A stretch of DNA of 64,000 bases, taken from Trichobilharzia regenti (taxonomy: Eukaryota; Platyhelminthes; Trematoda; Strigeidida; Schistosomatidae). Below the pieces are notes generated by a model. That model was not told the DNA's origin, searched no databases, and saw nothing but the letters and a program-made list of their open reading frames with translations. A program made the translations under genes and the position numbers. The DNA is taken from positions 1-64,000 of the forward strand of contig CALYDD020000353.1 of the NCBI GenBank assembly GCA_944472135.2, in the 5' to 3' direction. Positions 1-64,000 of this stretch are shown here, one piece after another; position 1 is the first letter of the stretch, and the number at the start of each line of letters is the position of its first letter.

Positions 1-330
1 CTACGTAGGAAGATGTGAACTTCCTGGGTGGGGTCCTCAAGAAGGTTAAAACCAATGATGGCTGGAGACAATCGGTGATATGGCTGAAAATTGTTGTCAG
101 TGATGGCTGGCACAGATGCATCCCCTGGTAATGTGACTTACAATTTCCAATAAAACAATGTTGTTTTCGAATATTACTGTTCTGTTTTGCCTGATATCTC
201 TGTTCACTATCTCTATTTTGCGTTTCTTTTCACTTTTTTCACTTAATACGTGTGCTAAATGAAGTGTGGCGACTCAAACTGCTGCACACCGTTGCAAAGT
301 TCTATGTTGAAACCAGACGGACAGACATAT
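1..330 (+). mobile_element. LINE 3' end (LINE-A), truncated at window edge
   Basis: The first 125 bases translate, with interruptions, to the C-terminal end of a non-LTR retrotransposon protein, with the signatures GRCELPGWGP and WLETIGDMAE. A 3' UTR follows with the block ending in gttctatgttgaaaccagac. The same C-terminus and UTR recur on the minus strand at 11.94-12.56 kb and, more decayed, at 15.28-15.60 kb. The 5' part lies outside the window. I do not assign a clade name. Confidence 0.75.
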
Positions 331-884
331 ATATTCTGTATAAACGACTTTTCAAAAGATGTTTAGAATGATAGATCCAATGTATATTTATGATTCAGTC
401 TACTTATTTCATTATTTTGCATTTTAAAAATTGTGAATTTATGCGATTTCTACAATTTTTTTTATCTAGATGGGTCAGCCCAAACTCGATACTGTGAGTT
501 CATTGAAAATAACAAGCCAGAGACATTAAACTTCTAATGTTTTAAGGAGTAAATTCTTAAATTGGAAAATATTCCAAAGTTTATTATGAAACGATGGAAG
601 ACGAAATAATCTCAATCATACATGAATCAGAACAGACGTTAGTTTCATGCGAAATACAGGACTTTTGACAGTATATATCATCCTTGCCCAGAACGCCACG
701 ACACTTTTATTTCCTGACATCCTATGTGATGATGTGTATGAGAAGGATAGCGCCTTCAGGAGTAGGGAAGTGCCAAGTTATTGTTTTTAATTTGTCTTAA
801 GAATTGTAAAAATATCTTTTGTAGATCATCACTAAATTTTTCAGTAGAAATTTCCTACCATTACGAAAATCAGGTGAAGCATAT
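331..884. other. AT-rich stretch, nothing recognised
   Basis: I see no gene, splice-flanked open frame or known repeat. The right end may already be part of the RTE copy that becomes recognisable near 890. Confidence 0.4.
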
Positions 885-2345
885 CATATCCGTCTGGTCC
901 TGCTGCCTACCAGAACTTCAAATGCGATCAATCTGCCGAAGTCCTGTCGAGAAGGTAGCAGGATCAGATTAAATTTTCCCTACCCGAAGCACTGTAAACG
1001 GACTCAGAGATTGCGGCAGATATGCTCACGCTATTATTGCAAAGGGTTTCGACGGAAGGAATGTTTGCAATGGATTGGAAGAAGGGCTACCTTGTCAAGC
1101 TGACAAAGAAGGACGACTTAGGTCTCCCTATGCCATAACCGGTGTTTGTTGCTCCTCTTGTCCACGCCAATTAAAGTACTAAGTCTCATTATCCTAGAGA
1201 GAACAAAGGATGCACTGGATACGGAACTCCTTCTGGAACAAGCAAGTTTCTGGAGAGGCAAATCGTGTGCTGATCGAATTGCAACTCTATGTATCATCAT
1301 CGCAGAACAAAACATAGAATGGCAGTTAAACCTCTACACCAACTTCCTTCATCTAACTCGAAAAGGCATTCGGCAGACAGCGTTGACTGAGTAGTTATTT
1401 GGAAACTAGTTCAACAGTACGGCGTGCAATGTCCAAGTCTTTATCGACCTCATTCGTCAGGCAGTTTTAGAATAATGCCACGTCTCAGATAATTCACAAC
1501 AGAAAATTCAGTGGGGCGTTCGAATTGACTACAGGCGTAAGACAAGGCCGGTGACTACCACCACCAAAGATTCTTAATTGTAGTGAACTGAATTATACTT
1601 TGTGCTCTGGGAGAGTGAAGAAAGGAATGCATTAGACTGATGAGAAGACTGGAAGATCTGGATTTCGCGTGTGGATGATGCTTGTTTAATGTCACACAAA
1701 TTCGAAGACTTGTAGGCAGGCGAAAACCAACAAACTAGCTGAAGAGGTTGGCCAACAGCGAAGACAGAATTTCAGGTAAAGAAAGCGGAGGTGATACAAA
1801 TAACTGACCACCACCCCCACCACCAACAACTACCACCAATCACTATCAACAGGAGAAACTTCAAAGAGGTAGCTCCTTCACTTATCTAAGCAGAAGGTAT
1901 CGTTTCAACTACATACTAGATGGCACAGATGAATATGTCAAATCCAGCCAGTCAGAATCAGAACGGCAACATACGCCTTTATCAAACTGAAACCGGTTTG
2001 GAAATCTTCTCCACCCAACATAAGGAACAAAACTCAGAGTTTCAGCACCCTTGTGAAGTCACTCCTTCCATATGCACGAGAGCCAATCGCTCAACAAAAA
2101 TGTGTGAGAAAATGGAGATGATTGGATCAGGCATACAGTGAGGCGACTGTAGAATGACATCGCGCGCAACGCCGGCCATCCATCACGCGACGAGTGAGTC
2201 TTCGGTTCACAGGTGACATGGAGGAGGTCGTGTGGTGAGGAGGAGATGAGAGATTATGAGCGATCGTGGACCCAGGTGAAGACGACAGCAAAAAATAGAA
2301 GAAGCGGTTTGTTGCGCTCGGAACGCAAGGAAATAATGACAATAT
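885..2345 (+). mobile_element. RTE-clade LINE copy, decayed, 5'-truncated
   Basis: A frameshifted reverse transcriptase can be followed from the pre-RT segment (SPVEKVAGSD) through a finger/palm block, with LSLIILERTKDALDTELLLE at 1170-1240 and KSCADRIATLCII at 1258-1300. It continues to the C-terminal DIARNA...WRRS...MRDYERSW block at 2150-2280. The catalytic FADD region near 1660 is scrambled. The tail reads cgcaaggaaataatgac, the usual end of this family here. Stops and frameshifts make it inactive. Seven other RTE copies occur in the window, all on the plus strand. Confidence 0.85.
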
Positions 2346-3486
2346 CACCTTGGCTTATTGGTTCCCCACAGTTTAAATGAAAACTTCTAACTGTCAACGG
2401 AGCCTTGGTGAATTCAAATATCACTTAAAAGATTGAAATATACAAAGAAACTCTTCATAAATTCAAAGGGAAACACTTGTAAATCGTTTCAGACAAGAAA
2501 TTGGAAAATTTTCTTGTCCGTGTGTAAAATGAAAGAGAAGGGTAAGTTCTGAGATCTATCTCTCACGCATACATTTCAGAAAGAAGAAAATGGAAGAAAC
2601 TGAAGAGTAATGGAGCATACTTCGGATGGAAGATAACTGCTTCAAGAGATGCATTAGCAGTTACTTGAAGATTTTACACAAGCAGTAAACGTCCTACAAT
2701 AAAACAGACTGGAAATTCTGCATTATGTTTAGAGGCATATTTTCAGGATAAATCAGTAATTATTATTCAGAATACTTTTGAAGCCACTATCTCATCATAA
2801 AAAATTATTTTCACTCTATCCTCCTGTTTTTCATTCCTGACAGGTGTACTTTCTTGTTCAGTTCAAGGTAATTGATGGAATTTTTAAACTGAAGTTCTGA
2901 TATTTGTTTCATGGATCGACAGTGAAAATCCTACGATAAAATGAGGATACGTCTTTGAATAAGAGCATTAAAATGGCTGTAAAATATACAGGAGACATTT
3001 ATTTCATTCCCCGAAAAATGTTCAGGGCAATCACTCAAGTGTTTTGTGCTACGTTATCCCTATCAACAAAAAGGGGAACTTACGAGACAATGAGTTCAGT
3101 CTACTGATTAGGTGATAATATGACTCACGCAGAATTTGACAGTTCTGCAGTTTCATCCAGGTTGAGTGGTAGGAACACAGTATTCATGTTTGCCATTTGG
3201 GAGAATAACAGCTCAAAGCTTCTGCCTTCAGACAAAAGAAATTTGAGTGCAGCTTGAGAAGCCTTAAACCATCAATGCACACATCACAATGACACATGTC
3301 ACAACTAACCACGTCAACATAATGTCAATACTGAGTTACGACTCTCTTTTAAGTTTACAATGAAGTCTTCTTTATGCATTTGGAATTTTCATCTGTAGAG
3401 AAGGTACTTTTGAAACAAGGAATGCCCTTTTCTCTGATATTGAATGCATCATTCTTGGTCACTCAAAATAAATATCTGCATGGCTA
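2346..3486. other. Unannotated AT-rich spacer
   Basis: No coding stretch or repeat is recognised. A donor-like minus-strand site at 3071-3076 (cttac) has no matching T-rich acceptor in symmetric register, so I do not call an exon. Confidence 0.4.
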
Positions 3487-4596
3487 AGGTAAACTTTAAG
3501 CACCACTAAGTATTAATCAGGGAATGATCTTGAATAGTTCAATGCGTTTCATCAACATGAGTTGAAGTTTCTGTTCCGCTTGATTCGAGTCAAATACGCA
3601 CTGTAATGCAGCTGCACTTGCAGTCTGGTGAGGATAAGGTTTTCCAGCACTGATTAGATATGGGGTTGCATAGGAGACAAAGTTTTGTTCAAATGCAGGT
3701 GTCATGAATATTAAAAGCTTCAGCAGGTCTTTGTACAATTTATCTGAGACAAGTTAGTGTTAGGGAAGGTGAATTGATGATTCTAATATTTGGCTGGAAC
3801 ATTTCTTAACAGGCCTCATCTGTTCTTAACCCAGATTTTATATATTTGTTAATTAATCGGTCTTAAAACAGCCTGTGAGAGGTGCAGCTGCTTAAACTGA
3901 AAATAGCTACGTATCTACAGTTCATTGATACCAGCCCTGCAGAGGTATCGCACCATGCAAAATGGAGAGAAGTACTTCGTTATTGAGAGGAGAAGAAGGT
4001 GTCATCGTACACGTGGACGAATCTGTCTCGTTGAAGAAAAAATACGGCCGTGGCCGTGAACAAGCCAACAATGTTTGGGTAATCCGCTATATGACACCTC
4101 TCTACAGAAAGGATTCATGAAGAGAACAGCAGACAGAAGGTCAACCACCTGAGAACCTATTATCACTCGACTGGTGAAACAGGAATCTTTAATATAAACA
4201 TCGATGAGTGTAAAGGTTATAGCTCTTTGTCATCCTTTGGATGTGTCCATCACAAAGTGAACCATTCTAATGATTTTGTGGGTTCCATTACACGGACATA
4301 CACCAATTCTAAAGAAGGCTTTTGGAAAAGGTTAGGAAATAGGTTTAGTGGGATGTCATATGGGTGAATATATGTGTACAGAATGTTTTGTAACTTTTCA
4401 GCCGATACTCCTATTCTAAACTGGAAGATGTTTGTATCACATGTCAGAGAAGGATACTTCATGCAAGAGTCTTATGCTATTTTTATGCATTTTTTTATAG
4501 ACATGTGTTTTCCATAACCAAAAAGGCCCTTGTGATGTGATTGGCTAGTTGAAGGTCATTCGTTGATTGGCAGTTAGGGGTGCTTGACGTTTACCT
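3487..4596 (+). mobile_element. Merlin-superfamily DNA transposon, 1.1 kb copy
   Basis: The ends form terminal inverted repeats of about 50 bp. The left end is ggtaaactttaagcacc..., with aatgatcttgaa inside. The right end is the reverse complement of ggtaaacgtcaagcacc..., with gaatgaccttcaa inside. Between them is a decayed DDE transposase with a Merlin/IS1016-type signature. The same ends and order occur in a shorter copy at 21.69-22.43 kb. I saw no convincing target-site duplication. Merlin is a cut-and-paste transposon known from schistosomes. Confidence 0.85.
3960..4470 (+). pseudogene. Merlin transposase remnant
   Basis: Two blocks of an IS1016/Merlin-type DDE transposase are readable. 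The first (about 3990-4118) contains VIVHVDESVSLKKKYGRGRE, whose aspartate in VDES is the expected first catalytic acid; it ends at a TGA. The second (about 4174-4455) contains INIDECKGYSSL, the expected second aspartate, then VNHSNDFV and TNSKEGFWKRL, the family's usual C-terminal segment with the third acidic position. It runs into stop TGA in ...SGMSYG. An upstream N-terminal domain is not readable. Stops between the blocks make this a pseudogene. In the family the protein cuts the terminal repeats and reinserts the element. Confidence 0.8.
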
Positions 4597-5029
4597 ATGC
4601 CGATGTCAGCTACAAGGACTAGTGCAAAAACACCTCTATATAAGAGGCGTATATATAGATGTCCATATTTCCAGTCACGAAGCCAAAGAGGAAAAAGTCC
4701 TAGTGCGGAATTTCAATGTTTATTTATGAACAGACGAGTCATCTGATGTAAATTTATACAACTGAACCAACAGTATGTGCTGATTCCATAAACCAGATTG
4801 AGCAATTTATTTACGGAATGAAAACTCACGAACAATTCTAAATCTTTTAGCTCACAATGAAGCGGAGTTTTACGTCTGTAAGTTAGTTATTATAGTGTAT
4901 ATCACGCAGTATCCTCTCCTTTGGACTGTATATTCAGAAACTTGCACGATGATATTCTATTTGTTTGCGTCTAACATCACTGTTTGACGTGAAAAGACCG
5001 TGTCGTGAGCAGGTGGACTGTACTAAGAA
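4597..5029. other. Spacer without recognised features
   Basis: AT-rich sequence. No coding stretch, inverted repeat or known repeat family was seen. Confidence 0.35.
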
Positions 5030-5057
5030 ATCTTGCTTGTTTCTAAGACTAGTCATA

Positions 5058-5340
5058 AAGTTACTTCAGATAGAATACCAGAAAGAACCAAGGGACAGTT
5101 GACAGGTCTTCCACTTCTGTTTGGCCATTTTCAGCGGTTTGCACATATCAGCACTCCAGTAATCGAAATTGTCCCATTGGCTGAATGTTTATCAAGCTTA
5201 CCTTGTGATGTGAAAGTTCAAGGCTTCGATACCTAGTAGTGAAGTCATTGGTGTACTTTGTATAATGGCTCCAAATTTGGACGAAGTAAACCTTCACAAA
5301 CCCATAGTTTTCAAAAGACTCCGACTGTAGTCAGTTCGTG
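5058..5340 (-). other. Unrecognised coding-like stretch
   Basis: On the minus strand a frame without stops runs about 94 codons, with peptides such as FENYGFVKVYFVQIWSHYTK and YRSLELSHHK. A good donor (cacaag|gtaagc at 5197/5196) lies inside it, and a modest acceptor (gactacag) lies near its start. That would give a 123-nt exon. The plus strand is also open in two frames (5033-5236 and 5258-5557), so openness alone is weak evidence. I do not recognise the protein. It could be an exon of a minus-strand gene or an old retroelement piece. Confidence 0.2.
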
Positions 5341-5560
5341 GTCACTTGTAATGTGTATTACCTGTGTTCATGAAGAGCGAACTGACAAGCCAATTAATCA
5401 TAATGCAAAGATGCACAATTGCGTAAAATGGGCGGTCCAACTACCATGTCTAATTAAGATCCTAACCCTGACATCCTTATCTGTACCGGCTACTCCTGCA
5501 ACGATGCTGACTTCCCTAAGTGAAACAAGGGACTTCCTTGAAAACCTTTCCCGTTGATGG

Positions 5561-6369
5561 TGGTTAGTGCATTTTCTTTCTGGTTAGGTATGTTAATTTA
5601 TTCCATCTCTTATATGTGCATATGGATTCCTCCTTCGGCTGCTTACTTTATATTATAACTATTACTAACATCAGTTCATGTAAACTTTGTCTAAAATCTA
5701 TTACAGATTATTACTCAGAGTATGACGTAACTGTTTATGCTAGGTGTTAGCCCATGCTACCGTAAGTTAACCGTAAATACCTGAAAGTAAAATACATTTT
5801 TCGCGCATTCTAGGTACTTTGAAAGTCAGCAGAGTGTATCAGTTTGACATTCCATGGAAAACGATAAATGAGCTAATAGACGGATGTATGGGGATAAGAA
5901 TTATTGCACAAGGAGGCTCTTATACTCCTTCATCATTGGATTAAAAGGTGTTCTGTGAAGGCCTGTGTACTTTCAGAATGACATCTCATAAGTCAGAAAA
6001 ATATAAACGCCAAGTATTTACGTCTGTGAATGACATTACCTGGAGATCAGCAGAAAAGGCAAAATGTTCATTTCTTTTACCTGATGCCTTCAGAAGTGTT
6101 CATCAACAAAACTAAGCTGAGCCACACCACACTGTTCTGCACATCGGATTCTGGAAAAGGACTTATAGACCAGAAGTTATGGAGAGTTGGTGAATAAATT
6201 TCTCCTTAGGATATAGTTGATGCAAGTATATAAAGGAATGTTTCAGAATTCTAAGATCATGGAGAGTCACTTTCAGATTTTCTGTCGATTATCATATTAC
6301 CACTTAAACTAAATAGTGTCCACTTAAAAACATTTCATACGAAATATATTTCCTAATATGTAAAGTTAG
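5561..6369. other. AT-rich spacer
   Basis: Nothing recognised. Confidence 0.35.
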
Positions 6370-7750
6370 TTACTTTTATATGGTCTAAAGTTAATATACA
6401 CATCGAATCTGGGTATGATTTAGAGGATTTGTAGCTCATGTGGATTATTTTGATGCAGTTGCGTTTTGTAAGCTGAATGGTTTATTTAAAAAGCTTTCAT
6501 TGTTCTACTAGGCAACATCGACAGCGTATACTTCAATTTGTGAAAGTGAGCTTTAGATTTCTCCATGACTCTACAAGTCATCTCTTCTGGTGGGTGACGC
6601 TGAACGCGATTGATTGTCTTTGTGTGTTTTCACACACTGTAGGCTACTTGTATCAGTACTGATTGCTTCCTTGTAAGTGAGAAAAACTCACAACTTATTA
6701 AAAACATCTTCAACGACATCACATTCACAAGAGAAGAGGAATCCAATAACGAATACCCATTTTTTTGGCGTCATAGTCAGGTGAACAACCACAGTGGAAT
6801 CAGGAACTCAAGTTTATAGAAAATCAACTCATACAGACTAAATACTCAAGTACAACAGCAACAATCGAATAACACACAAAAGGAATTTTGTACAAACACT
6901 ATTCAAGAGGCCAGCCAAGACTCATTGCACCACTACCAACTTAAAGAAAATTGAAGGACAATATCTCATGTATCTCTTTCATAAGAATGGATATTCACGG
7001 AATTTCAACAACAGACATATACTCCTAAGCCAACCTATCAAATTAAAGGCCCCTAAGGAAAACGTATGAGATATCTCAGAATTCCCCGAAAGACTCTTTA
7101 GGCCTTGATGAGGAATGGACGCCGCACACATACCAGCAAAATCACTTCACTTGGCCGGCTGGTTCTATGTCAAACAAAAAAGACTCAACAGAGAAAGAAG
7201 ATAAAACCAACATCATCGACAAATTGTAACAACTGTGAAAAACACTACACTGACCAAAGTGGACTACTTCTCCTTCATCTTCGTATCTATGATCACAAAC
7301 TAGCCACCAAAGACATGACATCCACTCCCCCACTCACCTCACTGCATACAAACAAACACGACATCAATTCCAATGGGACAACCAGCGTTTAAATATTAGA
7401 CAGAGGAAACAACAAGAATGATAGAGTATTTTTAGAAGCCTGGTATTCCAGTGAATCGTCAATCAATAGATACATAGAAATAGAAAAAAAACTACTAATC
7501 AATAAGAAGGAAGTCCCATACACAAATGGTCAGTGTTGAAGTCAAGGAAACAATCAGTACGAATACACAAGTAGCTTAGAGGGTGTAAAGAAATGCAAAA
7601 ACAACCAATCACGTTCAAGGTCACTCGTCAGGAAAGATGACTAACAAGCTTGTGGAGAAATCTGAAAGGTCACTTCCACAAATGGAAGTATGCGCTGTCG
7701 ATGTTGTCTAGTAGGTCAATGAAAGCTTCGCAATAAACTATTCAGCTCAG
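6370..7750 (+). mobile_element. Penelope-like element bounded by inverted terminal segments
   Basis: A decayed PLE coding region (about 6690-7540) lies between two inverted copies of one segment: left 6491-6564 and right 7654-7728, sharing tactaggcaacatc / gatgttgtctagta. The coding region shows the palm-to-thumb passage (LIKNIFNDITFTREEESNNE, QVYRKSTHTD) and the linker. The GIY-YIG endonuclease zone follows, with CNNCEKHYTDQSG near 7218-7263 and RHDIHSP near 7310. C-terminal IHRNRKK is near 7470. Many stops and frameshifts are present. PLEs are known for such inverted terminal arrangements. Similar terminal segments recur at 19.44-19.76 kb. Confidence 0.8.
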
Positions 7751-8229
7751 AGCACATAACATAGTACATTGGATTTCTCCGTAATTTGAGAATTTATTCA
7801 TTTTTTTTATTTCTCAACGCCTAATTACGCCATACAACTAAAGATGAAGCAAAGACAAACAAAACGTGTAAGTCCACCCTGTGAATACCACATTGTTGGC
7901 GAACTATTTAGATAAGGGCGTATGTTAGCTAGATATCTGAAGTTCGATCTTTCTTCTGGCAACGTTAGTGTGATGTTTGAGTAACAATACGACTCAAACA
8001 GACTCAAACGCAAACACATTTCTTACAGTATTCTTATCCTTAAATTTATTCATTATAATTTATCTCCTAATTGAGAGACAATATCTTTGACCTTTTGAAT
8101 TCATCCTGTGTTTTTTCAAACAGAATCAATCCTAAGCTCAATTTGTTGTCAGATTAACGTTCTTTATATTCACTCACTATATATCTCATCGACGTTTGTA
8201 TACTTTGTGAATTGTACATCATATTTGCA

Positions 8230-9130
8230 ATGTTCTGTGAAAGCAGATCAATAGCTGAAGATATGTTGATAAAAATTCATCTCTTGCCATCCGAATCTCA
8301 GTTTCACAACGGTACACAACAAAAATGCTATTGTTAAATTCCTTGACGTTTCTCTTATGAAAAGGACTGACGGCATATTTGAAAGATCTATATTCAGAAA
8401 GTCCTCATGAAAAAGGCAGTACACACATATCAAGAGGTTTCTGCCAATCCAGCTTAAAAATAAATTAGTCAGAACTCTAATAAATAGAGGAGGTAAAATC
8501 TGTCCTGACTGTACAGATGAGCATGAAACAAATGCTCCGAACGATATGCTATTTGTGAATAAATATCCTGAGAAGCTCATTAATAAATACTCTATAGAAA
8601 TGTGCCCATGCAAAAATATACAAAAGTTTCCCAAGAAATCTGCCTATATTAATTTGCCGATCAAAGGAGATGATGTACGAGGAGTAGTCGAACGAAGATT
8701 CAATAAAGCTATCAAGAGAACTTATTATGCTGTAAACCTTGTTGTCCTTGACACCATCAAGCAAATGCTTCAGCATAATGAGAAAGACCAGTCGACACTT
8801 CAAAATGCATGAATCAATTTAGTGTTTGTGGAAGCAAATACATAGGTAGTACTGTGAGGCGATTGTCTACTCTCATGATGGAGCATTCACCAAAGTGGTT
8901 GAAAACAGCTGAATTCAAACTGCCAAAAGCTCAATAACAACCATCTTGTGGTCTGTGGACTATGGACATCAACGCTGTCAAGTCATTCACTGTTATTGTC
9001 AGCAGACAAAGAAACATGAAGATGCTCTCAGCTGATGTCGAAGGAGCTTGTGCAGTTCGAGTTTATAAACTAGGTTTCTGTGTACAAAAGGAGATGGTCG
9101 TCACTCTGAATCTACCATGGTAATACGTTT
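8230..9130 (+). mobile_element. Penelope-like element 2: RT end plus GIY-YIG endonuclease
   Basis: Reading on the plus strand, IVKFLDVSLMKRTDGIFERS (about 8331-8390) is the PLE palm/thumb region. KGDDVRGVVERRFNKAIKRT (about 8665-8725) is the linker. MNQFSVCGSKYIGSTVRR (about 8809-8865) carries the GIY-YIG strand, here as SKYIG. The expected C-terminal signature VQKEMVVTLNLPW is at about 9088-9125. One segment, 8546-8812, is open for 88 codons. A TAA at 8934 and frameshifts elsewhere disable it. The family encodes a single reverse transcriptase/endonuclease polyprotein acting at chromosomal target sites. Confidence 0.85.
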
Positions 9131-9560
9131 TACTTACTAACTGTTATTATTAACATTTTATTCTACCTCTTATTATTACAGTTATTCTTGATTCATTTAA
9201 AACTATCTTTTATCAGCAGCATTATCTTAACTGACTTCGGCACTATTATTATTATGACTACTATTGTCAATATTACTCAGTTCACAATTTTTGACATATT
9301 ATCTAATGACTAATTGTTTATCTAAGCGGCGATGGAAGCGTAATTCATTTCATCTGAATTCTAATCTTTCATATTCCCTCTCCCCTTATCTATTTGACCA
9401 TGACCTGAAAAATATTCCCACCTGTCTTTCTGCATGATTAATTCAATGTCGTTCATTTGCTTATTAGTCTTATATTGCCCAATGTATTTCCAATAGTATA
9501 TATATATATATATCCGTGTATGTAGAGTATTCAGCTGAAGAGTTCTACCGAAATTTGATG
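9131..9560 (+). mobile_element. 3' UTR of PLE copy 2 with TA microsatellite
   Basis: Non-coding T-rich sequence directly follows the PLE C-terminus. It includes a (TA)n run at 9497-9513. I infer it belongs to the element from its position; the exact 3' end is uncertain. Confidence 0.45.
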
Positions 9561-9904
9561 AATTGATTATTTCCTGTTTTATTAACCTTTGTTGCTTGTT
9601 ATATATATTTCATCTACGTTTTTTAGGCGAGAAATACTGTCGTCAGTTCTGTAAGCGCTTTATATCGCATGATTCAGTTATTAGGTGTATGCCGGATAAA
9701 ACACTGAGATCAGTGTGATGTTTCGTGTTTGTTGTAGGTTATTTTATGTTTTCGCGTTTCATTCTAAAAGCTAATAGTCAAAAATATTTGGACAGTTGTT
9801 TCGTCCTGGTGTGGGAATACATATCTGTACTCACACACCGATGCTCGAAATCAGGACATTCCCATTACAGCGCGGACTCGTAGACCATTAACTTAAGCCA
9901 ATAA

Positions 9905-10130
9905 TTATTGGTTTACGAGTTCGCCTTGTAACCGAAAGGTCGTGAGTTCAAATCCCAGTGAGTGTGTACTTATGAGGAGTCTTAAACTAAAGCGAAACAT
10001 CTGGATATCTAGTACTCCAGGCCGGCTTTCCAATGGTTCACTAACCGATGGCAGTTCAAGATGAAATCCTGAGACAAGAGTGACGTAGGTGGAAGTGTCA
10101 GGGAAATAGGTTGAAATGGGCAATTATTTC
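9905..10130 (+). mobile_element. Sm-alpha-like SINE (tRNA-derived, hammerhead-type body)
   Basis: A tRNA-like head (tttacgagttcgccttgtaa, then B-box-like gagttcaaatccc) is followed by the hammerhead-derived body tacttatgaggagtctt...gcgaaac and the tail gatgaaatcctgag. It is diverged from the best copy at 47.26 kb. Confidence 0.75.
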
Positions 10131-10611
10131 TGTGAGAATACTGGGAATGTAGAACGAGTGAGGAAAGTTGGCATTAAATGTTGCATCTAACCCATTCCTC
10201 TTTGGATGAAGTTAACCTGTTTCTCAAGGTTTTTCCCACTTTACATTTCCTCATTCGCCGACTTTTGAAAGTTGAAAAATTCGCAGTTCTGGATGTGATA
10301 GTTGATGGTGTCACAAATGTTCGTCTAGCCCATGGATCGATGTTTCTTCATGATTGAAATAAGAAAACGGTAGAGTCTTCACGGTAATTCATTATGCATT
10401 TTGTAATATATAGTCTGCGAATTCAAAGAAAACGGTTTCATTTGCCTCCAATTTCTATCACTCATGAAAAGCTGACAGAAGTAAAAGGCGTGAAAACTGA
10501 TAGCTTCTTCAGAAACTGAAAGTGTAACCGAGTTAAAGGTAATTCGCAATGAGATTGTCTGTCTACCTTCACTGTTTACAGAAATCTCATTATGAATCTT
10601 TTTAGTGAGCA
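10131..10611. other. Spacer; minus-strand 77-codon open frame
   Basis: The minus strand is open from 10612 to 10379. There is no recognisable domain and no splice context I trust. No repeat was identified. Confidence 0.3.
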
Positions 10612-10935
10612 CAAGGAATTAGCGACAAGAAACTATGAGAACAAACCACCCAAGAACCTACCACCACACAAAAAAGGGGGATGGATCAGATACACACTAA
10701 GGAGACCGTCGGATGTCATTGATCCCCATGCAGTACCTGGAGTGAAATTCGAATGGGAAACGACAGGTTGAGCGATGATCTTAAAGGGGAATTAAGGAGA
10801 TCATGGGAGGAAGAGATGAGATACTATGGAAAGTCATGCAGCGAACTAAAGAGGGAGGCCGTAGAGAATAGCGTTAAATGTTGGTGTGTTGTAGAAGCTC
10901 TATGTGTTCCACTCTCAACCCAAGGGAGACTCACC
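10612..10935 (+). mobile_element. RTE-clade LINE, 3' fragment
   Basis: Only the C-terminal end of the RTE protein remains: GGWIRYTLRRPSDVI, then LRRSWEEEMRYYGKS and WCVVEALCVPLS. One frameshift near the middle separates the two readable parts. The end lacks the ATAATA tail of other copies. Confidence 0.75.
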
Positions 10936-11289
10936 AAATATTTGGAAATATTTCTGATCACAATAAAAGCAGAATTCCAATGCGATATCATATGATTGTT
11001 CGATATGGGAGAGCTACCTTTATTCTTCATATTGTTGGGTCATATAATTGATTAAAACATGTACAGATGTATTTTCTAGATGTAGACCAAAATGGTCACA
11101 AGCGATTCTCCTATCAGAGATAAATCTTGATAATTGTTTAATTTTGTGTTAACTTTCAAACATTTCACCAGGCAAGAAGCGAATTTATGTATATAATTAT
11201 TGTTTACAAATTGCTAGATCCACCTCCTCAATCAGAAATATGTAAGAATCTTTTATTGTATGACATTCTGTTAAGTGAAAGTTTGGTGT

Positions 11290-11535
11290 TCTGTTACTTT
11301 TTACTTCATTTACTTTCCCAATAAAGCATAGGACTTCAGGTTTGAGCCTTGAAGCTTTGGTAGTAGTGGTATTTGTTTTTACTGGATTGGGTTCTTAACC
11401 TCATTCCCAACCTTGTCTCTTTACAGGTCCTTATACTGGCTTAGCGAGGTAAAGAATTGGCTCTTCGGCGGCCGTGGATCGAACCCCTGACCACGTGTGG
11501 CGCGTTAGACGACCATTCTACCGCTGTGCTGCTGC
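11290..11535 (-). mobile_element. tRNA-like SINE, family 2
   Basis: Reverse complement shows a tRNA-like head with B-box-like ggggttcgatcc and A-box-like cacagcggtagaatgg. The body is shared with the copies at 28.85, 29.08 and 40.57 kb (cctttac...ggttgggaatgaggtt). Degenerate, reading on the minus strand. Confidence 0.65.
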
Positions 11536-11934
11536 CTATAATTCTCTTATCATGCATACACTGAAAAATATTTGAATAGAAAATGGTGTTTATTAATTAG
11601 ATGTCTATGAGGTTCCTAACTTCGCCCACATTCTGGAAATTTGAAAGTACTCAAACCTGATTATATGAGTGATTTAAATTCACACTATTTTGGTGCTTCA
11701 GATTCATAGACATTACAACTCAAAAAAATCGAGTGTTTATGTACATCAATATGTAGATGAACATTCTTTATTGAATTCGGACCATTGATATTCAGTCATT
11801 TCTAGTGAGCTGTTGGAGGTAAGAATCACCCGTTATGTGAATGTCGTGGTCATAGCGATGCGTCACAGGGAATAATGGATTTCATACACCTAAACATTTG
11901 CGCTGAATAATTTCTACTGGTCTACATTCGATGC

Positions 11935-12560
11935 GATGACTAGTCACCTAACGTGGTAACCATACTGGAAACTTATCTGTCTGTCTGGATTCAACATAGA
12001 ACTTGGCACCGAAGTGCAGCAGTTCGAGTTACCACGTTCCAAATAGCACACAGAGGTAGACAAGAAGATAAGTGAAGAGAATCAATAGAGTTTGGCAAGT
12101 ATAAGAGTGAAACAGAATGGGTAATGGTAGAAAGGAATATGAAAGATTTCAGGGACTGAATACATCTGCGCCATTGACAACGATTTTGAGCCATGTCACC
12201 TATTGTCTCCAGCCATTGATTCCTAGAGTCCCGAGGCCCCCAACCCGGGAGTCTGCATCTCCCTACCTGACTCAGTTTAACTGTCAAGGATTTCATGGAT
12301 TGATGAGGCCATGTTTTTGTTTGGCCACCACTGGCTCTTTTCCAACCTTCACCTATATCAGTCCGTTTGTGCTGATACAACTTCCCAAATAGGTGAAATG
12401 GTCAACATGTTCTATCACTTCACTCCCTATCACTAAGTTAGGAGTTGACGTGGTCCAGTCCTGTAGCAGCATCTTACATTTTGTAGGGGCGAATCGCATG
12501 CCAAACATTCCAGTACAATCCGAAATGTACTGGAAACTTATATCACTATGTACCATTTAG
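11935..12560 (-). mobile_element. LINE-A copy with internal deletion
   Basis: On the minus strand, 12556-12353 encodes RFAPTKCKMLLQDW and HFTYLGSCISTNGLI, the post-catalytic part of a LINE reverse transcriptase. It then jumps directly to the C-terminal block at 12360-12120 (GGQTKTWPHQSMKSLTVKLS, GRCRLPGWGPRDSRNQWLET). About 100 residues normally between these blocks are missing, so this copy has an internal deletion. The 3' UTR matches the copy at 1-330 (gttctatgttgaatccagac) and ends near 11935. Confidence 0.8.
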
Positions 12561-12714
12561 TAATCAAACAATTTATAATGTAATTGATATATTATATTCG
12601 TCTTGAATTTAATAGCCTCTTCCCTTTGATTAAGTGGGTTTGAAACTTTTTGAAACTCTGAAATACCTCCTCACTCTCCCTAGGCTCTGGTGAGTGAGAA
12701 TACAGGAGTACATT

Positions 12715-13550
12715 GTACGATCGATAAGAAGACCGGAAGATTTGGGTTTTCGATGTGGATGGTCTGTGTTTATTGTCACACAAACTCAAAGACTTGCAGG
12801 AAGGTAAAAAGCAACAAAATGGCTGAAGAGGTTGGTTGGCAGCTTAAATACGACTGCAGGTGAAGACGGAGGTGATGAAAATAACTAACCAACCAACAAA
12901 CCAACTAACACCAACAACAACCAGCATCAATCACCAATAATCGGATAGGTTTGACAGAGATGAATTCTTTCACTTGTCTAGGAAGCGCGGTTTCAAACAC
13001 AGGCCGGTGAAACGGATGAAGATTTCACAGCCAGTCAATCAGAATTGGAAAGAAAAGACACGCCCTTATCAACATGAAATCCGTTTGGAAATCTTCTACA
13101 CTCCTCTGGACAAAGTCTGTCATTTCTTCTATATGGTTCAGAGCTTACACTCCGTGTCACGAAAAGGATTTCCAACAAGCAACTGCAAACTTTTATGAAC
13201 GGCTACCTTCGCTGGCTCCACACTGAGGATCGAATAGCCAGCTGGCCGCAAAGAATTAGAGACAAGAAACCGACGGGCGATAGCGATTACTCATCACATA
13301 TGCAGGCGAAAATTGAAATGAATTGGGTATTCACTGGGAGGCCGTGAAACGACATCGCACGTAATGCAGGCTAAGCATCAATTATGTCGTCGGTGCGAGG
13401 GTGACACGGAGGAGATAGTGTGGCGAGAATGAGATCAGAGACTGTGGCAGTCATTGGGCTCAGATGAAGAGTATAGCGGAAAATCGGACACAGTAGAGAT
13501 ATGTTGTTGAAGTGGTATGTTCCACTTGGAACCCGAAGGAATAATAATTA
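12715..13550 (+). mobile_element. RTE-clade LINE, 3' half, decayed
   Basis: The copy starts at the post-catalytic region (agaccggaagatttgggttt, the family's RRLEDLDF position). It passes the repetitive KITNQPTNQPTN-type linker at 12880-12910 and the FTCLGS block at 12969-12990. It ends with the C-terminal block and the family tail cccgaaggaataataatta near 13550. Several frameshifts are present. Confidence 0.8.
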
Positions 13551-14140
13551 TTTTACTTCATACGGCGAAGTGGTAATCACCCTTCGCCTTTATTTTGTAC
13601 TTAAAAACATTGCTATGCTGAACTTTTGAAGTTTATTGCTTTTAATTTCTAAATGAATCTACAGGTCCCACTGTTTGTCATGAAAGTATGTCTAATTACT
13701 TCCATAAACTTCATGTTAAAACTTAATGGCTCAGTTTATTTAATAACCATTAGACTAAACAATTTTGCCTCAAAACAAATTCTCAGACAACCTCCCCGAA
13801 ATTCCTAATAAACTTAACATGTGACTAATACCTTATAATAGAGGAATAAAAGCTGGAACTCCAGCTACGATATACATATAAGCATTGCAGGCGAATCATT
13901 TAGTCAATTGCAACCCATCTGTCAGAAGATTTTCATTGTGCCACGAAACTACAAGGCTCACTTGTTCTGTGAGGGATTATGGTATTACTCATTTGACTAG
14001 CATAACACTCACACATGTGAACTTGACAAAGCACTTCTGTTGCCATGACTGCTTTCAAACAAATACTCTTTGTAGATATATATAATGTAGATAACGCAAT
14101 AAATCGAGATCGACCTAAAGTTCAATAAACAAGCGTGAAA
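13551..14140. other. Spacer
   Basis: AT-rich. A 66-codon plus-strand open frame at 13885-14085 has no recognisable features. Confidence 0.35.
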
Positions 14141-15212
14141 TAGATGATCGGAAAATAAAGTTCAATCGAAAATGTAAATTCGTGAATATAATGTGATGAA
14201 GATATAAGATGACTGAAATATTGTCAAAATAGTAGACTCGATAAAATGTTAGAATATGATAACATCAAATGAATTTAAAAAATATAACGTGGAATAAAGA
14301 AGGATAACAAATCCTTACAATTCAATCCTTGAAAGTTATGCGAATTACATAGTAATATCAACACCATGGTAACAAAACAGATCGTACAAATTGTTTTTGT
14401 AAACAAAGTTCTCACCTCATAGTATGTACTGCCAAAGCCTCGACGAACGTCCAGTGTAGCTAGCTCCGCAGGATCAGGTGAATATATGAATACACATGGA
14501 ATTAGACATTTGAGGCAACATCTCCGTCGTAGTAGCCAGTAGAAAATTACGTGGAAGTAATACAGAGATTGATAAGGAACCTAAAATGTGTTGCAGCAAG
14601 ACTTAGAAATATTACCTCAGTTGTCTAATTCCATGCGTATTTACGTGTTGGCCTGCTTGTGTGGAGCTAGGCACAGAGGATGTTCTTCAAGAAACATATC
14701 CCGCCATCGCTCTCGAAAACACCTTCCAGTTTGACGGAGCAAACAAGAATGTCGAGTTATTATTTCAATTATGCTGTTACATATTTTAGATATTGACCAT
14801 GCAACATCTGACACATCGTTTAATATTATGTACGAAGTTCGACAAAGTTTTCCGAAGGGGAGTGCACGAATGCATTTACTTTGTATAGCAGATGCTTTGG
14901 TAGTACATACTATGAGGCAAGAGATTTGTGAGAGAACTTCATGTACAAAAACAATTTGTACGATCTCTTTTGTTACAGTAGTCTTGATATTAATGTGTAT
15001 TTCACATAACTTTCAAGCATTCACTTGTAAGGATTTGTTATCCTTATTTATTCCACGTTACATTTTTGTTTTCCTTTATTGCACTTTATTTTATTATATT
15101 CTAACATTTTATCTAGTTAACGATTTTGACGATATTTCACTTATTCTATGTTTGCATCATATCGAATACATAAATTCACATTTCCTAATGTACTTTATTT
15201 TGTGATCATCAA
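14141..15212. repeat. Long inverted repeat (foldback-type element)
   Basis: Left arm 14141-14439 and right arm 14894-15212 are reverse complements at roughly 80% by eye; for example gccaaagc / gctttgg, and caaattgtttttgtaaac against its complement. A second inner pair (14489-14515 with 14615-14641, around ggaattagacatttgagg / cctcagttgtctaattcc) continues the palindrome. About 240 bp (14650-14893) looks inserted into the right side. No transposase is readable. The 144-codon open frame at 14771-15205 runs through the right arm and is not a gene. Confidence 0.8.
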
Positions 15213-15279
15213 CAGTGTAAATATTTTCACGAACCAACATGATTTAGAGAACCATTAAATTATAAGTCACCAGGAGTGG

Positions 15280-15600
15280 TGCATCTGTGACAGTCATCAC
15301 CGAGAACGATTTTGAGCCAGCCATATCACCAATTGTGTCCGATCTTCATTGCTTCTTACCAGCATAAAGACCCCGACCAGACAGGAAGTCTACACATTCC
15401 CACGTGGCTGGCTCAAACTAACTGCTATGGATTTCATTGACTGATGATGCCAGGCTTTAGTTTGACCACCACTGGCTGTCTCTGTTCCAATCTGATCCAT
15501 TCTTTGTCAGCTAACACTACCTGTTATCAAGGAAGGCGATGGTAAGGCGGAGGAGAGATAGAACGCAGGCACCTATCATCAAAGACAGCTAGCCGGCCTT
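15280..15600 (-). mobile_element. LINE-A copy, strongly decayed
   Basis: The reverse complement aligns block by block with the 11.94-12.56 kb copy: acagccagtggtgg, ccagccacgtggg and the end ctgtcacagatgc. Frames are broken throughout. Confidence 0.65.
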
Positions 15601-16117
15601 TTCATGTCTTCCTCTCTCAATGACCTTTACAAACTTTAAATTCGCGTGTTGAGAATTAATCTAGTGTTAATATATCTAAATCATCTTATGCAAAGTAGTC
15701 AAAGTGTCCTACCAAAGTTGCTTCAATGGAATTCTTATGTATGTTTATAAACTTTACGTCTTCTCAAATAAATAAATCAATTCTTTATTTTTTTCTATTT
15801 TCTCAGACTGGCAAAATGACATACATAACTGTGAGACATTTCAGATTATATTATAGCTCAGTGTCTGATAATATTTAAAAATATTGTTTGGGTCACGACA
15901 GACAAATTCTGAATACATAACCATATGAGACAAATTATTTCGCGAATAACCCTGTATATATATACAAGCTGGCTGATCAATAGATATTTCTCAACTTCTA
16001 TCAATGAGGACAGTGATAGTGGCAAGAATACTAGCTTTGGATCCGTAATTCACTATAAATGCTTTCTTTAGTTCTGTAATTTAGCTAAAAGACATCTGTA
16101 ATTTAGCGAAACCACAT
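15601..16117. other. Spacer
   Basis: AT-rich; nothing recognised. Confidence 0.35.
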
Positions 16118-16548
16118 TCACACATTCACTTGTCAAGTCACGCTTTGCATGTGAGGATTGGAGAGCATATCTCAAAATGGCTAGAAAAATTAAATGAATT
16201 GTGAAAGACCAATAGACGTATGTGTCAGACTACCAACTTCGTCTGTGGATAAACACCTAATCAAGATGAATCATAAGATTGATGTCAACTCAGCCTGCTG
16301 GGTCATCTATGAAAATGGTCAAAGGCGCTTCATGAAATACGCAGAGGCTATAGCCATTCATAAACTTCAGGCAACCACCCGCCCCTGTGTATACCAAAAC
16401 AGTTAATTAATACTCTTAACCTACCTTGGTAATCCTTATTTGATTGGATTACCAAACGTTGTCTTGTTAATCATTCTTAAATTCTGTTTTTGTCACTTTG
16501 TTTAATTTAGCTTTTGCATATATATTGACTTGACAAGTGAATGTGTGA
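16118..16548 (+). mobile_element. PLE endonuclease C-terminus between perfect 23-bp inverted repeats
   Basis: A perfect 23-bp inverted repeat (16118-16140 with 16526-16548; core cacttgtcaagtca / tgacttgacaagtg) encloses a PLE C-terminal segment. That segment is readable at 16194-16404 as VDKHLIKMNHKIDVNSACWV and then YAEAIAIHKLQATTRP. These are the residues that follow the GIY-YIG domain in PLEs. The frame is open for 70 codons to TAA at 16404. The GIY-YIG strand itself is absent or lies in the degraded start, so only the tail of the protein remains. Confidence 0.75.
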
Positions 16549-17384
16549 TTAGATCGTTCGAAATTTTTAGTGCAAATACATCACATTATTTTTCAGATAA
16601 TCTCTGTCTTCTAATAACACTATTCAAATCTTTAAATGGAACTAGTTGTTTTAAATATTTGTAGAATGTTTTCGAGAACTTTATTTATCATAACATCAGA
16701 ATAGATCTTCCATACTGCAGAGCACAAGGAGTGAATATCGTTTCACTTGCCACATGAATCTAGACTTATATGTAAGTTAGGTCTGATTTTGGCGAACAAT
16801 GATATTTTCTCTTCATCAACGAAACACTTGTTGGATAAGGGGTAGAATTCAGCATATCCACGACCATGACAACTGATCAATAATTCATTCAATTCACCTG
16901 TCGCGTAGTTTTCCTCAGAAATTCTGAAAGCATATCACCTGCATATTTGTCACAGAATTCACAGTTGAAGATGACGTCTATAAAAAGGTGATTCTAAAAA
17001 CTCTTCGAATAAAAGTGAATCGATTGTAGGCTTAACCATCTTCATCTGTTATAAAATAAGCATTTACTGTGAACTGCACACTGGACGTACAACTGAACTT
17101 TCAACCATTTTTGATATATATAATCACGTCTAAGATGTGCAATATCTGTGTTTGTCAACATCATGGTGTTATGACAAGCCTGAATAGTCAAACCACAGAT
17201 TGACCAGAAAGCTATTCATAGTAATAGTTAAAAATCGATAAGAGGAAAGCATCTCAGTATCTGATCCTTTGAATTTCAGGTTTTTATCGATGTGGAATGA
17301 AAAGTGAGCAATTTTCTCCATTGGAATATACGGCTTAAGTTTTCAGTTCCAATTGTAATGGTATATTTTGTGAAGGGATTAGTT
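16549..17384. other. Spacer
   Basis: No feature recognised in this AT-rich stretch. Confidence 0.35.
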
Positions 17385-17515
17385 TGTTAGCCTCACACCT
17401 AACCGGCTAAGGGGGATGACTGTGTGCATCAGCTGGGAATCAAACCCTAGACCACGTGGATGGTTGACAAGCATTCTATCCTCGATTCACTAACGCAAAA
17501 TGAAAATCTTGCCGT
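17385..17515 (-). mobile_element. tRNA-like SINE family 2, fragment
   Basis: Reverse complement contains the tRNA-like head: an A-box-like region (tagaatgcttgtc) and a B-box-like ctagggtttgattcc. It is strongly degenerate. Confidence 0.5.
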
Positions 17516-17639
17516 TGTCTACCTGTCAATGGATCCTAGTCAATACATTGATTGGATACCCGGAAGAAACTAGTCCTTGGTGATGGTGTGAAAGAACTTT
17601 TATCAAGCTATATTAACCTTTTAACATATGTGTCCCAAG

Positions 17640-17770
17640 ATGTTATCTTGGACAGGAGTCGGAAACTGAAGAGTCCCGAAATAGGATGAAAAACATGTCG
17701 AGTGCTCCCAGATTTTCATTGATCTCTCAAACTATTACTGGTTCATGACGCAATCCGATAAGTGAATTTC
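17640..17770 (+). mobile_element. Sm-alpha-like SINE body fragment
   Basis: It contains ctgaagagtcccgaaatagg followed by atgaaa, close to a hammerhead core without the 3-nt insertion seen in other copies. The tail tttcattgatctctc follows. The tRNA-like head is missing or unrecognisable. Confidence 0.55.
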
Positions 17771-18190
17771 AAATAATGAGAATGATCAAAAGGCATTGGC
17801 AACATAATGATAATAGCAGTGCAGTGGAAGCTGGTAATTTGTGTCACGCTGTGTTGATGTGATATAGACAATGTTTTCCAACGGAATATGAACCTCAATA
17901 CTTCATACGCAGCCGAATACTATGTATATTTGAACATTCTATTTGATGTCGTTTAATTTAGACCAAAATAACAAGTTCAGTGGTTGGTTGACGAATATAA
18001 ACTGTAAGGATATAAAAAGAGGTTTGATGAATGAAAAATCACATACCTTAGCTTCCATGTCTTATCTTCTGTTGTGTCAACGCTAATGATGCAATTTACA
18101 AATGTTCTTGATTTGAAAAAAATGATAAACCGTACGCTAGTCTGAATGGTTTTAAGCAGAATAATATAACTCCATCAAGTAGATACTCAC

Positions 18191-18211
18191 AACTGTTATA
18201 TAGTCGTTTAT
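18191..18211 (-). CDS. Candidate micro-exon (21 nt)
   Basis: Minus-strand exon candidate of 21 nt between acceptor ctgcaaaccag and donor gtgagtatc. In the phase shared by the other micro-exons it reads KRLYNS. The acceptor is only moderately pyrimidine-rich, so this is a weak member of the series. Confidence 0.3.
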
Positions 18212-18374
18212 CTGGTTTGCAGAATTTCAGGCAAACTTGAAGCCATAGTCAAGTTTTTTTAGTTGAAAGTTGTTGCGTGATATTAGGAATAATTTACCCA
18301 ATATCCCAAATATCTTACGACCTTTATTTCTGTTTCAAAATTTAAGTGAGAAGTTATTCAACACCAGTGGGAAG

Positions 18375-18710
18375 CAGTGATCAGTAAGATACAACAGGTT
18401 GAAGATGAGGCAGTAACACATCAAAGAAGACATTGCGTATCGGTCGCGCTATGTTGTGATTTGGACTGGACATTGGATCGATCGAATCCTATTGGCTCAG
18501 TGGTGTACGAGCTAGCTCGTCTTGTAACCAAAAGGTCCTGGTTTCTAACCCTGATGATGACTGCGTACTGATGAAGAGTTAGGAAGTAGGATGAAACAGC
18601 TGGCCGTTCAGTACTCCCAAGTGGTTTTCCAATGGTCTCCTAGCCAATGTTAGCTCATGACGAAATCCTCCAGCCAATCTAACAAAATCCATACAAAAGT
18701 AATACTTGAA
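18375..18710 (+). mobile_element. Sm-alpha-like SINE, long form
   Basis: It includes the 5' extension (gttgaagatgaggcagtaac...gacattgcg), the tRNA-like part (tacgagctagctcgtcttgt) and the hammerhead-derived body with ctgatgaagagtt and gatgaaacagc. The tail is gacgaaatcctccagccaat. The same long form is at 39.53 and 53.29 kb. Confidence 0.75.
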
Positions 18711-18899
18711 AACTATTCAAAATGTTAACTAATTTGGTGAATTTTGGTGGCATTAACACTTAATTGCTTTCCTAGCCAACGAGAAGAATAATATGTGACG
18801 GGAAGATTATTTGAAAAATTCCTCTTGAGCAGTGCAACTGCAATGTTCATACTTAATTGGACTTTTCAACTGACTTTGGAAGAAGGATCCGTTTTTCTT

Positions 18900-19800
18900 C
18901 AAGACTGGACATCATTAATTTGACATTTGCATATCACATGTTGATCTGATCTTTGTTCCTATTTAATCTCTAATTTAATCCTTCTATGTGTGGTTTTTTT
19001 GTCCACTGATAATGTGTTGTTTGATGTGATTTTGTTTGAGTGAACGAATGGAGATGTTTCTGATCTTCAAACATCCACGGAAAGCGTTAATCGACTATTC
19101 TCCTGGAAAGAGTTTTTGATCTCAACTTGTTCTACTTGATTCTAAGTACTCGTTTTGTACTAAAACTGGGCTGCTTAGTGGCATTGTTATATTAGTTTTT
19201 TGTTTTGATACTACTATTGTTTAATGGAACGGCAATCTTTTGGAAGAATAGTTCTTTTTCCTGTCAACAGAGCGTTTCCTCACATCATGTGCCTCATGAA
19301 GGTTTTAGTCAGCTATACAGTAGAATACAGGAATCGGTTCTCTGTCCCCTGTTCACAACTAGTTGACTTTTTTAGCAACATAATACTAATAAATCTTTTT
19401 GATGTGGTTGTGTTTTCTGAGCTGGTTGTTTAATTTGCGAAGTTATCATTGCCTTACTAGGCAACATCTTCAGCGTCACACTTCAATTTATGAAATGAGC
19501 TTTTTGATTCCTCAACGGGTTGTTATTTATCTCTCTTAATGGATAGTTTTGAACATGATTGGTTGTTCTTGTGGGTTTTCACACCCTCTAAGCAACTTGT
19601 ATTGGTACTGATTGTTTTTTTACTTGAACGTTGGTCCTTTGCATGTGAGGTTTCCTTTGTGTCAGTAAACTCGTGGAGAAATCTTAAAGCTCACTTCCAC
19701 ACATTGAAGTATGTGCTGAAGATGTTGCCTAGTAGGATAATGAAAGCTTCGCAAATTAACTATCCAGCTCGGAGAACACAACCACATCGAACTCATTCAC
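18900..19800. mobile_element. PLE terminal segments in inverted pair, no coding region
   Basis: The segment that bounds the PLE at 6.4-7.75 kb occurs here twice in opposite orientation: 19438-19513 (ttactaggcaacatcttcag) and 19671-19757 (gaagatgttgcctagtagga). Only about 160 bp separate them, with no reverse transcriptase between. Sequence to the left (about 19130-19440, with agctatacagtagaatacag) resembles 50.35-50.65 kb and probably belongs to the same terminal repeat. Confidence 0.6.
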
Positions 19801-19943
19801 GTTAGCTACAAATCTTCTCAATCATATCTTATGATATATCTTTCATTACGGGACTCAAAAGTCGTATTCATTACCAAATAAGTACACCTTTAGTAAGCAT
19901 ACTACTACAGCATTGTCCATTGAAAAAGTTCGTTAATTTTTAC

Positions 19944-19964
19944 ATGCATGAGACAAACGTATAG
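19944..19964 (-). CDS. Candidate micro-exon (21 nt)
   Basis: A 21-nt minus-strand candidate with acceptor gaatcattcag and donor gtaaaaatt, reading IRLSHA in the shared phase. Both sites are weaker than in the core series. Confidence 0.25.
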
Positions 19965-20116
19965 CTGAATGATTCATGACATACGCATACACACGTTATC
20001 TTCATGAGTTCGAAATGCTGTCACACGCCAGGTACACAGACATTTCTGTCCTCCCTTCCACTGTCAATGTATCTAAAAGAAAAAATAAAGACCCCGAAAG
20101 TTGTGAATTATCTTAC

Positions 20117-20137
20117 TGCACTGCATAAGAATCTTGT
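20117..20137 (-). CDS. Candidate micro-exon (21 nt)
   Basis: Minus strand, 21 nt, acceptor tgcagtaaatttag, donor gtaagataa. It reads KILMQC in the shared phase. The acceptor is fair; length and phase fit. Confidence 0.35.
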
Positions 20138-20533
20138 CTAAATTTACTGCAAATACAAATGCTATTTTTGCTGGAACCACAGAAAGTAGCTCTAACATCT
20201 AAAGACCTTAAATCTAGAAGTAAATGTAAGACACCAGACCATTCGCTTTTTCATTAAGTTTACACATTTTTATTCATCACTGGGTGTAAAGTTCAAATGC
20301 CATATATGTATATATGTTATTTGTTTCTTAGTGTATGATATTGCATCATTTCAACTATGTAAGTACTTGAAAATTATCATAGAGGTTGCATTACACATTA
20401 GTTATCTGAAATTTTATGCACCAAATAATGCGATAATAGAGGAGGGGAGTTTTTAACTTTCCATCCTTCATAATTACTGGTATGGCTCAGTGTATTTGTT
20501 GGCTAATCCTGAAGGCATATTTGAACTACATAC

Positions 20534-20563
20534 AAAAAGATTTCATTGCGAACACAACTATAA
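20534..20563 (-). CDS. Candidate micro-exon (30 nt)
   Basis: Minus strand, 30 nt, donor gtatgtagtt and acceptor gaactatgttag (poor pyrimidine tract). It reads IVVFAMKSF in the shared phase. Confidence 0.25.
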
Positions 20564-21658
20564 CTAACATAGTTCGATACGAAATTAACGGTGAACAGTT
20601 GATTTATATTCTATATACACCTATTTTAAGTTAGTCAGTTATTTTTGATAAACATTTCAGTAAATATTTGAAAATAATGGTAACCAAACAGCCTAACTAA
20701 CGAACACACTATGCTCAGAGTAGACGATTGATTGATATCAAACATTATACCAGCTATCGAGTGGAACTCGAATAAATAGCTACATATTGCAGTGAACAGA
20801 TTATTGCCAATACCCATGTTCATGTGAGGGCACAAGGTAAGAGTAATGTAACAATTAGCATTTTAGCGGATGAATTTATGTAGATGACGAGGTTGAGAAT
20901 ACATGCAACCACGTCTGGTGCGTGTTTTACCCTCGTTATTTGTATTTATTTTGTTTTAAAATGGAGAAGTTGGAAAGTCAGCGTTGAGAAAGCTGACACT
21001 ACATGTTTTTACGTTTTTTGCTTCATCAAGGTGCAAAAGACTGCCACAATCCGAGTAAGCTGTCAGAACTGCTTCAGTTTGATGTTTGAATGATTGCCCC
21101 TTTGACTAATTTGACCATGACGTGTGTTTTAGCTGTTCCATTATGACTCGAAATACCAATATTTCATCAGATGGAACAAATGACCAACCTGGAATGATTT
21201 CCTCTTTAGGAATTGAAGGAATCCTCATCTAATTTGTTAGTTTTTATGCACATAAAAAGTAATATATATATGTATATATTATCCTGGGAGGACGCATTAT
21301 CAGTTCTGTTCTAAAGAAGTTTATGTGTGCTAAACACTGAATGATTAGCCTTGATTTTCTACAGTATGACATTTAACACATATAATCGTCAAGCGTTTCA
21401 ATATATTTACTGTATGCAGTTTCACAATCAAGGTGTGATCTTATGGTTGACAAATTATGTGAAGAATGTACAATGTACACATGAATAACTTGATAAATTT
21501 GAGGCTAATATTATCAATTGAGGAGACTAAACAGTCCCTGAGCGTGTGAGGTTGCAAAGTCAAAATTACTCAGCTGAAATGCGTGACGAATGAGCTGTGG
21601 TTATTACAAATAAGCTTGTTGCAAGTTTGATGTATTCATTCTAGAAAGAACCTTATTG

Positions 21659-21660
<2 letters not shown>
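20564..21660. other. Spacer
   Basis: AT-rich. A 69-codon plus-strand open frame at 20884-21093 has no recognisable features. Confidence 0.35.

Positions 21661-21694
<34 letters not shown>
21661..21694. repeat. (TA)n microsatellite
   Basis: An uninterrupted TA run abuts the left terminal repeat of the shorter Merlin copy. It may hide the target-site duplication. Confidence 0.95.
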
Positions 21695-21696
<2 letters not shown>

Positions 21697-22431
21697 TTAA
21701 ACTTTAAGCACCAACAACTACCAATCAGCGAATGACCTTCAATGGCTCAGTGTGTTTTGTCCACGTGCGTTGAAGCTTCTGTTCCGCTTGATTTGAGTCA
21801 AATGTCAGGAGAGGTTAGCTGATGATTTTTATATTTCGTACTAACATTTTTTGCCAGATTTTGTATTTTTGTAGTTAATGGGTTTTAAAATAGCCTGAGA
21901 CAGGTGAAGCTACTGAAACCGAGAGAATAGACTCGTATAAGCAGCTGAGTGATACCAGGACTGCAGAGATATCGCGTCATGGAAATTGACAGAAATACTT
22001 CGTTATTGGGAGGAGGAGAATGTGTCGTCGTACACGTAGATGAGTGTACTTGTCATCTCTTGGATATAGTCACTACAGGGTGAACCATTGTAATGATTGT
22101 GTGTCATAGGCAGGAACATACCTAAGTTCTGAAGAAGGCTTTTCGGGAAGGGTTTAAATAAGGTTAAGGGCATTAGTGCATCTCAGAAGGATGTCATTTA
22201 TTGTCATTTAGATGAAGGTATATGTAGAATTCGGTGCAGCCTTCTAATTGAAACCCCTATGCTCAACTGTGAGATGTTCTTCCCATATGTCAGAAAAAGG
22301 TATCCTATGAAACATTTTATACACCTTTTATGTATATATGTTTTTCATAAATGAAAATGCTTGTTTCGTGTGATTGTTTCCTTGAAGGTCATACGCTGAT
22401 TAGTAGTCGATGGTGCTTAAATTTTAACTTT
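21694..22431 (+). mobile_element. Merlin transposon, internally deleted copy
   Basis: The left terminal repeat (gttaaactttaagcacc...aatgaccttcaa) and right end (ttgaaggtcat...ggtgcttaaattttaac) are inverted copies about 50 bp long. The interior keeps tgtcgtcgtacacgtagatg (V-V-V-H-V-D, first catalytic aspartate) but jumps into the later transposase part. The copy is 0.74 kb against 1.11 kb for the copy at 3.49 kb. It could have moved only with transposase supplied in trans. Confidence 0.8.
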
Positions 22432-22609
22432 GCTACATACATATATACATTTATATGCATGATTACGCAGTTACAAAAATTAAATCCGTGCTAATATGGT
22501 TCTCGTTGGTGAAATATAAATTCACCATAACAAATTATGTGTGGATTACCCTTTCGAGCCACAGTACAATCGACTTATTTCGAAAAGTGCATATGCAACA
22601 GCAGCTGGA

Positions 22610-22895
22610 ATCCGGTGCAGAGTGAATTCTAGAAGTCCGGTATTCAATGTTGTCATCGTGGTAGGTGACTCGATATCAAGATTCACTGTAAATTGCTGGT
22701 GTTAGATGGTTAAAGCGATAGGCCACAATAAGCCCTGTGTCGTCTAGTTTTCGTGCTAGTTGACAATCACAAGTCAGCAAGCAGGTGTATCTTCAATCAC
22801 CTTGCAGGAACTCATGTCCCTTCTAAGATTCGAACCTGCATCGCCCAGTGAGTTTTTCAGTCAGAGACGTTGTCACTAGTCATTTGGGCTTCCTG
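22610..22895 (-). mobile_element. Hammerhead-like SINE (SINE-3), minus copy
   Basis: Reverse complement shows a tRNA-like head with gcaggttcgaatcttagaag (B box) and gggacatgagttcc. The motif cttgtgattgtcaactagca cgaaaa follows, then the tail. The left end repeats the block gtaggtgactcgatatc also found at 23.03 kb. Confidence 0.7.
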
Positions 22896-22904
22896 TAGAA
22901 CTGA

Positions 22905-23155
22905 CTGTATTGGATATTTTTGATTGGACACTAGTTGGTTATTACGGTAATATGTGTGTCTATTACTCTATTTGGTGCCGACTGAATTCTCTCAGTCAAG
23001 TTTGCAATGTAGCCACCATGGTAGGTGGCTCGCCATTAACTCGATATCGAGTTCGCAGATATGCCTTGCTGACCAATGCCAACTTGGATGCAACCTGGGT
23101 TCAAGGCTTCCTGTGGCTGATTGCTTCCAACCATCAGATACCAATTTGAACTGTG
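22905..23155 (+). mobile_element. SINE-3, partial plus copy with flanking block
   Basis: The block ttggacactagttgg...gaattctctcagtcaagttt is shared, in either orientation, with 32.0, 46.6 and 61.75 kb. It is followed by the SINE body cagatatgccttgctgacc and cttcctgtggctgattgc. With the preceding minus copy it forms an inverted pair. Confidence 0.65.
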
Positions 23156-24159
23156 TTAAATGTATTTCAAAGTTTACGTCTTGTATTGAAAAAAGTGAGG
23201 CGAACTGACTCACTTTCCTGAAGATATACAGTCGCCTATGTAACCTATCATTTGCTGATAATATGCCCTCATATGTTTACTCAGCAGAACATGTAGTGGT
23301 TTTCCGTCACCTCATGACAATCTTGATAAATACACTGAATATCTGATGACGTAACGCATACCTCTTTTTTCTCCACAGAATCGAACAACTTTATACCAGG
23401 ATATCCGTGGGATTCAAAAAAATTTCAATCAAAAATTTCAATCTCTCAGGGTTAATGAGTAATCATGTATAATGTTGTCACGATGAACAATGATGCTTAC
23501 TAATAAAAATTACTCTCCTCACTAGTGGTTTTCCCTTATGCACTGAAAACTATTTCAAGCGAAAATATGTAATTTCAGAAAATCTACCGTTGGTAAAATT
23601 AATGTTATAAGCACATACTTTCAAATAGTGTTATTAACAATGAAATGTTGAATAGATGATATTGTGATGTAGTTTAAACAGAAATATCTTTAAAACTGAA
23701 CTGTACAAGTTAGAATTGCCTGTGGCTAAATATTATTGCTCAACAAAAGTGATTTGGCTTGTAAGCATGCAAAAAAGCCTCGATAAACAAGGAGAGTAGT
23801 CCATATGTGTATATGCGCATCCTGCGTCTTTTCTAAGAGTTAAATGGAAATTTAGATCGTAGTAGAATTTTAACCAGCAGTATCAGTAATGAGATCTGAT
23901 GACTTGTAGATGTTTCAAGATCAAATGAATATTCTGCTGAAAGACTTTAGGTGGCATTTCAGGTGTGCAGGCTTTATTTGCATTGAAGCATTTTAGGTGT
24001 GTTCTAGTACCGCCATGAATAGCGCCATACTCTATGTGCATTTTTAAGCACATAGTTAAATATAAATAAATGTAGTGAATTTCGTGTATGCTATGGAAGC
24101 GAATCTAGTTTGTCAGCATAATAGTGGAAACTTATTAGTGATAATGATCTAAATGGTTT
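23156..24159. other. Spacer with possible plus-strand acceptor
   Basis: A strong plus-strand acceptor-like site, cctcttttttctccacag, precedes an open stretch (about 23382-23462) reading NRTTLYQDIRGIQKNF before a TAA. No donor and no partner exon are evident, so it is not called a gene. The rest shows nothing. Confidence 0.25.
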
Positions 24160-26185
24160 AATTTAATGCCTAAAACTAATAACCCCAGTATAATATATGG
24201 CACTATAAAAATACCGCATACGACCAATAGTAGATTTCAAAAATACCCCTACTTGTGAATTATCAAAACACTTAGCTCTAATATTATGCCCCATTAGAAA
24301 TCGTTCAAACTTTAGACTAAGTAATTCATATGAGATGAAAAATAAAATAAATGCCATTCAACTAGAGAATGATGAAAAACAATGGTTAGTTTTGATATAG
24401 CCAGTCTTTATATTATTATACCAATCAATACGGCCTTGAAAGTGGTTAAACCAGAATAAACGTCTGATCCCGAACTCACTCTTAGGATAAAACTACCACT
24501 GAGGAGATTATCTTAGGAATCCAGTTATGCCTCACATCTTCTGCCTTTTAATTCCAGGGCAAACATATAAACAAACAGATGGTATAGCGATGGGATCACA
24601 AATATCCCTTATTGTGTCAGATATCTTTATGGACACCTGGGAATATACTGCTCTGAATACATATCATTTTACACCAAAAATATGATGGAAATATGTGGAT
24701 GACGCTTTCACAGTGTTAAAAACAGAAAATATCTCTAGCTTCTTGACACATATAAACTCACAAGTATAGGGAATAAAATTCACATTTGAATCAGAAAATG
24801 AACAAAGAGAATTAGCTATGATGTTAGGTTGTAAGATAAAACGAATAGAAGAAGGTAAACTACACACTAGTGTTTATAGAAAACCAACGCATTCTAATAG
24901 ATATTTAGACTTTAATTCGTCTCATCCGTTAACTGTGAAGGCAGGCTTAGTGAAGTGTCTAACAAACCGAACCATAGCACCAAGTAGCACAAGAAAATAC
25001 CTAAATGACGAAATAAAACAGATAGAAGAAGCGTTGATGTTGAATAACTATCCCATAAAATTCATTAGGGGAAGATCAGTAAAGACCAAAAACAATGATG
25101 GAGATATGTGGATGACGCTTTCACAGTGTTAAAAACAGAAAATATCTCTAGATTCTTAACGCATATAAACTCACTTTTTTAGAGAACACAATTTACATTT
25201 GCATCAGAAAATGAATGAGCAAGGAGAATAAGCTACCGTTATAGATTTTAAAATAAAACGAAAAAAAGAATTATTACAATATAAGACCCAAATGATGAAA
25301 TGAAACATATGGAAGAAGCGTTGATGTCAAATAACTATCTGATAAAGTTCATTAGGAAGATCAGAAAAAGCCAAAAGAAAAAGAAATATAATTGTGAAAA
25401 TAGTAATGATAACATGAATAAGAGAGAATATAAGGCATGTACAATTTTACCATATAAAGCGGGAATATCTGATATCCAACTTAGTAAGATTCTTAATAAA
25501 GCAGGAGTTAGGATGGCATTCAAATCTGCAAACTGACTTAGGCAGGCACAAGCTATGTAGGGTAAAAGACCTGAGGATTCAATTAAACAAATTAAATAAT
25601 TTACAAAATACCTGCAATGACTGTGACGTCAACTGCATAGGTCAAACTAGTAGTTTGGAAGTAGTGAGATTATCAGAACACAAGAATTTAGCTTAGGTTG
25701 GAATGATTATTACCACGAAGATAAGTAATTTAGAAAAAAAACTCAGCAAAGACACTGCATGCGTTAACACACAACCAAACAATAGAATAGAGGAGAGTTA
25801 AAATTCTAAAAGTTTATGTAGTATGTCGACAGACAGGTTGTTCATCGAGTCGACATTCAACACATGCAGTAGGAATGAACCACTCATACCGGAAATATAG
25901 AAAATATTACTACCAATCATGTCAGACAAAGAAAAATAATAGAGTTAAATAGACGAACTTAGAAAGTTGTGCGAGTGAGTACCTTGATATGATTATGAGT
26001 GGCCATAGGTTGTGCTCGAAGATATGGTCATCAGTAAATATTACTACTGTATAACACTGGGAGACTTTATCGAAATAAATTTTATCCAGAATGGAATAGT
26101 AAGTTACCACAGGTGAAATGAAGGCGATCGTGTGAGGCGGAGTTGAGAACTTAAGTAAATGTGCTGTCAAATGCCCATATCCCCT
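24160..26185 (+). mobile_element. Penelope-like element, longest copy, with internal duplication
   Basis: Reverse-transcriptase motifs run in order: fingers (KTNNPSIIYGTIKIPHTTNS, about 24172), TDGIAMGSQIS (about 24577), the palm YVDDAFTVLKTENISSF (about 24694) and the thumb VYRKPTHSNRYLDFNSSHP (about 24871). The GIY-YIG endonuclease follows near 25610-25690, as CNDCDVNCIGQTSS (Y of YIG replaced by C). The C-terminal and 3' end run to about 26185 (gactttatcgaaataaattttatcc). The block 24687-24810 is repeated at 25098-25225, followed by a second IEEAL/MEEAL region. Frameshifts and stops disable it. Similar 3' ends occur at 45.1, 46.1, 51.8 and 61.6 kb. Confidence 0.85.
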
Positions 26186-26639
26186 CAGAACTCAAAGTAT
26201 TATTAAGAATGAAATTTCAAAAATACTTAATTCTGATGCAGGATTTTGAGTAAAACAAGATTTCATAGCATGTCGCGTATTCCTGTGTTATATCGTCTAG
26301 ATTAACATCCAGTCCCTACGATATTTTCCACTAGTTTCCATTGAGACGTGAAAAATATCCCACTGAGTTTTAGTTAAAAATGTGCGTGGATTCATTCAGT
26401 GGTCAAAGAACTCAAATGAAGAATTTAAATAATAAAAAAATTGAGTTGTGTTAATTCCTTATGTTGTAGAGAAATTTGACTGGGCCAGTAATTGAAGCAA
26501 GTCATTGCTTATGAGTTTTATGGTGCTGCAAAGCTTCTAAAGAAGCTGTGACCAATGGGTTCCATCAAGTCAAGAAGCAGGATAGTTATTCACAGGTGAA
26601 ATCGTCCTGTTGCTGCTCTGTATATATATCACGAAAAAA
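26186..26639. other. Spacer
   Basis: AT-rich; nothing recognised. Confidence 0.35.
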
Positions 26640-26775
26640 AGAAGTTGGAATTCAAGGACTATGGATCGCATCTCAATGGCTGAACAGCCCACAGCCTCAC
26701 CTCGTTACCAGAAGGCCGTGGCTCAGTGACTTGATGTTTTTCTACTGATGACGAATCTAAAACTGGAAAGGTGGC
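26640..26775 (+). mobile_element. Sm-alpha-like SINE fragment
   Basis: Head-like sequence (ggaattcaaggactatgg, then cctcgttaccagaaggc) and tactgatgacgaatctaaaa resemble the head and hammerhead start of the family. The remainder is lost. Confidence 0.45.
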
Positions 26776-27269
26776 CATCCCATATCAATAAGCGTCTCCT
26801 TCAATGTAATTTACATAAAGGCAAGTATAACCTGACAAAGGTAATTCGCTTTCGTCTCCGATCTGCATTATTGATGCCTTAGACATTCAGTTGGAGAAAT
26901 CGGAGTTATACATAAAAAATAATTCAACTACTTCTACTATCAAGATGGCAACAATCGTGTTGGTTTCTACTGACTTGAACTTTAGTGGTTTGTTTTCTAA
27001 TCCATTATAACATTCCTCTTTCCTCAGAACTCTTATATAGTTTCATTTCTTCCTTATTTTCATGATTACAACTCATTAATTGAATTTTTCATCTAATTAT
27101 TTAACTTGAATACACTGATTCAATTGCTCTTATGCATTGACTAATATTACGAACAATGAACGTGACAACTCATCACTTTTGCTACTACCCTCTTTCATGA
27201 GAAAAAAATGTTTAAAGTGTAAAAGCACCTATCGGGCAAAAGTTCGACACAGATTAGGCCAGTGAAGGA
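26776..27269. other. Spacer
   Basis: No feature recognised. Confidence 0.35.
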
Positions 27270-28112
27270 TGACAATTGAAAGACAATCACCAAAGAAGTG
27301 GAACAGACAAAACACTGGGCTGAACACTTCAAAAAACTTCTGTATCGACCGCCACCTACAATGTGGCCAACATTACCTGTAACAACAGAAGACAAGGGCT
27401 GGCAACAGATCGTTTTATTACGGAAATCAACACGTATTTATATATATTTCGTGTACATTATTATAGCTTATTCAAGTAGACAAACGCAGTCTTCCGAGTG
27501 GTTGTTTCGGGTAACCTCGTAGAGTGGAGCCATCTATCTACGAATTTTATTTGCCCACGTTAATTCTGCCGTGATTGTTTGTTGAATCAACCTTGTTCAC
27601 ATTTTCTCACGGTCAATGTTAGTGACCTAGACATTGACGTAGATTAATGTCTATCAATCGACTAGCAGGCTGCTCTCACCACATACCAACGGCGGAAGCA
27701 GATCTACCAGTGAACATCGACCCCCCGACGAAATCGGGAGTTCTGAAGGCAATCAAGATGCTAAAAGCTGAAATAGCAGCAGAACCAGATGGAATCTAAG
27801 CAAAAGCATTGAAAATGGACCCAGAGACAACAGCGAACTTGATGATGCCATCATCACAGGAGATGTGGGTAGAGGGCAAAGTACCCGTGGATCGGAATAA
27901 GGATATTTATTCAAACCACCAAAGAAAGGAGACTTAAGTCAATGCAAGAACTGGCGCGGAATTATGCTCTTGTCCATCCCAAGCAAAATACTAAGCTGCA
28001 TCATCCTAGAGAGAATTAAACAAGTCCTGGATGAAAAACTTCGACCGGAACAAGCTGGATTCCGGAAAAACAAGTCATGCATCCATCAAATCGCTACACT
28101 TCGGGTCGTCAT
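27270..28112 (+). mobile_element. RTE-clade LINE, 5' part of a split copy
   Basis: The inter-domain region (TKQWAEHFKKLL-like, at 27296-27340) is followed by an approximately 250-bp unrelated interruption. The pre-RT block then reads PPTKSGVLKAIKMLKAEIAA (27721-27780), and the fingers read IILERIKQVLDEKLRPEQAG (28006-28065), then CIHQIATLRVVI at 28080-28112. There it is cut by a SINE. The expected next residues (IIEQSLE) resume at about 30357, so this and 30350-31230 were one element. Point stops are present (for example PDGI-stop at 27797). Confidence 0.85.
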
Positions 28113-28320
28113 TCATTTATTTTTGTGTTTTAATTTTTGATTACAGCTTGATTCCATACTGTATTTTAGGTACAAGTATGGAATTTTCAGCATAGATATC
28201 GGTAGCCCAAATTTTGCAGGCCGACCACAGATATCAGGTGTGCGTCGGCAGGGGATCGAACCTCGGACCATGTGCATGGTCGGCGAGAGTCCTAACCACT
28301 GTGCCACCGACGCACATGTT
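28113..28320 (-). mobile_element. tRNA-like SINE family 2, long-body type
   Basis: Reverse complement begins with a tRNA-like head (gtgcgtcggtggcacagtgg, then gaggttcgatcccctgccga) and continues into gaaaattccatacttgtacc and an A-rich tail (gtaatcaaaaattaaaac). It lies exactly where the RTE copy is broken. The same type is at 44.63 and 49.99 kb. Confidence 0.8.
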
Positions 28321-28849
28321 CACCGCTAAAACGTTGCACTGTTTTTGACGATTGCATAAACTAATAAATATGATTAAAATAACTGCATACATACGAACGG
28401 TTACTACGATAATACAAATGACCTATCGTCTAATTCAGTGATAAGAACTGAATACTGCATTGAACCATTTAAGGTTTTAAATAGCAAGAATAACATCCTG
28501 ATCAAGCCACGAAATTTCTCGTGAGAGGTTTACAACTAGGATAGATGTCATGACATATCAAGAAATTGCAATAACTTTATTTGTATAATACTAAGATAAA
28601 TTGAGATAAATAATCCCAACATTTTGTTTGGTAAACTGATTCAAAATTAAAATACTCAAGTTTACTTTTCATTCAGTCAAACCTCGACCAAAGTTCGTAG
28701 AATCATCAATAATTTATTTTACACCGCTTGATGATACGTTTTATGGTAAACCATAAAATTAGGCTAGCGGACAATCAGCATCTGTCAGTTAGTTACTTTA
28801 GCGTCAATGGAAATGAGATCATACACCCATCTTCCAAACACCCTTTATT
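28321..28849. other. Insert between RTE halves, unrecognised
   Basis: AT-rich sequence inside the interrupted RTE copy; nothing recognised. Confidence 0.35.
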
Positions 28850-29005
28850 TCTAGTGGAACATAGGGCTTCAAGCTTTAGACTGTCGGCAGCATTCGTGTT
28901 GTTTCTACGAGGTGCCGTTGCTGCCTTTATACGCTCAACCATCCCTCTTTGCCGGGCGTGCTAAGTAGTTGGCAAGCATTCTACCAGTGAACTACTGACA
29001 CACAT
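28850..29005 (-). mobile_element. tRNA-like SINE family 2 fragment
   Basis: It shares the body with 29.08 and 40.57 kb (tagggcttcaagctttagac). The tRNA-like head is degenerate (ttggcaagcattctaccagt, read on plus). Confidence 0.55.
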
Positions 29006-29074
29006 ACAATCGTACACTGATCACAATAAATCTGGAATAAACGAAATTTTTCAACTGCATTTATCACATTTGTG

Positions 29075-29240
29075 ACGTAGAGCTTCAAGCCAGAGGCTGA
29101 CAGTGATAGCCTCATGCTCAACCTCTCCTTTTTACGAGGGTTTTATTGGCGAAGTAAAGGAGTGCGTCGGTCGGGGATCGAACCCCGGACCATGAGCATG
29201 GTCGGCGAGCATTCTAACCACTGTGCCACCGACGCACACA
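29075..29240 (-). mobile_element. tRNA-like SINE family 2, best-preserved head
   Basis: The reverse complement of 29162-29237 folds as a near-complete tRNA cloverleaf. Its acceptor stem tgcgtcgg/ccgacgca is perfect, there is a 6-bp anticodon-arm hairpin gaccat/atggtc, and the T-arm is ggggttcgatcccc. The A-box-like tggcacagtgg and the B box are intact. A 70-bp SINE body continues beyond the 3' acceptor strand, without CCA or a pol III terminator. I therefore read it as a SINE head rather than a functional tRNA gene. Confidence 0.75.
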
Positions 29241-29307
29241 GAAAGTGAATACAACTAAATGCAATAGAGAGAATTCTACTAAAAGCTTTAGGTTTAAATA
29301 TACTTAC

Positions 29308-29331
29308 TTGCTTTCATAGTGAAATAAAAAA
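29308..29331 (-). CDS. Candidate micro-exon (24 nt)
   Basis: Minus strand with an excellent donor, gcaa|gtaagtatat. The 24 nt read FYFTMKA in the shared phase. The acceptor (gatattcctgag) has a poor pyrimidine tract, and a second strong donor (cttcag|gtaagcc) lies 65 nt upstream on the minus strand. The exon limits are therefore uncertain. Confidence 0.35.
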
Positions 29332-30349
29332 CTCAGGAATATCATTTTTACTTCAACTAAGTTATGGCTTACCTGAAGAAACTAGAAAGCTCTAACTTCA
29401 AACTTATAACCACCGTTGGCTTAAGGAGCTAAGTTGACTGGAAGACATAGCTCCTTCTGTGGTTCTGTTCCCCAATTGGACAAGCATAAATGTAGGGATC
29501 AAAGAATTAATTTCTAAAGCAGGCATTTGCTTCAGTTTTAGTATTCAAGTAGTACCTTAATCCTAAAAACATAATCTGTGTGCTGCGTTTCATGGTCCCC
29601 CTGCTGTGTTAGGTTTGTCTGAGTGCTTTTAATAATCATATCTTGTAAATTGAACTGTTATTGATAATTGAGGAGTGATAAGTTGGGGAGAATGAAGGGA
29701 CTTGGTATTAATACTGAGGAGATAATGAAGACAAATATATGGAAGAAATGAAAAATGTTGGCGACAAATCAGTTTCTCCACACAGAATTGCTACATAAGT
29801 TGGTGTCAGAACAAAATTCCAAGTTTAGATAAGATTACCTACTCAAATAAACCCCGAAATCGTCGTTGTACAACTGCCAATTTACTGAGGTTACCAATCC
29901 ACAAGTCTAGTGAAGAGAACGTAGTCTAGCTAATTATTATGCTTGTTTAGTCCTGCGATAAGTTTTGACAGCAAATGGCTTTATTACAGATGATTCTAGT
30001 CATTGATTGGTGCCCAAATAAGCATGAGTAACCAAAATTGTTTCTCTTTAATCCGTAATGATATAGCTGCAAGCCCACAAAATCAGACGAGAGAGTTAAC
30101 TCAAAATTGTCAAATATCACAGTTTGTTTTCCCGGTACAGCTAACCTGAAAACTGCAATCAACTAACTTACATTATAAAAGTATACCAATAAAAGGGGAA
30201 AAATAAAAAAGGATAATTGCCCACCGATAAATATTTAAAGTTATCATATCAGCGTCTTATTTCTGCTGTCTATTTGTGGATGGACATTCCGCCTAGTCTG
30301 CTAATGATTTCTATTATTGTTATTATTTCCTTTAATTCATAAAGAAACA
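29332..30349. other. Spacer, remainder of the insert in the RTE copy
   Basis: No feature recognised. A 71-codon minus-strand frame at 29947-30162 has no family features. Confidence 0.35.
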
Positions 30350-31230
30350 CAGGAACATAGTATCATTGAACAAAGCTTGGAATGACAGTCACCTCTCTAT
30401 CCCAGCTTCACTGACTTCGGAAAGGCCCTCGACAGCGCCGATCGAGGAGTGATTTGGCAACTACTTCGCTACTACGGGTCCCATCGACAATTATACATCT
30501 CATCCAACAGTTATACGACAATGCTGCATGCCAAGTAATCCACAACGGGAAACTTACGGAAGCCTTCGAAGTGAGGACGGGAGTGAGACGAGGCTGCCTA
30601 CTATCACCAATGATCTTCCTGATTGCAATTGATTGGATAATGCGACAGACAACGGCAACCAACGAGGGAACAGGCATAAAATGGACTCACACAAAAGACT
30701 TGGAGGATCTGGACTTCACCGATGATATATGTCTGATTTCCCACAAACTGGAAGATATGCAAGTGAAAAGCAACAAGTTGGCGATAGAAGAAGCATCAAA
30801 GATAGGACTTCACGTGAACATAGATAAAACAGAGGTGATGGAGATTCCTGGCCAACATCAACAGCAATAACAACGACAGACAACAATCAGCTAGCATAAA
30901 TGGAAGAAACCTGAAAGAAACAACTGCCTTTACCTACCTGGGAAGCATCGTTTCAACTACAGGCGGAACTGACGAGGATATCAAAACCAGAATCGGAAAA
31001 GCAAGACAAGCTTTCATTACTCTCAAGTCTGTGTGGAGGTCAACAGCACTCTGTATGAAAATGAAAAATATCCGGATTTTCAACTGCAATGTGAAGTCAG
31101 TCCTACTCCCTTTACGGATCAGAGACTTGACGCGTCATAAAGAGCATCTCAAACAATCTTCAGACCTTCATTAACAGTTGTCTTCGCTGAATACTCAAAA
31201 TCAGATGGCTGGCCAGTAAAGATCCTGTTT
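30350..31230 (+). mobile_element. RTE-clade LINE, 3' part of the split copy
   Basis: It resumes at IIEQSLE (about 30352-30374), then KALDSADRGVIWQLLRYYGS. An open stretch (30454-30870) follows, with TGVRRGCLLSPMIFLIAIDW and the catalytic box LDFTDDICLISHK, where T replaces the usual A of FADD. TAFTYLGSIVSTTGGTDEDI follows at about 30926-30985. It breaks off near 31226 before the C-terminal block. This is the best-conserved RTE segment in the window, but it still carries frameshifts. Confidence 0.85.
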
Positions 31231-31551
31231 GAATATTTGTTAGAAAATGCTTCCAGTATCTGGTGAAACAGCCATTTGTATCTTCACCGATATCAGGAAT
31301 ATGAATGGTGTACTTATGATTTAATGACAAAGTAGACTTTGCAAATTAAATTTATTGTTTCTGCATTATTTATTTAAATTTTTAAAGTTAAAACAATGAT
31401 GGTGTGAAATTCATTTTTACTGTTATGTAAAATCATGTTTTTTCATTGATTTCTTCAGACATCACTTTTTCAAGTAGTAGAGTTAACATTATTTGTTCCT
31501 CATTCTCTCTTCTGTAAAGAAAGAAAAAAGGAAATATATTTATATACTTAC

Positions 31552-31590
31552 ACACCATTATATCACTAAACATTTTACACAATTGATATG
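31552..31590 (-). CDS. Micro-exon (39 nt)
   Basis: Acceptor attctggttag, donor ggtgt|gtaagtata, minus strand. It reads YQLCKMFSDIMV between split codons. A nearer AG would give 14 nt, out of register. This is the longest of the core series and contains one cysteine. Confidence 0.45.
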
Positions 31591-31604
31591 CTAACCAGAA
31601 TACC

Positions 31605-31790
31605 AATTGCTAATCTTGACACCGGATCGTTGGAGGTAAACGGCAGCAGGAAGCCTTGCCTCATCTAGGTTTCGCGCCAGTTGACAATCACCAGTAAGCA
31701 AGACAGGCGTATCGACAATCACCTTGACGGAACTCATGTCCCTTCTGAGATTGAAACTCCTGTCCAATACAGTCCTAAAGAAGGTTAGTT
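31605..31790 (-). mobile_element. SINE-3, minus copy
   Basis: Reverse complement shows gggacatgagttccgtcaag, then ctggtgattgtcaactggcg and cgaaacctagatgagg, the hammerhead-like motif of this family. The first SINE of an inverted pair. Confidence 0.65.
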
Positions 31791-31794
31791 GAGA

Positions 31795-32105
31795 ACCATT
31801 TATAGTTAAATGGCAATGCCACAGACTGCACAGACAGCACTGGGTGGATCGAATCTCAGCAAGGGGACATGAGTTCCATCACGATGACTGCAGATACGCC
31901 TACCATGCTGACTGGTGAGTGCTAAGTTAGGCGAGACTTGCTGTAGCCGATAGCCTTCAACAATCTAGCTTCATCAAATCAATGGTGTAATGCTACATAG
32001 AATATGGCTACATTGCAAACTCGACCGATAGAATTCAGTTTGCACCAAAGATAAGACTATACACAAACATCACACTAGTTACTGACAAGTATCCAATCAA
32101 CGTTT
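31795..32105 (+). mobile_element. SINE-3, plus copy
   Basis: It contains gaatctcagcaaggggacat, then the variant motif ctggtgagtgctaagtta (31912 onward). The flank gctacattgcaaactcgacc...tagttactgacaagtatcc is also found at 46.6 kb and, inverted, at 22.9 kb. Confidence 0.7.
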
Positions 32106-32252
32106 TCTTCTTCCCTGGTGGATGATCAGTGTACAACATATTATTTCAGCAATGTAATGTTTCGTCAAATACAGATGAAACTACCTCAAGATTTTGACAA
32201 GATCCTGTTGAAATAGAAGTACAATTGTTCAAAATATGTGTGTTCGACATAC

Positions 32253-32276
32253 CTCGAAAGTCGATTCCTTTCGGTT
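32253..32276 (-). CDS. Micro-exon (24 nt)
   Basis: Acceptor aatatcatattcag and donor ttcgag|gtatgtcg, both strong, minus strand. It reads PKGIDFR in the shared phase. This member uses GTATGT rather than GTAAG. Confidence 0.6.
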
Positions 32277-32749
32277 CTGAATATGATATTCTATTGACGC
32301 CATTGTATATGCTGAATGTCACTGGCCAGTCTACCTTTAACCACTTTTTACTTCTGTTGACGTGTCATCAGGAGATGGAATCAGTAAATCGAAAAGTAAA
32401 TTCTCATTTGAGCCAACTGAATGTACATTGAAGTAAATGCTAACGTTTGAAAATGAGATACTTTTTTGTGGATCAGAGTGTGTGCTGCTCCCACATATGA
32501 AATTTTGACAATTTTTCATTCATGTTATTGCATTAAGTGGTGATTAAATCCTGAGGTTTCATGGAAAACATTCGTATATCTTGTTGGCTTCGTCTTTTTC
32601 AAGTGTTGGTTTGCTGGATTTCGATTGGTTACAAGATTTCATCATGAGCTGATATCGGTTATATAAACATTTGGAAAACAACATGGGAATATTGAACATT
32701 GGGCTCTTCCGTCCTACTCAGCAACTTTTTTCAGTACGCACCAATCATA
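32277..32749. other. Intronic spacer
   Basis: The minus strand is open at 32337-32519 (60 codons) without a recognisable domain. Nothing else. Confidence 0.3.
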
Positions 32750-32895
32750 ATTATGTTAATCAAGGATCTTCACGTTACAAGGTGCACTCGTAGGCCATTC
32801 AGCCACTGGGACTCCATCCGATACCGAGTCCATGAATTCCGACTTCTGTCAATTCATGGTATAGTGGAGGGCACTAGTCCATTTCATCGATGACT
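32750..32895 (-). mobile_element. Sm-alpha-like SINE, head only
   Basis: Reverse complement gives the 5' extension and tRNA-like head (ggctgaatggcctacgagtg, then ccttgtaacgtgaagatcc). The hammerhead body is missing. Confidence 0.6.
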
Positions 32896-33019
32896 ATTTT
32901 ACCTCACACCCGATTCCGTTGTACTGCACTGCTCACGACGTTTCACTAGAACCCAGGTAACTTCTTACCTCGATAGTTTCACATCGTGAGTTGGTAGGGG
33001 TTGTAACTCATTGGCTGGC

Positions 33020-33160
33020 CGGTGGGTCATTTCTCAGTGGCCGATTGTTGTACGAGCTCGCCTTGTAACCGGGAGGTTCCGAGTGTGAACGCCTATGGAT
33101 GTGTATTACTGAAGGGTCCTAGTCTAGCACAAAGCAGCACAAAATACTCTAATATTAAGA
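33020..33160 (+). mobile_element. Sm-alpha-like SINE, degenerate
   Basis: tgtacgagctcgccttgtaa and ccgggaggttcc mark the head. The hammerhead region is reduced to tactgaagggtcctag...agcac. Confidence 0.6.
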
Positions 33161-33487
33161 GTCGTTATCCTAGTAGAGTTACCCTGTAAAGTGAAAAAGT
33201 TTACATTCCGACAGACGGGATTCTAATTAATACATCACATTTTAAAGCGTCAGGCAATATTTTCTTATATGATATATTCGTATCATGACTGATCCTAAAA
33301 CGATTAGCACATGGAATAATGTAGAAGCTGTAGGATGGCATTATTATTATCATGATGAGTGTACAGTTTTCCAAACCTCCTGATAAGTAGCACTGTCTCG
33401 CACCCAAAATTAAAAACAAATGTACATATTGAAATAGCGTTTTAAACATCAAATAGTAATGGTTAATTCAAACTCCTTAATTTCAGA

Positions 33488-33616
33488 AAAAAATGTCCAC
33501 GAATTACTGGACAAAAAGAGACTAGATGTCATTTTTCATACTCGACAAATGAATCCAGTGACGTCTTCGATGAGCAACTTAGTGTCTTTTTGCGGGAATA
33601 TGATTTACATAGTTGA
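33488..33616 (+). other. Possible plus-strand exon
   Basis: A good acceptor (aactccttaatttcag) precedes a frame reading ETRCHFSYSTNESSDVFDEQ and ending at TGA 33614-33616. A second frame is equally open across the same bases. No partner exon is evident. It is either a terminal exon of an unknown gene or chance. Confidence 0.15.
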
Positions 33617-34144
33617 GTTCATAGTCGCATATCCGTGGAGAATATCAAACTAGAACGAGACATCTGTGCATCATATCTTGGTTTTCAATGATTTTTTTAG
33701 ATGATGTCAGCTTGTGGCATGACCTTGGCTTTGGAATCATTCAAATACTAATACTAACCCAAAACATGATTCTGCCAGCTTGTATATTTTACCCGCCTTC
33801 TCATTTCTCTTGATCGAACATATAAAATTTGTAATCAGATATATATTATACAGCTTTTTATGAAATGATCCCTTTATTATTGTAATATGAAGCGACAATC
33901 ACTAGGTAAAACTAGTTTAGATTATTTGACTTTTACCGTAAATGGATTGTTCAACCGTATCTGTTCAGCCTGGTTCATCCGATCAAATCAGCTGTTTGCT
34001 GGCTTCAGTCGAAGATATTGTCTACAAATACTGTGACAGGTACACAATGAAACTGACCAGCTCAATAAACACAATGAAATCACAAACTGAAATACGCACA
34101 ATCAGTTTCAGACTCATCTGTTCTCTGCATTATTTAACTGAGTT

Positions 34145-34265
34145 CAAGGGGGCCGGAGTGAGTCGGTGCCACAGAGGTGAATTGCTCGCCAACCACGCCA
34201 CACGTGGTCCGGGGATCAATATCCAGCCACTGATGCACTCCGTTACCTCACTAAATCAGTAATAA
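34145..34265 (+). mobile_element. tRNA-like SINE family 2, plus orientation
   Basis: Reads agtcggtgccacagaggtga (A-box region) and ggtccggggatcaatatcc (B-box region, degenerate). The only copy of this family in plus orientation. Confidence 0.6.
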
Positions 34266-34634
34266 GACTGATAAAGAAGAAACACTGGACATGAGACTGG
34301 CGACCCCATTTTGAAAAACTAAACATGACTGCTTCCAAAATTCAAGCCTCTTACTTGAAGCTCTATGTATAGACTCGGAACGTATATGGATAAAAAGTGT
34401 GTGGGACGAAGTGATTGGCATTCAGTAATTCGTATTTGTTCTTTACTGAATGCGCCTATTTTCATTTCAACAGTGAACTCACAAGTGAGTACTATTTCAT
34501 CTGCAGACGTAGCACATTCAATGATTATGCACAAAGAAGGTATATGCATGTTATACATGTCGATTCCCTTAAACCGTAGGATTGATATTTACTCAAGCTT
34601 TACGAAGTCTATAAAATGAAGTTAAGGTACTTAC

Positions 34635-34661
34635 AGTCGTCATACATCTTATCAATAAGAT
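34635..34661 (-). CDS. Micro-exon (27 nt)
   Basis: Acceptor ctcaatgttctttcag and donor gacgact|gtaagtacc are both near-ideal on the minus strand. It reads LIDKMYDD in the shared phase. The next micro-exon upstream in the gene is only about 0.75 kb away. Confidence 0.65.
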
Positions 34662-35416
34662 CTGAAAGAACATTGAGATATATATGACATTCAAATCTCA
34701 CAACTGGTGGTGCGTAAACAATATTTGAATTTTGATATTCAGAAAGAATTCAGATGTCATGCACCAATTTCTGTGTGATATAATTTTCAGTCATATTTAT
34801 AACCACGTATTAATCAGTTTGTTATAGGTTTCGCCATGTATACGAATCACAACAGCCATTTGCCTTAGTAATTTGAAGCCTTTCTCTACATTACACAAAA
34901 CAGAAATGTTGTGAGTGAGAAAAACCACCATACGCTCGTTCACATGTATTCAAAATTAGCAATAGGACAATTCAGTCTGATGAAAGAACAAGGACAGTGC
35001 GGTGGAATTTGTTTCATATAACACACACAGTGTGAGGAATATCTATGACGACTGGATGAGTTTCAGAATATCACTTGATAAAAACAATATCATTGCTTGT
35101 GTAACTTCAAAGCTCATCGTAGAAGCCATGCGTTTCACTCAAGATGCAAAGAAATAAAATTTTAAAGAAGCATAAGTCTAAACGTCCGTCTTGACACTGC
35201 AAAAAAGATGAATATTCACAAATACTACAGACTGTATGAAGGGTCAAAAACTGAATATTCACTCTCTAATTCATTTCCTCTGTAATACATTTCGTTACTG
35301 CACTCATGAAAACAAAAGAAAACGTTAGATGACGTAACTTTATCATAACCTAAGATTTCAGCACGTACAAGAAAAGCTTTACAAAATGCTGATTAGTGTG
35401 AGGTTGAAGTACTTAC

Positions 35417-35443
35417 ACGCTTTTCGATTCTTAACATCAGAGT
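35417..35443 (-). CDS. Micro-exon (27 nt)
   Basis: Acceptor gatttctgttgttttag and donor aaagcgt|gtaagtact, minus strand. It reads SDVKNRKA. Length, phase and donor match the 34.6 kb exon. Confidence 0.7.
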
Positions 35444-36269
35444 CTAAAACAACAGAAATCGAATATCTCTCTTTTTAATATCGAGCATATGAATGACAGT
35501 TATCCATTAGGTTAAAAAAGGCAAATAGTCAGTTTTCAATGTAATAAAACTTTAGTCGATCAGTGAGGTGATGGTGAAGAGGATTCCACATCGAATCATA
35601 AGTGCTGTTTGCGAATAAAGCAAATCATTATTATTATGATTATTTGAATTTAAGCTCACTATAAAATAATTACTCTCATTTGATTGTATTTGGTCATGAC
35701 TTTCTTCACTAAATTTAGGCGGACCGCTCAGGTCTTTTTGTCACCTGATTTTCCATTGAGCACACTTTATCAAATTCACATGGTTAGTTCCACGTTGATT
35801 TTAATATCTAATTTCATCGTTGGATAACATTATGTATTTATGTGCAAATTGCAGTGTGTTTCCATCTACAGCTAGGCACGTTTTAAACGTATGAAATTGT
35901 CTTCACTTGAAGCATCTTGTAATATTTCAAGTAACATTTCGTTGAATGCAGACTGTCCTGCTTTAACGTTTCGTATAAGGAGTAGATTAAAGCTGACGTG
36001 AAATTCTTTATTGTATAGAAACATAGTGTTTCCAATAGGACGATGAAAACATAAGTGAATTCATCCTTAACTGGTAGCGTTACTTAACTGCTTTTTCAAA
36101 ATCTGCTTTTAGTTTTCTATCAGGAAATAAATTGACTCAGTTCATACTGAAGTACTTATTAACCATCTTCAACGTCAAATATTATTATCCAGCAGATCTC
36201 TTGTAAAGTATGATTGCCCTTTCTAGTCCTTCCTTTGCTAGCTTACTCAGCTTTTGTATATTTAAATCA
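35444..36269. other. Intronic spacer
   Basis: AT-rich; no open frame or repeat recognised. Confidence 0.4.
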
Positions 36270-37005
36270 GGCAGTCAACGACATTGTTTGGAGTAAACAC
36301 AGGAGTGATAGAAGGGTGCTTATTATCATCAGTGATATTCCTAATTGTGGTGGACTGGATTATTCGTCAGACAAAGTGAAACAAGAAGACAGGGATATCT
36401 TAAACCAACGTGAAGAACCTGGATTTCGCGCGCGGATGATTAATGCTAGATGTCGTACAAAATCGAAGACTTATAAGCTAAAACCGACAAACTGCTCGAA
36501 GAAGCAGCCGGCGAAGACAGGACTCCAAATGAACATAGACAGGACGGAGTTGATAAAAATAACCAACCAACCAACCAACATCAACAACAACAACAGCAGC
36601 AACATCCAGCGCCAATTACCATCAACGGGAGGGGTTTGAATTAGGTTCCTGCATTCACTTATCTAGGGATCATTGTCTCAACTACAGGCAGTCGGAACGG
36701 ACGAGGATGTCAAATCGAGCGAGAATCGAGAAGGCGAGAAACACATTCATCAATCAACCTGAAACAAACAATCTGGAAATCTTCGTCATTCAGCATCAAC
36801 AACAAAATTCGGATTTTCAATACAAATATCAAGTCAGTCAGTTCTTCTATACGGACCAGACACTCCGCGGGCGGGTCACAAATAATATTTCCAACAGCAT
36901 GTTACAGACCTTTTTCAACAACTGTCTTCGCTATGTACTGAAAATCAGATGGCTGAGCCGGAAAGAATCACCAGCAAGAGATTATGGGAACAAATAAACA
37001 AAACA
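36270..37005 (+). mobile_element. RTE-clade LINE, 3' half, decayed
   Basis: GVIEGCLLSSVIFLIVVDWI (36310-36360) begins the RT block. The catalytic box is broken. A repetitive linker (ITNQPTNINNNNSSN) lies at 36560-36605, then FTYLGIIVSTTG, and at 36890-36970 NNCLRYVLKIRWLSRKES. It ends at ggaacaaataaac. Frameshifts are frequent. Confidence 0.8.
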
Positions 37006-37113
37006 ATTTAAGTAGTATGCGATAAAACTGGGTAGTTTTAATTCACTGGAAGTTAAGCTAAACTGCCAGATTCCCACTGAATTACCCATACTCCACAATA
37101 AACAGGGGCTTAC

Positions 37114-37137
37114 CTTTCATAGCACAGAGAAATAAAC
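37114..37137 (-). CDS. Micro-exon (24 nt)
   Basis: Acceptor attttttttcatcttcag-like (aaatttttttcatcttcag) and donor atgaaag|gtaagcccc, minus strand; one of the clearest pairs in the window. It reads LFLCAMK in the shared phase, with one cysteine. Confidence 0.7.
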
Positions 37138-37527
37138 CTGAAGATGAAAAAAATTTATGCAAAATCCTTACTGATTCAGTAATGGGAAGGCACGTCAGCA
37201 GTTTACATTTTTGTTTCATGTCTCTCAACGCAAACTTTGAATAATTCGAGCAGCTTGATATTAGTGTGGTACACAAGTGTGTTGTAAAGAATAGACACTC
37301 TGCTCAAAAATGGTTGAACCAGTTTTACGCTTATTATGCGGCTGGAATTCAATGATATGATTTACAATAAATTATCTGTGGTTTGTTAAATTAGGTTCTA
37401 CACCAAGATCTACTCCACATCATGTTTTTTTGTGAGTGGATCTTAGCTGTGAGAAGTAATATTCAGGTTTTCGTATGCGATAAGGTATGTATGTGGAGGA
37501 CACCTGCTTAATGATAAAAGTCTTCGA

Positions 37528-37788
37528 ACAACTTAGTTTAGGTCATCCATCTGTAAGAATTTCGAACTCAATTTGTTGCATAATGTGTTCCAAAGATTCA
37601 TCCGACGAGAGGCTAACTCTACAGGACTGCTTACTAATTTCAATAGGTGTGTGTTAGTTAGGAGTAGCAAAGACTTTATTCGATATCACCTAAATTTTGC
37701 GATTGCCAATGAACTCAGAAACCATCTAATAAACCTAATTAATGCAGAACGTGTTGATGGAAACCTGAAACTTAAGTGTGGTAATCAC
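37528..37788 (+). other. Unrecognised coding-like stretch cut by a SINE
   Basis: A frame of about 87 codons reads, for example, LLTNFNRCVLVRSSKDFIRY and NFAIANELRNHLINLI. The start has no ATG, and a weak acceptor (gtttag) precedes it. The SINE at 37.79 kb truncates the right end. I do not recognise the protein. Confidence 0.2.
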
Positions 37789-37978
37789 CAGTTGCTAAAC
37801 GGTATATGAGATTTTCTTGTAAGCAGGAGGTCCTTGGTTCGAACCTCGGTGTATGAGTACTGTGGAGAGTCTCAAACTAGGATGAAACAGCAGTACAGTA
37901 TTCCCAGGTTTTCCAGTTGTTCTCTAACTGATGTCAGCTCATGATGAAATCTTCCATGCAATTGCAAATTCATTCAGA
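37789..37978 (+). mobile_element. Sm-alpha-like SINE
   Basis: The B-box-like sequence tggttcgaacctcgg, the body gagagtctcaaactaggatg and aaacagcagt, and the tail gctcatgatgaaatc are clear. The CTGATGA element of the hammerhead is lost (tactgtggagag). Confidence 0.75.
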
Positions 37979-38603
37979 TTTCACATATTTCTATGGAGCT
38001 GATTACTTCGTGAGTAACCTAGACCTGCAAACGGCTTTCTCCGAATTTATTTTCCTTTCTGAGAATGAGAATGTGAGGCATTTTCACAGGAATATACCTG
38101 TAGTTCAACAACGGAGCACCTTGTGAACTCAAGATATTCAGCTCATATTGAGACAACTGACCCATTGAAGTCCATTCAAACTAGTGATATCAAGACATCT
38201 GGACATAGCTGAAGCATGAATTACACAAAAATAAGTAAACTTATGCTAGACAAAAGAAAGGTGCTCTATCCATTTATTTACAATGATCAGCATAAATATT
38301 CGTTGTTCTGAACAGAAGTGTGATCATCCGAATAATTATGTTTTCGATATCCTCTTTTGTATCTATCGGATTCATTTTGTTCCTGGCCATATTTTGACGC
38401 CCAACTCGAAACGAAGCTCTAAAGGTTCCTCCCTCCTACGTTAGACGTCCACAAAAATGTATGACCTAGTTAGTGTTTTCATCTGTGGAGAAGATTTTCA
38501 TTCAGCTGCTACCGTCTTCTAATTAGTTATTTTGTGATCTAGTGGATGAGTTACAAAATATAATACAACAATATATACACCAATTCGAAATCAAAGGCCT
38601 TAC

Positions 38604-38627
38604 AGCTTTGAAGTTCTGAGTCGACAT
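38604..38627 (-). CDS. Micro-exon (24 nt; 12-nt alternative)
   Basis: Acceptor ccttcctgttacattag (strong) and donor aaagct|gtaaggcc, minus strand. It reads VDSELQS. A second AG inside would give a 12-nt exon in the same phase (LQS), a possible alternative acceptor that also keeps frame. Confidence 0.55.
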
Positions 38628-39524
38628 CTAATGTAACAGGAAGGAAATTAAATCCAATATGCTCAACATTTCTTCAGTAAAATGTTTATATATATATATA
38701 TTAGAGCATCTTTAGAAATTTCAGTGAAGTTATGATCTCAACACACACACATATGTAAGAATTATGTAGACAGCAGAATTTTAAGCTAGAGTGAATTTAC
38801 ACGTGTTGGGTCTGTGAGGATCTGATCAGTTTTAATATGAGTTATCCTAAGAGTCACAGGGGTTATAGCAAGTAGATGTTTTGTCCTTGTTTTCGACTTA
38901 TAAACAGCATATATGAACATGACCCCAGAAATATTTGAGATATGGTCTGCAGGTTACCAGTCATGTATTTTATTCATTCATTTAGTGTTTCAAAAATCTA
39001 GGGATAGTTCAACTGGGATTTCCGACACTTACCACTACCCCGTCTCCACCGACTACCACAAAAACTAAGGCATCAATCATCTTCACAAATGACCAAGGTG
39101 AAACATACTGGTCATCACTTCATTCAAAGGCAAAAGAGCTGCTCAACCGATCCTAGTTTTCAGTCATACTCTAAATGATGTAGGTTTCAGCCATACCAGC
39201 ATTCTATGCATATAATCGACTTTTTAAATACAATTATATTCCCTGTCTCTGGTATCAAATAATAGTACAGTTTTAACAAACTTCTGTGTTTCACCATAGA
39301 TAACTCAGCAGTGTCAACATTCCCTGGACTTTACAAGTCCTATCTTTATTCAGCAGGTTGGTGTTAACTAACCAACCAACCAACTGACAAATAAAAACCC
39401 ATTCAGACAAATTTCCTACAAAACCAATACTTGAGAAATGTCGGATGCTCACTAGCGAGTCACCGTTTCCACGCAGTTACCTAGGGTTCTTGTATAGAGC
39501 CATGAATTATGGGGTACAACAGTT
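38628..39524. other. Intronic spacer
   Basis: It contains a short TA run (38689-38701) and a GC-richer patch at 39030-39060 with a donor-like minus site that fits no symmetric exon. Confidence 0.35.
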
Positions 39525-39850
39525 TGAAGGTGAGAAAAATTACTCGTCGAAGAAGACATTGCGAAGTGGTCATGCTGTGTCATGAATTGACAGGAGTTTG
39601 GATCCATAGACTAGGCATCGGATGGTGTCCCAGTGACCTAATGGTCTACGAGCTAGCCAGCCTTGTAACCAGATGGTCCTGGGTTCAAACCATGACGATG
39701 GATGCGTATTCGTAATGAGTGGCGAATTCGGAAAAGATAGCTGGCTGTCCAGTACTCCCAGGTGGTTAACCCACGGTTCTCTCACCTATGTAAGCTCATG
39801 ATGTTATCCTCTAACCAATCAAATAAAATCCCTACAATCAATACGTGACA
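39525..39850 (+). mobile_element. Sm-alpha-like SINE, long form
   Basis: 5' extension (actcgtcgaagaagacattg), head (cctaatggtctacgagctag, then gtcctgggttcaaacc), degenerate hammerhead region (tcgtaatgagtggcg...aaaagatag) and tail (aatcaaataaaatccctaca). Confidence 0.8.
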
Positions 39851-40297
39851 ATTTCAAATAATGTTCCATATTTGAACTAATATTAAGTAGTACACATTAT
39901 GAATACCTGAAAAAAGTGGTCACGAAATTAACATTGTATCAAATTCTTAATTGCAAACCATTACAGTCTCACGAGACTAATTAAGTTTTGGCTTAAAAGC
40001 AGAGCATCAAAGTACATATCTGCTTCGCAAAAATCAGTGCCTTTGAATTTATTAGTAAAGCAAAATGTAGTAAAGAACAACACAGTATTACTTCCACCCA
40101 AAACAACACGTGAAATGACGAATTTGAGAATCCAGAGAATCATCAAAATTTGAATACTCGAAACGAAGAGGATGAATGATGAATCCATGAATCACCAATC
40201 AATTTTGCATTTTGCTTAACATCCAGACAGCCAACAGTATTTTGTTCCCGGTCACTTGTGGGAATGCTGACTGAACTGGTACGATTTAGTTCTCAAT

Positions 40298-40498
40298 ATG
40301 ATCACCAAGTTGGATTATCAGTCCTGCTTTTTATATCTTTTCAGAGATTTCCAAAGACAAGGAATAGCAGAAATACGACATTCATTACAACTTAAAGGTC
40401 TACAAATATATAAACATTACACAACTAAAGAAAATCAGTCGTCAGCGGGAATATCTCTAAATGATGACATGAGATTGCGAGGACTTTATTCTGACTAG
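40298..40498 (+). other. Possible plus-strand terminal exon
   Basis: A classic acceptor (gctttttatatcttttcag, ending 40344) precedes 40345-40498. That stretch reads FQRQGIAEIRHSLQLKGLQI and SSAGISLNDDMRLRGLYSD to a TAG. Alternatively an unspliced 66-codon frame starts at ATG 40298. There is no recognised homology and no partner exon. It is antisense to the inferred MEG. Confidence 0.25.
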
Positions 40499-40569
40499 TT
40501 CTGATAAGCAATGAAAACAACGGTAATTGACACCGGTCAATCGACATTCAAAAGTTATTGTTTTATCTT

Positions 40570-40775
40570 TCCTTCACGTTCCCCAGTGGAACATATGGCT
40601 TCAAACTAGTGGCTAGTGTAGTTTTTGTAGCAGTGATTATTTTACAGGATGGGGTTGCTAGACTCATGCCCAAGCTTTCCTCTTTACCACCATTAATTAT
40701 GCCTTAGCCAGGTAAAGGAGTATCGAACCCCGGACCATGTATATGGTTGGCGCTATGCTACCGACGCATTAATTC
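40570..40775 (-). mobile_element. tRNA-like SINE family 2
   Basis: Body ggaacatatggcttcaaact (plus-strand reading), then atcgaaccccggaccatgta and gctaccgacgcat, the head with its A-box part shortened. Confidence 0.7.
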
Positions 40776-40869
40776 CACAGTTATATCTTTTTCATTTTGG
40801 CGAAAATGACGTAATCACTATAAGATCAAATGTGATATGGTTAAACGTTATGTAATGAAAAATTCTTAC

Positions 40870-40896
40870 ATATATCTTTTTTAGTAGGAGATATAA
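40870..40896 (-). CDS. Micro-exon (27 nt)
   Basis: Acceptor ttttcttttacacttattag (strong tract) and donor gatatat|gtaagaatt, minus strand. It reads ISPTKKDI in the shared phase. Confidence 0.6.
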
Positions 40897-41104
40897 CTAA
40901 TAAGTGTAAAAGAAAATTATTGAATGATTCAGTTAATTTCAGTCTACTGAACATTCATATATCGTCCTGATTATCTGTTTTATGTAGTTGAAAAAAGTTT
41001 GAATTCTCTTTTTTTCAGTCGACTGATTGGACCAAAGTGCTCGTTCTCAGGTTGACATGTCTGTCGGCTTCTTGTGCAGATGCTTCGACAATGTCTGAGC
41101 ATGC

Positions 41105-41265
41105 AATTAGAACGCTCTGGCGTTTGAAACTACGTCCACTGGGTTCGAGCCTCGGTGGTGGCAACATCATCACTCAATGACTGGAGAATGCAAAATAGGA
41201 TGAAATCCTGATTGTCCTGGATTCCCACTGCTAGTCACCATCCACCCGGTTAAATTCTAATTGCC
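41105..41265 (+). mobile_element. Sm-alpha SINE closest to the classical type
   Basis: A tRNA-like B box (gggttcgagcctcgg) is followed by ctggagaatgcaaaatagga tgaaatcc and gtcctggattcccactgc. The latter is the stem I / cleavage-site segment known from the S. mansoni Sm-alpha hammerhead. This copy lacks the 3-nt insertion seen in the common subfamily here. Confidence 0.75.
41181..41216 (+). ncRNA. Hammerhead-ribozyme-like motif (Sm-alpha)
   Basis: Core-like ctggaga, a stem II region, tgaaat and a gtc cleavage triplet ending at 41216 are in the hammerhead order. Two core positions differ from CUGAUGA, so activity is doubtful. Confidence 0.5.
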
Positions 41266-41868
41266 TCACTCGTAGTTTAGACGATGGCATATCTGTATAT
41301 CGGCATTCCTGATAGTTCACTTTGACACACTTGAGGCTAAGGTAGCTGGTAAAGAGCAACAGCTAACGAGTATTCGATTATTTCAAGGAGAAGTCTTCAC
41401 TATCATCGCCTTAGTCTATGGCATTCTATCACGAGTGTGAGTAACTCAAATTACAATCATTTAAATTATAGAGTCTGATATACTGTAAGTATACTTTCCA
41501 TCATAATTTTTTTTCACCAAATCTCACAAAAGTGTTGGTTCATAAACCAGCAGAATATGTATATTCAACTCATAGGGAAATATGAATTGTTCAAATTTTA
41601 TTTGTAGTGTGTTCGAATAACTTCTAAGGAAGTGTTTTTTCTAAAACGGTTGCTTTGTCAGTTCTTTTCATCTCACGTAATTAGTTACACTTAAGTGCTA
41701 GACAGCAGTGGATCCAGAGGTGAGCGTCTCGTTTCAACTGTTAAAATTAATAGTCGATTAATATGAGAAATAAATGACTCCTAATTTTATGAATGATGGA
41801 CATCCACGAACAAATCTGTGAATAATTATTTCAAACGAACAGGATACATCTCATTGGAAATCGCTTAC
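41266..41868. other. Intronic spacer
   Basis: AT-rich; nothing recognised. Confidence 0.35.
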
Positions 41869-41892
41869 GATATTGATTACAGTATATCTTGC
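41869..41892 (-). CDS. Micro-exon (24 nt)
   Basis: Acceptor tttcatctacgtgttcag and donor aatatc|gtaagcg, minus strand. It reads KIYCNQY, with one cysteine, in the shared phase. Confidence 0.6.
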
Positions 41893-42419
41893 CTGAACAC
41901 GTAGATGAAATTTCATTTTCGAATATTATTATACAAGTCATCAAAATGAAAGACTACCTCTAAGACAAATTAAGTGAACATAAAACATGTGAATGTGCAA
42001 AGTCGTATATAACACTGACTCATTGACATGAATAGTTGTATCCCATGCTCGTCACCGATGATTGTGTTTGACAGCCAGATTCAAGTGACCCAAAACATCA
42101 GATGGCTGTTTCTCTAATTCGAAGCAGAGCTAATCAGCGATGTTTTCCAGGTCTGACGCATCTCAGACAGTCGAAGTAGCTATTAGCCAGCATTCAAATG
42201 GCTTGAATTGATTGTCTGACTGATATCCAACGAATTATGCGTATAAATCAGCCAGCTGTGTACGTCATCGTACATCGGAACTTGCATTCTAGATGGCCAT
42301 TTATGATGGTGTCTGACAGATCTCAAATGCGGTCCTCCAAACAACGGTGAAAATTCACCTCGAACCGTTTCATTTACAAATAGCAGGTTTCACAAATTAC
42401 GTTAGAGAGCCGCTGGAAA
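41893..42419. other. Intronic spacer
   Basis: No gene or repeat recognised. Confidence 0.35.
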
Positions 42420-42662
42420 AGCACCTAGGAATAGTGGACAACAGTTTCATCGTAGTTTGGGGCTCTTTAGTAGTATGTATACACCGGCTAGTTATATTGG
42501 TCACTGCTCCAGAAACTTGAATTTTCGTGCTCAGAATCCCTCAGTGGACTGGTTAAATGAAAATATATTGAGGAATATCAACAGCTCGATTTTAGAACAC
42601 CTAGTTCAAGCCGGCCAAAAAGCCATTAGTTTATTGAGAAAAATATTCTATGTTCAGTGATC
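42420..42662 (+). mobile_element. PLE endonuclease fragment
   Basis: The open frame reads SYIGHCSRNLNFRAQN and NSSILEHLVQAGQ. YIG...R plus SSILEHLV is the GIY-YIG endonuclase signature of the PLE family also seen at 52.5 kb. Flanks are not preserved. It directly precedes the CR1-like LINE. Confidence 0.6.
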
Positions 42663-42689
42663 ATTCTTTTCAAAATATAAAGCATTCTA

Positions 42690-43925
42690 GCAAAATAGGA
42701 TACAAGAATCCAACAAATCCCTATCTTTCTACATGACCTACCGTCTTCAAATGACATTAACTTTGTCAAATATGCTGATGACCTAACTGTATCTTTGCCT
42801 GTCAAATGTCAAAGTGACTGCTCTAAACTAAATGGCTTCTTATCGGAAATTAGCCAATGGTCCAAGGAAAACGGTCTAACCTTAAACCCCTCCAAATGCC
42901 AAACAGTTAATTTCACCCTTAGGCATAAATCTGACCTAAACAAACTGGTTAGCACTCACGAGGTGTGCAACATAGATGGCAGTGAAATAGAAACCAAGTC
43001 GGAAATTAAATACCTAGGCGTCACTTTATCTTCTGATCTTTCCTGGTCGTCTCATATCTTGACGATTTCCAAGAAAATATACCGTCTTACCTTCTACATC
43101 AAGAAGTTAAGACATTCTGGTGTAACCCAACCCTTACTCTTACAATTTGTTAACTCCCGTATTCTGCCTATTATTCTCTATTGCTCCCCCTTAGTCTTTC
43201 CTGGGCTATTGAAGAAAGACTATACCTTATTACGTAGGATGTTAAAGGTTGTCAGCAGGGTAAGCAGTTTGCCACTTAGCCAGCTTGTTAATATTCTGGT
43301 GGACAGGCATATGGACTCATGTGAAAAATGGGCGAAATCCATTTTATCTGACTCACAACACCCTCTACATTCACAACTCTCCCCATGTATCTCTTCAGGG
43401 AAAACAAGAAGCCTATATAGGAAACTATATGCCCGCACTAGTAAGTACAAAAACTCATCCATACCCTACCTAGCCCGTGTTCTGTGCGATAAAGAATGCA
43501 TCAGGCATGAAACCTTTAACTTATTAAATAGTCAGTAGAACCAATGGATCTCGTCTTTCCAACTCACATCATTTATAGGTACAACGTTTTCTCGCTCTTC
43601 ATTCTGTATTTATTTTTGTTATGTGCTGTTTTGTTTCTCTCTTCCTTGCAAACTCTACTTAAAACATTCTTGTTCGTTCTTTCACACTCTGTATATCTCG
43701 ACCATTTTGCTATCGCTTACGCCAGTAAATATGCTAGTAGTATCTACTTTTCTAACACCTTCAAACACTTTAATTTTGGCTTTGCTACCGACATACTAAT
43801 ATGTTGTAGAACTTTATTTATTGTTAATGTAAAAAACTGGATGCAATATTGTAGTAAAATGCTGAGAATTCCATTCTGTATCACAAGTACTGATTTGGAA
43901 TAAAGCTTATATTATGTTATGTTTA
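42690..43925 (+). mobile_element. CR1-like LINE, 5'-truncated, young-looking
   Basis: A reverse-transcriptase C-terminal frame is followed by an approximately 380-bp 3' UTR. The element ends with ttggaataaagcttatatta and a short (TTATG)n tail, as CR1-type elements do. The coding frame is uninterrupted over 280 codons. This is the least decayed retroelement here and probably the most recent insertion. I saw no clear target-site duplication. Confidence 0.85.
42697..43538 (+). CDS. CR1-like reverse transcriptase, C-terminal part
   Basis: The frame is open from about 42697 to TAG at 43536-43538. It starts mid-domain: FLHDLPSSNDINFVKYADDL contains the catalytic YADD box at about 42771-42782. Next come LTLNPSKCQTVNFTLRHK (the KC motif after the palm) and IKYLGVTLSSDLSWSSHI, the LGV...W..HI motif of CR1/Jockey-type elements. 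The thumb and C-terminus follow, with RILPIILYCSPLVFPGLLKK. No endonuclease or zinc-knuckle region is present because the copy is 5'-truncated. The protein would be a fragment without an initiator and is probably not made. In full-length relatives it copies the element's RNA at nicked target DNA. Confidence 0.85.
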
Positions 43926-43992
43926 TGTTACTTGACTACATCGATATGTGTGAATGTTATTCACTTAAATAACCTTCACAGAGAAAACTTAC

Positions 43993-44016
43993 AGTTTTCA
44001 GCTGATTTGTGATGAC
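43993..44016 (-). CDS. Micro-exon (24 nt)
   Basis: Acceptor gacgtcattcaactatag and donor gaaaact|gtaagtttt, minus strand. It reads HHKSAEN. An inner AG would give a 9-nt exon in the same phase (EN). Confidence 0.45.
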
Positions 44017-44357
44017 CTATAGTTGAATGACGTCAACAGGGACAATATAGTAGCTGCAATCATGGGCTCTGAAACAGTGACGAGCTCAATGTTTCACTGC
44101 TGGTCTAGACATTGGGTCACATAAAATCATGAACTGTTTCCCGATATCAGGGAATCAATCTAATGACATACCTCGTTAATAAAGTTTATTTAAATTTCAA
44201 TATTTGCTACAGGGAATCGGAGAGTTAGGTGACTTAACATCTCTACTGAACATTCAACATATTTGCCTCATACAGTGATCAATTGCTGCAATCTCCCAGT
44301 GTGTATACTCCCGTTAACCAAATGCTAATCATCAATTCTTTCAAGCAAGAAGTTTAC

Positions 44358-44393
44358 CTTCACAAATTTGTGATAAAAAAGAATCCTAGTGTT
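44358..44393 (-). CDS. Candidate 36-nt exon in a different phase
   Basis: Strong acceptor gatattatatttcag and donor gtgaag|gtaaactt, minus strand. It is a multiple of three, but open in phase 0 (NTRILFYHKFVK) and closed in the phase of the other micro-exons. It may be a chance pair or an exon of another transcript. Confidence 0.2.
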
Positions 44394-44624
44394 CTGAAAT
44401 ATAATATCAGTTAGGTAGGTTTATCTAGCAGCCAGCATTCTGCAAACTGTTAAACTTGCATCGGTTTCATTGCATTTCCGCTTGATACTCGGTTTTCAGA
44501 TAATTCGTGAACGTCAGTCTTCAAAATGAACTCCATTTTGGCCTTCATACACCTGTTTTCACAGTGCACATTCGCCTACTTCTTACTCGAACCACAATCG
44601 GATCAAACATTTTGGTCACTATTT

Positions 44625-44815
44625 TTATTTCTTGATTACAGCTTGATTCCACACCATAATTTTGGTACAAGTATGGATTTTTCAGCATGCGATATCGGTA
44701 GCCTAATGTTTACAGGTCAACCATTGATATCAGTTGTGCGTCGGCAGGGGATCGAACCTTGGTGCATGTGCATGTTCGGCGAGAGTCTAACCACGGTGTC
44801 ACCGACGCTGTTATG
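44625..44815 (-). mobile_element. tRNA-like SINE family 2, long-body type
   Basis: Same structure as 28.11 and 49.99 kb. A-rich tail end at 44625, gtacaagtatggatttttca body, and head ggggatcgaaccttgg...accgacg at the right. Confidence 0.75.
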
Positions 44816-44973
44816 ATATGAGGCGGTAAGCCAGAGAGATGCCAAGCTGTGTTTATCAGCTTCTTCCTCTCTTCGTCTACCTAGTTACCGATGAATAAAC
44901 TGTGATCAATATGAAGACAATGAAAAATTGAATGATTATTCCTCTGATTACTTTATAAATTGGACAGACTTAC

Positions 44974-44991
44974 TGTCACAATTTTCGGCGC
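44974..44991 (-). CDS. Micro-exon (18 nt)
   Basis: Acceptor ctgtgttgtgctag and donor tgaca|gtaagtctg, minus strand. It reads AENCD, with one cysteine. Confidence 0.5.
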
Positions 44992-45093
44992 CTAGCACAA
45001 CACAGATTTATATTCTACTGTGAATCATATTGCTCCCCACCGATAATAAGCATTGACATAAGAATAAAACTTGTGTACTCTGGTAAAGTTTAA

Positions 45094-45780
45094 ATCCATT
45101 ATGGGTCAATTTTGTCTTTTGATAAAGTCTAACAGTGTTATAATGTAGTAATATTTACTGATGATGTTTCGGGCACAATTTGCTCAAAATCATATACAGG
45201 AACTCACACAACTTTCTAAATCCTTTCACATAGTTCCATTATATTGCATCTTTTCATTTGGTTGTTAGTGGTATTTTCCATATTTCCGGTATGAATGATG
45301 AGTTATTGCATCCTATACCACGTGTTGGGTGTAAACTTGATAATTAAGGATTCAGAATTCAACCAGCCTGTCGACCTACCTATATAACATTTTAGAATTC
45401 CAACTCTCCTCTTCCATATTGTGTGGTTGTGTGTTAATTCATCCAGTGCAATAATGTGCTGAGTTTTTCTCTAAATAAATTATCTTCTCGGGTTAACCAT
45501 TCTTACGTCAGCTAAATTCGTATGTTCCAACAATCTGACTACCTTCGATCTACTAGTTTGACCTATGTAGTTGATGTCACAGTCATTGCAGGTATTTTGT
45601 AAATTATATTATTTTGTCTAATTCGGTCGATTGGGTCCTTTAGCCAACAGAGCTTGTCTTACCTTGATTTTTGATTTATTAAAAATCTTACGTAGGGTTT
45701 CAAATTTCCTTTCCTTAGATTATAAAACTGTAGATGCCTTAGATTATATCCTATTTATGTTATGGTTGACCCCGCCACGA
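45094..45780 (-). mobile_element. PLE, endonuclease and 3' end, minus arm
   Basis: Reverse complement shows the PLE GIY-YIG zone (tgcaatgactgtgacatcaa...cataggtcaaactagtagat) and the downstream coding tail. The characteristic 3' end follows (tattactacattata...ctttatcaaaag). It lies head to head with the plus arm that starts at 45787. Confidence 0.7.
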
Positions 45781-45786
45781 CATCTA

Positions 45787-46185
45787 ATTCAGAAAAAAGC
45801 TAAGCAATAGCACTTCTTGCATCAACACACAACCACACATTTGGGTTGGAGGGACAGAGTCAAAATCCTAAAACGTAATCTATGTAGGGGGAGATGGGAT
45901 TGATTACTGAAACCTTGTTGATCGAGTCTGCACACACAACACGTGTAATAGGATGTAATGACTCATCACTCATACCGGAAATATGGTAAATATAACCACC
46001 AATCAAATCATGCGATGGAAAATAATGGAAATGTTTAAACGAAGTTAGACAATTGTGTGAGTATCTTGATATGATTATGAGTGGCAATGAATTGTGCTCG
46101 GAAACATGCTCATCAGTAAGCATAACTACTGTATAACACTGTTTGACTTTATCAAAACAAATTTTACCCATAAGGAAGATAATAA
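45787..46185 (+). mobile_element. PLE 3' end, plus arm of inverted pair
   Basis: It matches the end of the 24.2-26.2 kb PLE (cacacaaccacacatttggg, ctcatcactcataccggaaa, gactttatcaaaacaaattt). Its 5' side touches the minus arm, so the two 3' ends point outward. Confidence 0.7.
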
Positions 46186-46194
46186 GCATGTTAC

Positions 46195-46445
46195 ATACTT
46201 TGAAGGTGGTATTATTAGATGGTTGGAGGCAATCGGCCAAAGGAAGCCTTGCCTAATCTGGGTTTCATGCTATTTGACACACTCACCAGTCAGCAAGGCG
46301 TATCTGCAATCCCCTTGACGGAACTCATATCGCTTCTGAGAGTCAAACCGGTGTCACCTAGTGTCGCCTGCAGTCAGAGACATTACCACTGAGCTATTCG
46401 GGCTCGCGACTGACCTTTTGTAGGAATGTTGTGGATATTTTAAAT
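46195..46445 (-). mobile_element. SINE-3, minus copy with intact tRNA-like head
   Basis: Reverse complement starts gagcccgaatagctcagtgg, a good A box, and contains a B-box-like ggtttgactctc. The hammerhead-like ctggtgagtgtgtcaaatag and catgaaacccag follow, then ttcctttggccgattgcctc. Confidence 0.75.
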
Positions 46446-46474
46446 TTTTGAAAAAACCTCAAAATCGCCCCTAC

Positions 46475-46705
46475 GGATACTTCAGATACGCCTTGCTGAC
46501 TGGTGAGTGCCAACTAGCATGAAACCTAGGTCCAGGTAAGGCCGATTGCCTCAAACCATCTGATACCATCAAATCAACGTGCAACGTGATGCCTATCTAC
46601 CTAGAAAGGGGGCCACATTGCAAACATGACTGATATAATTCAGTCTGCACCAAATAGAGGACTAGACACATCGCACTAGTTACCAGTGACTACTCAAAAG
46701 AGGTC
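46475..46705 (+). mobile_element. SINE-3, plus copy with best hammerhead-like motif
   Basis: cagatacgccttgctgactg opens the body. The hammerhead-like segment 46500-46532 follows, then the tail ccgattgcctcaaaccatct and the shared flank ttgcaaacatgactgatata. Inverted relative to the copy at 46.2 kb. Confidence 0.75.
46500..46532 (+). ncRNA. Hammerhead-ribozyme-like motif in SINE-3
   Basis: The order matches a hammerhead with a short stem III: CTGGTGA (46500-46506); stem II GTGC/GCAT (46507-46510 with 46517-46520) around a 6-nt loop; GAAAC (46521-46525). A self-complementary ACCTAGGT and a GTC cleavage triplet at 46530-46532 follow. Flanking gccttg/taaggc could form an outer part of stem I, though the pairs next to the core are mismatched. 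The core A6 is G in this and the other plus copies, which should impair cleavage. Confidence 0.5.
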
Positions 46706-46929
46706 GGTATCGTTTGTGCCTGCAAATATATATTAGAAGTGTACATGCTCAGTGAAATTGTTCCAGTATTAACCCCACTGTTGGTATCACAGCTGACACT
46801 GAAGTGTTTCCGTGACTTTTGATAAACTTACCACAATTTGAATTGTACTAGAGACTGGTTAAGAATGTCCGGAACAGAGTTGAAATCATTTCATGAAATG
46901 TAGAATACTTGTCAACATGGTAGTTACAT

Positions 46930-47090
46930 AAGAATATCCGTGATGTGCTATTAGTAGTGTTCTCTGAGTTGGTTGATATAGTTGCGGAGCTTTCGTCGTC
47001 CACCTTCTGGACAACATCTTCTGCACAATATTTGGCACAAAGTGAACTGATTTCCATGAGTGAAAGAATTGCGTTTCCTGGTAACCATCT
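46930..47090 (-). mobile_element. PLE terminal segment, degenerate
   Basis: ttctctgagttggttgatat and ccttctggacaacatcttct resemble the terminal segment at 19.39-19.48 kb. No coding part. Confidence 0.4.
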
Positions 47091-47261
47091 TCATGACTGG
47101 TAGCACATTTACATCTGTACTGATCATTTTTTATTGATTTTAATTTTAGAATTTCTTGTCACATGACTTACTTTTTATTAGTTGGTATTGGCTTTGGTCT
47201 ACATTAACATGCTTGTTAATCAAATATTTTTTTTCAAGTGAACTGGCAGAAGTTAGAATTC

Positions 47262-47455
47262 AAGGACCAGTGGCTCAATGGTCTACGAGCTCGCCTTGTA
47301 ACCAGAAGGTCCTGGGTTCAAATCCCGGTGGGTGCGTACTGATGAGGAGTCCCAAACTAGGACGAAACAGCTGTCCAGTACTCCCAGGTTTTACAGGGGT
47401 TCTCTAACTGATGTCAGCTCATGCTTAAATCCTCCATGCAATCAAATATTTGTTT
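47262..47455 (+). mobile_element. Sm-alpha-like SINE, best-preserved copy
   Basis: The A box tggctcaatgg and B box gggttcaaatccc form an internal pol III promoter. The hammerhead-derived body and a tail (gtcagctcatgcttaaatcc) follow. It is used here as the reference for the family; at least 15 further full or partial copies are listed. Confidence 0.85.
47339..47375 (+). ncRNA. Hammerhead-derived motif with 3-nt insertion
   Basis: CTGATGA (47339-47345), then an extra GGA, then a perfect 4-bp stem II GTCC/GGAC with loop caaacta. GAAAC (47364-47368) and palindromic ACAGCTGT ending in the GTC triplet at 47373-47375 complete it. The insertion sits between A9 and the first stem II pair, where active hammerheads have none. 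RGA insertions at the same place occur in the copies at 18.56, 53.17 (minus) and 53.49 kb. Confidence 0.6.
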
Positions 47456-47459
47456 GATT

Positions 47460-48245
47460 ACCAGGTTTCTAGTAAATTGCCTGGCACTTTTAGTGCTTTC
47501 TCTGTTTGAAATTTCGACATAATCCCAATCAGACTGATCCCCATAATTATCTTTATGCATTGGTATGAAAGAGTATATTTCATGTCTTTTCACAGCTGAT
47601 TCGTGTTCCTGTCGATTGCTAGATGTTATTTGATTTAGTCGTGTTTTACGCAAACATCCATTCAACTGCTATAATCCAGTGAGTACTGCGTTCTTGAATA
47701 CCTAATTCCTCGTTGGTCTGCTGAAACTGACGACAGATGAGAAACTTTTCAAATTTCTTTCTTTCTTCACCTGAGAAGTTTATAAAAGGCGACCAGTATT
47801 TAATATCGGAAAGTTTTCTTTTATCAATCAACTGGCTCATTTCAACACTCTTTTCAGTAAAGAAACACAAAATCTTTGAGTGAAAATAAAGATGTTCGGG
47901 AAATGTGCATTCCTTGTATGGAATACATTCACATTACAGGATGAAAAACTCCTTCTATGCTCTAGAGCTTATCATCTATTATCTTAAACAACGAAGACCT
48001 CATTTTGGATTCAGGCGGAGTTTGATTCGTTGTCAATAAGGGTACTTGGTTCTTCAATAATTTCTCCCAGAAACTTTCAGATACTTCCATCTGTTTTCAG
48101 TCGCATAAAATTTGACCTTATGTAGCGAACACGACTAAATCCCCTTCTGTTGCCAGTATCGTTCATCAGATAAACCTGATAGTATCTAATTTTCACAAGA
48201 TTTCCTTTACCACAGATTGCTTGAGTCCAGTTTCAAGCTTTTATA
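47460..48245 (-). pseudogene. Decayed cellular-type coding sequence, unrecognised
   Basis: On the minus strand, from about 48240 downward, coding-like segments follow one another in changing frames: KLETGLKQSVVKEIL; IRYYQVYLMNDTGNRRGFSR; SESFWEKLLKNQVPLLTTNQ; YWSPFINFSGEERKKFEKFL; ELGIQERSTHWIIAVEWMF; HKDNYGDQSDWDYVEISNRE. At least four frameshifts and two stops separate them, with no gap large enough for introns. This fits a processed (intronless) or duplicated pseudogene of about 260 residues, ended by the SINE at 47.26 kb. It lacks reverse-transcriptase, integrase and transposase motifs. I do not recognise the parent protein. Confidence 0.55.
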
Positions 48246-48394
48246 AATCTGCATTTTGATGTTCAAACATAAAAACAAAAAATCCAGCGAAGAAAATCCC
48301 TTTTTCGATGACTTCATTTTCAATAATTGCTCTGAGAAAGGATTAGTTTTGTTCTTACGAGTTGATCACGGATGGATATCAGTTAGAGTACCAT

Positions 48395-48560
48395 TGAAAA
48401 CCAGCCAGAGTGTACTGGACAGCCTTGTAATTGGAAGGTCCTGTGTTCAAACCGATGATTCTCAAACTAAGATGAAACAGCCGTCCAAACCTTCCTAGTT
48501 TTCAATGGTTCTCCAACATTTCATTGTCATTTGGGCATCAACCCTATGATGATTTATTTA
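48395..48560 (+). mobile_element. Sm-alpha-like SINE, degenerate
   Basis: Head gccttgtaattggaaggtcc and tgttcaaacc. The body is shortened to gattctcaaactaagatgaa acag, without CTGATGA. Confidence 0.65.
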
Positions 48561-48813
48561 GTCTTGTCATGTAATTAGTCAGTATTACAGTGTACAACAC
48601 TGTATAATTTCAGTAGAATAAAATTTTATCCATAATGATGTTTCCTTCATAAATTTTGAATTTATGGATCTGCCATTATGGAGTACGGGACATAAATCTC
48701 AGGCTGCACTCAAATTCCCAATAGTTATCACCAACAGGTTAATAGGTGGACCGTGCTGGTGACTTCATAAACTACCAAAATTTGAACTTAAATATACTAA
48801 TAATAAATTTTAC

Positions 48814-48831
48814 CTAAGCATCCAAGTGCGC
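48814..48831 (-). CDS. Micro-exon (18 nt)
   Basis: Acceptor ttattttttttaattttag-type (strong T tract) and donor gcttag|gtaaaattt, minus strand. It reads ALGCL, with one cysteine. Confidence 0.6.
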   Translation of the reverse strand, partial: AHLDA

Positions 48832-48908
48832 CTAAAATTAAAAAAATAATAATACAGAAAATGAATTCTTGGACAAACTACTAACTGTAAAATACATATA
48901 CAACTTAC

Positions 48909-48929
48909 ACACACACGCATTCTGAATTG
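48909..48929 (-). CDS. Candidate micro-exon (21 nt)
   Basis: Donor tgtgt|gtaagttgt is strong; acceptor ttcataagagttag is weak. It reads IQNACV in the shared phase. It lies only 77 nt upstream of the 48.81 kb exon on the minus strand, a short intron. Confidence 0.35.
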
Positions 48930-49264
48930 CTAACTCTTATGAATAATAATCTTGTTTTCAAGTATTCACACTTATTTCTGAGCGGTAGGCATCACTGAAT
49001 GTCTTTACATATTAAGCAAGATTACTCAGGCAGGTCTCATAATTCGTTCATTATTTTTCCACATCTGTATTGGCATATGTTTTGTCACAAAATGACCATT
49101 CCAGTCATTCTCATTAACTTTTAGAACCACATAACGATTTTACAGCTTAAATTCAAGTTATCAGAAGTGTATTTTTTGCTGTCCCACATCCTTTTAAGTA
49201 ATAACTTTCGCGGCGTTCCCTTCACTTTCATGAGTTATCCGACCAACAAATTTAGTAAACTCAC

Positions 49265-49288
49265 AAAGTCGAGTCTGAACTGGTCCAT
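49265..49288 (-). CDS. Micro-exon (24 nt)
   Basis: Acceptor tttttttttcatttcag, the longest T tract in the series, and donor gacttt|gtgagttta, minus strand. It reads GPVQTRL. This member uses GTGAGT. Confidence 0.65.
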
Positions 49289-49739
49289 CTGAAATGAAAA
49301 AAAATTGTAAGATTCTCTAGTGAAATTATGTAATTAAAATACGAAAATTAAGGCAAACAAATCGAATAACAGGCAGTCTTGATACCTTGATCTACTGTTT
49401 TTATACATACTCACAAATCCTGGACATGTATTGCATAAATCCAGCAATTACGTCACTTATGTAAGGATAAAACAAAACGTATTATATAAATGCATTTAAA
49501 ACACAATTTTTTATTTGTTCTATGCAATTAATTCCACAGTTCCAAATAATAATGGAAGAACGTTTTGGAAAATTAAGCTTAGGCGTTGACATATTCACGG
49601 CGCTTTGAGATTAAATAGACTTCCCAAATTTGGAATGATAGATAGTGGCCAGTGGGGGACACCAATTCAATATGAAGGTTGACGCTCATCGATGACGCTT
49701 ATTTGGATAGCGCCATGATGAGAATTAACAAAGATACGA

Positions 49740-49915
49740 AATTTCGCCTCAAGTGTCGGCAAGCTCAGTGTACATGATCTTTGTAACCTGAAAGTTCTAA
49801 GTTCGATTCCTGATAAGGTCGTAGATGTTCAGAGTTGCACAGTCTGAAGTTAGGATGAGAGAACTGTTCATTACTCTCTCTCTCATTTTCAGTGATCCCT
49901 CAAATGCTTTTGTTG
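49740..49915 (+). mobile_element. Sm-alpha-like SINE, degenerate
   Basis: Head atctttgtaacctgaaagtt and aagttcgattcctgataag. The hammerhead region is no longer readable beyond gaagttaggatgagag. Confidence 0.6.
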
Positions 49916-49984
49916 ACGATGAAAAGCACACCGAAATTAATCCCGAAATTTCCGAGAAAACGCATTATTTAAATAAATATAATT

Positions 49985-50185
49985 TATTTTTTTTATTATT
50001 TTTGATTATAGCTTGATTTCACATAGTATAGTGGTACAACCATGGAATTTTCAACATGTGATATCGGCAGCCTAAATTTCGCAGGTTGACCATTGATATG
50101 AGGTATGCGTCGGTCAGGGATCGAATCCCTGACCATGTGCATTGTCGGCTGGAGTCCTAACCTCTGTGCCACTGACGCATACAAT
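49985..50185 (-). mobile_element. tRNA-like SINE family 2, long-body type
   Basis: Same layout as 28.11 kb: AT-rich tail at the left, body ggtacaaccatggaattttc, and head ggatcgaatccctgaccatg...cactgacgca on the right. Confidence 0.75.
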
Positions 50186-50939
50186 TGTATTACTTTCGTT
50201 TGTGGTTGTGTGTAGATTGACGGTATTTAGTTTATATCAATATGAGTTTGCTTGTGTGAATGAAGGTGATTCTCACCCAAGACTGTCTGTGAAATGCCTT
50301 GTTGTGTGATTATTTTGATTGCACTTCACTTAAAATTTTCTCATCGATTCGACGGTAACTTTTTGCTACAGTTGGACTTTGGTTAACTGATTTTGCACTA
50401 CAGTACTCGTTTTGTATATTAGAAACCTACACTGCCTGAATAGCAAGCAGCTAGCTGCTTCATGGCCCTGTTGACATAAATTTAAGTGTGATGTTATTAT
50501 TATTTTTAATAGAACCACTAAATTATTGAAGAATAATTGATATTTCTCCGTCTCTGGAACGTTTCATGAAAGCATGTGTGAAAGCTAACTTTTGTTGCCT
50601 ATACAGTAGAACATGGGTATCGGTTTCTTGCATTCAGACGGTAACGGAATAGATTTGGTCATTACAATTTCAGCTAGTTTCCTAATTATTATATCCTCTC
50701 CACCTAGACTATATAGCATTGTTCTAGCGTTTTCCCAGCATCTGATAACTTTGTTCTTGTATATTCCCTGAATGTGATGCTTCTCTTTACTCTTTGCGAC
50801 AGTGTTGACAATGTTTTTTTTTTACACTTATGATTTCGTCGGAATAAATTCAAGGTTTGCTGTGAGCATTTTGACCTTAGAGTGTCTACAGGAAGTGTTT
50901 GGTGAGTTGTTTTTGCTGACGTGGTTTTGATCTCATGCT
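50186..50939. mobile_element. Probable PLE terminal-repeat sequence
   Basis: ctatacagtagaacatgggt (about 50599) and ctacagtactcgttttgtat (about 50399) also occur, diverged, near 19.14-19.33 kb and 51.90 kb. The latter two lie beside PLE sequence. No coding region. Confidence 0.4.
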
Positions 50940-51860
50940 CTTTTGATATCCACTTTAATTCATCTCATCTGTTAATTTTTAAGACAGGCTTAATTAGGTG
51001 TGTAACGAACCGAGCCATAGCAACAAGTAGTACAATAAAAGACCTAATTGATGAAATGAAACACATAGAAGATGAAGCGTTTGTGTTAAATAACTAACTA
51101 TCCTACAAAATTCATTAGGAAGATGAGAAAAAGTCAAGAGCAAAATAAAAGTAATAGTGAAACTAGTAATGATAACATAAATAAGAGAGAATATAAGTCA
51201 TTTACATTTTTAAAATATAAGGAAGGGACATTTGAGGCCTTACTTAGGATCCTCAACATAGAAGGACTTAGGGTAGAGTTCGAACCTACAAACTCACTCA
51301 GGGAGCACAAGCTCTTTAGATTAAAGAATCCTGTAGGTCGACCCAATTACACAAAATAATATAATTCATAGAATACCTTGCGATGACTGTTGGTGAGGCC
51401 AACCTCATAGGTCAAACTAGAAGATCAGGAGTATTGAGATTATCAGAACATAAGAAATTAGCTAAGGTTGGAAGGATTGATCCCACGGAGATAAGTAATT
51501 TAGAGAAGAACTCAGAACTCTATATTGCACCGGATGCATGAACACACATTCCCACAGAAGGGTGGGTATGAAAGTGTCAAAATTCTATACAGCGATATGG
51601 GTAGCTGGAGAGGGAGGTGGATCAAAATCCATGTTCACACAATCTACACCCAACACTGGAAATATTGGAAAATAATACTACTACCAATCAAATCAAGCTA
51701 TGGAAAATAATGTAGTTATATAAACGATGTTAGAAAGTTGTGTAAGTGACTTGATATGATTATGAACGGCAACAAATTGTGCAGAAAACATGGTCATCAG
51801 TAAATATTACTGTAGAACACTGTGAGAATTTTCAAAATTAATTTCATCCACAATGTCTTT
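50940..51860 (+). mobile_element. PLE copy, RT end to 3' end, decayed
   Basis: It begins in the thumb (FNSSHLLIFKTGLIRCVTNR-like) and continues through the linker (ALLRILNIEGLRVEFEPTNS, open at 51123-51359). The GIY-YIG zone is damaged (ccttgcgatgactgttggtg...aggtcaaactag). The 3' end shared with the 24.2-26.2 kb element closes it. Confidence 0.8.
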
Positions 51861-51959
51861 CTTGACATTTTAGGACTGTGCATATCATGACGTTTTGGTC
51901 AACTATACAGTAGAACACAACGATTGGTTTCCTGCGTTCATACCACGGGATGTCGGTTT

Positions 51960-52300
51960 CAATCACTGTGTATTCTATTGACAAGAAACTATAGAAACAA
52001 ACCAACCAAAAGCCGATGCTCACCCAATATGTAGCAGAAGGTGGAGATGGATCGATAGGGCATACATTGAGGAGGCCGTCGAATGACATCGCACGCCAGG
52101 CATAGCTCGAGTGTAATCTTAATGGGGAGCGAACGTTGGGTCGTCGTGGGTTGACATAGAGGAGATCGTGTGAGGAAGAAATGAGAGTTTGGGTGATCAG
52201 GGACGCAGTTGAAGAGGGTAGTAGGAAACGTAACAAAATGGAAATGTGTTGTTGAAGCCCTATGCTCCAACGGGAAACCAAAGAGAATAATATTGACAGT
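51960..52300 (+). mobile_element. RTE-clade LINE, 3' fragment
   Basis: C-terminal block only: gtggagatggatcgataggg (RWRWIDR), then catcgcacgccaggc and ggaggagatcgtgtgagg-like. It ends aaaccaaagagaataatatt, the family tail. Confidence 0.75.
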
Positions 52301-52368
52301 AATATTCTGCTAACAGTAGCAACATTTAAAATTATGCATCAAAACAACAGGTGTTCTCGTTAACTTAC

Positions 52369-52389
52369 AAACACGGCAAATCGATCTGC
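52369..52389 (-). CDS. Micro-exon (21 nt)
   Basis: Acceptor tttttttattaacatattag and donor gtgttt|gtaagttaa, minus strand. It reads RSICRV, with one cysteine, in the shared phase. Confidence 0.6.
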
Positions 52390-52499
52390 CTAATATGTTA
52401 ATAAAAAAAATATCACACAGTTGAATCATTTTCTTACAATTGCATTACTTACTTATTTATTGACAGTAACTTAAAAGATTGGCAGTATTAACTGGTCAC

Positions 52500-53040
52500 C
52501 AACTCAGTTCCAATGAAAATCTTATTCATGAACTTGAAATTCAAAAGTGATCAAGCTTCTGATATGCTCAAAAACTCTATTTCGACAGCAGTCAGTGGGA
52601 CGTTGTTTGCAGGAAAATTACAAATGACGCTCACCAGCTGGAAGTTGTTCCTCATTTCTGTAAAAGATAAGCTCACCATCTGGCTGCATTCTTAAGCATC
52701 CATCAGTTTACCTGCTCTTGTGGATCAACGTACACAGACCGTAGCCAGAGGACGCTTTCCACACGGATACGAGAACATATTCCAGCATGGTTTAAAAAGG
52801 GAGAAAGGAAGTGTATGCGAAGATCTATTCTAGAACACTTTATTGACTTCTGTCACTCTATTTACCCCGATCATGATTTTAAGATCACCTACCGAATCCA
52901 TGGTATCTTGCCGTGTATTTCTAAAGACAGAGGAGTCCTTCACCATTGTCAATCTGAAGTGTTTCCGCCTGTCCCACTTGTCATTCTAAATCCAAATGTT
53001 TTATATTTTATTTTAACAGTAATGAATTCTAAAGTATTGT
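52500..53040 (+). mobile_element. PLE GIY-YIG endonuclease, C-terminal half
   Basis: The linker SISTAVSGTLFAGKLQMTLT (about 52583-52642) is followed, after a frameshift, by FTCSCGSTYTDRSQRTLSTR (about 52708-52767). That is the GIY-YIG strand with a CSCGS motif; YIG is changed to YTD. IREHIPAWFKKGERKC and RSILEHFIDFCHSIYPDHDF follow, the conserved EH...SILEH core. The same subfamily as 8.2 kb and 42.42 kb. Confidence 0.8.
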
Positions 53041-53265
53041 TTTTGTAGGGATTAAGTTTTACTGGATGGACGATAACATCATGTGCTGACATCAGTTAGA
53101 GAACAACTGGAAAACCTGATGTATCGGAAATCTATTTCGTCCTGGTTTAGGACTCTTCATCAGTGCACACCCATCACCAAAGTTTGAGCCTAGGACATTC
53201 TGGTTACAAGGCGAGCTAGCTCATAGACTATTTAGCCACTGGACTCAATTCTATTCAGGCAGTGA
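53040..53265 (-). mobile_element. Sm-alpha-like SINE, minus copy
   Basis: Reverse complement shows head gctagctcgccttgtaacc, ctgatgaagagtcctaaacc and ggacgaaatag, a near-complete hammerhead body with the same 3-nt insertion, then ctaactgatgtcagcacat. Confidence 0.75.
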
Positions 53266-53284
53266 CCTGGTATTCTATTGCGAA

Positions 53285-53615
53285 GCCGTTAAAAGGAGGG
53301 TACAGAAGGTTGAAAATGAGGCAGTAACTCATCGAAGAAGACTTTCCGAAATGGTCAAGCAATGTCGTAAATTTGCAGAAGTTAGAATTCATGGCCACTG
53401 AATCAGTTCTCAGTGGGTAAAAGGTCTACGAGCTAGCTCGCCTTGTAACCAGAAGGTTCTGGGTTCGAACCTCGATGGGTGCGCACCGATGAAGAGTCAC
53501 AAACCTGGAGGAAGCAGCCAGTTTTGCAGTACTCCCAGGTTTCTAGTGGTTCTCTAACCGATGTAAGCTCATGAAGAAATCCTCAATCGAATATTGAATT
53601 CTATCGTGTCAGATT
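53285..53615 (+). mobile_element. Sm-alpha-like SINE, long form
   Basis: 5' extension (gaggcagtaactcatcgaag), head (tacgagctagctcgccttgt, ctgggttcgaacctcg), body cgatgaagagtcacaaacc and tail gaagaaatcctcaatc. With the preceding minus copy it forms a head-to-head pair. Confidence 0.8.
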
Positions 53616-54239
53616 TCTCACCATGTAATGGATTAATTTATATTAGCCTACTAATCCTATAATTATGTACCCCTTTCCTGCATCAGTACGTCTTATGTAT
53701 TATTCCATATACGACGTTAATTGTTTTGCTACTTGACATTTAACTATGATTATAGTGGCGAACAGTTTAATTTTAATTTCATTTCATACTACTATTATTA
53801 TTATTTCATGTATTGACACCTTTGATCTAACTCCACCACCTGGTAAAATTTCTTAAAAAGGCCATTTTTATGTAGAATTGTACAGCTTGCAAATGCATTC
53901 GTTGTTGAAAAGAGTCGCTTTGCTGAATATTGTGTTCTTAATGCTACAATGGGAATTATTAATAAATTACTAACCTAGTTATCGTCATCCTACAGAATAA
54001 CAGGATCTATAAAGTCACGTTTGAAAATCAACATGGTAGACAGAGGACAAATATTCCTGCCAATCAGCTCAACACAACCATCGCTACACTGGCATACAGG
54101 CTTCCAAGTCGAACACTTCGAAAGTATACCGGTAAGATTGAAACATTACAAATTAATCATTTAAATGAGGTAACAGGAGGAAGATAAAAACATTTATTTA
54201 TTTATGGGATCCGAATTTTTATCACAAATCTTAAGTCAC

Positions 54240-54655
54240 TCATTTCTTCAGTATGGGTCATCAACGCACTGTTAGTCACAAAAGGCACTTGCAGCAAACC
54301 CCTGCAGACGTTTATCATCAGCTGCGGATTTCGTGGCATACTGAAGATCAAGCAGCTAGTTAGAAAGGGATAGCAAGAATAAACCATGGGAACAAACTAA
54401 CTAACATCAAGGACATATTGCTCAGCAATTTATGACGAAGGCGATGGACACAGGCGATCAAATGGGCGCAAGATCAGAGCGCCAGTGAAAAACCAAAATG
54501 AGACGACGACTTGAGTGTGAATCAAAGTGTGACATGGAGGAGATCATATAATATGGACAACCATGAGGTCAGCTTTAGACTACGCAGAAAGTCGCACAAA
54601 GTGGAGATGTGCTGTTGAAGCACTTGGAACCCGAAGGAACAATAGTTATATATAT
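54240..54655 (+). mobile_element. RTE-clade LINE, 3' fragment, decayed
   Basis: cagacgtttatcatcagctg...tactgaagatcaag corresponds to the family's FINSCLRSILKIRW block. gtgtgacatggaggagatca (VTWRRS) and ccgaaggaacaatagttata mark the C-terminus and tail. Confidence 0.7.
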
Positions 54656-54998
54656 AAATATATACTTTACTGTGTATGAGACTACTCATATGACTAATTT
54701 TAAGGTGAAATATCTTTTCATGATGATAGTAAGACTAAAAGCATTTGAGAACTTTTCAAATCCAAAGGCAACTGCTCAAGAAAAATTATCTTAAACAGCT
54801 TCTTTATTTCGTCAGAATCAGCGTAACAGTATTTCTCAAAGAATAAGTTAAACTGGCGAATAGTTACTAGCAGTGGAATCTAGGGTGCACATTTCATCTT
54901 TTTCGGGACTCATCCATCCTGGATGTACCTGTATTCCGCAGGCAAAGTTGAATTAAGGAGTTAAATGTTTAACGAGTTATTTGACCGTTCGACATCAC

Positions 54999-55043
54999 GC
55001 AACACATAATGCTAGAACACATGGATTACATGTTATGTGTTGC
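54999..55043. repeat. Short perfect hairpin
   Basis: gcaacacataa (54999-55009) and ttatgtgttgc (55033-55043) are exact inverted copies around a 23-nt loop. No associated gene. Confidence 0.8.
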
Positions 55044-55389
55044 TTGCCTTCTACAAGCAGACACACACACGCACATAGAAAACTATCAGGCAAAATTCCC
55101 ACCTTATTAAGCAGCACTTTTTTCAATTATTAGCCTAACATCATCGAAGTTCAATTCAACCTTGGAACATGATTCATGTTCACCAGAAGTGGTCACCGCA
55201 AAACGCTTAGGATCAAACACATATACGTTCACATGAGTTAATGCATTGCGCGTGAATATATGGAGTTATCAGTGATGTCGTCAAAGCTCTGATTGAATCA
55301 ATCTCACACTGCGATCTGAATAATTCCTGACTTTAAAGAGTAAGTTACTTTGCAGGAATACACAATACATTCAAGTGTTTGACTGTAGG

Positions 55390-55600
55390 GAATTTGATTT
55401 GTGTTCACGTTTTCTGAACACCAATTGACATCAGTTAGAGGACCATTGTGAAACCAGGTGTTTCGTGCTGTTTTGGGAGTCACCAACGCTACCCACCACC
55501 TACCCATTAGGTTTCAAACAGTGGGCCCTCATGTTGCATGGCGAACTCGTAGACCATTCAGTGAATGTGGTCCGTCTCAGTTCCTCACGAACAAATGAAA
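55390..55600 (-). mobile_element. Sm-alpha-like SINE, degenerate minus copy
   Basis: Reverse complement shows gaatggtctacgagttcgcc, then a body reduced to gactcccaaaacagcacgaa acacctgg and gtcctctaactgatgtc. Confidence 0.6.
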
Positions 55601-55799
55601 TCCTTACAATAAAACTCATGAAAATTAATCTGACGCTTGCTAGTCACTGGCTCAAGACAGAGTTTCCTAGAGTTCTAATGAGAAGTTGTCACCAATGCTG
55701 TCAACCTTGTGAGTCATTAGGGTGAGGACCAATACATGCCAATGTCCTTGGATAGTGATCACGCTAAAATGGTGATTTTTTAAAAGTTTGAATTCATGA

Positions 55800-55970
55800 A
55801 CCACTGAGTTAAAATTGCAGTGAGTGAATGGTCTGTTAGCGTACCTTGTAAATGAAGGGAAGTGCGCTTGAAACCTCGTAGGTGGGTACTGCCAATGAGT
55901 CCGAAACAAGGATGAAACAACCATCCAGTAAACGCTGTGGTTTTCAGTGTTAATTATATCAGTATTTTTT
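55800..55970 (+). mobile_element. Sm-alpha-like SINE, degenerate
   Basis: Head tggtctgttagcgtaccttg and body tactgccaatgagtccgaaa caaggatgaaac. The GTCC/GGAT stem II region is kept but CTGATGA is altered. Confidence 0.6.
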
Positions 55971-57329
55971 TTAATTGAATCTGAATACACAATAGCATGA
56001 TTATATTAAGCCAGTGTTCAAGCCTATCTGAATTGAAATGTTATCTGAGTGAAAAGTATTCACATTCATGCAGTCCATTTACTTGACAAGGTACGATATT
56101 CCATCTAGAAAGAGGTTTCTTCTCGTTGAATTCATCTTGTTTTCCACCAGGATGGATAGCACTGAATGGGTTCCACTTGGTTAAAGTACCACCTCTCTAT
56201 GCTTTCTTGTATTCCTCCCTCCTAATCATCTTCTGTTCACATATGAGTAGGCTTTAGAAAACTGAGATACACTTCTGTTGTATAAATCCTAATTGATGAA
56301 AAAAGAAAAGCGAACTCTCTTCAAAGAAATGCTCATGGTGAGTTACTCAAAAGTTCAACTCACAGTTTATCTTAATATTAGGATCTACAAAATAAAAAGA
56401 ATGAAAATAGATGAGAAGAATCGTTTTTCACACACTGTTTTACTAAACTGAATCAAATTTAGTGCAAAAAAGTTTTTCTTAGATAAAATTAGTTCTGACA
56501 AATTCCTAAAAATGATGAAAGATCTCTATGTATGTGTCATACTGAAGGCATCCTTTCTCTTTGAATGCTTCAATAATTTTCTTTGCGAAATTCAATGTTG
56601 AAATTACGTTGGTTTTGCTGATATCCGGATAGGTTTTTCTTCCATTTTTCATAAACTGATATGTGAATAAAGGAAACTAGTGTAGATCGTGATGAACTGC
56701 TGGACATCTGTTACAATCAAATTGACCTATCACCAAAATCGACTGTAGCACGTTTTCGCATAGGATGTTTAGGCTGTGCTCAAGATATTTTAAGCATTTA
56801 GTTAGTCAGCAGTTTGGAGTCTGATGGGACTTCATATTCGTTTTGTAATCCAACCTTTTCCTAGGAAATTTAATGAAAGCGTGTACACTGATGGTGAACA
56901 CAGATGCACACGAGTGATACTGAATAGTTGTAATGGTATAATAATTAAAAAGTCATAAAATCTAGAATCCCTGAATGACAGACAGAATTTCAGTTAACCG
57001 ACTGAGTAATCTAATCAGCTCTGTGAATTGTATGCGAAATGACATATGCTTGACCCTTGATAAGTTTGCATATGAACACTGCTATGTAGCCCCAGATGAG
57101 GGAGGAAAGATGGAATGAATTCATCGGGTTGACAACTCAAAAATTTATCCCATAAATATCAGTTTTGCCTATCACCATAACCGTTTTGCTTAAATTCGCA
57201 AACAAAATAAATATTTCATCATATTTTCCCCATTCTAGCAGTAATCCATGACTAAGCCTCAACCAATTAAATTTCGCAAACTACCTCTTGAAATTTCATC
57301 TGAAGCCTAACGTTCTTCATTATTGTAAG
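55971..57329. other. Long intronic spacer
   Basis: 1.36 kb of AT-rich sequence without open frames of note, micro-exon signals or recognised repeats. Confidence 0.4.
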
Positions 57330-57505
57330 CCAAATGTTCTGTTTTCGAACTCCGAAGGCCACATTCCATTGAAGAGTCGTGAACTAGGATGAAACAGCAT
57401 GCAATTGTTCGCTGCGTTTTCAGTGATTCTCCGAACGATGAGTCAGCAAGTGAACGAACTTATGAAATTATTAAATCCTCATAAACTATCTCATGAATAT
57501 TAATC
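57330..57505 (+). mobile_element. Sm-alpha-like SINE, degenerate
   Basis: gaagagtcgtgaactaggat gaaacagc and tttcagtgattctccgaacg. The tRNA-like head is mostly lost. Confidence 0.6.
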
Positions 57506-57689
57506 TGAACCTTGCTGGCGACTGACTACACAGATAGGTTGCTTGAGGATTTCTAATGAGAAGTCATGATCAGCAGGCCACACAAGGTAAGGTATGAGGG
57601 CAAGTAGTTTACAACGACACTGCATGGATGCTGCACAATATATCGTGAATTAACAGAGGTTCGAGTTAATGGACCATTGGTTTCTTGCC

Positions 57690-57805
57690 CAAGTAGATGA
57701 ATGGACAGGGAGCTTGGTCTCGTAATCAAAAGTTTATCCGTGCGATACTCGGTGGATGTCTCTGATGGTGAACATTAAATAGTTTAGTTATTCGGACTGG
57801 TCTCC
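57690..57805 (+). mobile_element. Sm-alpha-like SINE head remnant
   Basis: agtagatgaatggacaggga (A-box region), gcttggtctcgtaatcaaaa and gcgatactcggtggatgtct follow the family order but are strongly diverged. Confidence 0.4.
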
Positions 57806-58069
57806 ATTGGTGGAAGATAGGAAAGCTGTCATTGCTTAATCGTGTCCTGGCTCAAAGAAGACTGGATAAGTACGATTGAGAGAATCGCTGTACATTATAT
57901 CAACGGTTATTTATAGCCTTTGGCACTGATTAACCATTGTAAATCTCTTTCGTTATCGCTTGAAGAATGAAAAATCATGTTGCCCAACCGTCTTCTGTTA
58001 TTCTACCTTGGTTACAATGCATAATGTGTTAAGCTTAGTCATCTGAAATCAACGATAGGTCCAAGATCC

Positions 58070-58205
58070 CTGGACATTTGACAGTGGACCGGCGGGTGTG
58101 TAGCACCAGAGTGTTCTAGACAAGAGAGAAACAACTACCAACTATTCCCCGGTTTCCAGTGGTTCTCCAACTGACGCCAGTCTGTGATATAACTTGAACC
58201 AAAAC
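58070..58205 (+). mobile_element. Sm-alpha-like SINE remnant
   Basis: gtgttctagacaagagagaa acaac and ggtttccagtggttctccaa ctgacgccag match body and tail. The hammerhead core is lost. Confidence 0.5.
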
Positions 58206-58550
58206 AAATTGACGGAAACAAACCCTTGAAAACTAATTTTTTTCTGATCAAAGCCTCATGTAGATGATGTGTCTTTACTCCGTCACCAATTATTCATACA
58301 ACCATCTGTTTCTGTATTTGTCTCTGATGCATTTAACAAGAGTAATAATTGCACAAATCTACATGATAATTATCAAAATGTAAAACTTCTTACGTAAGTG
58401 TTTACAAAAGGTCGCACCTTCAATCGGAGAAAAAAATTGTGATATATCCACTTTCAGTATTACTAATGAATAAATATGCACTACTGAAGTAAATATTATA
58501 AAGCATGAGAATTCTATGTTAACAGTATGTTGTATTAGTAATTAACTTAC

Positions 58551-58559
58551 ATTCCTCAT
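58551..58559 (-). CDS. Candidate micro-exon (9 nt)
   Basis: Strong donor (ggaat|gtaagttaa) but a weak acceptor (tgcaattcaacag). Nine nt would add EE in the shared phase. Low weight. Confidence 0.2.
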
Positions 58560-58644
58560 CTGTTGAATTGCATTTAACCAATGATGACATTTGTATGAGT
58601 TAGGAGGTATAAACACAAGGAGTTTGTATCATATTGCTAATAAT

Positions 58645-59060
58645 CAAGTATTGATTTTGTAGGGATTTTCACTGAGTGGATGGAGGATTTCATCATCATG
58701 AACTGACATCGGTTAGCGAATCAATGAAAGACCTGCAGCGAATACTGGAAAGCCAGCTGTTTCATCAGCCTAGTTTGAGACTCTTCTGAGTACGCACCAA
58801 CAACCAGTCTTCAAACATAGGATCTTAAGGTAACAAAGCGAGCTAGCACATAGACCGTTAAGCCACTGAGACCCAATCGAATGACCAGCCCATGAATTCT
58901 AACTTCTGCCACTTCGTAATGTCTTCTTAGATGAGTTACTGACTGCCTCCAATTCAGCCAGCTGTACCTTAATGGTCAGGGCTTCCCACCATAACCCCAG
59001 GTTGCTGCGTGAATAGGACCAGTCGCTAGTGAGCCTCGGAATAATTTTGTAGGGATTTCG
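58645..59060 (-). mobile_element. Sm-alpha-like SINE, long form, minus
   Basis: Reverse complement shows the 5' extension (gaggcagtcagtaactcatc), head (gctagctcgctttgttacc-like), gtactcagaagagtctcaaa ctaggctgatgaaacagctg and tail (gttcatgatgatgaaatcc). The hammerhead region is rearranged. Confidence 0.7.
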
Positions 59061-59239
59061 TTTATTTGGAGTTTGATGTGGAGTTTGACGTGATGCAGTC
59101 ACGCAAAAACCAGATAAGTGACAAAATGTGGGTAAATTCAAATCGTCTACTCTACTCACGCATGATGAAATAGGGCTTAGTAAGTTGACAAAATAACCAG
59201 CTAATAACCTGGCGTTTTTACTGACTTGCTAGTTTTCTA

Positions 59240-59880
59240 ACCGCTATTGGGCTGAGCAATAGGAAAGAGTGAAGGTTAAGCATGGGACTAGAGCTTCTAC
59301 TCCTGAAAATCAGTACAGTCGCTACAGACACTTCAAAGCAAAAGAACAACATAAAAACCGAAATTTATTCTTAGCTGGAATCGTAGCGACGAAATATCAC
59401 CGGATTTTAAACTCCACTGTGAGGTCAGTGATACTATACGGAACAGAGACTTGGAGCGTCATAAAGGGCACCTCAAAACAAATGCAGACCTTCGTCAACA
59501 GCTGTCTTCGCTCTATACTCAAGATCAGATGGCCGACCAGAAAAGATCAGCGACAGAGTTCTCTGGCAATGAGCGAACCAACGAAGTACCGATTTTGAAA
59601 CAAATAGGCAGGAAGAAATAGAGATGGATTGGCCATACGCTGATAAAACCATCAAGTGACATCACTACACAAAGCATTGCTCGAGTGGAAACTGAAAGGG
59701 AAGCAGCGAGTTGAACGTCAGTGCAAGGGTAAAGTGGAGGAGGTCATGTGAAGAGGGAATGAAAGCATGTAGGCAGACTTGGAGTGGGGAGAAAAAGTTC
59801 GCAGAAAACAGAAGGCAATGGAGGTGCGCAGCTGAAGCCCTATGTTCCTCTAGGAACTAAAGGATATAATAATAATATGA
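59240..59880 (+). mobile_element. RTE-clade LINE, C-terminal fragment
   Basis: It begins at the FQLKNIWKSK-like region (cattcaaagcaaaagaacaa). An open stretch follows (59269-59598) with HRILNSTVRSVILYGTETWS and TFVNSCLRSILKIRWPTRKD. It then reads gtggaggaggtcatgtgaag (WRRS) and ends tctaggaactaaaggatataataataa. Frameshifted after 59598. Confidence 0.8.
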
Positions 59881-60620
59881 CATCAAAGCGGCAATGTGAA
59901 ATCACACTAAACCACCTTCCTTGGTAAGCTGTGTTTCGGTACCAGCCAGAGGAGATGTACTATTACCTCTCTTCTTTGGTTTAGTGATCTTCATTGTTAT
60001 TGTGACCTTCACTATGTCCTTTTAACCTGATCTAACAAATCTATTTTCTCACCTCTTAACTCTATATGATTTCATATGTATTCCTACCACAAATCTGTGT
60101 GTGATCAGATTGTTTGAAATGTGTTACGCAAAAATACATAGACGATCCAGACAAATTACGTCATCTTATTGTTTTGTCTGAATTCATAAAGGGAACTACT
60201 TTTTTAACTCTCAACAAAATAGAAATGAGTAGTACTTACGATTCTTGCGATCGACAAACTAACTGGTCTGAAGCTATTCAGGGAAATTACTCGAAATTAA
60301 AATAACAAAGTTCTGTATATATAGAAAAGGAAATCTCTTATTTTCAAAATGTTATCTGATCATATGAGTCATGAAATAGACATCAATATCTGACTGAAGT
60401 TTACAAATATTAGTTTTCATTTGTAAAACGCTGTATTCGACGTGAACTTTTCCTTTAGATTTCTAGTAATTACGTTCTACTAAAACTCTTTGGTCGTAGA
60501 TAACTGAATATGAAATATATATGTATGTGTATATGCAGAAAAAAAAAAAGTTTGTATGAGGAAAAATTGTAAATCATTTGTTAGTCTCTCCACCATAAGA
60601 AGATACAGACAATTGGGAAT
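59881..60620. other. Spacer with one coding-like plus-strand frame
   Basis: The plus-strand frame 60114-60305 (KYIDDPDKLRHLIVLSEF, CDRQTNWSEAIQGNYSKLK) follows a modest acceptor (ctgtgtgtgatcag). No ATG, no partner exon, and no recognised family. Confidence 0.2.
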
Positions 60621-61018
60621 TTAGAGCAACGACGACTGATCAGCGATACATATCCATTTTCTATTATTAATCAGGACTTGCCACGCATCAGGTTCACACA
60701 CATACACATGTAGGGCATCCGGAGTTAGTCTTTCGTTATATGAATCGAAAACCTTTCTGTGGAAACTTAGTCCTATCAAAGTCGATTTCGTACGGCGTTT
60801 CTATCACGTCGCGTGTGATCACTGATCTGTTATCTAGCTTCTTCAAGTCTGCAGAGATCTTAAGACCTAAGACCTACTTCTCACTTGGTGTCAAAGTACT
60901 TTTGGAAGTATTCAGTTAAATCTTGATCACAAGTCAAAGGATTTATTATTATTGCATTGTACAAAATGAGTATCCAAATGTTATCGTTCCAAGCTGCGCA
61001 GTCAGTTGACATTAAACC
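60621..61018 (-). pseudogene. Coding-like minus-strand stretch, unrecognised, probably decayed
   Basis: Three coding-like segments follow on the minus strand. Segment 1 is 61018-60881: STDCAAWNDNIWILILYNAI, DLTEYFQKYFDTK, stop TGA, preceded by a strong acceptor (tttttttttacttcatcatttttaag). Segment 2 is 60873 to about 60740: GLKISADLKKLDNRS, ETPYEIDFDRTKFPQ. Segment 3 is about 60750-60621: DSYNERLTPDALHVYVCEPD, NNRKWICIADQSSLL, stop. Frames change between them without room for introns. The amino-acid make-up looks genuine, but I recognise no family. It could be a nested gene relic or an exon of the MEG locus with frame errors. Confidence 0.4.
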
Positions 61019-61127
61019 CTTAAAAATGATGAAGTAAAAAAAAAAACGTCTTCTAATCTGACAACTTAACATTCCACAATCAAAAGATGATGCACATGGC
61101 AGAAAAGACAAGTTTAATCTTACTTAC

Positions 61128-61145
61128 CTCGTTTACCCTCAACAC
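61128..61145 (-). CDS. Micro-exon (18 nt), most 5' of the series
   Basis: Acceptor aatcgtctacatttcag and donor aacgag|gtaagtaag are both near-ideal on the minus strand. It reads VEGKR in the shared phase. No upstream exon with a signal peptide could be found between here and 64 kb. Confidence 0.65.
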
Positions 61146-61554
61146 CTGAAATGTAGACGATTTTATTTCAGTGATCTTTGACATAACATAGCAGATGTTC
61201 TCAGAACGAATGCTTGAATAATTTCTCCAAAACATCCTCATTTCACTTGACAAAACGCACCCATTAACATTGGAAAAACACCGGATACAAAATGAAATTA
61301 TGAGAAAAAAAATTAAAACTGTCGGCAATATGAAGTGTATTGATTGCCTAGTGTTCTAATTGGACATTAGGTTTCAAGCCCCAATTTTGAAATTTCAGTA
61401 GCGATGGTATTTTCATTTTTTCAAGATGAGGTTACCAACTACATGCCTAATTTTAACCCCTATACATCCAAGTTCATTATTGTCTAGGTGAGGATAATGG
61501 ATATAAATACAAAAACTTGGCATCGTGGAAGAGTATAACTAAAAAAAAAATACG

Positions 61555-61665
61555 ATTTTATTTTGATAAACCACACAGTGGAGTGTTATACAGTACTACT
61601 AACTGATGACCACATTTCGAGCACAAATTGTTGCTCAAAATCACATCAAGTTGAGAAGTTAGTTG
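61555..61665 (-). mobile_element. PLE 3' end fragment
   Basis: Plus-strand reading ttttgataaaccacacagtg and ctgatgaccacatttcgagc is the reverse complement of the common PLE 3' end (compare 45.09-45.20 kb). Confidence 0.6.
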
Positions 61666-61734
61666 AGCGAGGTTTAGGAGTTCGTCGGATGAGAACTGAA
61701 GACAGCATATAGTGTGAATAGTTAGGATTATGTT

Positions 61735-62070
61735 TTCATTGGACACTGGTAAATAGTGTGATGTGACTGATTGTTTGTATTTTGTGCAGACTGAATTCTA
61801 TCAGTGAAGTTTGCGATGTGGCCATCAATATAGGTAGCTCGTCATCACGATGGTTGATGGCTATCTGTGTGAAGCCAAGTGAAAGTAATTAATACAATCT
61901 TACTGGAGGTCAGTCACGAGACCGAATAGCTCTGTGTGACGCGGGTTCGAATCTCAGCAGAGACATGGCTTCCTTCAGGTTTGCAGATACGCCTTGACGA
62001 CTGGTGAGTGCTAGCCATCAGGAAACCTAAGTCTAAGGCTTTAAACCAAATGCCTAACATCAACACTTCG
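61735..62070 (+). mobile_element. SINE-3 with clear tRNA-like promoter
   Basis: The flank block ttggacactggtaaatagtg...gaattctatcagtgaagttt is followed by A-box-like gaccgaatagctctgtg and B box cgggttcgaatctc. ctggtgagtgctagccatca ggaaacctaagtc then follows, the hammerhead-like motif, with one stem-II strand damaged. Confidence 0.75.
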
Positions 62071-63025
62071 AATGGAATGTATATTTATTTATGATACGGC
62101 ATAATTCATTAGAGGGAAATCGATGAATATGTTTTGAGATGCAAACACGTGGTGTTCATTCCTGAGTCTGTAAATTGACAATTTAGAATGCTGACATCTA
62201 GTTTCGGTTCAGTTATGTGTGACTCAGCATACTTCAAGATGATCATTCATAGAGCTAAATTATAGAGGTGATTGTTAACAGAAATGACTTAATTAAAATC
62301 AATAAAGTAGATAGTAATTCAAATGTATCTGCGGGAGCTATTACAATAGAAGAAGAGAAAGTAGGGCCGACATCAGATTCTTGGAACTTATATCAAGGAG
62401 CCTTTGGATAAAAGGGTCAAGTAGTTGTGGATTTTTAATTACCGAACACCTGATTCACATAGGATACCAAGTAAATATTCATTCTGCTAGTGTGGAGCCA
62501 GTTACATAGCCCATAGAATTACGTATGTTTCTCCTAGGATATCCGAAAATCACTCTGCGTCGTTAAGTAGACGAAAACTAAAATCCATTCGTATACCAAA
62601 AAATCTTAACTTCGGCTTAACACTTCGTTTCGCGAGGATATATGAGTCAGCCTATTCTCGAATTATGAAAAATAGAGACTACACCCGCTGGCATCAACTC
62701 ATTTTGATGTAAAACATAAATTGCTGGAATTGAAATGAAAATTCACAACAAAAGTATTCGCAGTGTACATTAGTGAAATAAAAACACAACTTACAAACGG
62801 TCTGAAAATGCCAAACAGACAAGAAAAACGGAAAAGTGAGAACACGCAGAAACATGTTTAGAAAATACAAGGTAAACGTCCATTTATATACTCTTGTAGA
62901 CTGATTTCAGATGCGAAAATTACACGAAGAAATCGGCGATTTTACTGAGCAAATGTGATAAAGTGCGTTATAAACCTTACGGAATATACATATTGCTCAT
63001 ATTAGTTAATAAAAAGAACGTTTTC
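62071..63025. other. Spacer
   Basis: AT-rich. A donor-like/acceptor-like pair on the minus strand near 62791 would define a 7-nt exon, out of register. Nothing else recognised. Confidence 0.35.
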
Positions 63026-63088
63026 TTTTCGACGAAATCATCAACTAGACAGCTGTACATTCGTGTATTTAGGATACTTCGTCGAAAA
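63026..63088. repeat. Hairpin repeat, copy 1
   Basis: Ends ttttcgacgaa / ttcgtcgaaaa are perfect inverted repeats (11 bp) around a 41-nt loop containing agacagctgtacattcgtgt. An 80%-plus similar copy lies 279 bp to the right. Confidence 0.8.
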
Positions 63089-63304
63089 AAAAAATTTTCT
63101 TCGCTGCACTTCGAGCTAACCATTAGTAGACCACACGTACTAAAATGTACACTTTTTTGAGTCTTTGTAAACTTCATTGGAGAAATAAATCAGTTGTAAC
63201 GAGAATTAATCTGTGTAGGAATATGTTTCTATCGATAACAAACATCGAATTTACGCATTTGATAATAAAGAGTAAAAAAGACAAATGCAGCGAAGAACTT
63301 TTTC

Positions 63305-63367
63305 TTTTCGACGAAATCATCAACCAGACAGCTCTACATTCGTGTATTTACAATACTTCGTCGAAAA
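63305..63367. repeat. Hairpin repeat, copy 2
   Basis: Same 11-bp inverted ends and the same 63-bp length as copy 1; loop with agacagctctacattcgtgt. Both copies are followed by a short A-rich run and cttctt. Confidence 0.8.
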
Positions 63368-63424
63368 CAAAAAACCTTCTTCACTGAAATCGTCTTTTTC
63401 AACCTTACTAAATGAAACACGTAT

Positions 63425-63960
63425 AAACAGTTAAGTGACAGAACACATGTTCAATTCAGGACATTCAGTGCCACTCGAAAAATTCTTGGAGAAATCCTCG
63501 AAAAATAATATACAAGATTCGATCAAACATGTCAAAGGGAATAAAGTTAAGGCATTTGGGCATAACCGAGGCACTAGCCATCCAAAAGCTCGAAACCACA
63601 CTATGTATCCAAAAGAAATACGTTCCACCCTCAGTCACTGCCGTTACTATCATCAACAGGTTATTCCTTCAGTAATGACCATCCCATTGCCATTCTTATT
63701 CAAGCTTTCTGATTATTCATGTTATTTTCAAGTTTTTCTTAATTCTTTTTACACTACCATATTTTCATATCCAAACTTCCTGTCTGTTTTGTCATTTTGT
63801 TATTTCTGCATATTCAATTCCTAACTGCACGAAGAATTATTCGTCACATTAGAAATGATCTCACTAGATTATTTTTACCTAAACATCCTGTCCGTTTTCG
63901 TGATTTCTACATTTCTCACTCCCAATTACACAAGGTGTTAATCTGCTCACAGTAATTATG
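63425..63960 (+). mobile_element. PLE C-terminus and 3' UTR
   Basis: TEHMFNSGHSVPLEKF (63437-63485) is the post-GIY-YIG EH...GH segment. After a frameshift, HLGITEALAIQKLETTLCIQ (about 63553-63612) and KKYVPP match the PLE C-terminal EALAI.K signature. T-rich 3' UTR sequence follows. The 129-codon open frame here mixes these frames. Confidence 0.65.
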
Positions 63961-64000
63961 ATACTACTTTGTTTGAGTTTCATCTGTCCCGTCTGCTTAT

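Follow-up and report, generated by a model that had tools for sequence, protein, structure and literature searches.

Results

A micro-exon gene on the minus strand

The window, by which we mean the entire stretch of 64,000 nucleotides that was analysed, appears to hold on its minus strand, between 62.9 and 31.3 kb, a single, complete micro-exon gene from a schistosomatid close to the bird schistosome Trichobilharzia; to this reading we assign a probability of about 0.92. The gene spans 31 kb and has 14 exons, 12 of which are only 18-27 nt long, with introns of 433-4743 nt between them. When the 14 exons are spliced, they give a single frame from ATG to stop, with 111 codons and nine cysteines. 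All 14 exons of this copy are intact, every border is present, and the frame contains no in-frame stop. The micro-exons, all 12 of which are in phase 1-1, hold 273 of the 334 coding bases ahead of the stop junction. The features are listed below, together with their support, which comes from paralogues in the same genome, and the number of genomic places at which an exon was found.

62883..62890, minus: TATA-like box TATATAAA, 27 bases ahead of the ATG; present in 4 of 4 other copies with this stretch read fully (E, L, C178 and C3:8576k)
62795..62855, minus: exon 1, with ATG, hydrophobic leader MFLRVLTFPFFLSVWHFQTV and one base; donor GTAAGTTGT; 11 genome places, some partial
61128..61145, minus: micro-exon 2, 18 nt, VEGKR; borders and length kept in 8/8 paralogues; 9 places
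56364..56384, minus: micro-exon 3, 21 nt, PNIKIN; borders kept in 4/5 paralogues, donor gone in copy H; 9 places; added to the original prediction
52369..52389, minus: micro-exon 4, 21 nt, RSICRV; 9/9 paralogues; exon covered at 13 places
49265..49288, minus: micro-exon 5, 24 nt, GPVQTRL; 11/11 paralogues; 12 places
48814..48831, minus: micro-exon 6, 18 nt, ALGCL; 10/10 paralogues; donor weak past the GT
44974..44991, minus: micro-exon 7, 18 nt, AENCD; 4/4 (C178, E, B, F); also added
41869..41892, minus: micro-exon 8, 24 nt, KIYCNQY; 8/8 paralogues; strong amino-acid variation among copies
40870..40896, minus: micro-exon 9, 27 nt, ISPTKKDI; 4/4 (C178, E, B, F); one codon fewer in copy B
38604..38627, minus: micro-exon 10, 24 nt, VDSELQS; 7/7 paralogues
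37114..37137, minus: micro-exon 11, 24 nt, LFLCAMK; borders kept in 5/7 paralogues; GG acceptor in two near-alike copies
35417..35443, minus: micro-exon 12, 27 nt, SDVKNRKA; borders kept in 8/8 paralogues; internal 1-base deletion in copy E
34635..34661, minus: micro-exon 13, 27 nt, LIDKMYDD and a final base T; 4/4 (C178, E, C337:261.9k, F)
31340..31511, minus: exon 14, terminal; leading AA, following the T, completes the stop; AATAAA at 31374 and 31356 in the 3' UTR; 3' boundary approximate

The leader of the first exon, called by hydrophobicity only, is present in 7/7 copies read, and copies E and F carry a second leader type. A search of the window for a leader exon similar to the one upstream in copy E found none; the window has its own leader exon, at 62855. 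At the other end of the gene, the acceptor of exon 14 is kept in 8/8 paralogues, and a terminal acceptor with at least one AATAAA is found in 9/9 sequences, which begin the exon with AA in seven cases and with GA in two.

An array of symmetric micro-exons from 31552 to 61145 had been predicted from the letters of the window. On the minus strand, all 11 intervals named in that prediction are bordered by AG and GT, have a length divisible by three and read open in the 2-1 phase; ten of them are supported as exons by paralogues that keep their borders. The eleventh, 32253-32276, is rejected as a micro-exon: its donor GT is missing in 5/5 paralogues, the AG is missing too in one of these, and the stretch is absent from at least two copies. 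A terminal exon running from 32276 downwards fails as well: its acceptor is weak, the stretch is missing from copies B and C, and the strong acceptor at 31511 is kept with poly(A) signals in 8/8 paralogues. The array itself is real, but its proposed extent missed four exons (the first exon, two micro-exons and the terminal exon), and 31552 does not hold as its end, with a donor of GA, not GT, in 7/8 paralogues. Among further candidates, 41331-41345, 32937-32945, 45041-45079 and 31904-31921 lose borders or length in some copies, and 34483-34500 has a weak donor in one copy and no other support.

Copies of the gene in the genome

Exon neighbourhoods were found at 9-13 places per searched exon, and only at C3:8.40-8.88 Mb, on C337 (the contig of the window) and on C178; because of this restricted distribution, they are not dispersed repeats. 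Comparison among sequences shows gene structure, frame and copy family. The predicted transposon pieces are indeed seen in the introns, which contain a reverse-transcriptase open reading frame and a hammerhead; a retrotransposon of the window has its named relatives in Trichobilharzia and Schistosoma, and the nearest ones point to Trichobilharzia.

Since some copies have decayed, the window copy could itself be silent or in decay, as a duplicate or a different haplotype of a functional micro-exon gene at another place in the cluster, with exons that are real by descent in a copy that is unused. The signs of decay are the loss of one base within micro-exon 12 in copy E, the acceptor of micro-exon 11 lost in two copies, the donor lost in H, and the donor of exon 1, which is GT in 4/6 paralogues read and CT in copies E and F; in addition, C3:8808-8822 kb matches the window copy over its 5' half with 92-100% identity. 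The window copy, however, has all 14 exons intact and stop-free with every border in place, and we regard its being silent as unlikely.

Conservation of borders, length and frame among paralogues

The AG/GT borders of the 12 internal exons are unchanged at 322 of 324 bases over 81 paralogous sequences, in which the intron flanks are about 91% identical. The length is divisible by three in 80 of these 81 sequences, and none has an in-frame stop. The copies are not independent of each other, and some may be alleles; in a column-wise test, which is less dependent on copy relatedness, 2/48 columns at borders are variable vs 336/1363 in intron flanks (p 2e-4).

A strand control supports the prediction that the pattern is not due to chance. 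At minimum scores of 3, 4, 5, 6 and 7, the conserved AG..GT intervals of 9-48 nt that are multiples of three and read open in the phase of the array amount to 16/42, 15/30, 14/27, 9/15 and 7/10 on the minus strand vs 3/27, 2/18, 1/12, 1/7 and 0/1 when these alignments are read on the plus strand (Fisher p 0.013, 0.006, 0.010 and 0.059 at minimum scores of 3, 4, 5 and 6). Single-sequence splice scoring, with untrained weights, did not pick out the minus strand of the array: at the lowest cut-offs, 6/10 intervals were open on the plus strand of 1-31 kb vs 6/11 on the minus-strand array; the plus strand of 1-31 kb then turned out to carry a second micro-exon gene.

The difference in gapped segments is weak (2/97 in exons vs 9/187 in flanks). 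The pooled dN/dS of 0.81 (bootstrap 0.43-1.61) does not alone show selection on the protein, and positive selection on the micro-exon protein is not shown by it; dN over intron is 1.17 (bootstrap 0.69-1.92) for the pooled paralogous exons.

A second gene on the plus strand

At 0.5-23.5 kb, the plus strand of the window carries another gene built on this plan, which has diverged strongly and repeats exons 5, 7, 8 and 11 in the same order.

470..493, plus: micro-exon like number 5, GSAQTRY vs GPVQTRL
5744..5761, plus: micro-exon like number 7, VSPCY vs AESCY; weak acceptor
9627..9650, plus: micro-exon like number 8, EKYCRQF vs KKYCHQF
15807..15830, plus: candidate micro-exon WQNDIHN; strong borders, without exon likeness
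17280..17303, plus: micro-exon like number 11, FYRCGMK vs LFLCAMK
20332..20358, plus: candidate micro-exon YDIASFQL with final base T; strong borders, without exon likeness
23379..23510, plus: candidate terminal exon; strong acceptor, starts AA, AATAAA at 23502; end approximate

The acceptor of the candidate terminal exon at 23379 is one of three strong ones listed in 17-31 kb, and that at 27028 likewise starts AA.

Discussion

Relation to known micro-exon genes

The anatomy of the window gene, as judged from its sequence, is that of the schistosome micro-exon genes (MEGs). In the passages of PMC10526429 and PMC4350168 that describe them, MEGs have 10-20 exons that are very small and in most cases divisible by three, with introns of about 0.1-5 kb; they encode signal-peptide products, lie in tandem clusters with species-specific duplications, and occupy loci enriched in transposons, including hammerhead-bearing SINEs. 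The window gene resembles them in its 14 exons, 12 of them tiny, its intron sizes, its clustered copies and its intronic hammerhead, and differs in exon size, since the micro-exons of S. mansoni are mostly given as 15 nt. Introns of up to about 9 kb had been predicted; the longest is 4743 bases, and the range of 0.4-4.7 kb is ordinary for MEGs. Coding mostly in tiny symmetric phase-1 exons with kept borders, a first exon with a hydrophobic leader, a terminal exon that carries the 3' UTR and poly(A) signals, and clustered copies among transposons all support the predicted assignment to this class. Exon skipping, expression in stages in contact with the vertebrate host and a raised dN/dS also characterise MEGs. 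The full-length product of the window gene has nine cysteines, of which four have codons divided by a junction, and a stop codon that spans the final junction.

No match for the window protein was found among 5.8 billion proteins, Schistosoma and Trichobilharzia entries included, in a search that requires shared 5-residue words and similar length, so that distant or misannotated family members could escape it; no relative was found in Pfam or PDB. MEG-1, MEG-3, MEG-9 and other "red clade" families of S. mansoni contain cysteines, as does the window protein, in which the published motifs of that clade are not visible by eye. MEG-1 and MEG-3 are placed on chromosome 3 of S. mansoni in the part of PMC10526429 that treats them; because C3 is merely a number in the present assembly, no synteny is claimed. 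The nearest known organisms with MEG transcripts are Trichobilharzia szidati and T. regenti, for which a passage of PMC6362228 reports ten and four, respectively, and describes some Trichobilharzia transcripts as not close relatives of known S. mansoni MEGs. The window gene may be identical to one of these transcripts. From its sequence, it looks like a new family among known schistosome MEGs.

It is very unlikely that the exons belong to a spliced micro-exon gene other than a strict MEG, such as a micro-exon tract joined to another secreted-protein family, as a passage of PMC4350168 describes for the composite schistosome VAL-6: the searches matched the sequence to no named family, which would suit such a gene, but the model opens with an exon that holds only a leader, closes with a 3' UTR exon and has no coding exon besides these and the micro-exons. 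A chance choice by eye of short AG..GT intervals out of 30 kb of AT-rich sequence has a negligible probability, for although 32253 and the 31552 end fail and single-sequence scores gave the array strand no advantage, the conservation of borders, length and frame, the strand control and the column test refute it for ten of the 11 named intervals.

Possible consequences of exon skipping

For the complete MEG that we favour, we infer transcription, secretion and exon skipping from the known behaviour of MEGs. A TATA-like promoter would give rise to a transcript whose first exon encodes the hydrophobic leader, to be followed by the twelve symmetric phase-1 micro-exons of 18-27 nt and by a terminal exon that completes the stop codon with its first two bases and provides the 3' UTR. 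With all exons included, the product would be a 111-residue, cysteine-rich protein, small and probably secreted. Any internal subset should be skippable without loss of frame, because all internal exons are 1-1 symmetric and none starts with AA, AG or GA, and a set of related small secreted proteins would result. Of 91 exon pairs joined, eight gave stops, all involving the terminal exon; the 78 joins among the first 13 exons were all stop-free.

In the full-length product, four of the nine cysteine codons straddle junctions (T/GC or T/GT), three of these forming CxxxC with a cysteine inside the next exon; the final junction likewise divides the stop codon. Every copy read that possesses the exons concerned keeps the bases required for the three CxxxC pairs and for the split stop. 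The fourth junction cysteine, which follows exon 1, is not conserved: H and the second leader type have a serine there. A speculative and rather doubtful extension is that the splice junctions themselves carry what skipping edits, in that exon choice would rewire disulphides and switch the C-terminus. If this were true, skipping a T-ending exon before an exon starting with GC or GT could remove a junction cysteine, and a final exon ending in G, A or C, not T, would lead to read-through into a short charged tail (xERMRNK).

Gene finders have difficulty with micro-exon genes. In the present case, a complete gene of this kind and a cluster of its relatives, absent among the annotated proteins searched, were read from raw sequence and checked on paralogues. 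With so many alignable copies, the evolution of micro-exon proteins at the worm-host interface would become measurable, and there would be a way to ask whether skipping edits cysteines and stops that are sited on splice junctions.

Micro-exons and their conservation among paralogues

The first gene of the window, on the minus strand, is a real micro-exon gene. The original prediction had placed an array of symmetric micro-exons there, and all 11 of the intervals that it named do have AG/GT borders and read open in the 2-1 frame. Because counts of splice intervals by strand did not distinguish exons from chance in a single sequence, we brought in paralogues. The conservation set comprised 81 paralogous sequences of the 12 internal exons (micro-exons 2–13), representing a part of the genomic places, and BLAST matches were kept only if they spanned the exon and four bases on either side. 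The border bases were identical at 322 of 324 positions, and both exceptions are one and the same acceptor change, shared at micro-exon 11 by a pair of closely alike copies. Exon length was divisible by three in 80 of the 81 sequences, the exception being a 1-base deletion in copy E, and no in-frame stop occurred in any of them. The intron flanks of these exons are ~91% identical between paralogues.

Column by column, with three further micro-exon 3 copies added and one micro-exon 3 sequence of copy F counted twice, 2 of 48 border columns were variable, compared with 336 of 1363 in the flanks (p = 2e-4) and 81 of 273 in the exons. Gaps differed only weakly: they were found within exons in 2 of 97 sequences and in 9 of 187 equally long flank segments. 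Copy H, one of the three added, has lost the donor of micro-exon 3. As a strand control, we counted conserved AG..GT intervals that were open and a multiple of three in length, under the same rule for both strands: both borders present in the window and in the paralogue, and copy lengths equal or differing by a multiple of three. The excess of the minus over the plus strand was significant at splice-score cut-offs of 3, 4 and 5; at 6 it fell short of significance (p = 0.059).

Gene model and splice junctions

Spliced together, the 14 exons form one frame of 111 codons followed by TAA. The gene spans 31.5 kb, with introns of 433–4743 bases, and its outer exons are as follows.

62855-62795, minus strand: exon 1 (leader exon), 27 bases behind a TATATAAA box, coding MFLRVLTFPFFLSVWHFQTV, phase-1 donor at its end
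from 31511, minus strand: terminal exon, behind a strong pyrimidine tract, with AATAAA at 31374 and 31356

The 241 bases around exon 1 occur at 11 places genome-wide, some of them partial. The donor of exon 1 is GT in four of the six paralogues read and CT in copies E and F, and the pyrimidine-tract acceptor of the terminal exon is kept in all eight paralogues. A possible optional exon of 18 nt (34483-34500, minus strand; EIVLT) has AG and GT in all four sequences, including the window, with a weak donor in one.

Joining each exon to every later one gives 91 possible pairs; eight of these create a stop, and each of the eight brings a T-ending exon to the terminal exon. The stop arises because the terminal exon begins with AA (7/9 sequences) or GA (2/9); after an exon whose last base is G, A or C, the frame would read on as xERMRNK and then stop. 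In the full product, splice junctions split the codons of four of the nine cysteines. Three of the split cysteines begin a CxxxC pair each, and their bases are kept in all copies read; those of the cysteine after exon 1 are not. As a hypothesis, exon skipping would exploit the junction-split cysteines and the stop.

Copies in the genome and leader exons

In the 954-Mb assembly of 548 contigs, where the window forms the first 64 kb of the 283-kb contig C337, a 1-kb piece of the gene region has close copies on contigs C3, C337 and C178, and whole or partial collinear repeats of the region occur on C337 itself. Seven single-exon searches (queries of 221–267 bases) gave, counting the window itself, 12, 9, 10, 9, 9, 10 and 9 places, all at C3:8.40-8.88 Mb or on C337 or C178. 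The neighbourhood of micro-exon 4 gave 41 matches, of which 13 cover the exon, all within the same cluster; a dispersed repeat flanking the exon accounts for the remaining 28, which are pieces of 45–62 bases. Of the 12 internal exons, the genome-wide searches covered micro-exons 2–5, 8 and 10–12. Since C337 and C178 may carry other haplotypes of the C3 cluster, the gene number per genome is uncertain. The window copy is an intact member of the cluster, and some other copies are decayed. C337 also contains a long direct duplication (~101-127.5 kb and 187-213.8 kb, largest pieces 96–99.8% identical), which includes 5' exons from two minus-strand copies.

Copy F (C3:8666-8704 kb, minus strand) retains all internal exons and the terminal acceptor, with a leader of a second type. 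The common leader exon has lost its donor in copies E and F, and both have, ~3 kb upstream, a different leader exon that comes with a TATA-like box of its own (MFLGFLIVILFLQAY, phase-1 donor). This second type is found at three places.

C337:217460, plus strand
C337:127875, plus strand
C3:8703.9 kb, minus strand

Searches with micro-exons 2, 4, 5, 8, 10, 11 and 12 gave no exon match downstream of the C337:127875 leader; an interval resembling micro-exon 11 (LFVCAKT) lies on the same strand at C337:161804. A first exon at C3:8225 kb (MPMLFKCLVALLFLLAY) shows 67% similarity to the second-type leader and has six further relatives at C3:8.14-8.40 Mb. The seven related leader-type first exons lie at C3:8143668, 8190768, 8225045 (L034, the only one whose sequence was read), 8269938, 8333444, 8345944 and 8395644. 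A further group of micro-exon genes probably adjoins the cluster, and both E and F seem to have acquired a leader akin to those of this neighbouring group.

A second gene on the plus strand

By single-sequence splice scoring, the plus strand of 1-31 kb has as many open intervals as the first gene's own strand, and by sequence likeness it proved to hold a diverged gene built in the same way. Scanning open AG..GT intervals of 15–39 nt, we found that 4 of 23 on this strand resemble exons of the first gene, in the correct order, with a similarity of at least 0.5, a threshold picked after the first matches were seen. Among control intervals, none of 28 reached this similarity on the minus strand of 1-31 kb and none of 17 on the plus strand at 31-64 kb; C337:107-187 kb yielded 1 of 71 on one strand and 0 of 47 on the other.

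470, plus strand: like micro-exon 5
5744, plus strand: like micro-exon 7, weak acceptor
9627, plus strand: like micro-exon 8
17280, plus strand: like micro-exon 11
15807 and 20332, plus strand: micro-exon-like intervals with strong borders, without likeness to first-gene exons
23379 to about 23510, plus strand: candidate terminal exon with a strong acceptor; like the terminal exon of the first gene, it begins AA and carries AATAAA (123 bases further along)

The acceptor of the candidate terminal exon is one of three strong ones listed in 17-31 kb, and another, at 27028, is also followed by AA. No counterpart of micro-exon 6 was found on the plus strand of 1-31 kb, and the 5' exons are missing because the contig starts at 1.

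Reverse-transcriptase ORFs and a hammerhead ribozyme

Reverse-transcriptase sequences and a ribozyme were located on the plus strand.

42699-43538, plus strand: reverse-transcriptase ORF, between micro-exons 7 and 8
30415-30870, plus strand: reverse-transcriptase-like ORF, judged by eye only
47336-47381, plus strand: Type I hammerhead ribozyme scoring 50 bits against Rfam RF00163, in the intron that separates micro-exons 6 and 7

Among named relatives, the 42699-43538 ORF (compared as 42702-43538) comes closest to sequences from Trichobilharzia regenti, at 80% identity, and from T. szidati, at 88% over a smaller part of the query, and its other named matches are from Trichobilharzia and Schistosoma. 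These relatives place the source organism among the schistosomatids, within or close to Trichobilharzia. Hammerhead-bearing SINEs are reported in PMC4350168 as enriched at S. mansoni loci of the schistosome micro-exon genes (MEGs).

Rate of change and place among MEGs

Pooled over copy pairs at least 4% apart in their flanks, pN was 0.138, pS 0.166 and intron divergence 0.120. pN lay above the divergence of the flanking introns in 7 of the 12 exons (4, 7, 8, 9, 10, 12 and 13) and below it in five (2, 3, 5, 6 and 11), and the ratio of dN to intron divergence was 1.17 (0.69–1.92). The pooled dN/dS of 0.81 (bootstrap 0.43–1.61) does not establish positive selection in this copy comparison; for MEGs, a raised dN/dS is reported in PMC4350168.

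The protein had no match in Pfam, PDB or a protein library that includes Schistosoma and Trichobilharzia proteins, and no publication describing this locus was recognised in the open-licence literature, judged mostly from listings. MEG transcripts, some without close S. mansoni relatives, are reported for both Trichobilharzia species in PMC6362228, and the first gene may be one of these. Its anatomy agrees with the MEG class as described in PMC10526429 and PMC4350168, which bears out the MEG reading originally proposed. By analogy with MEGs, the product of the first gene would most likely be secreted and variably spliced.
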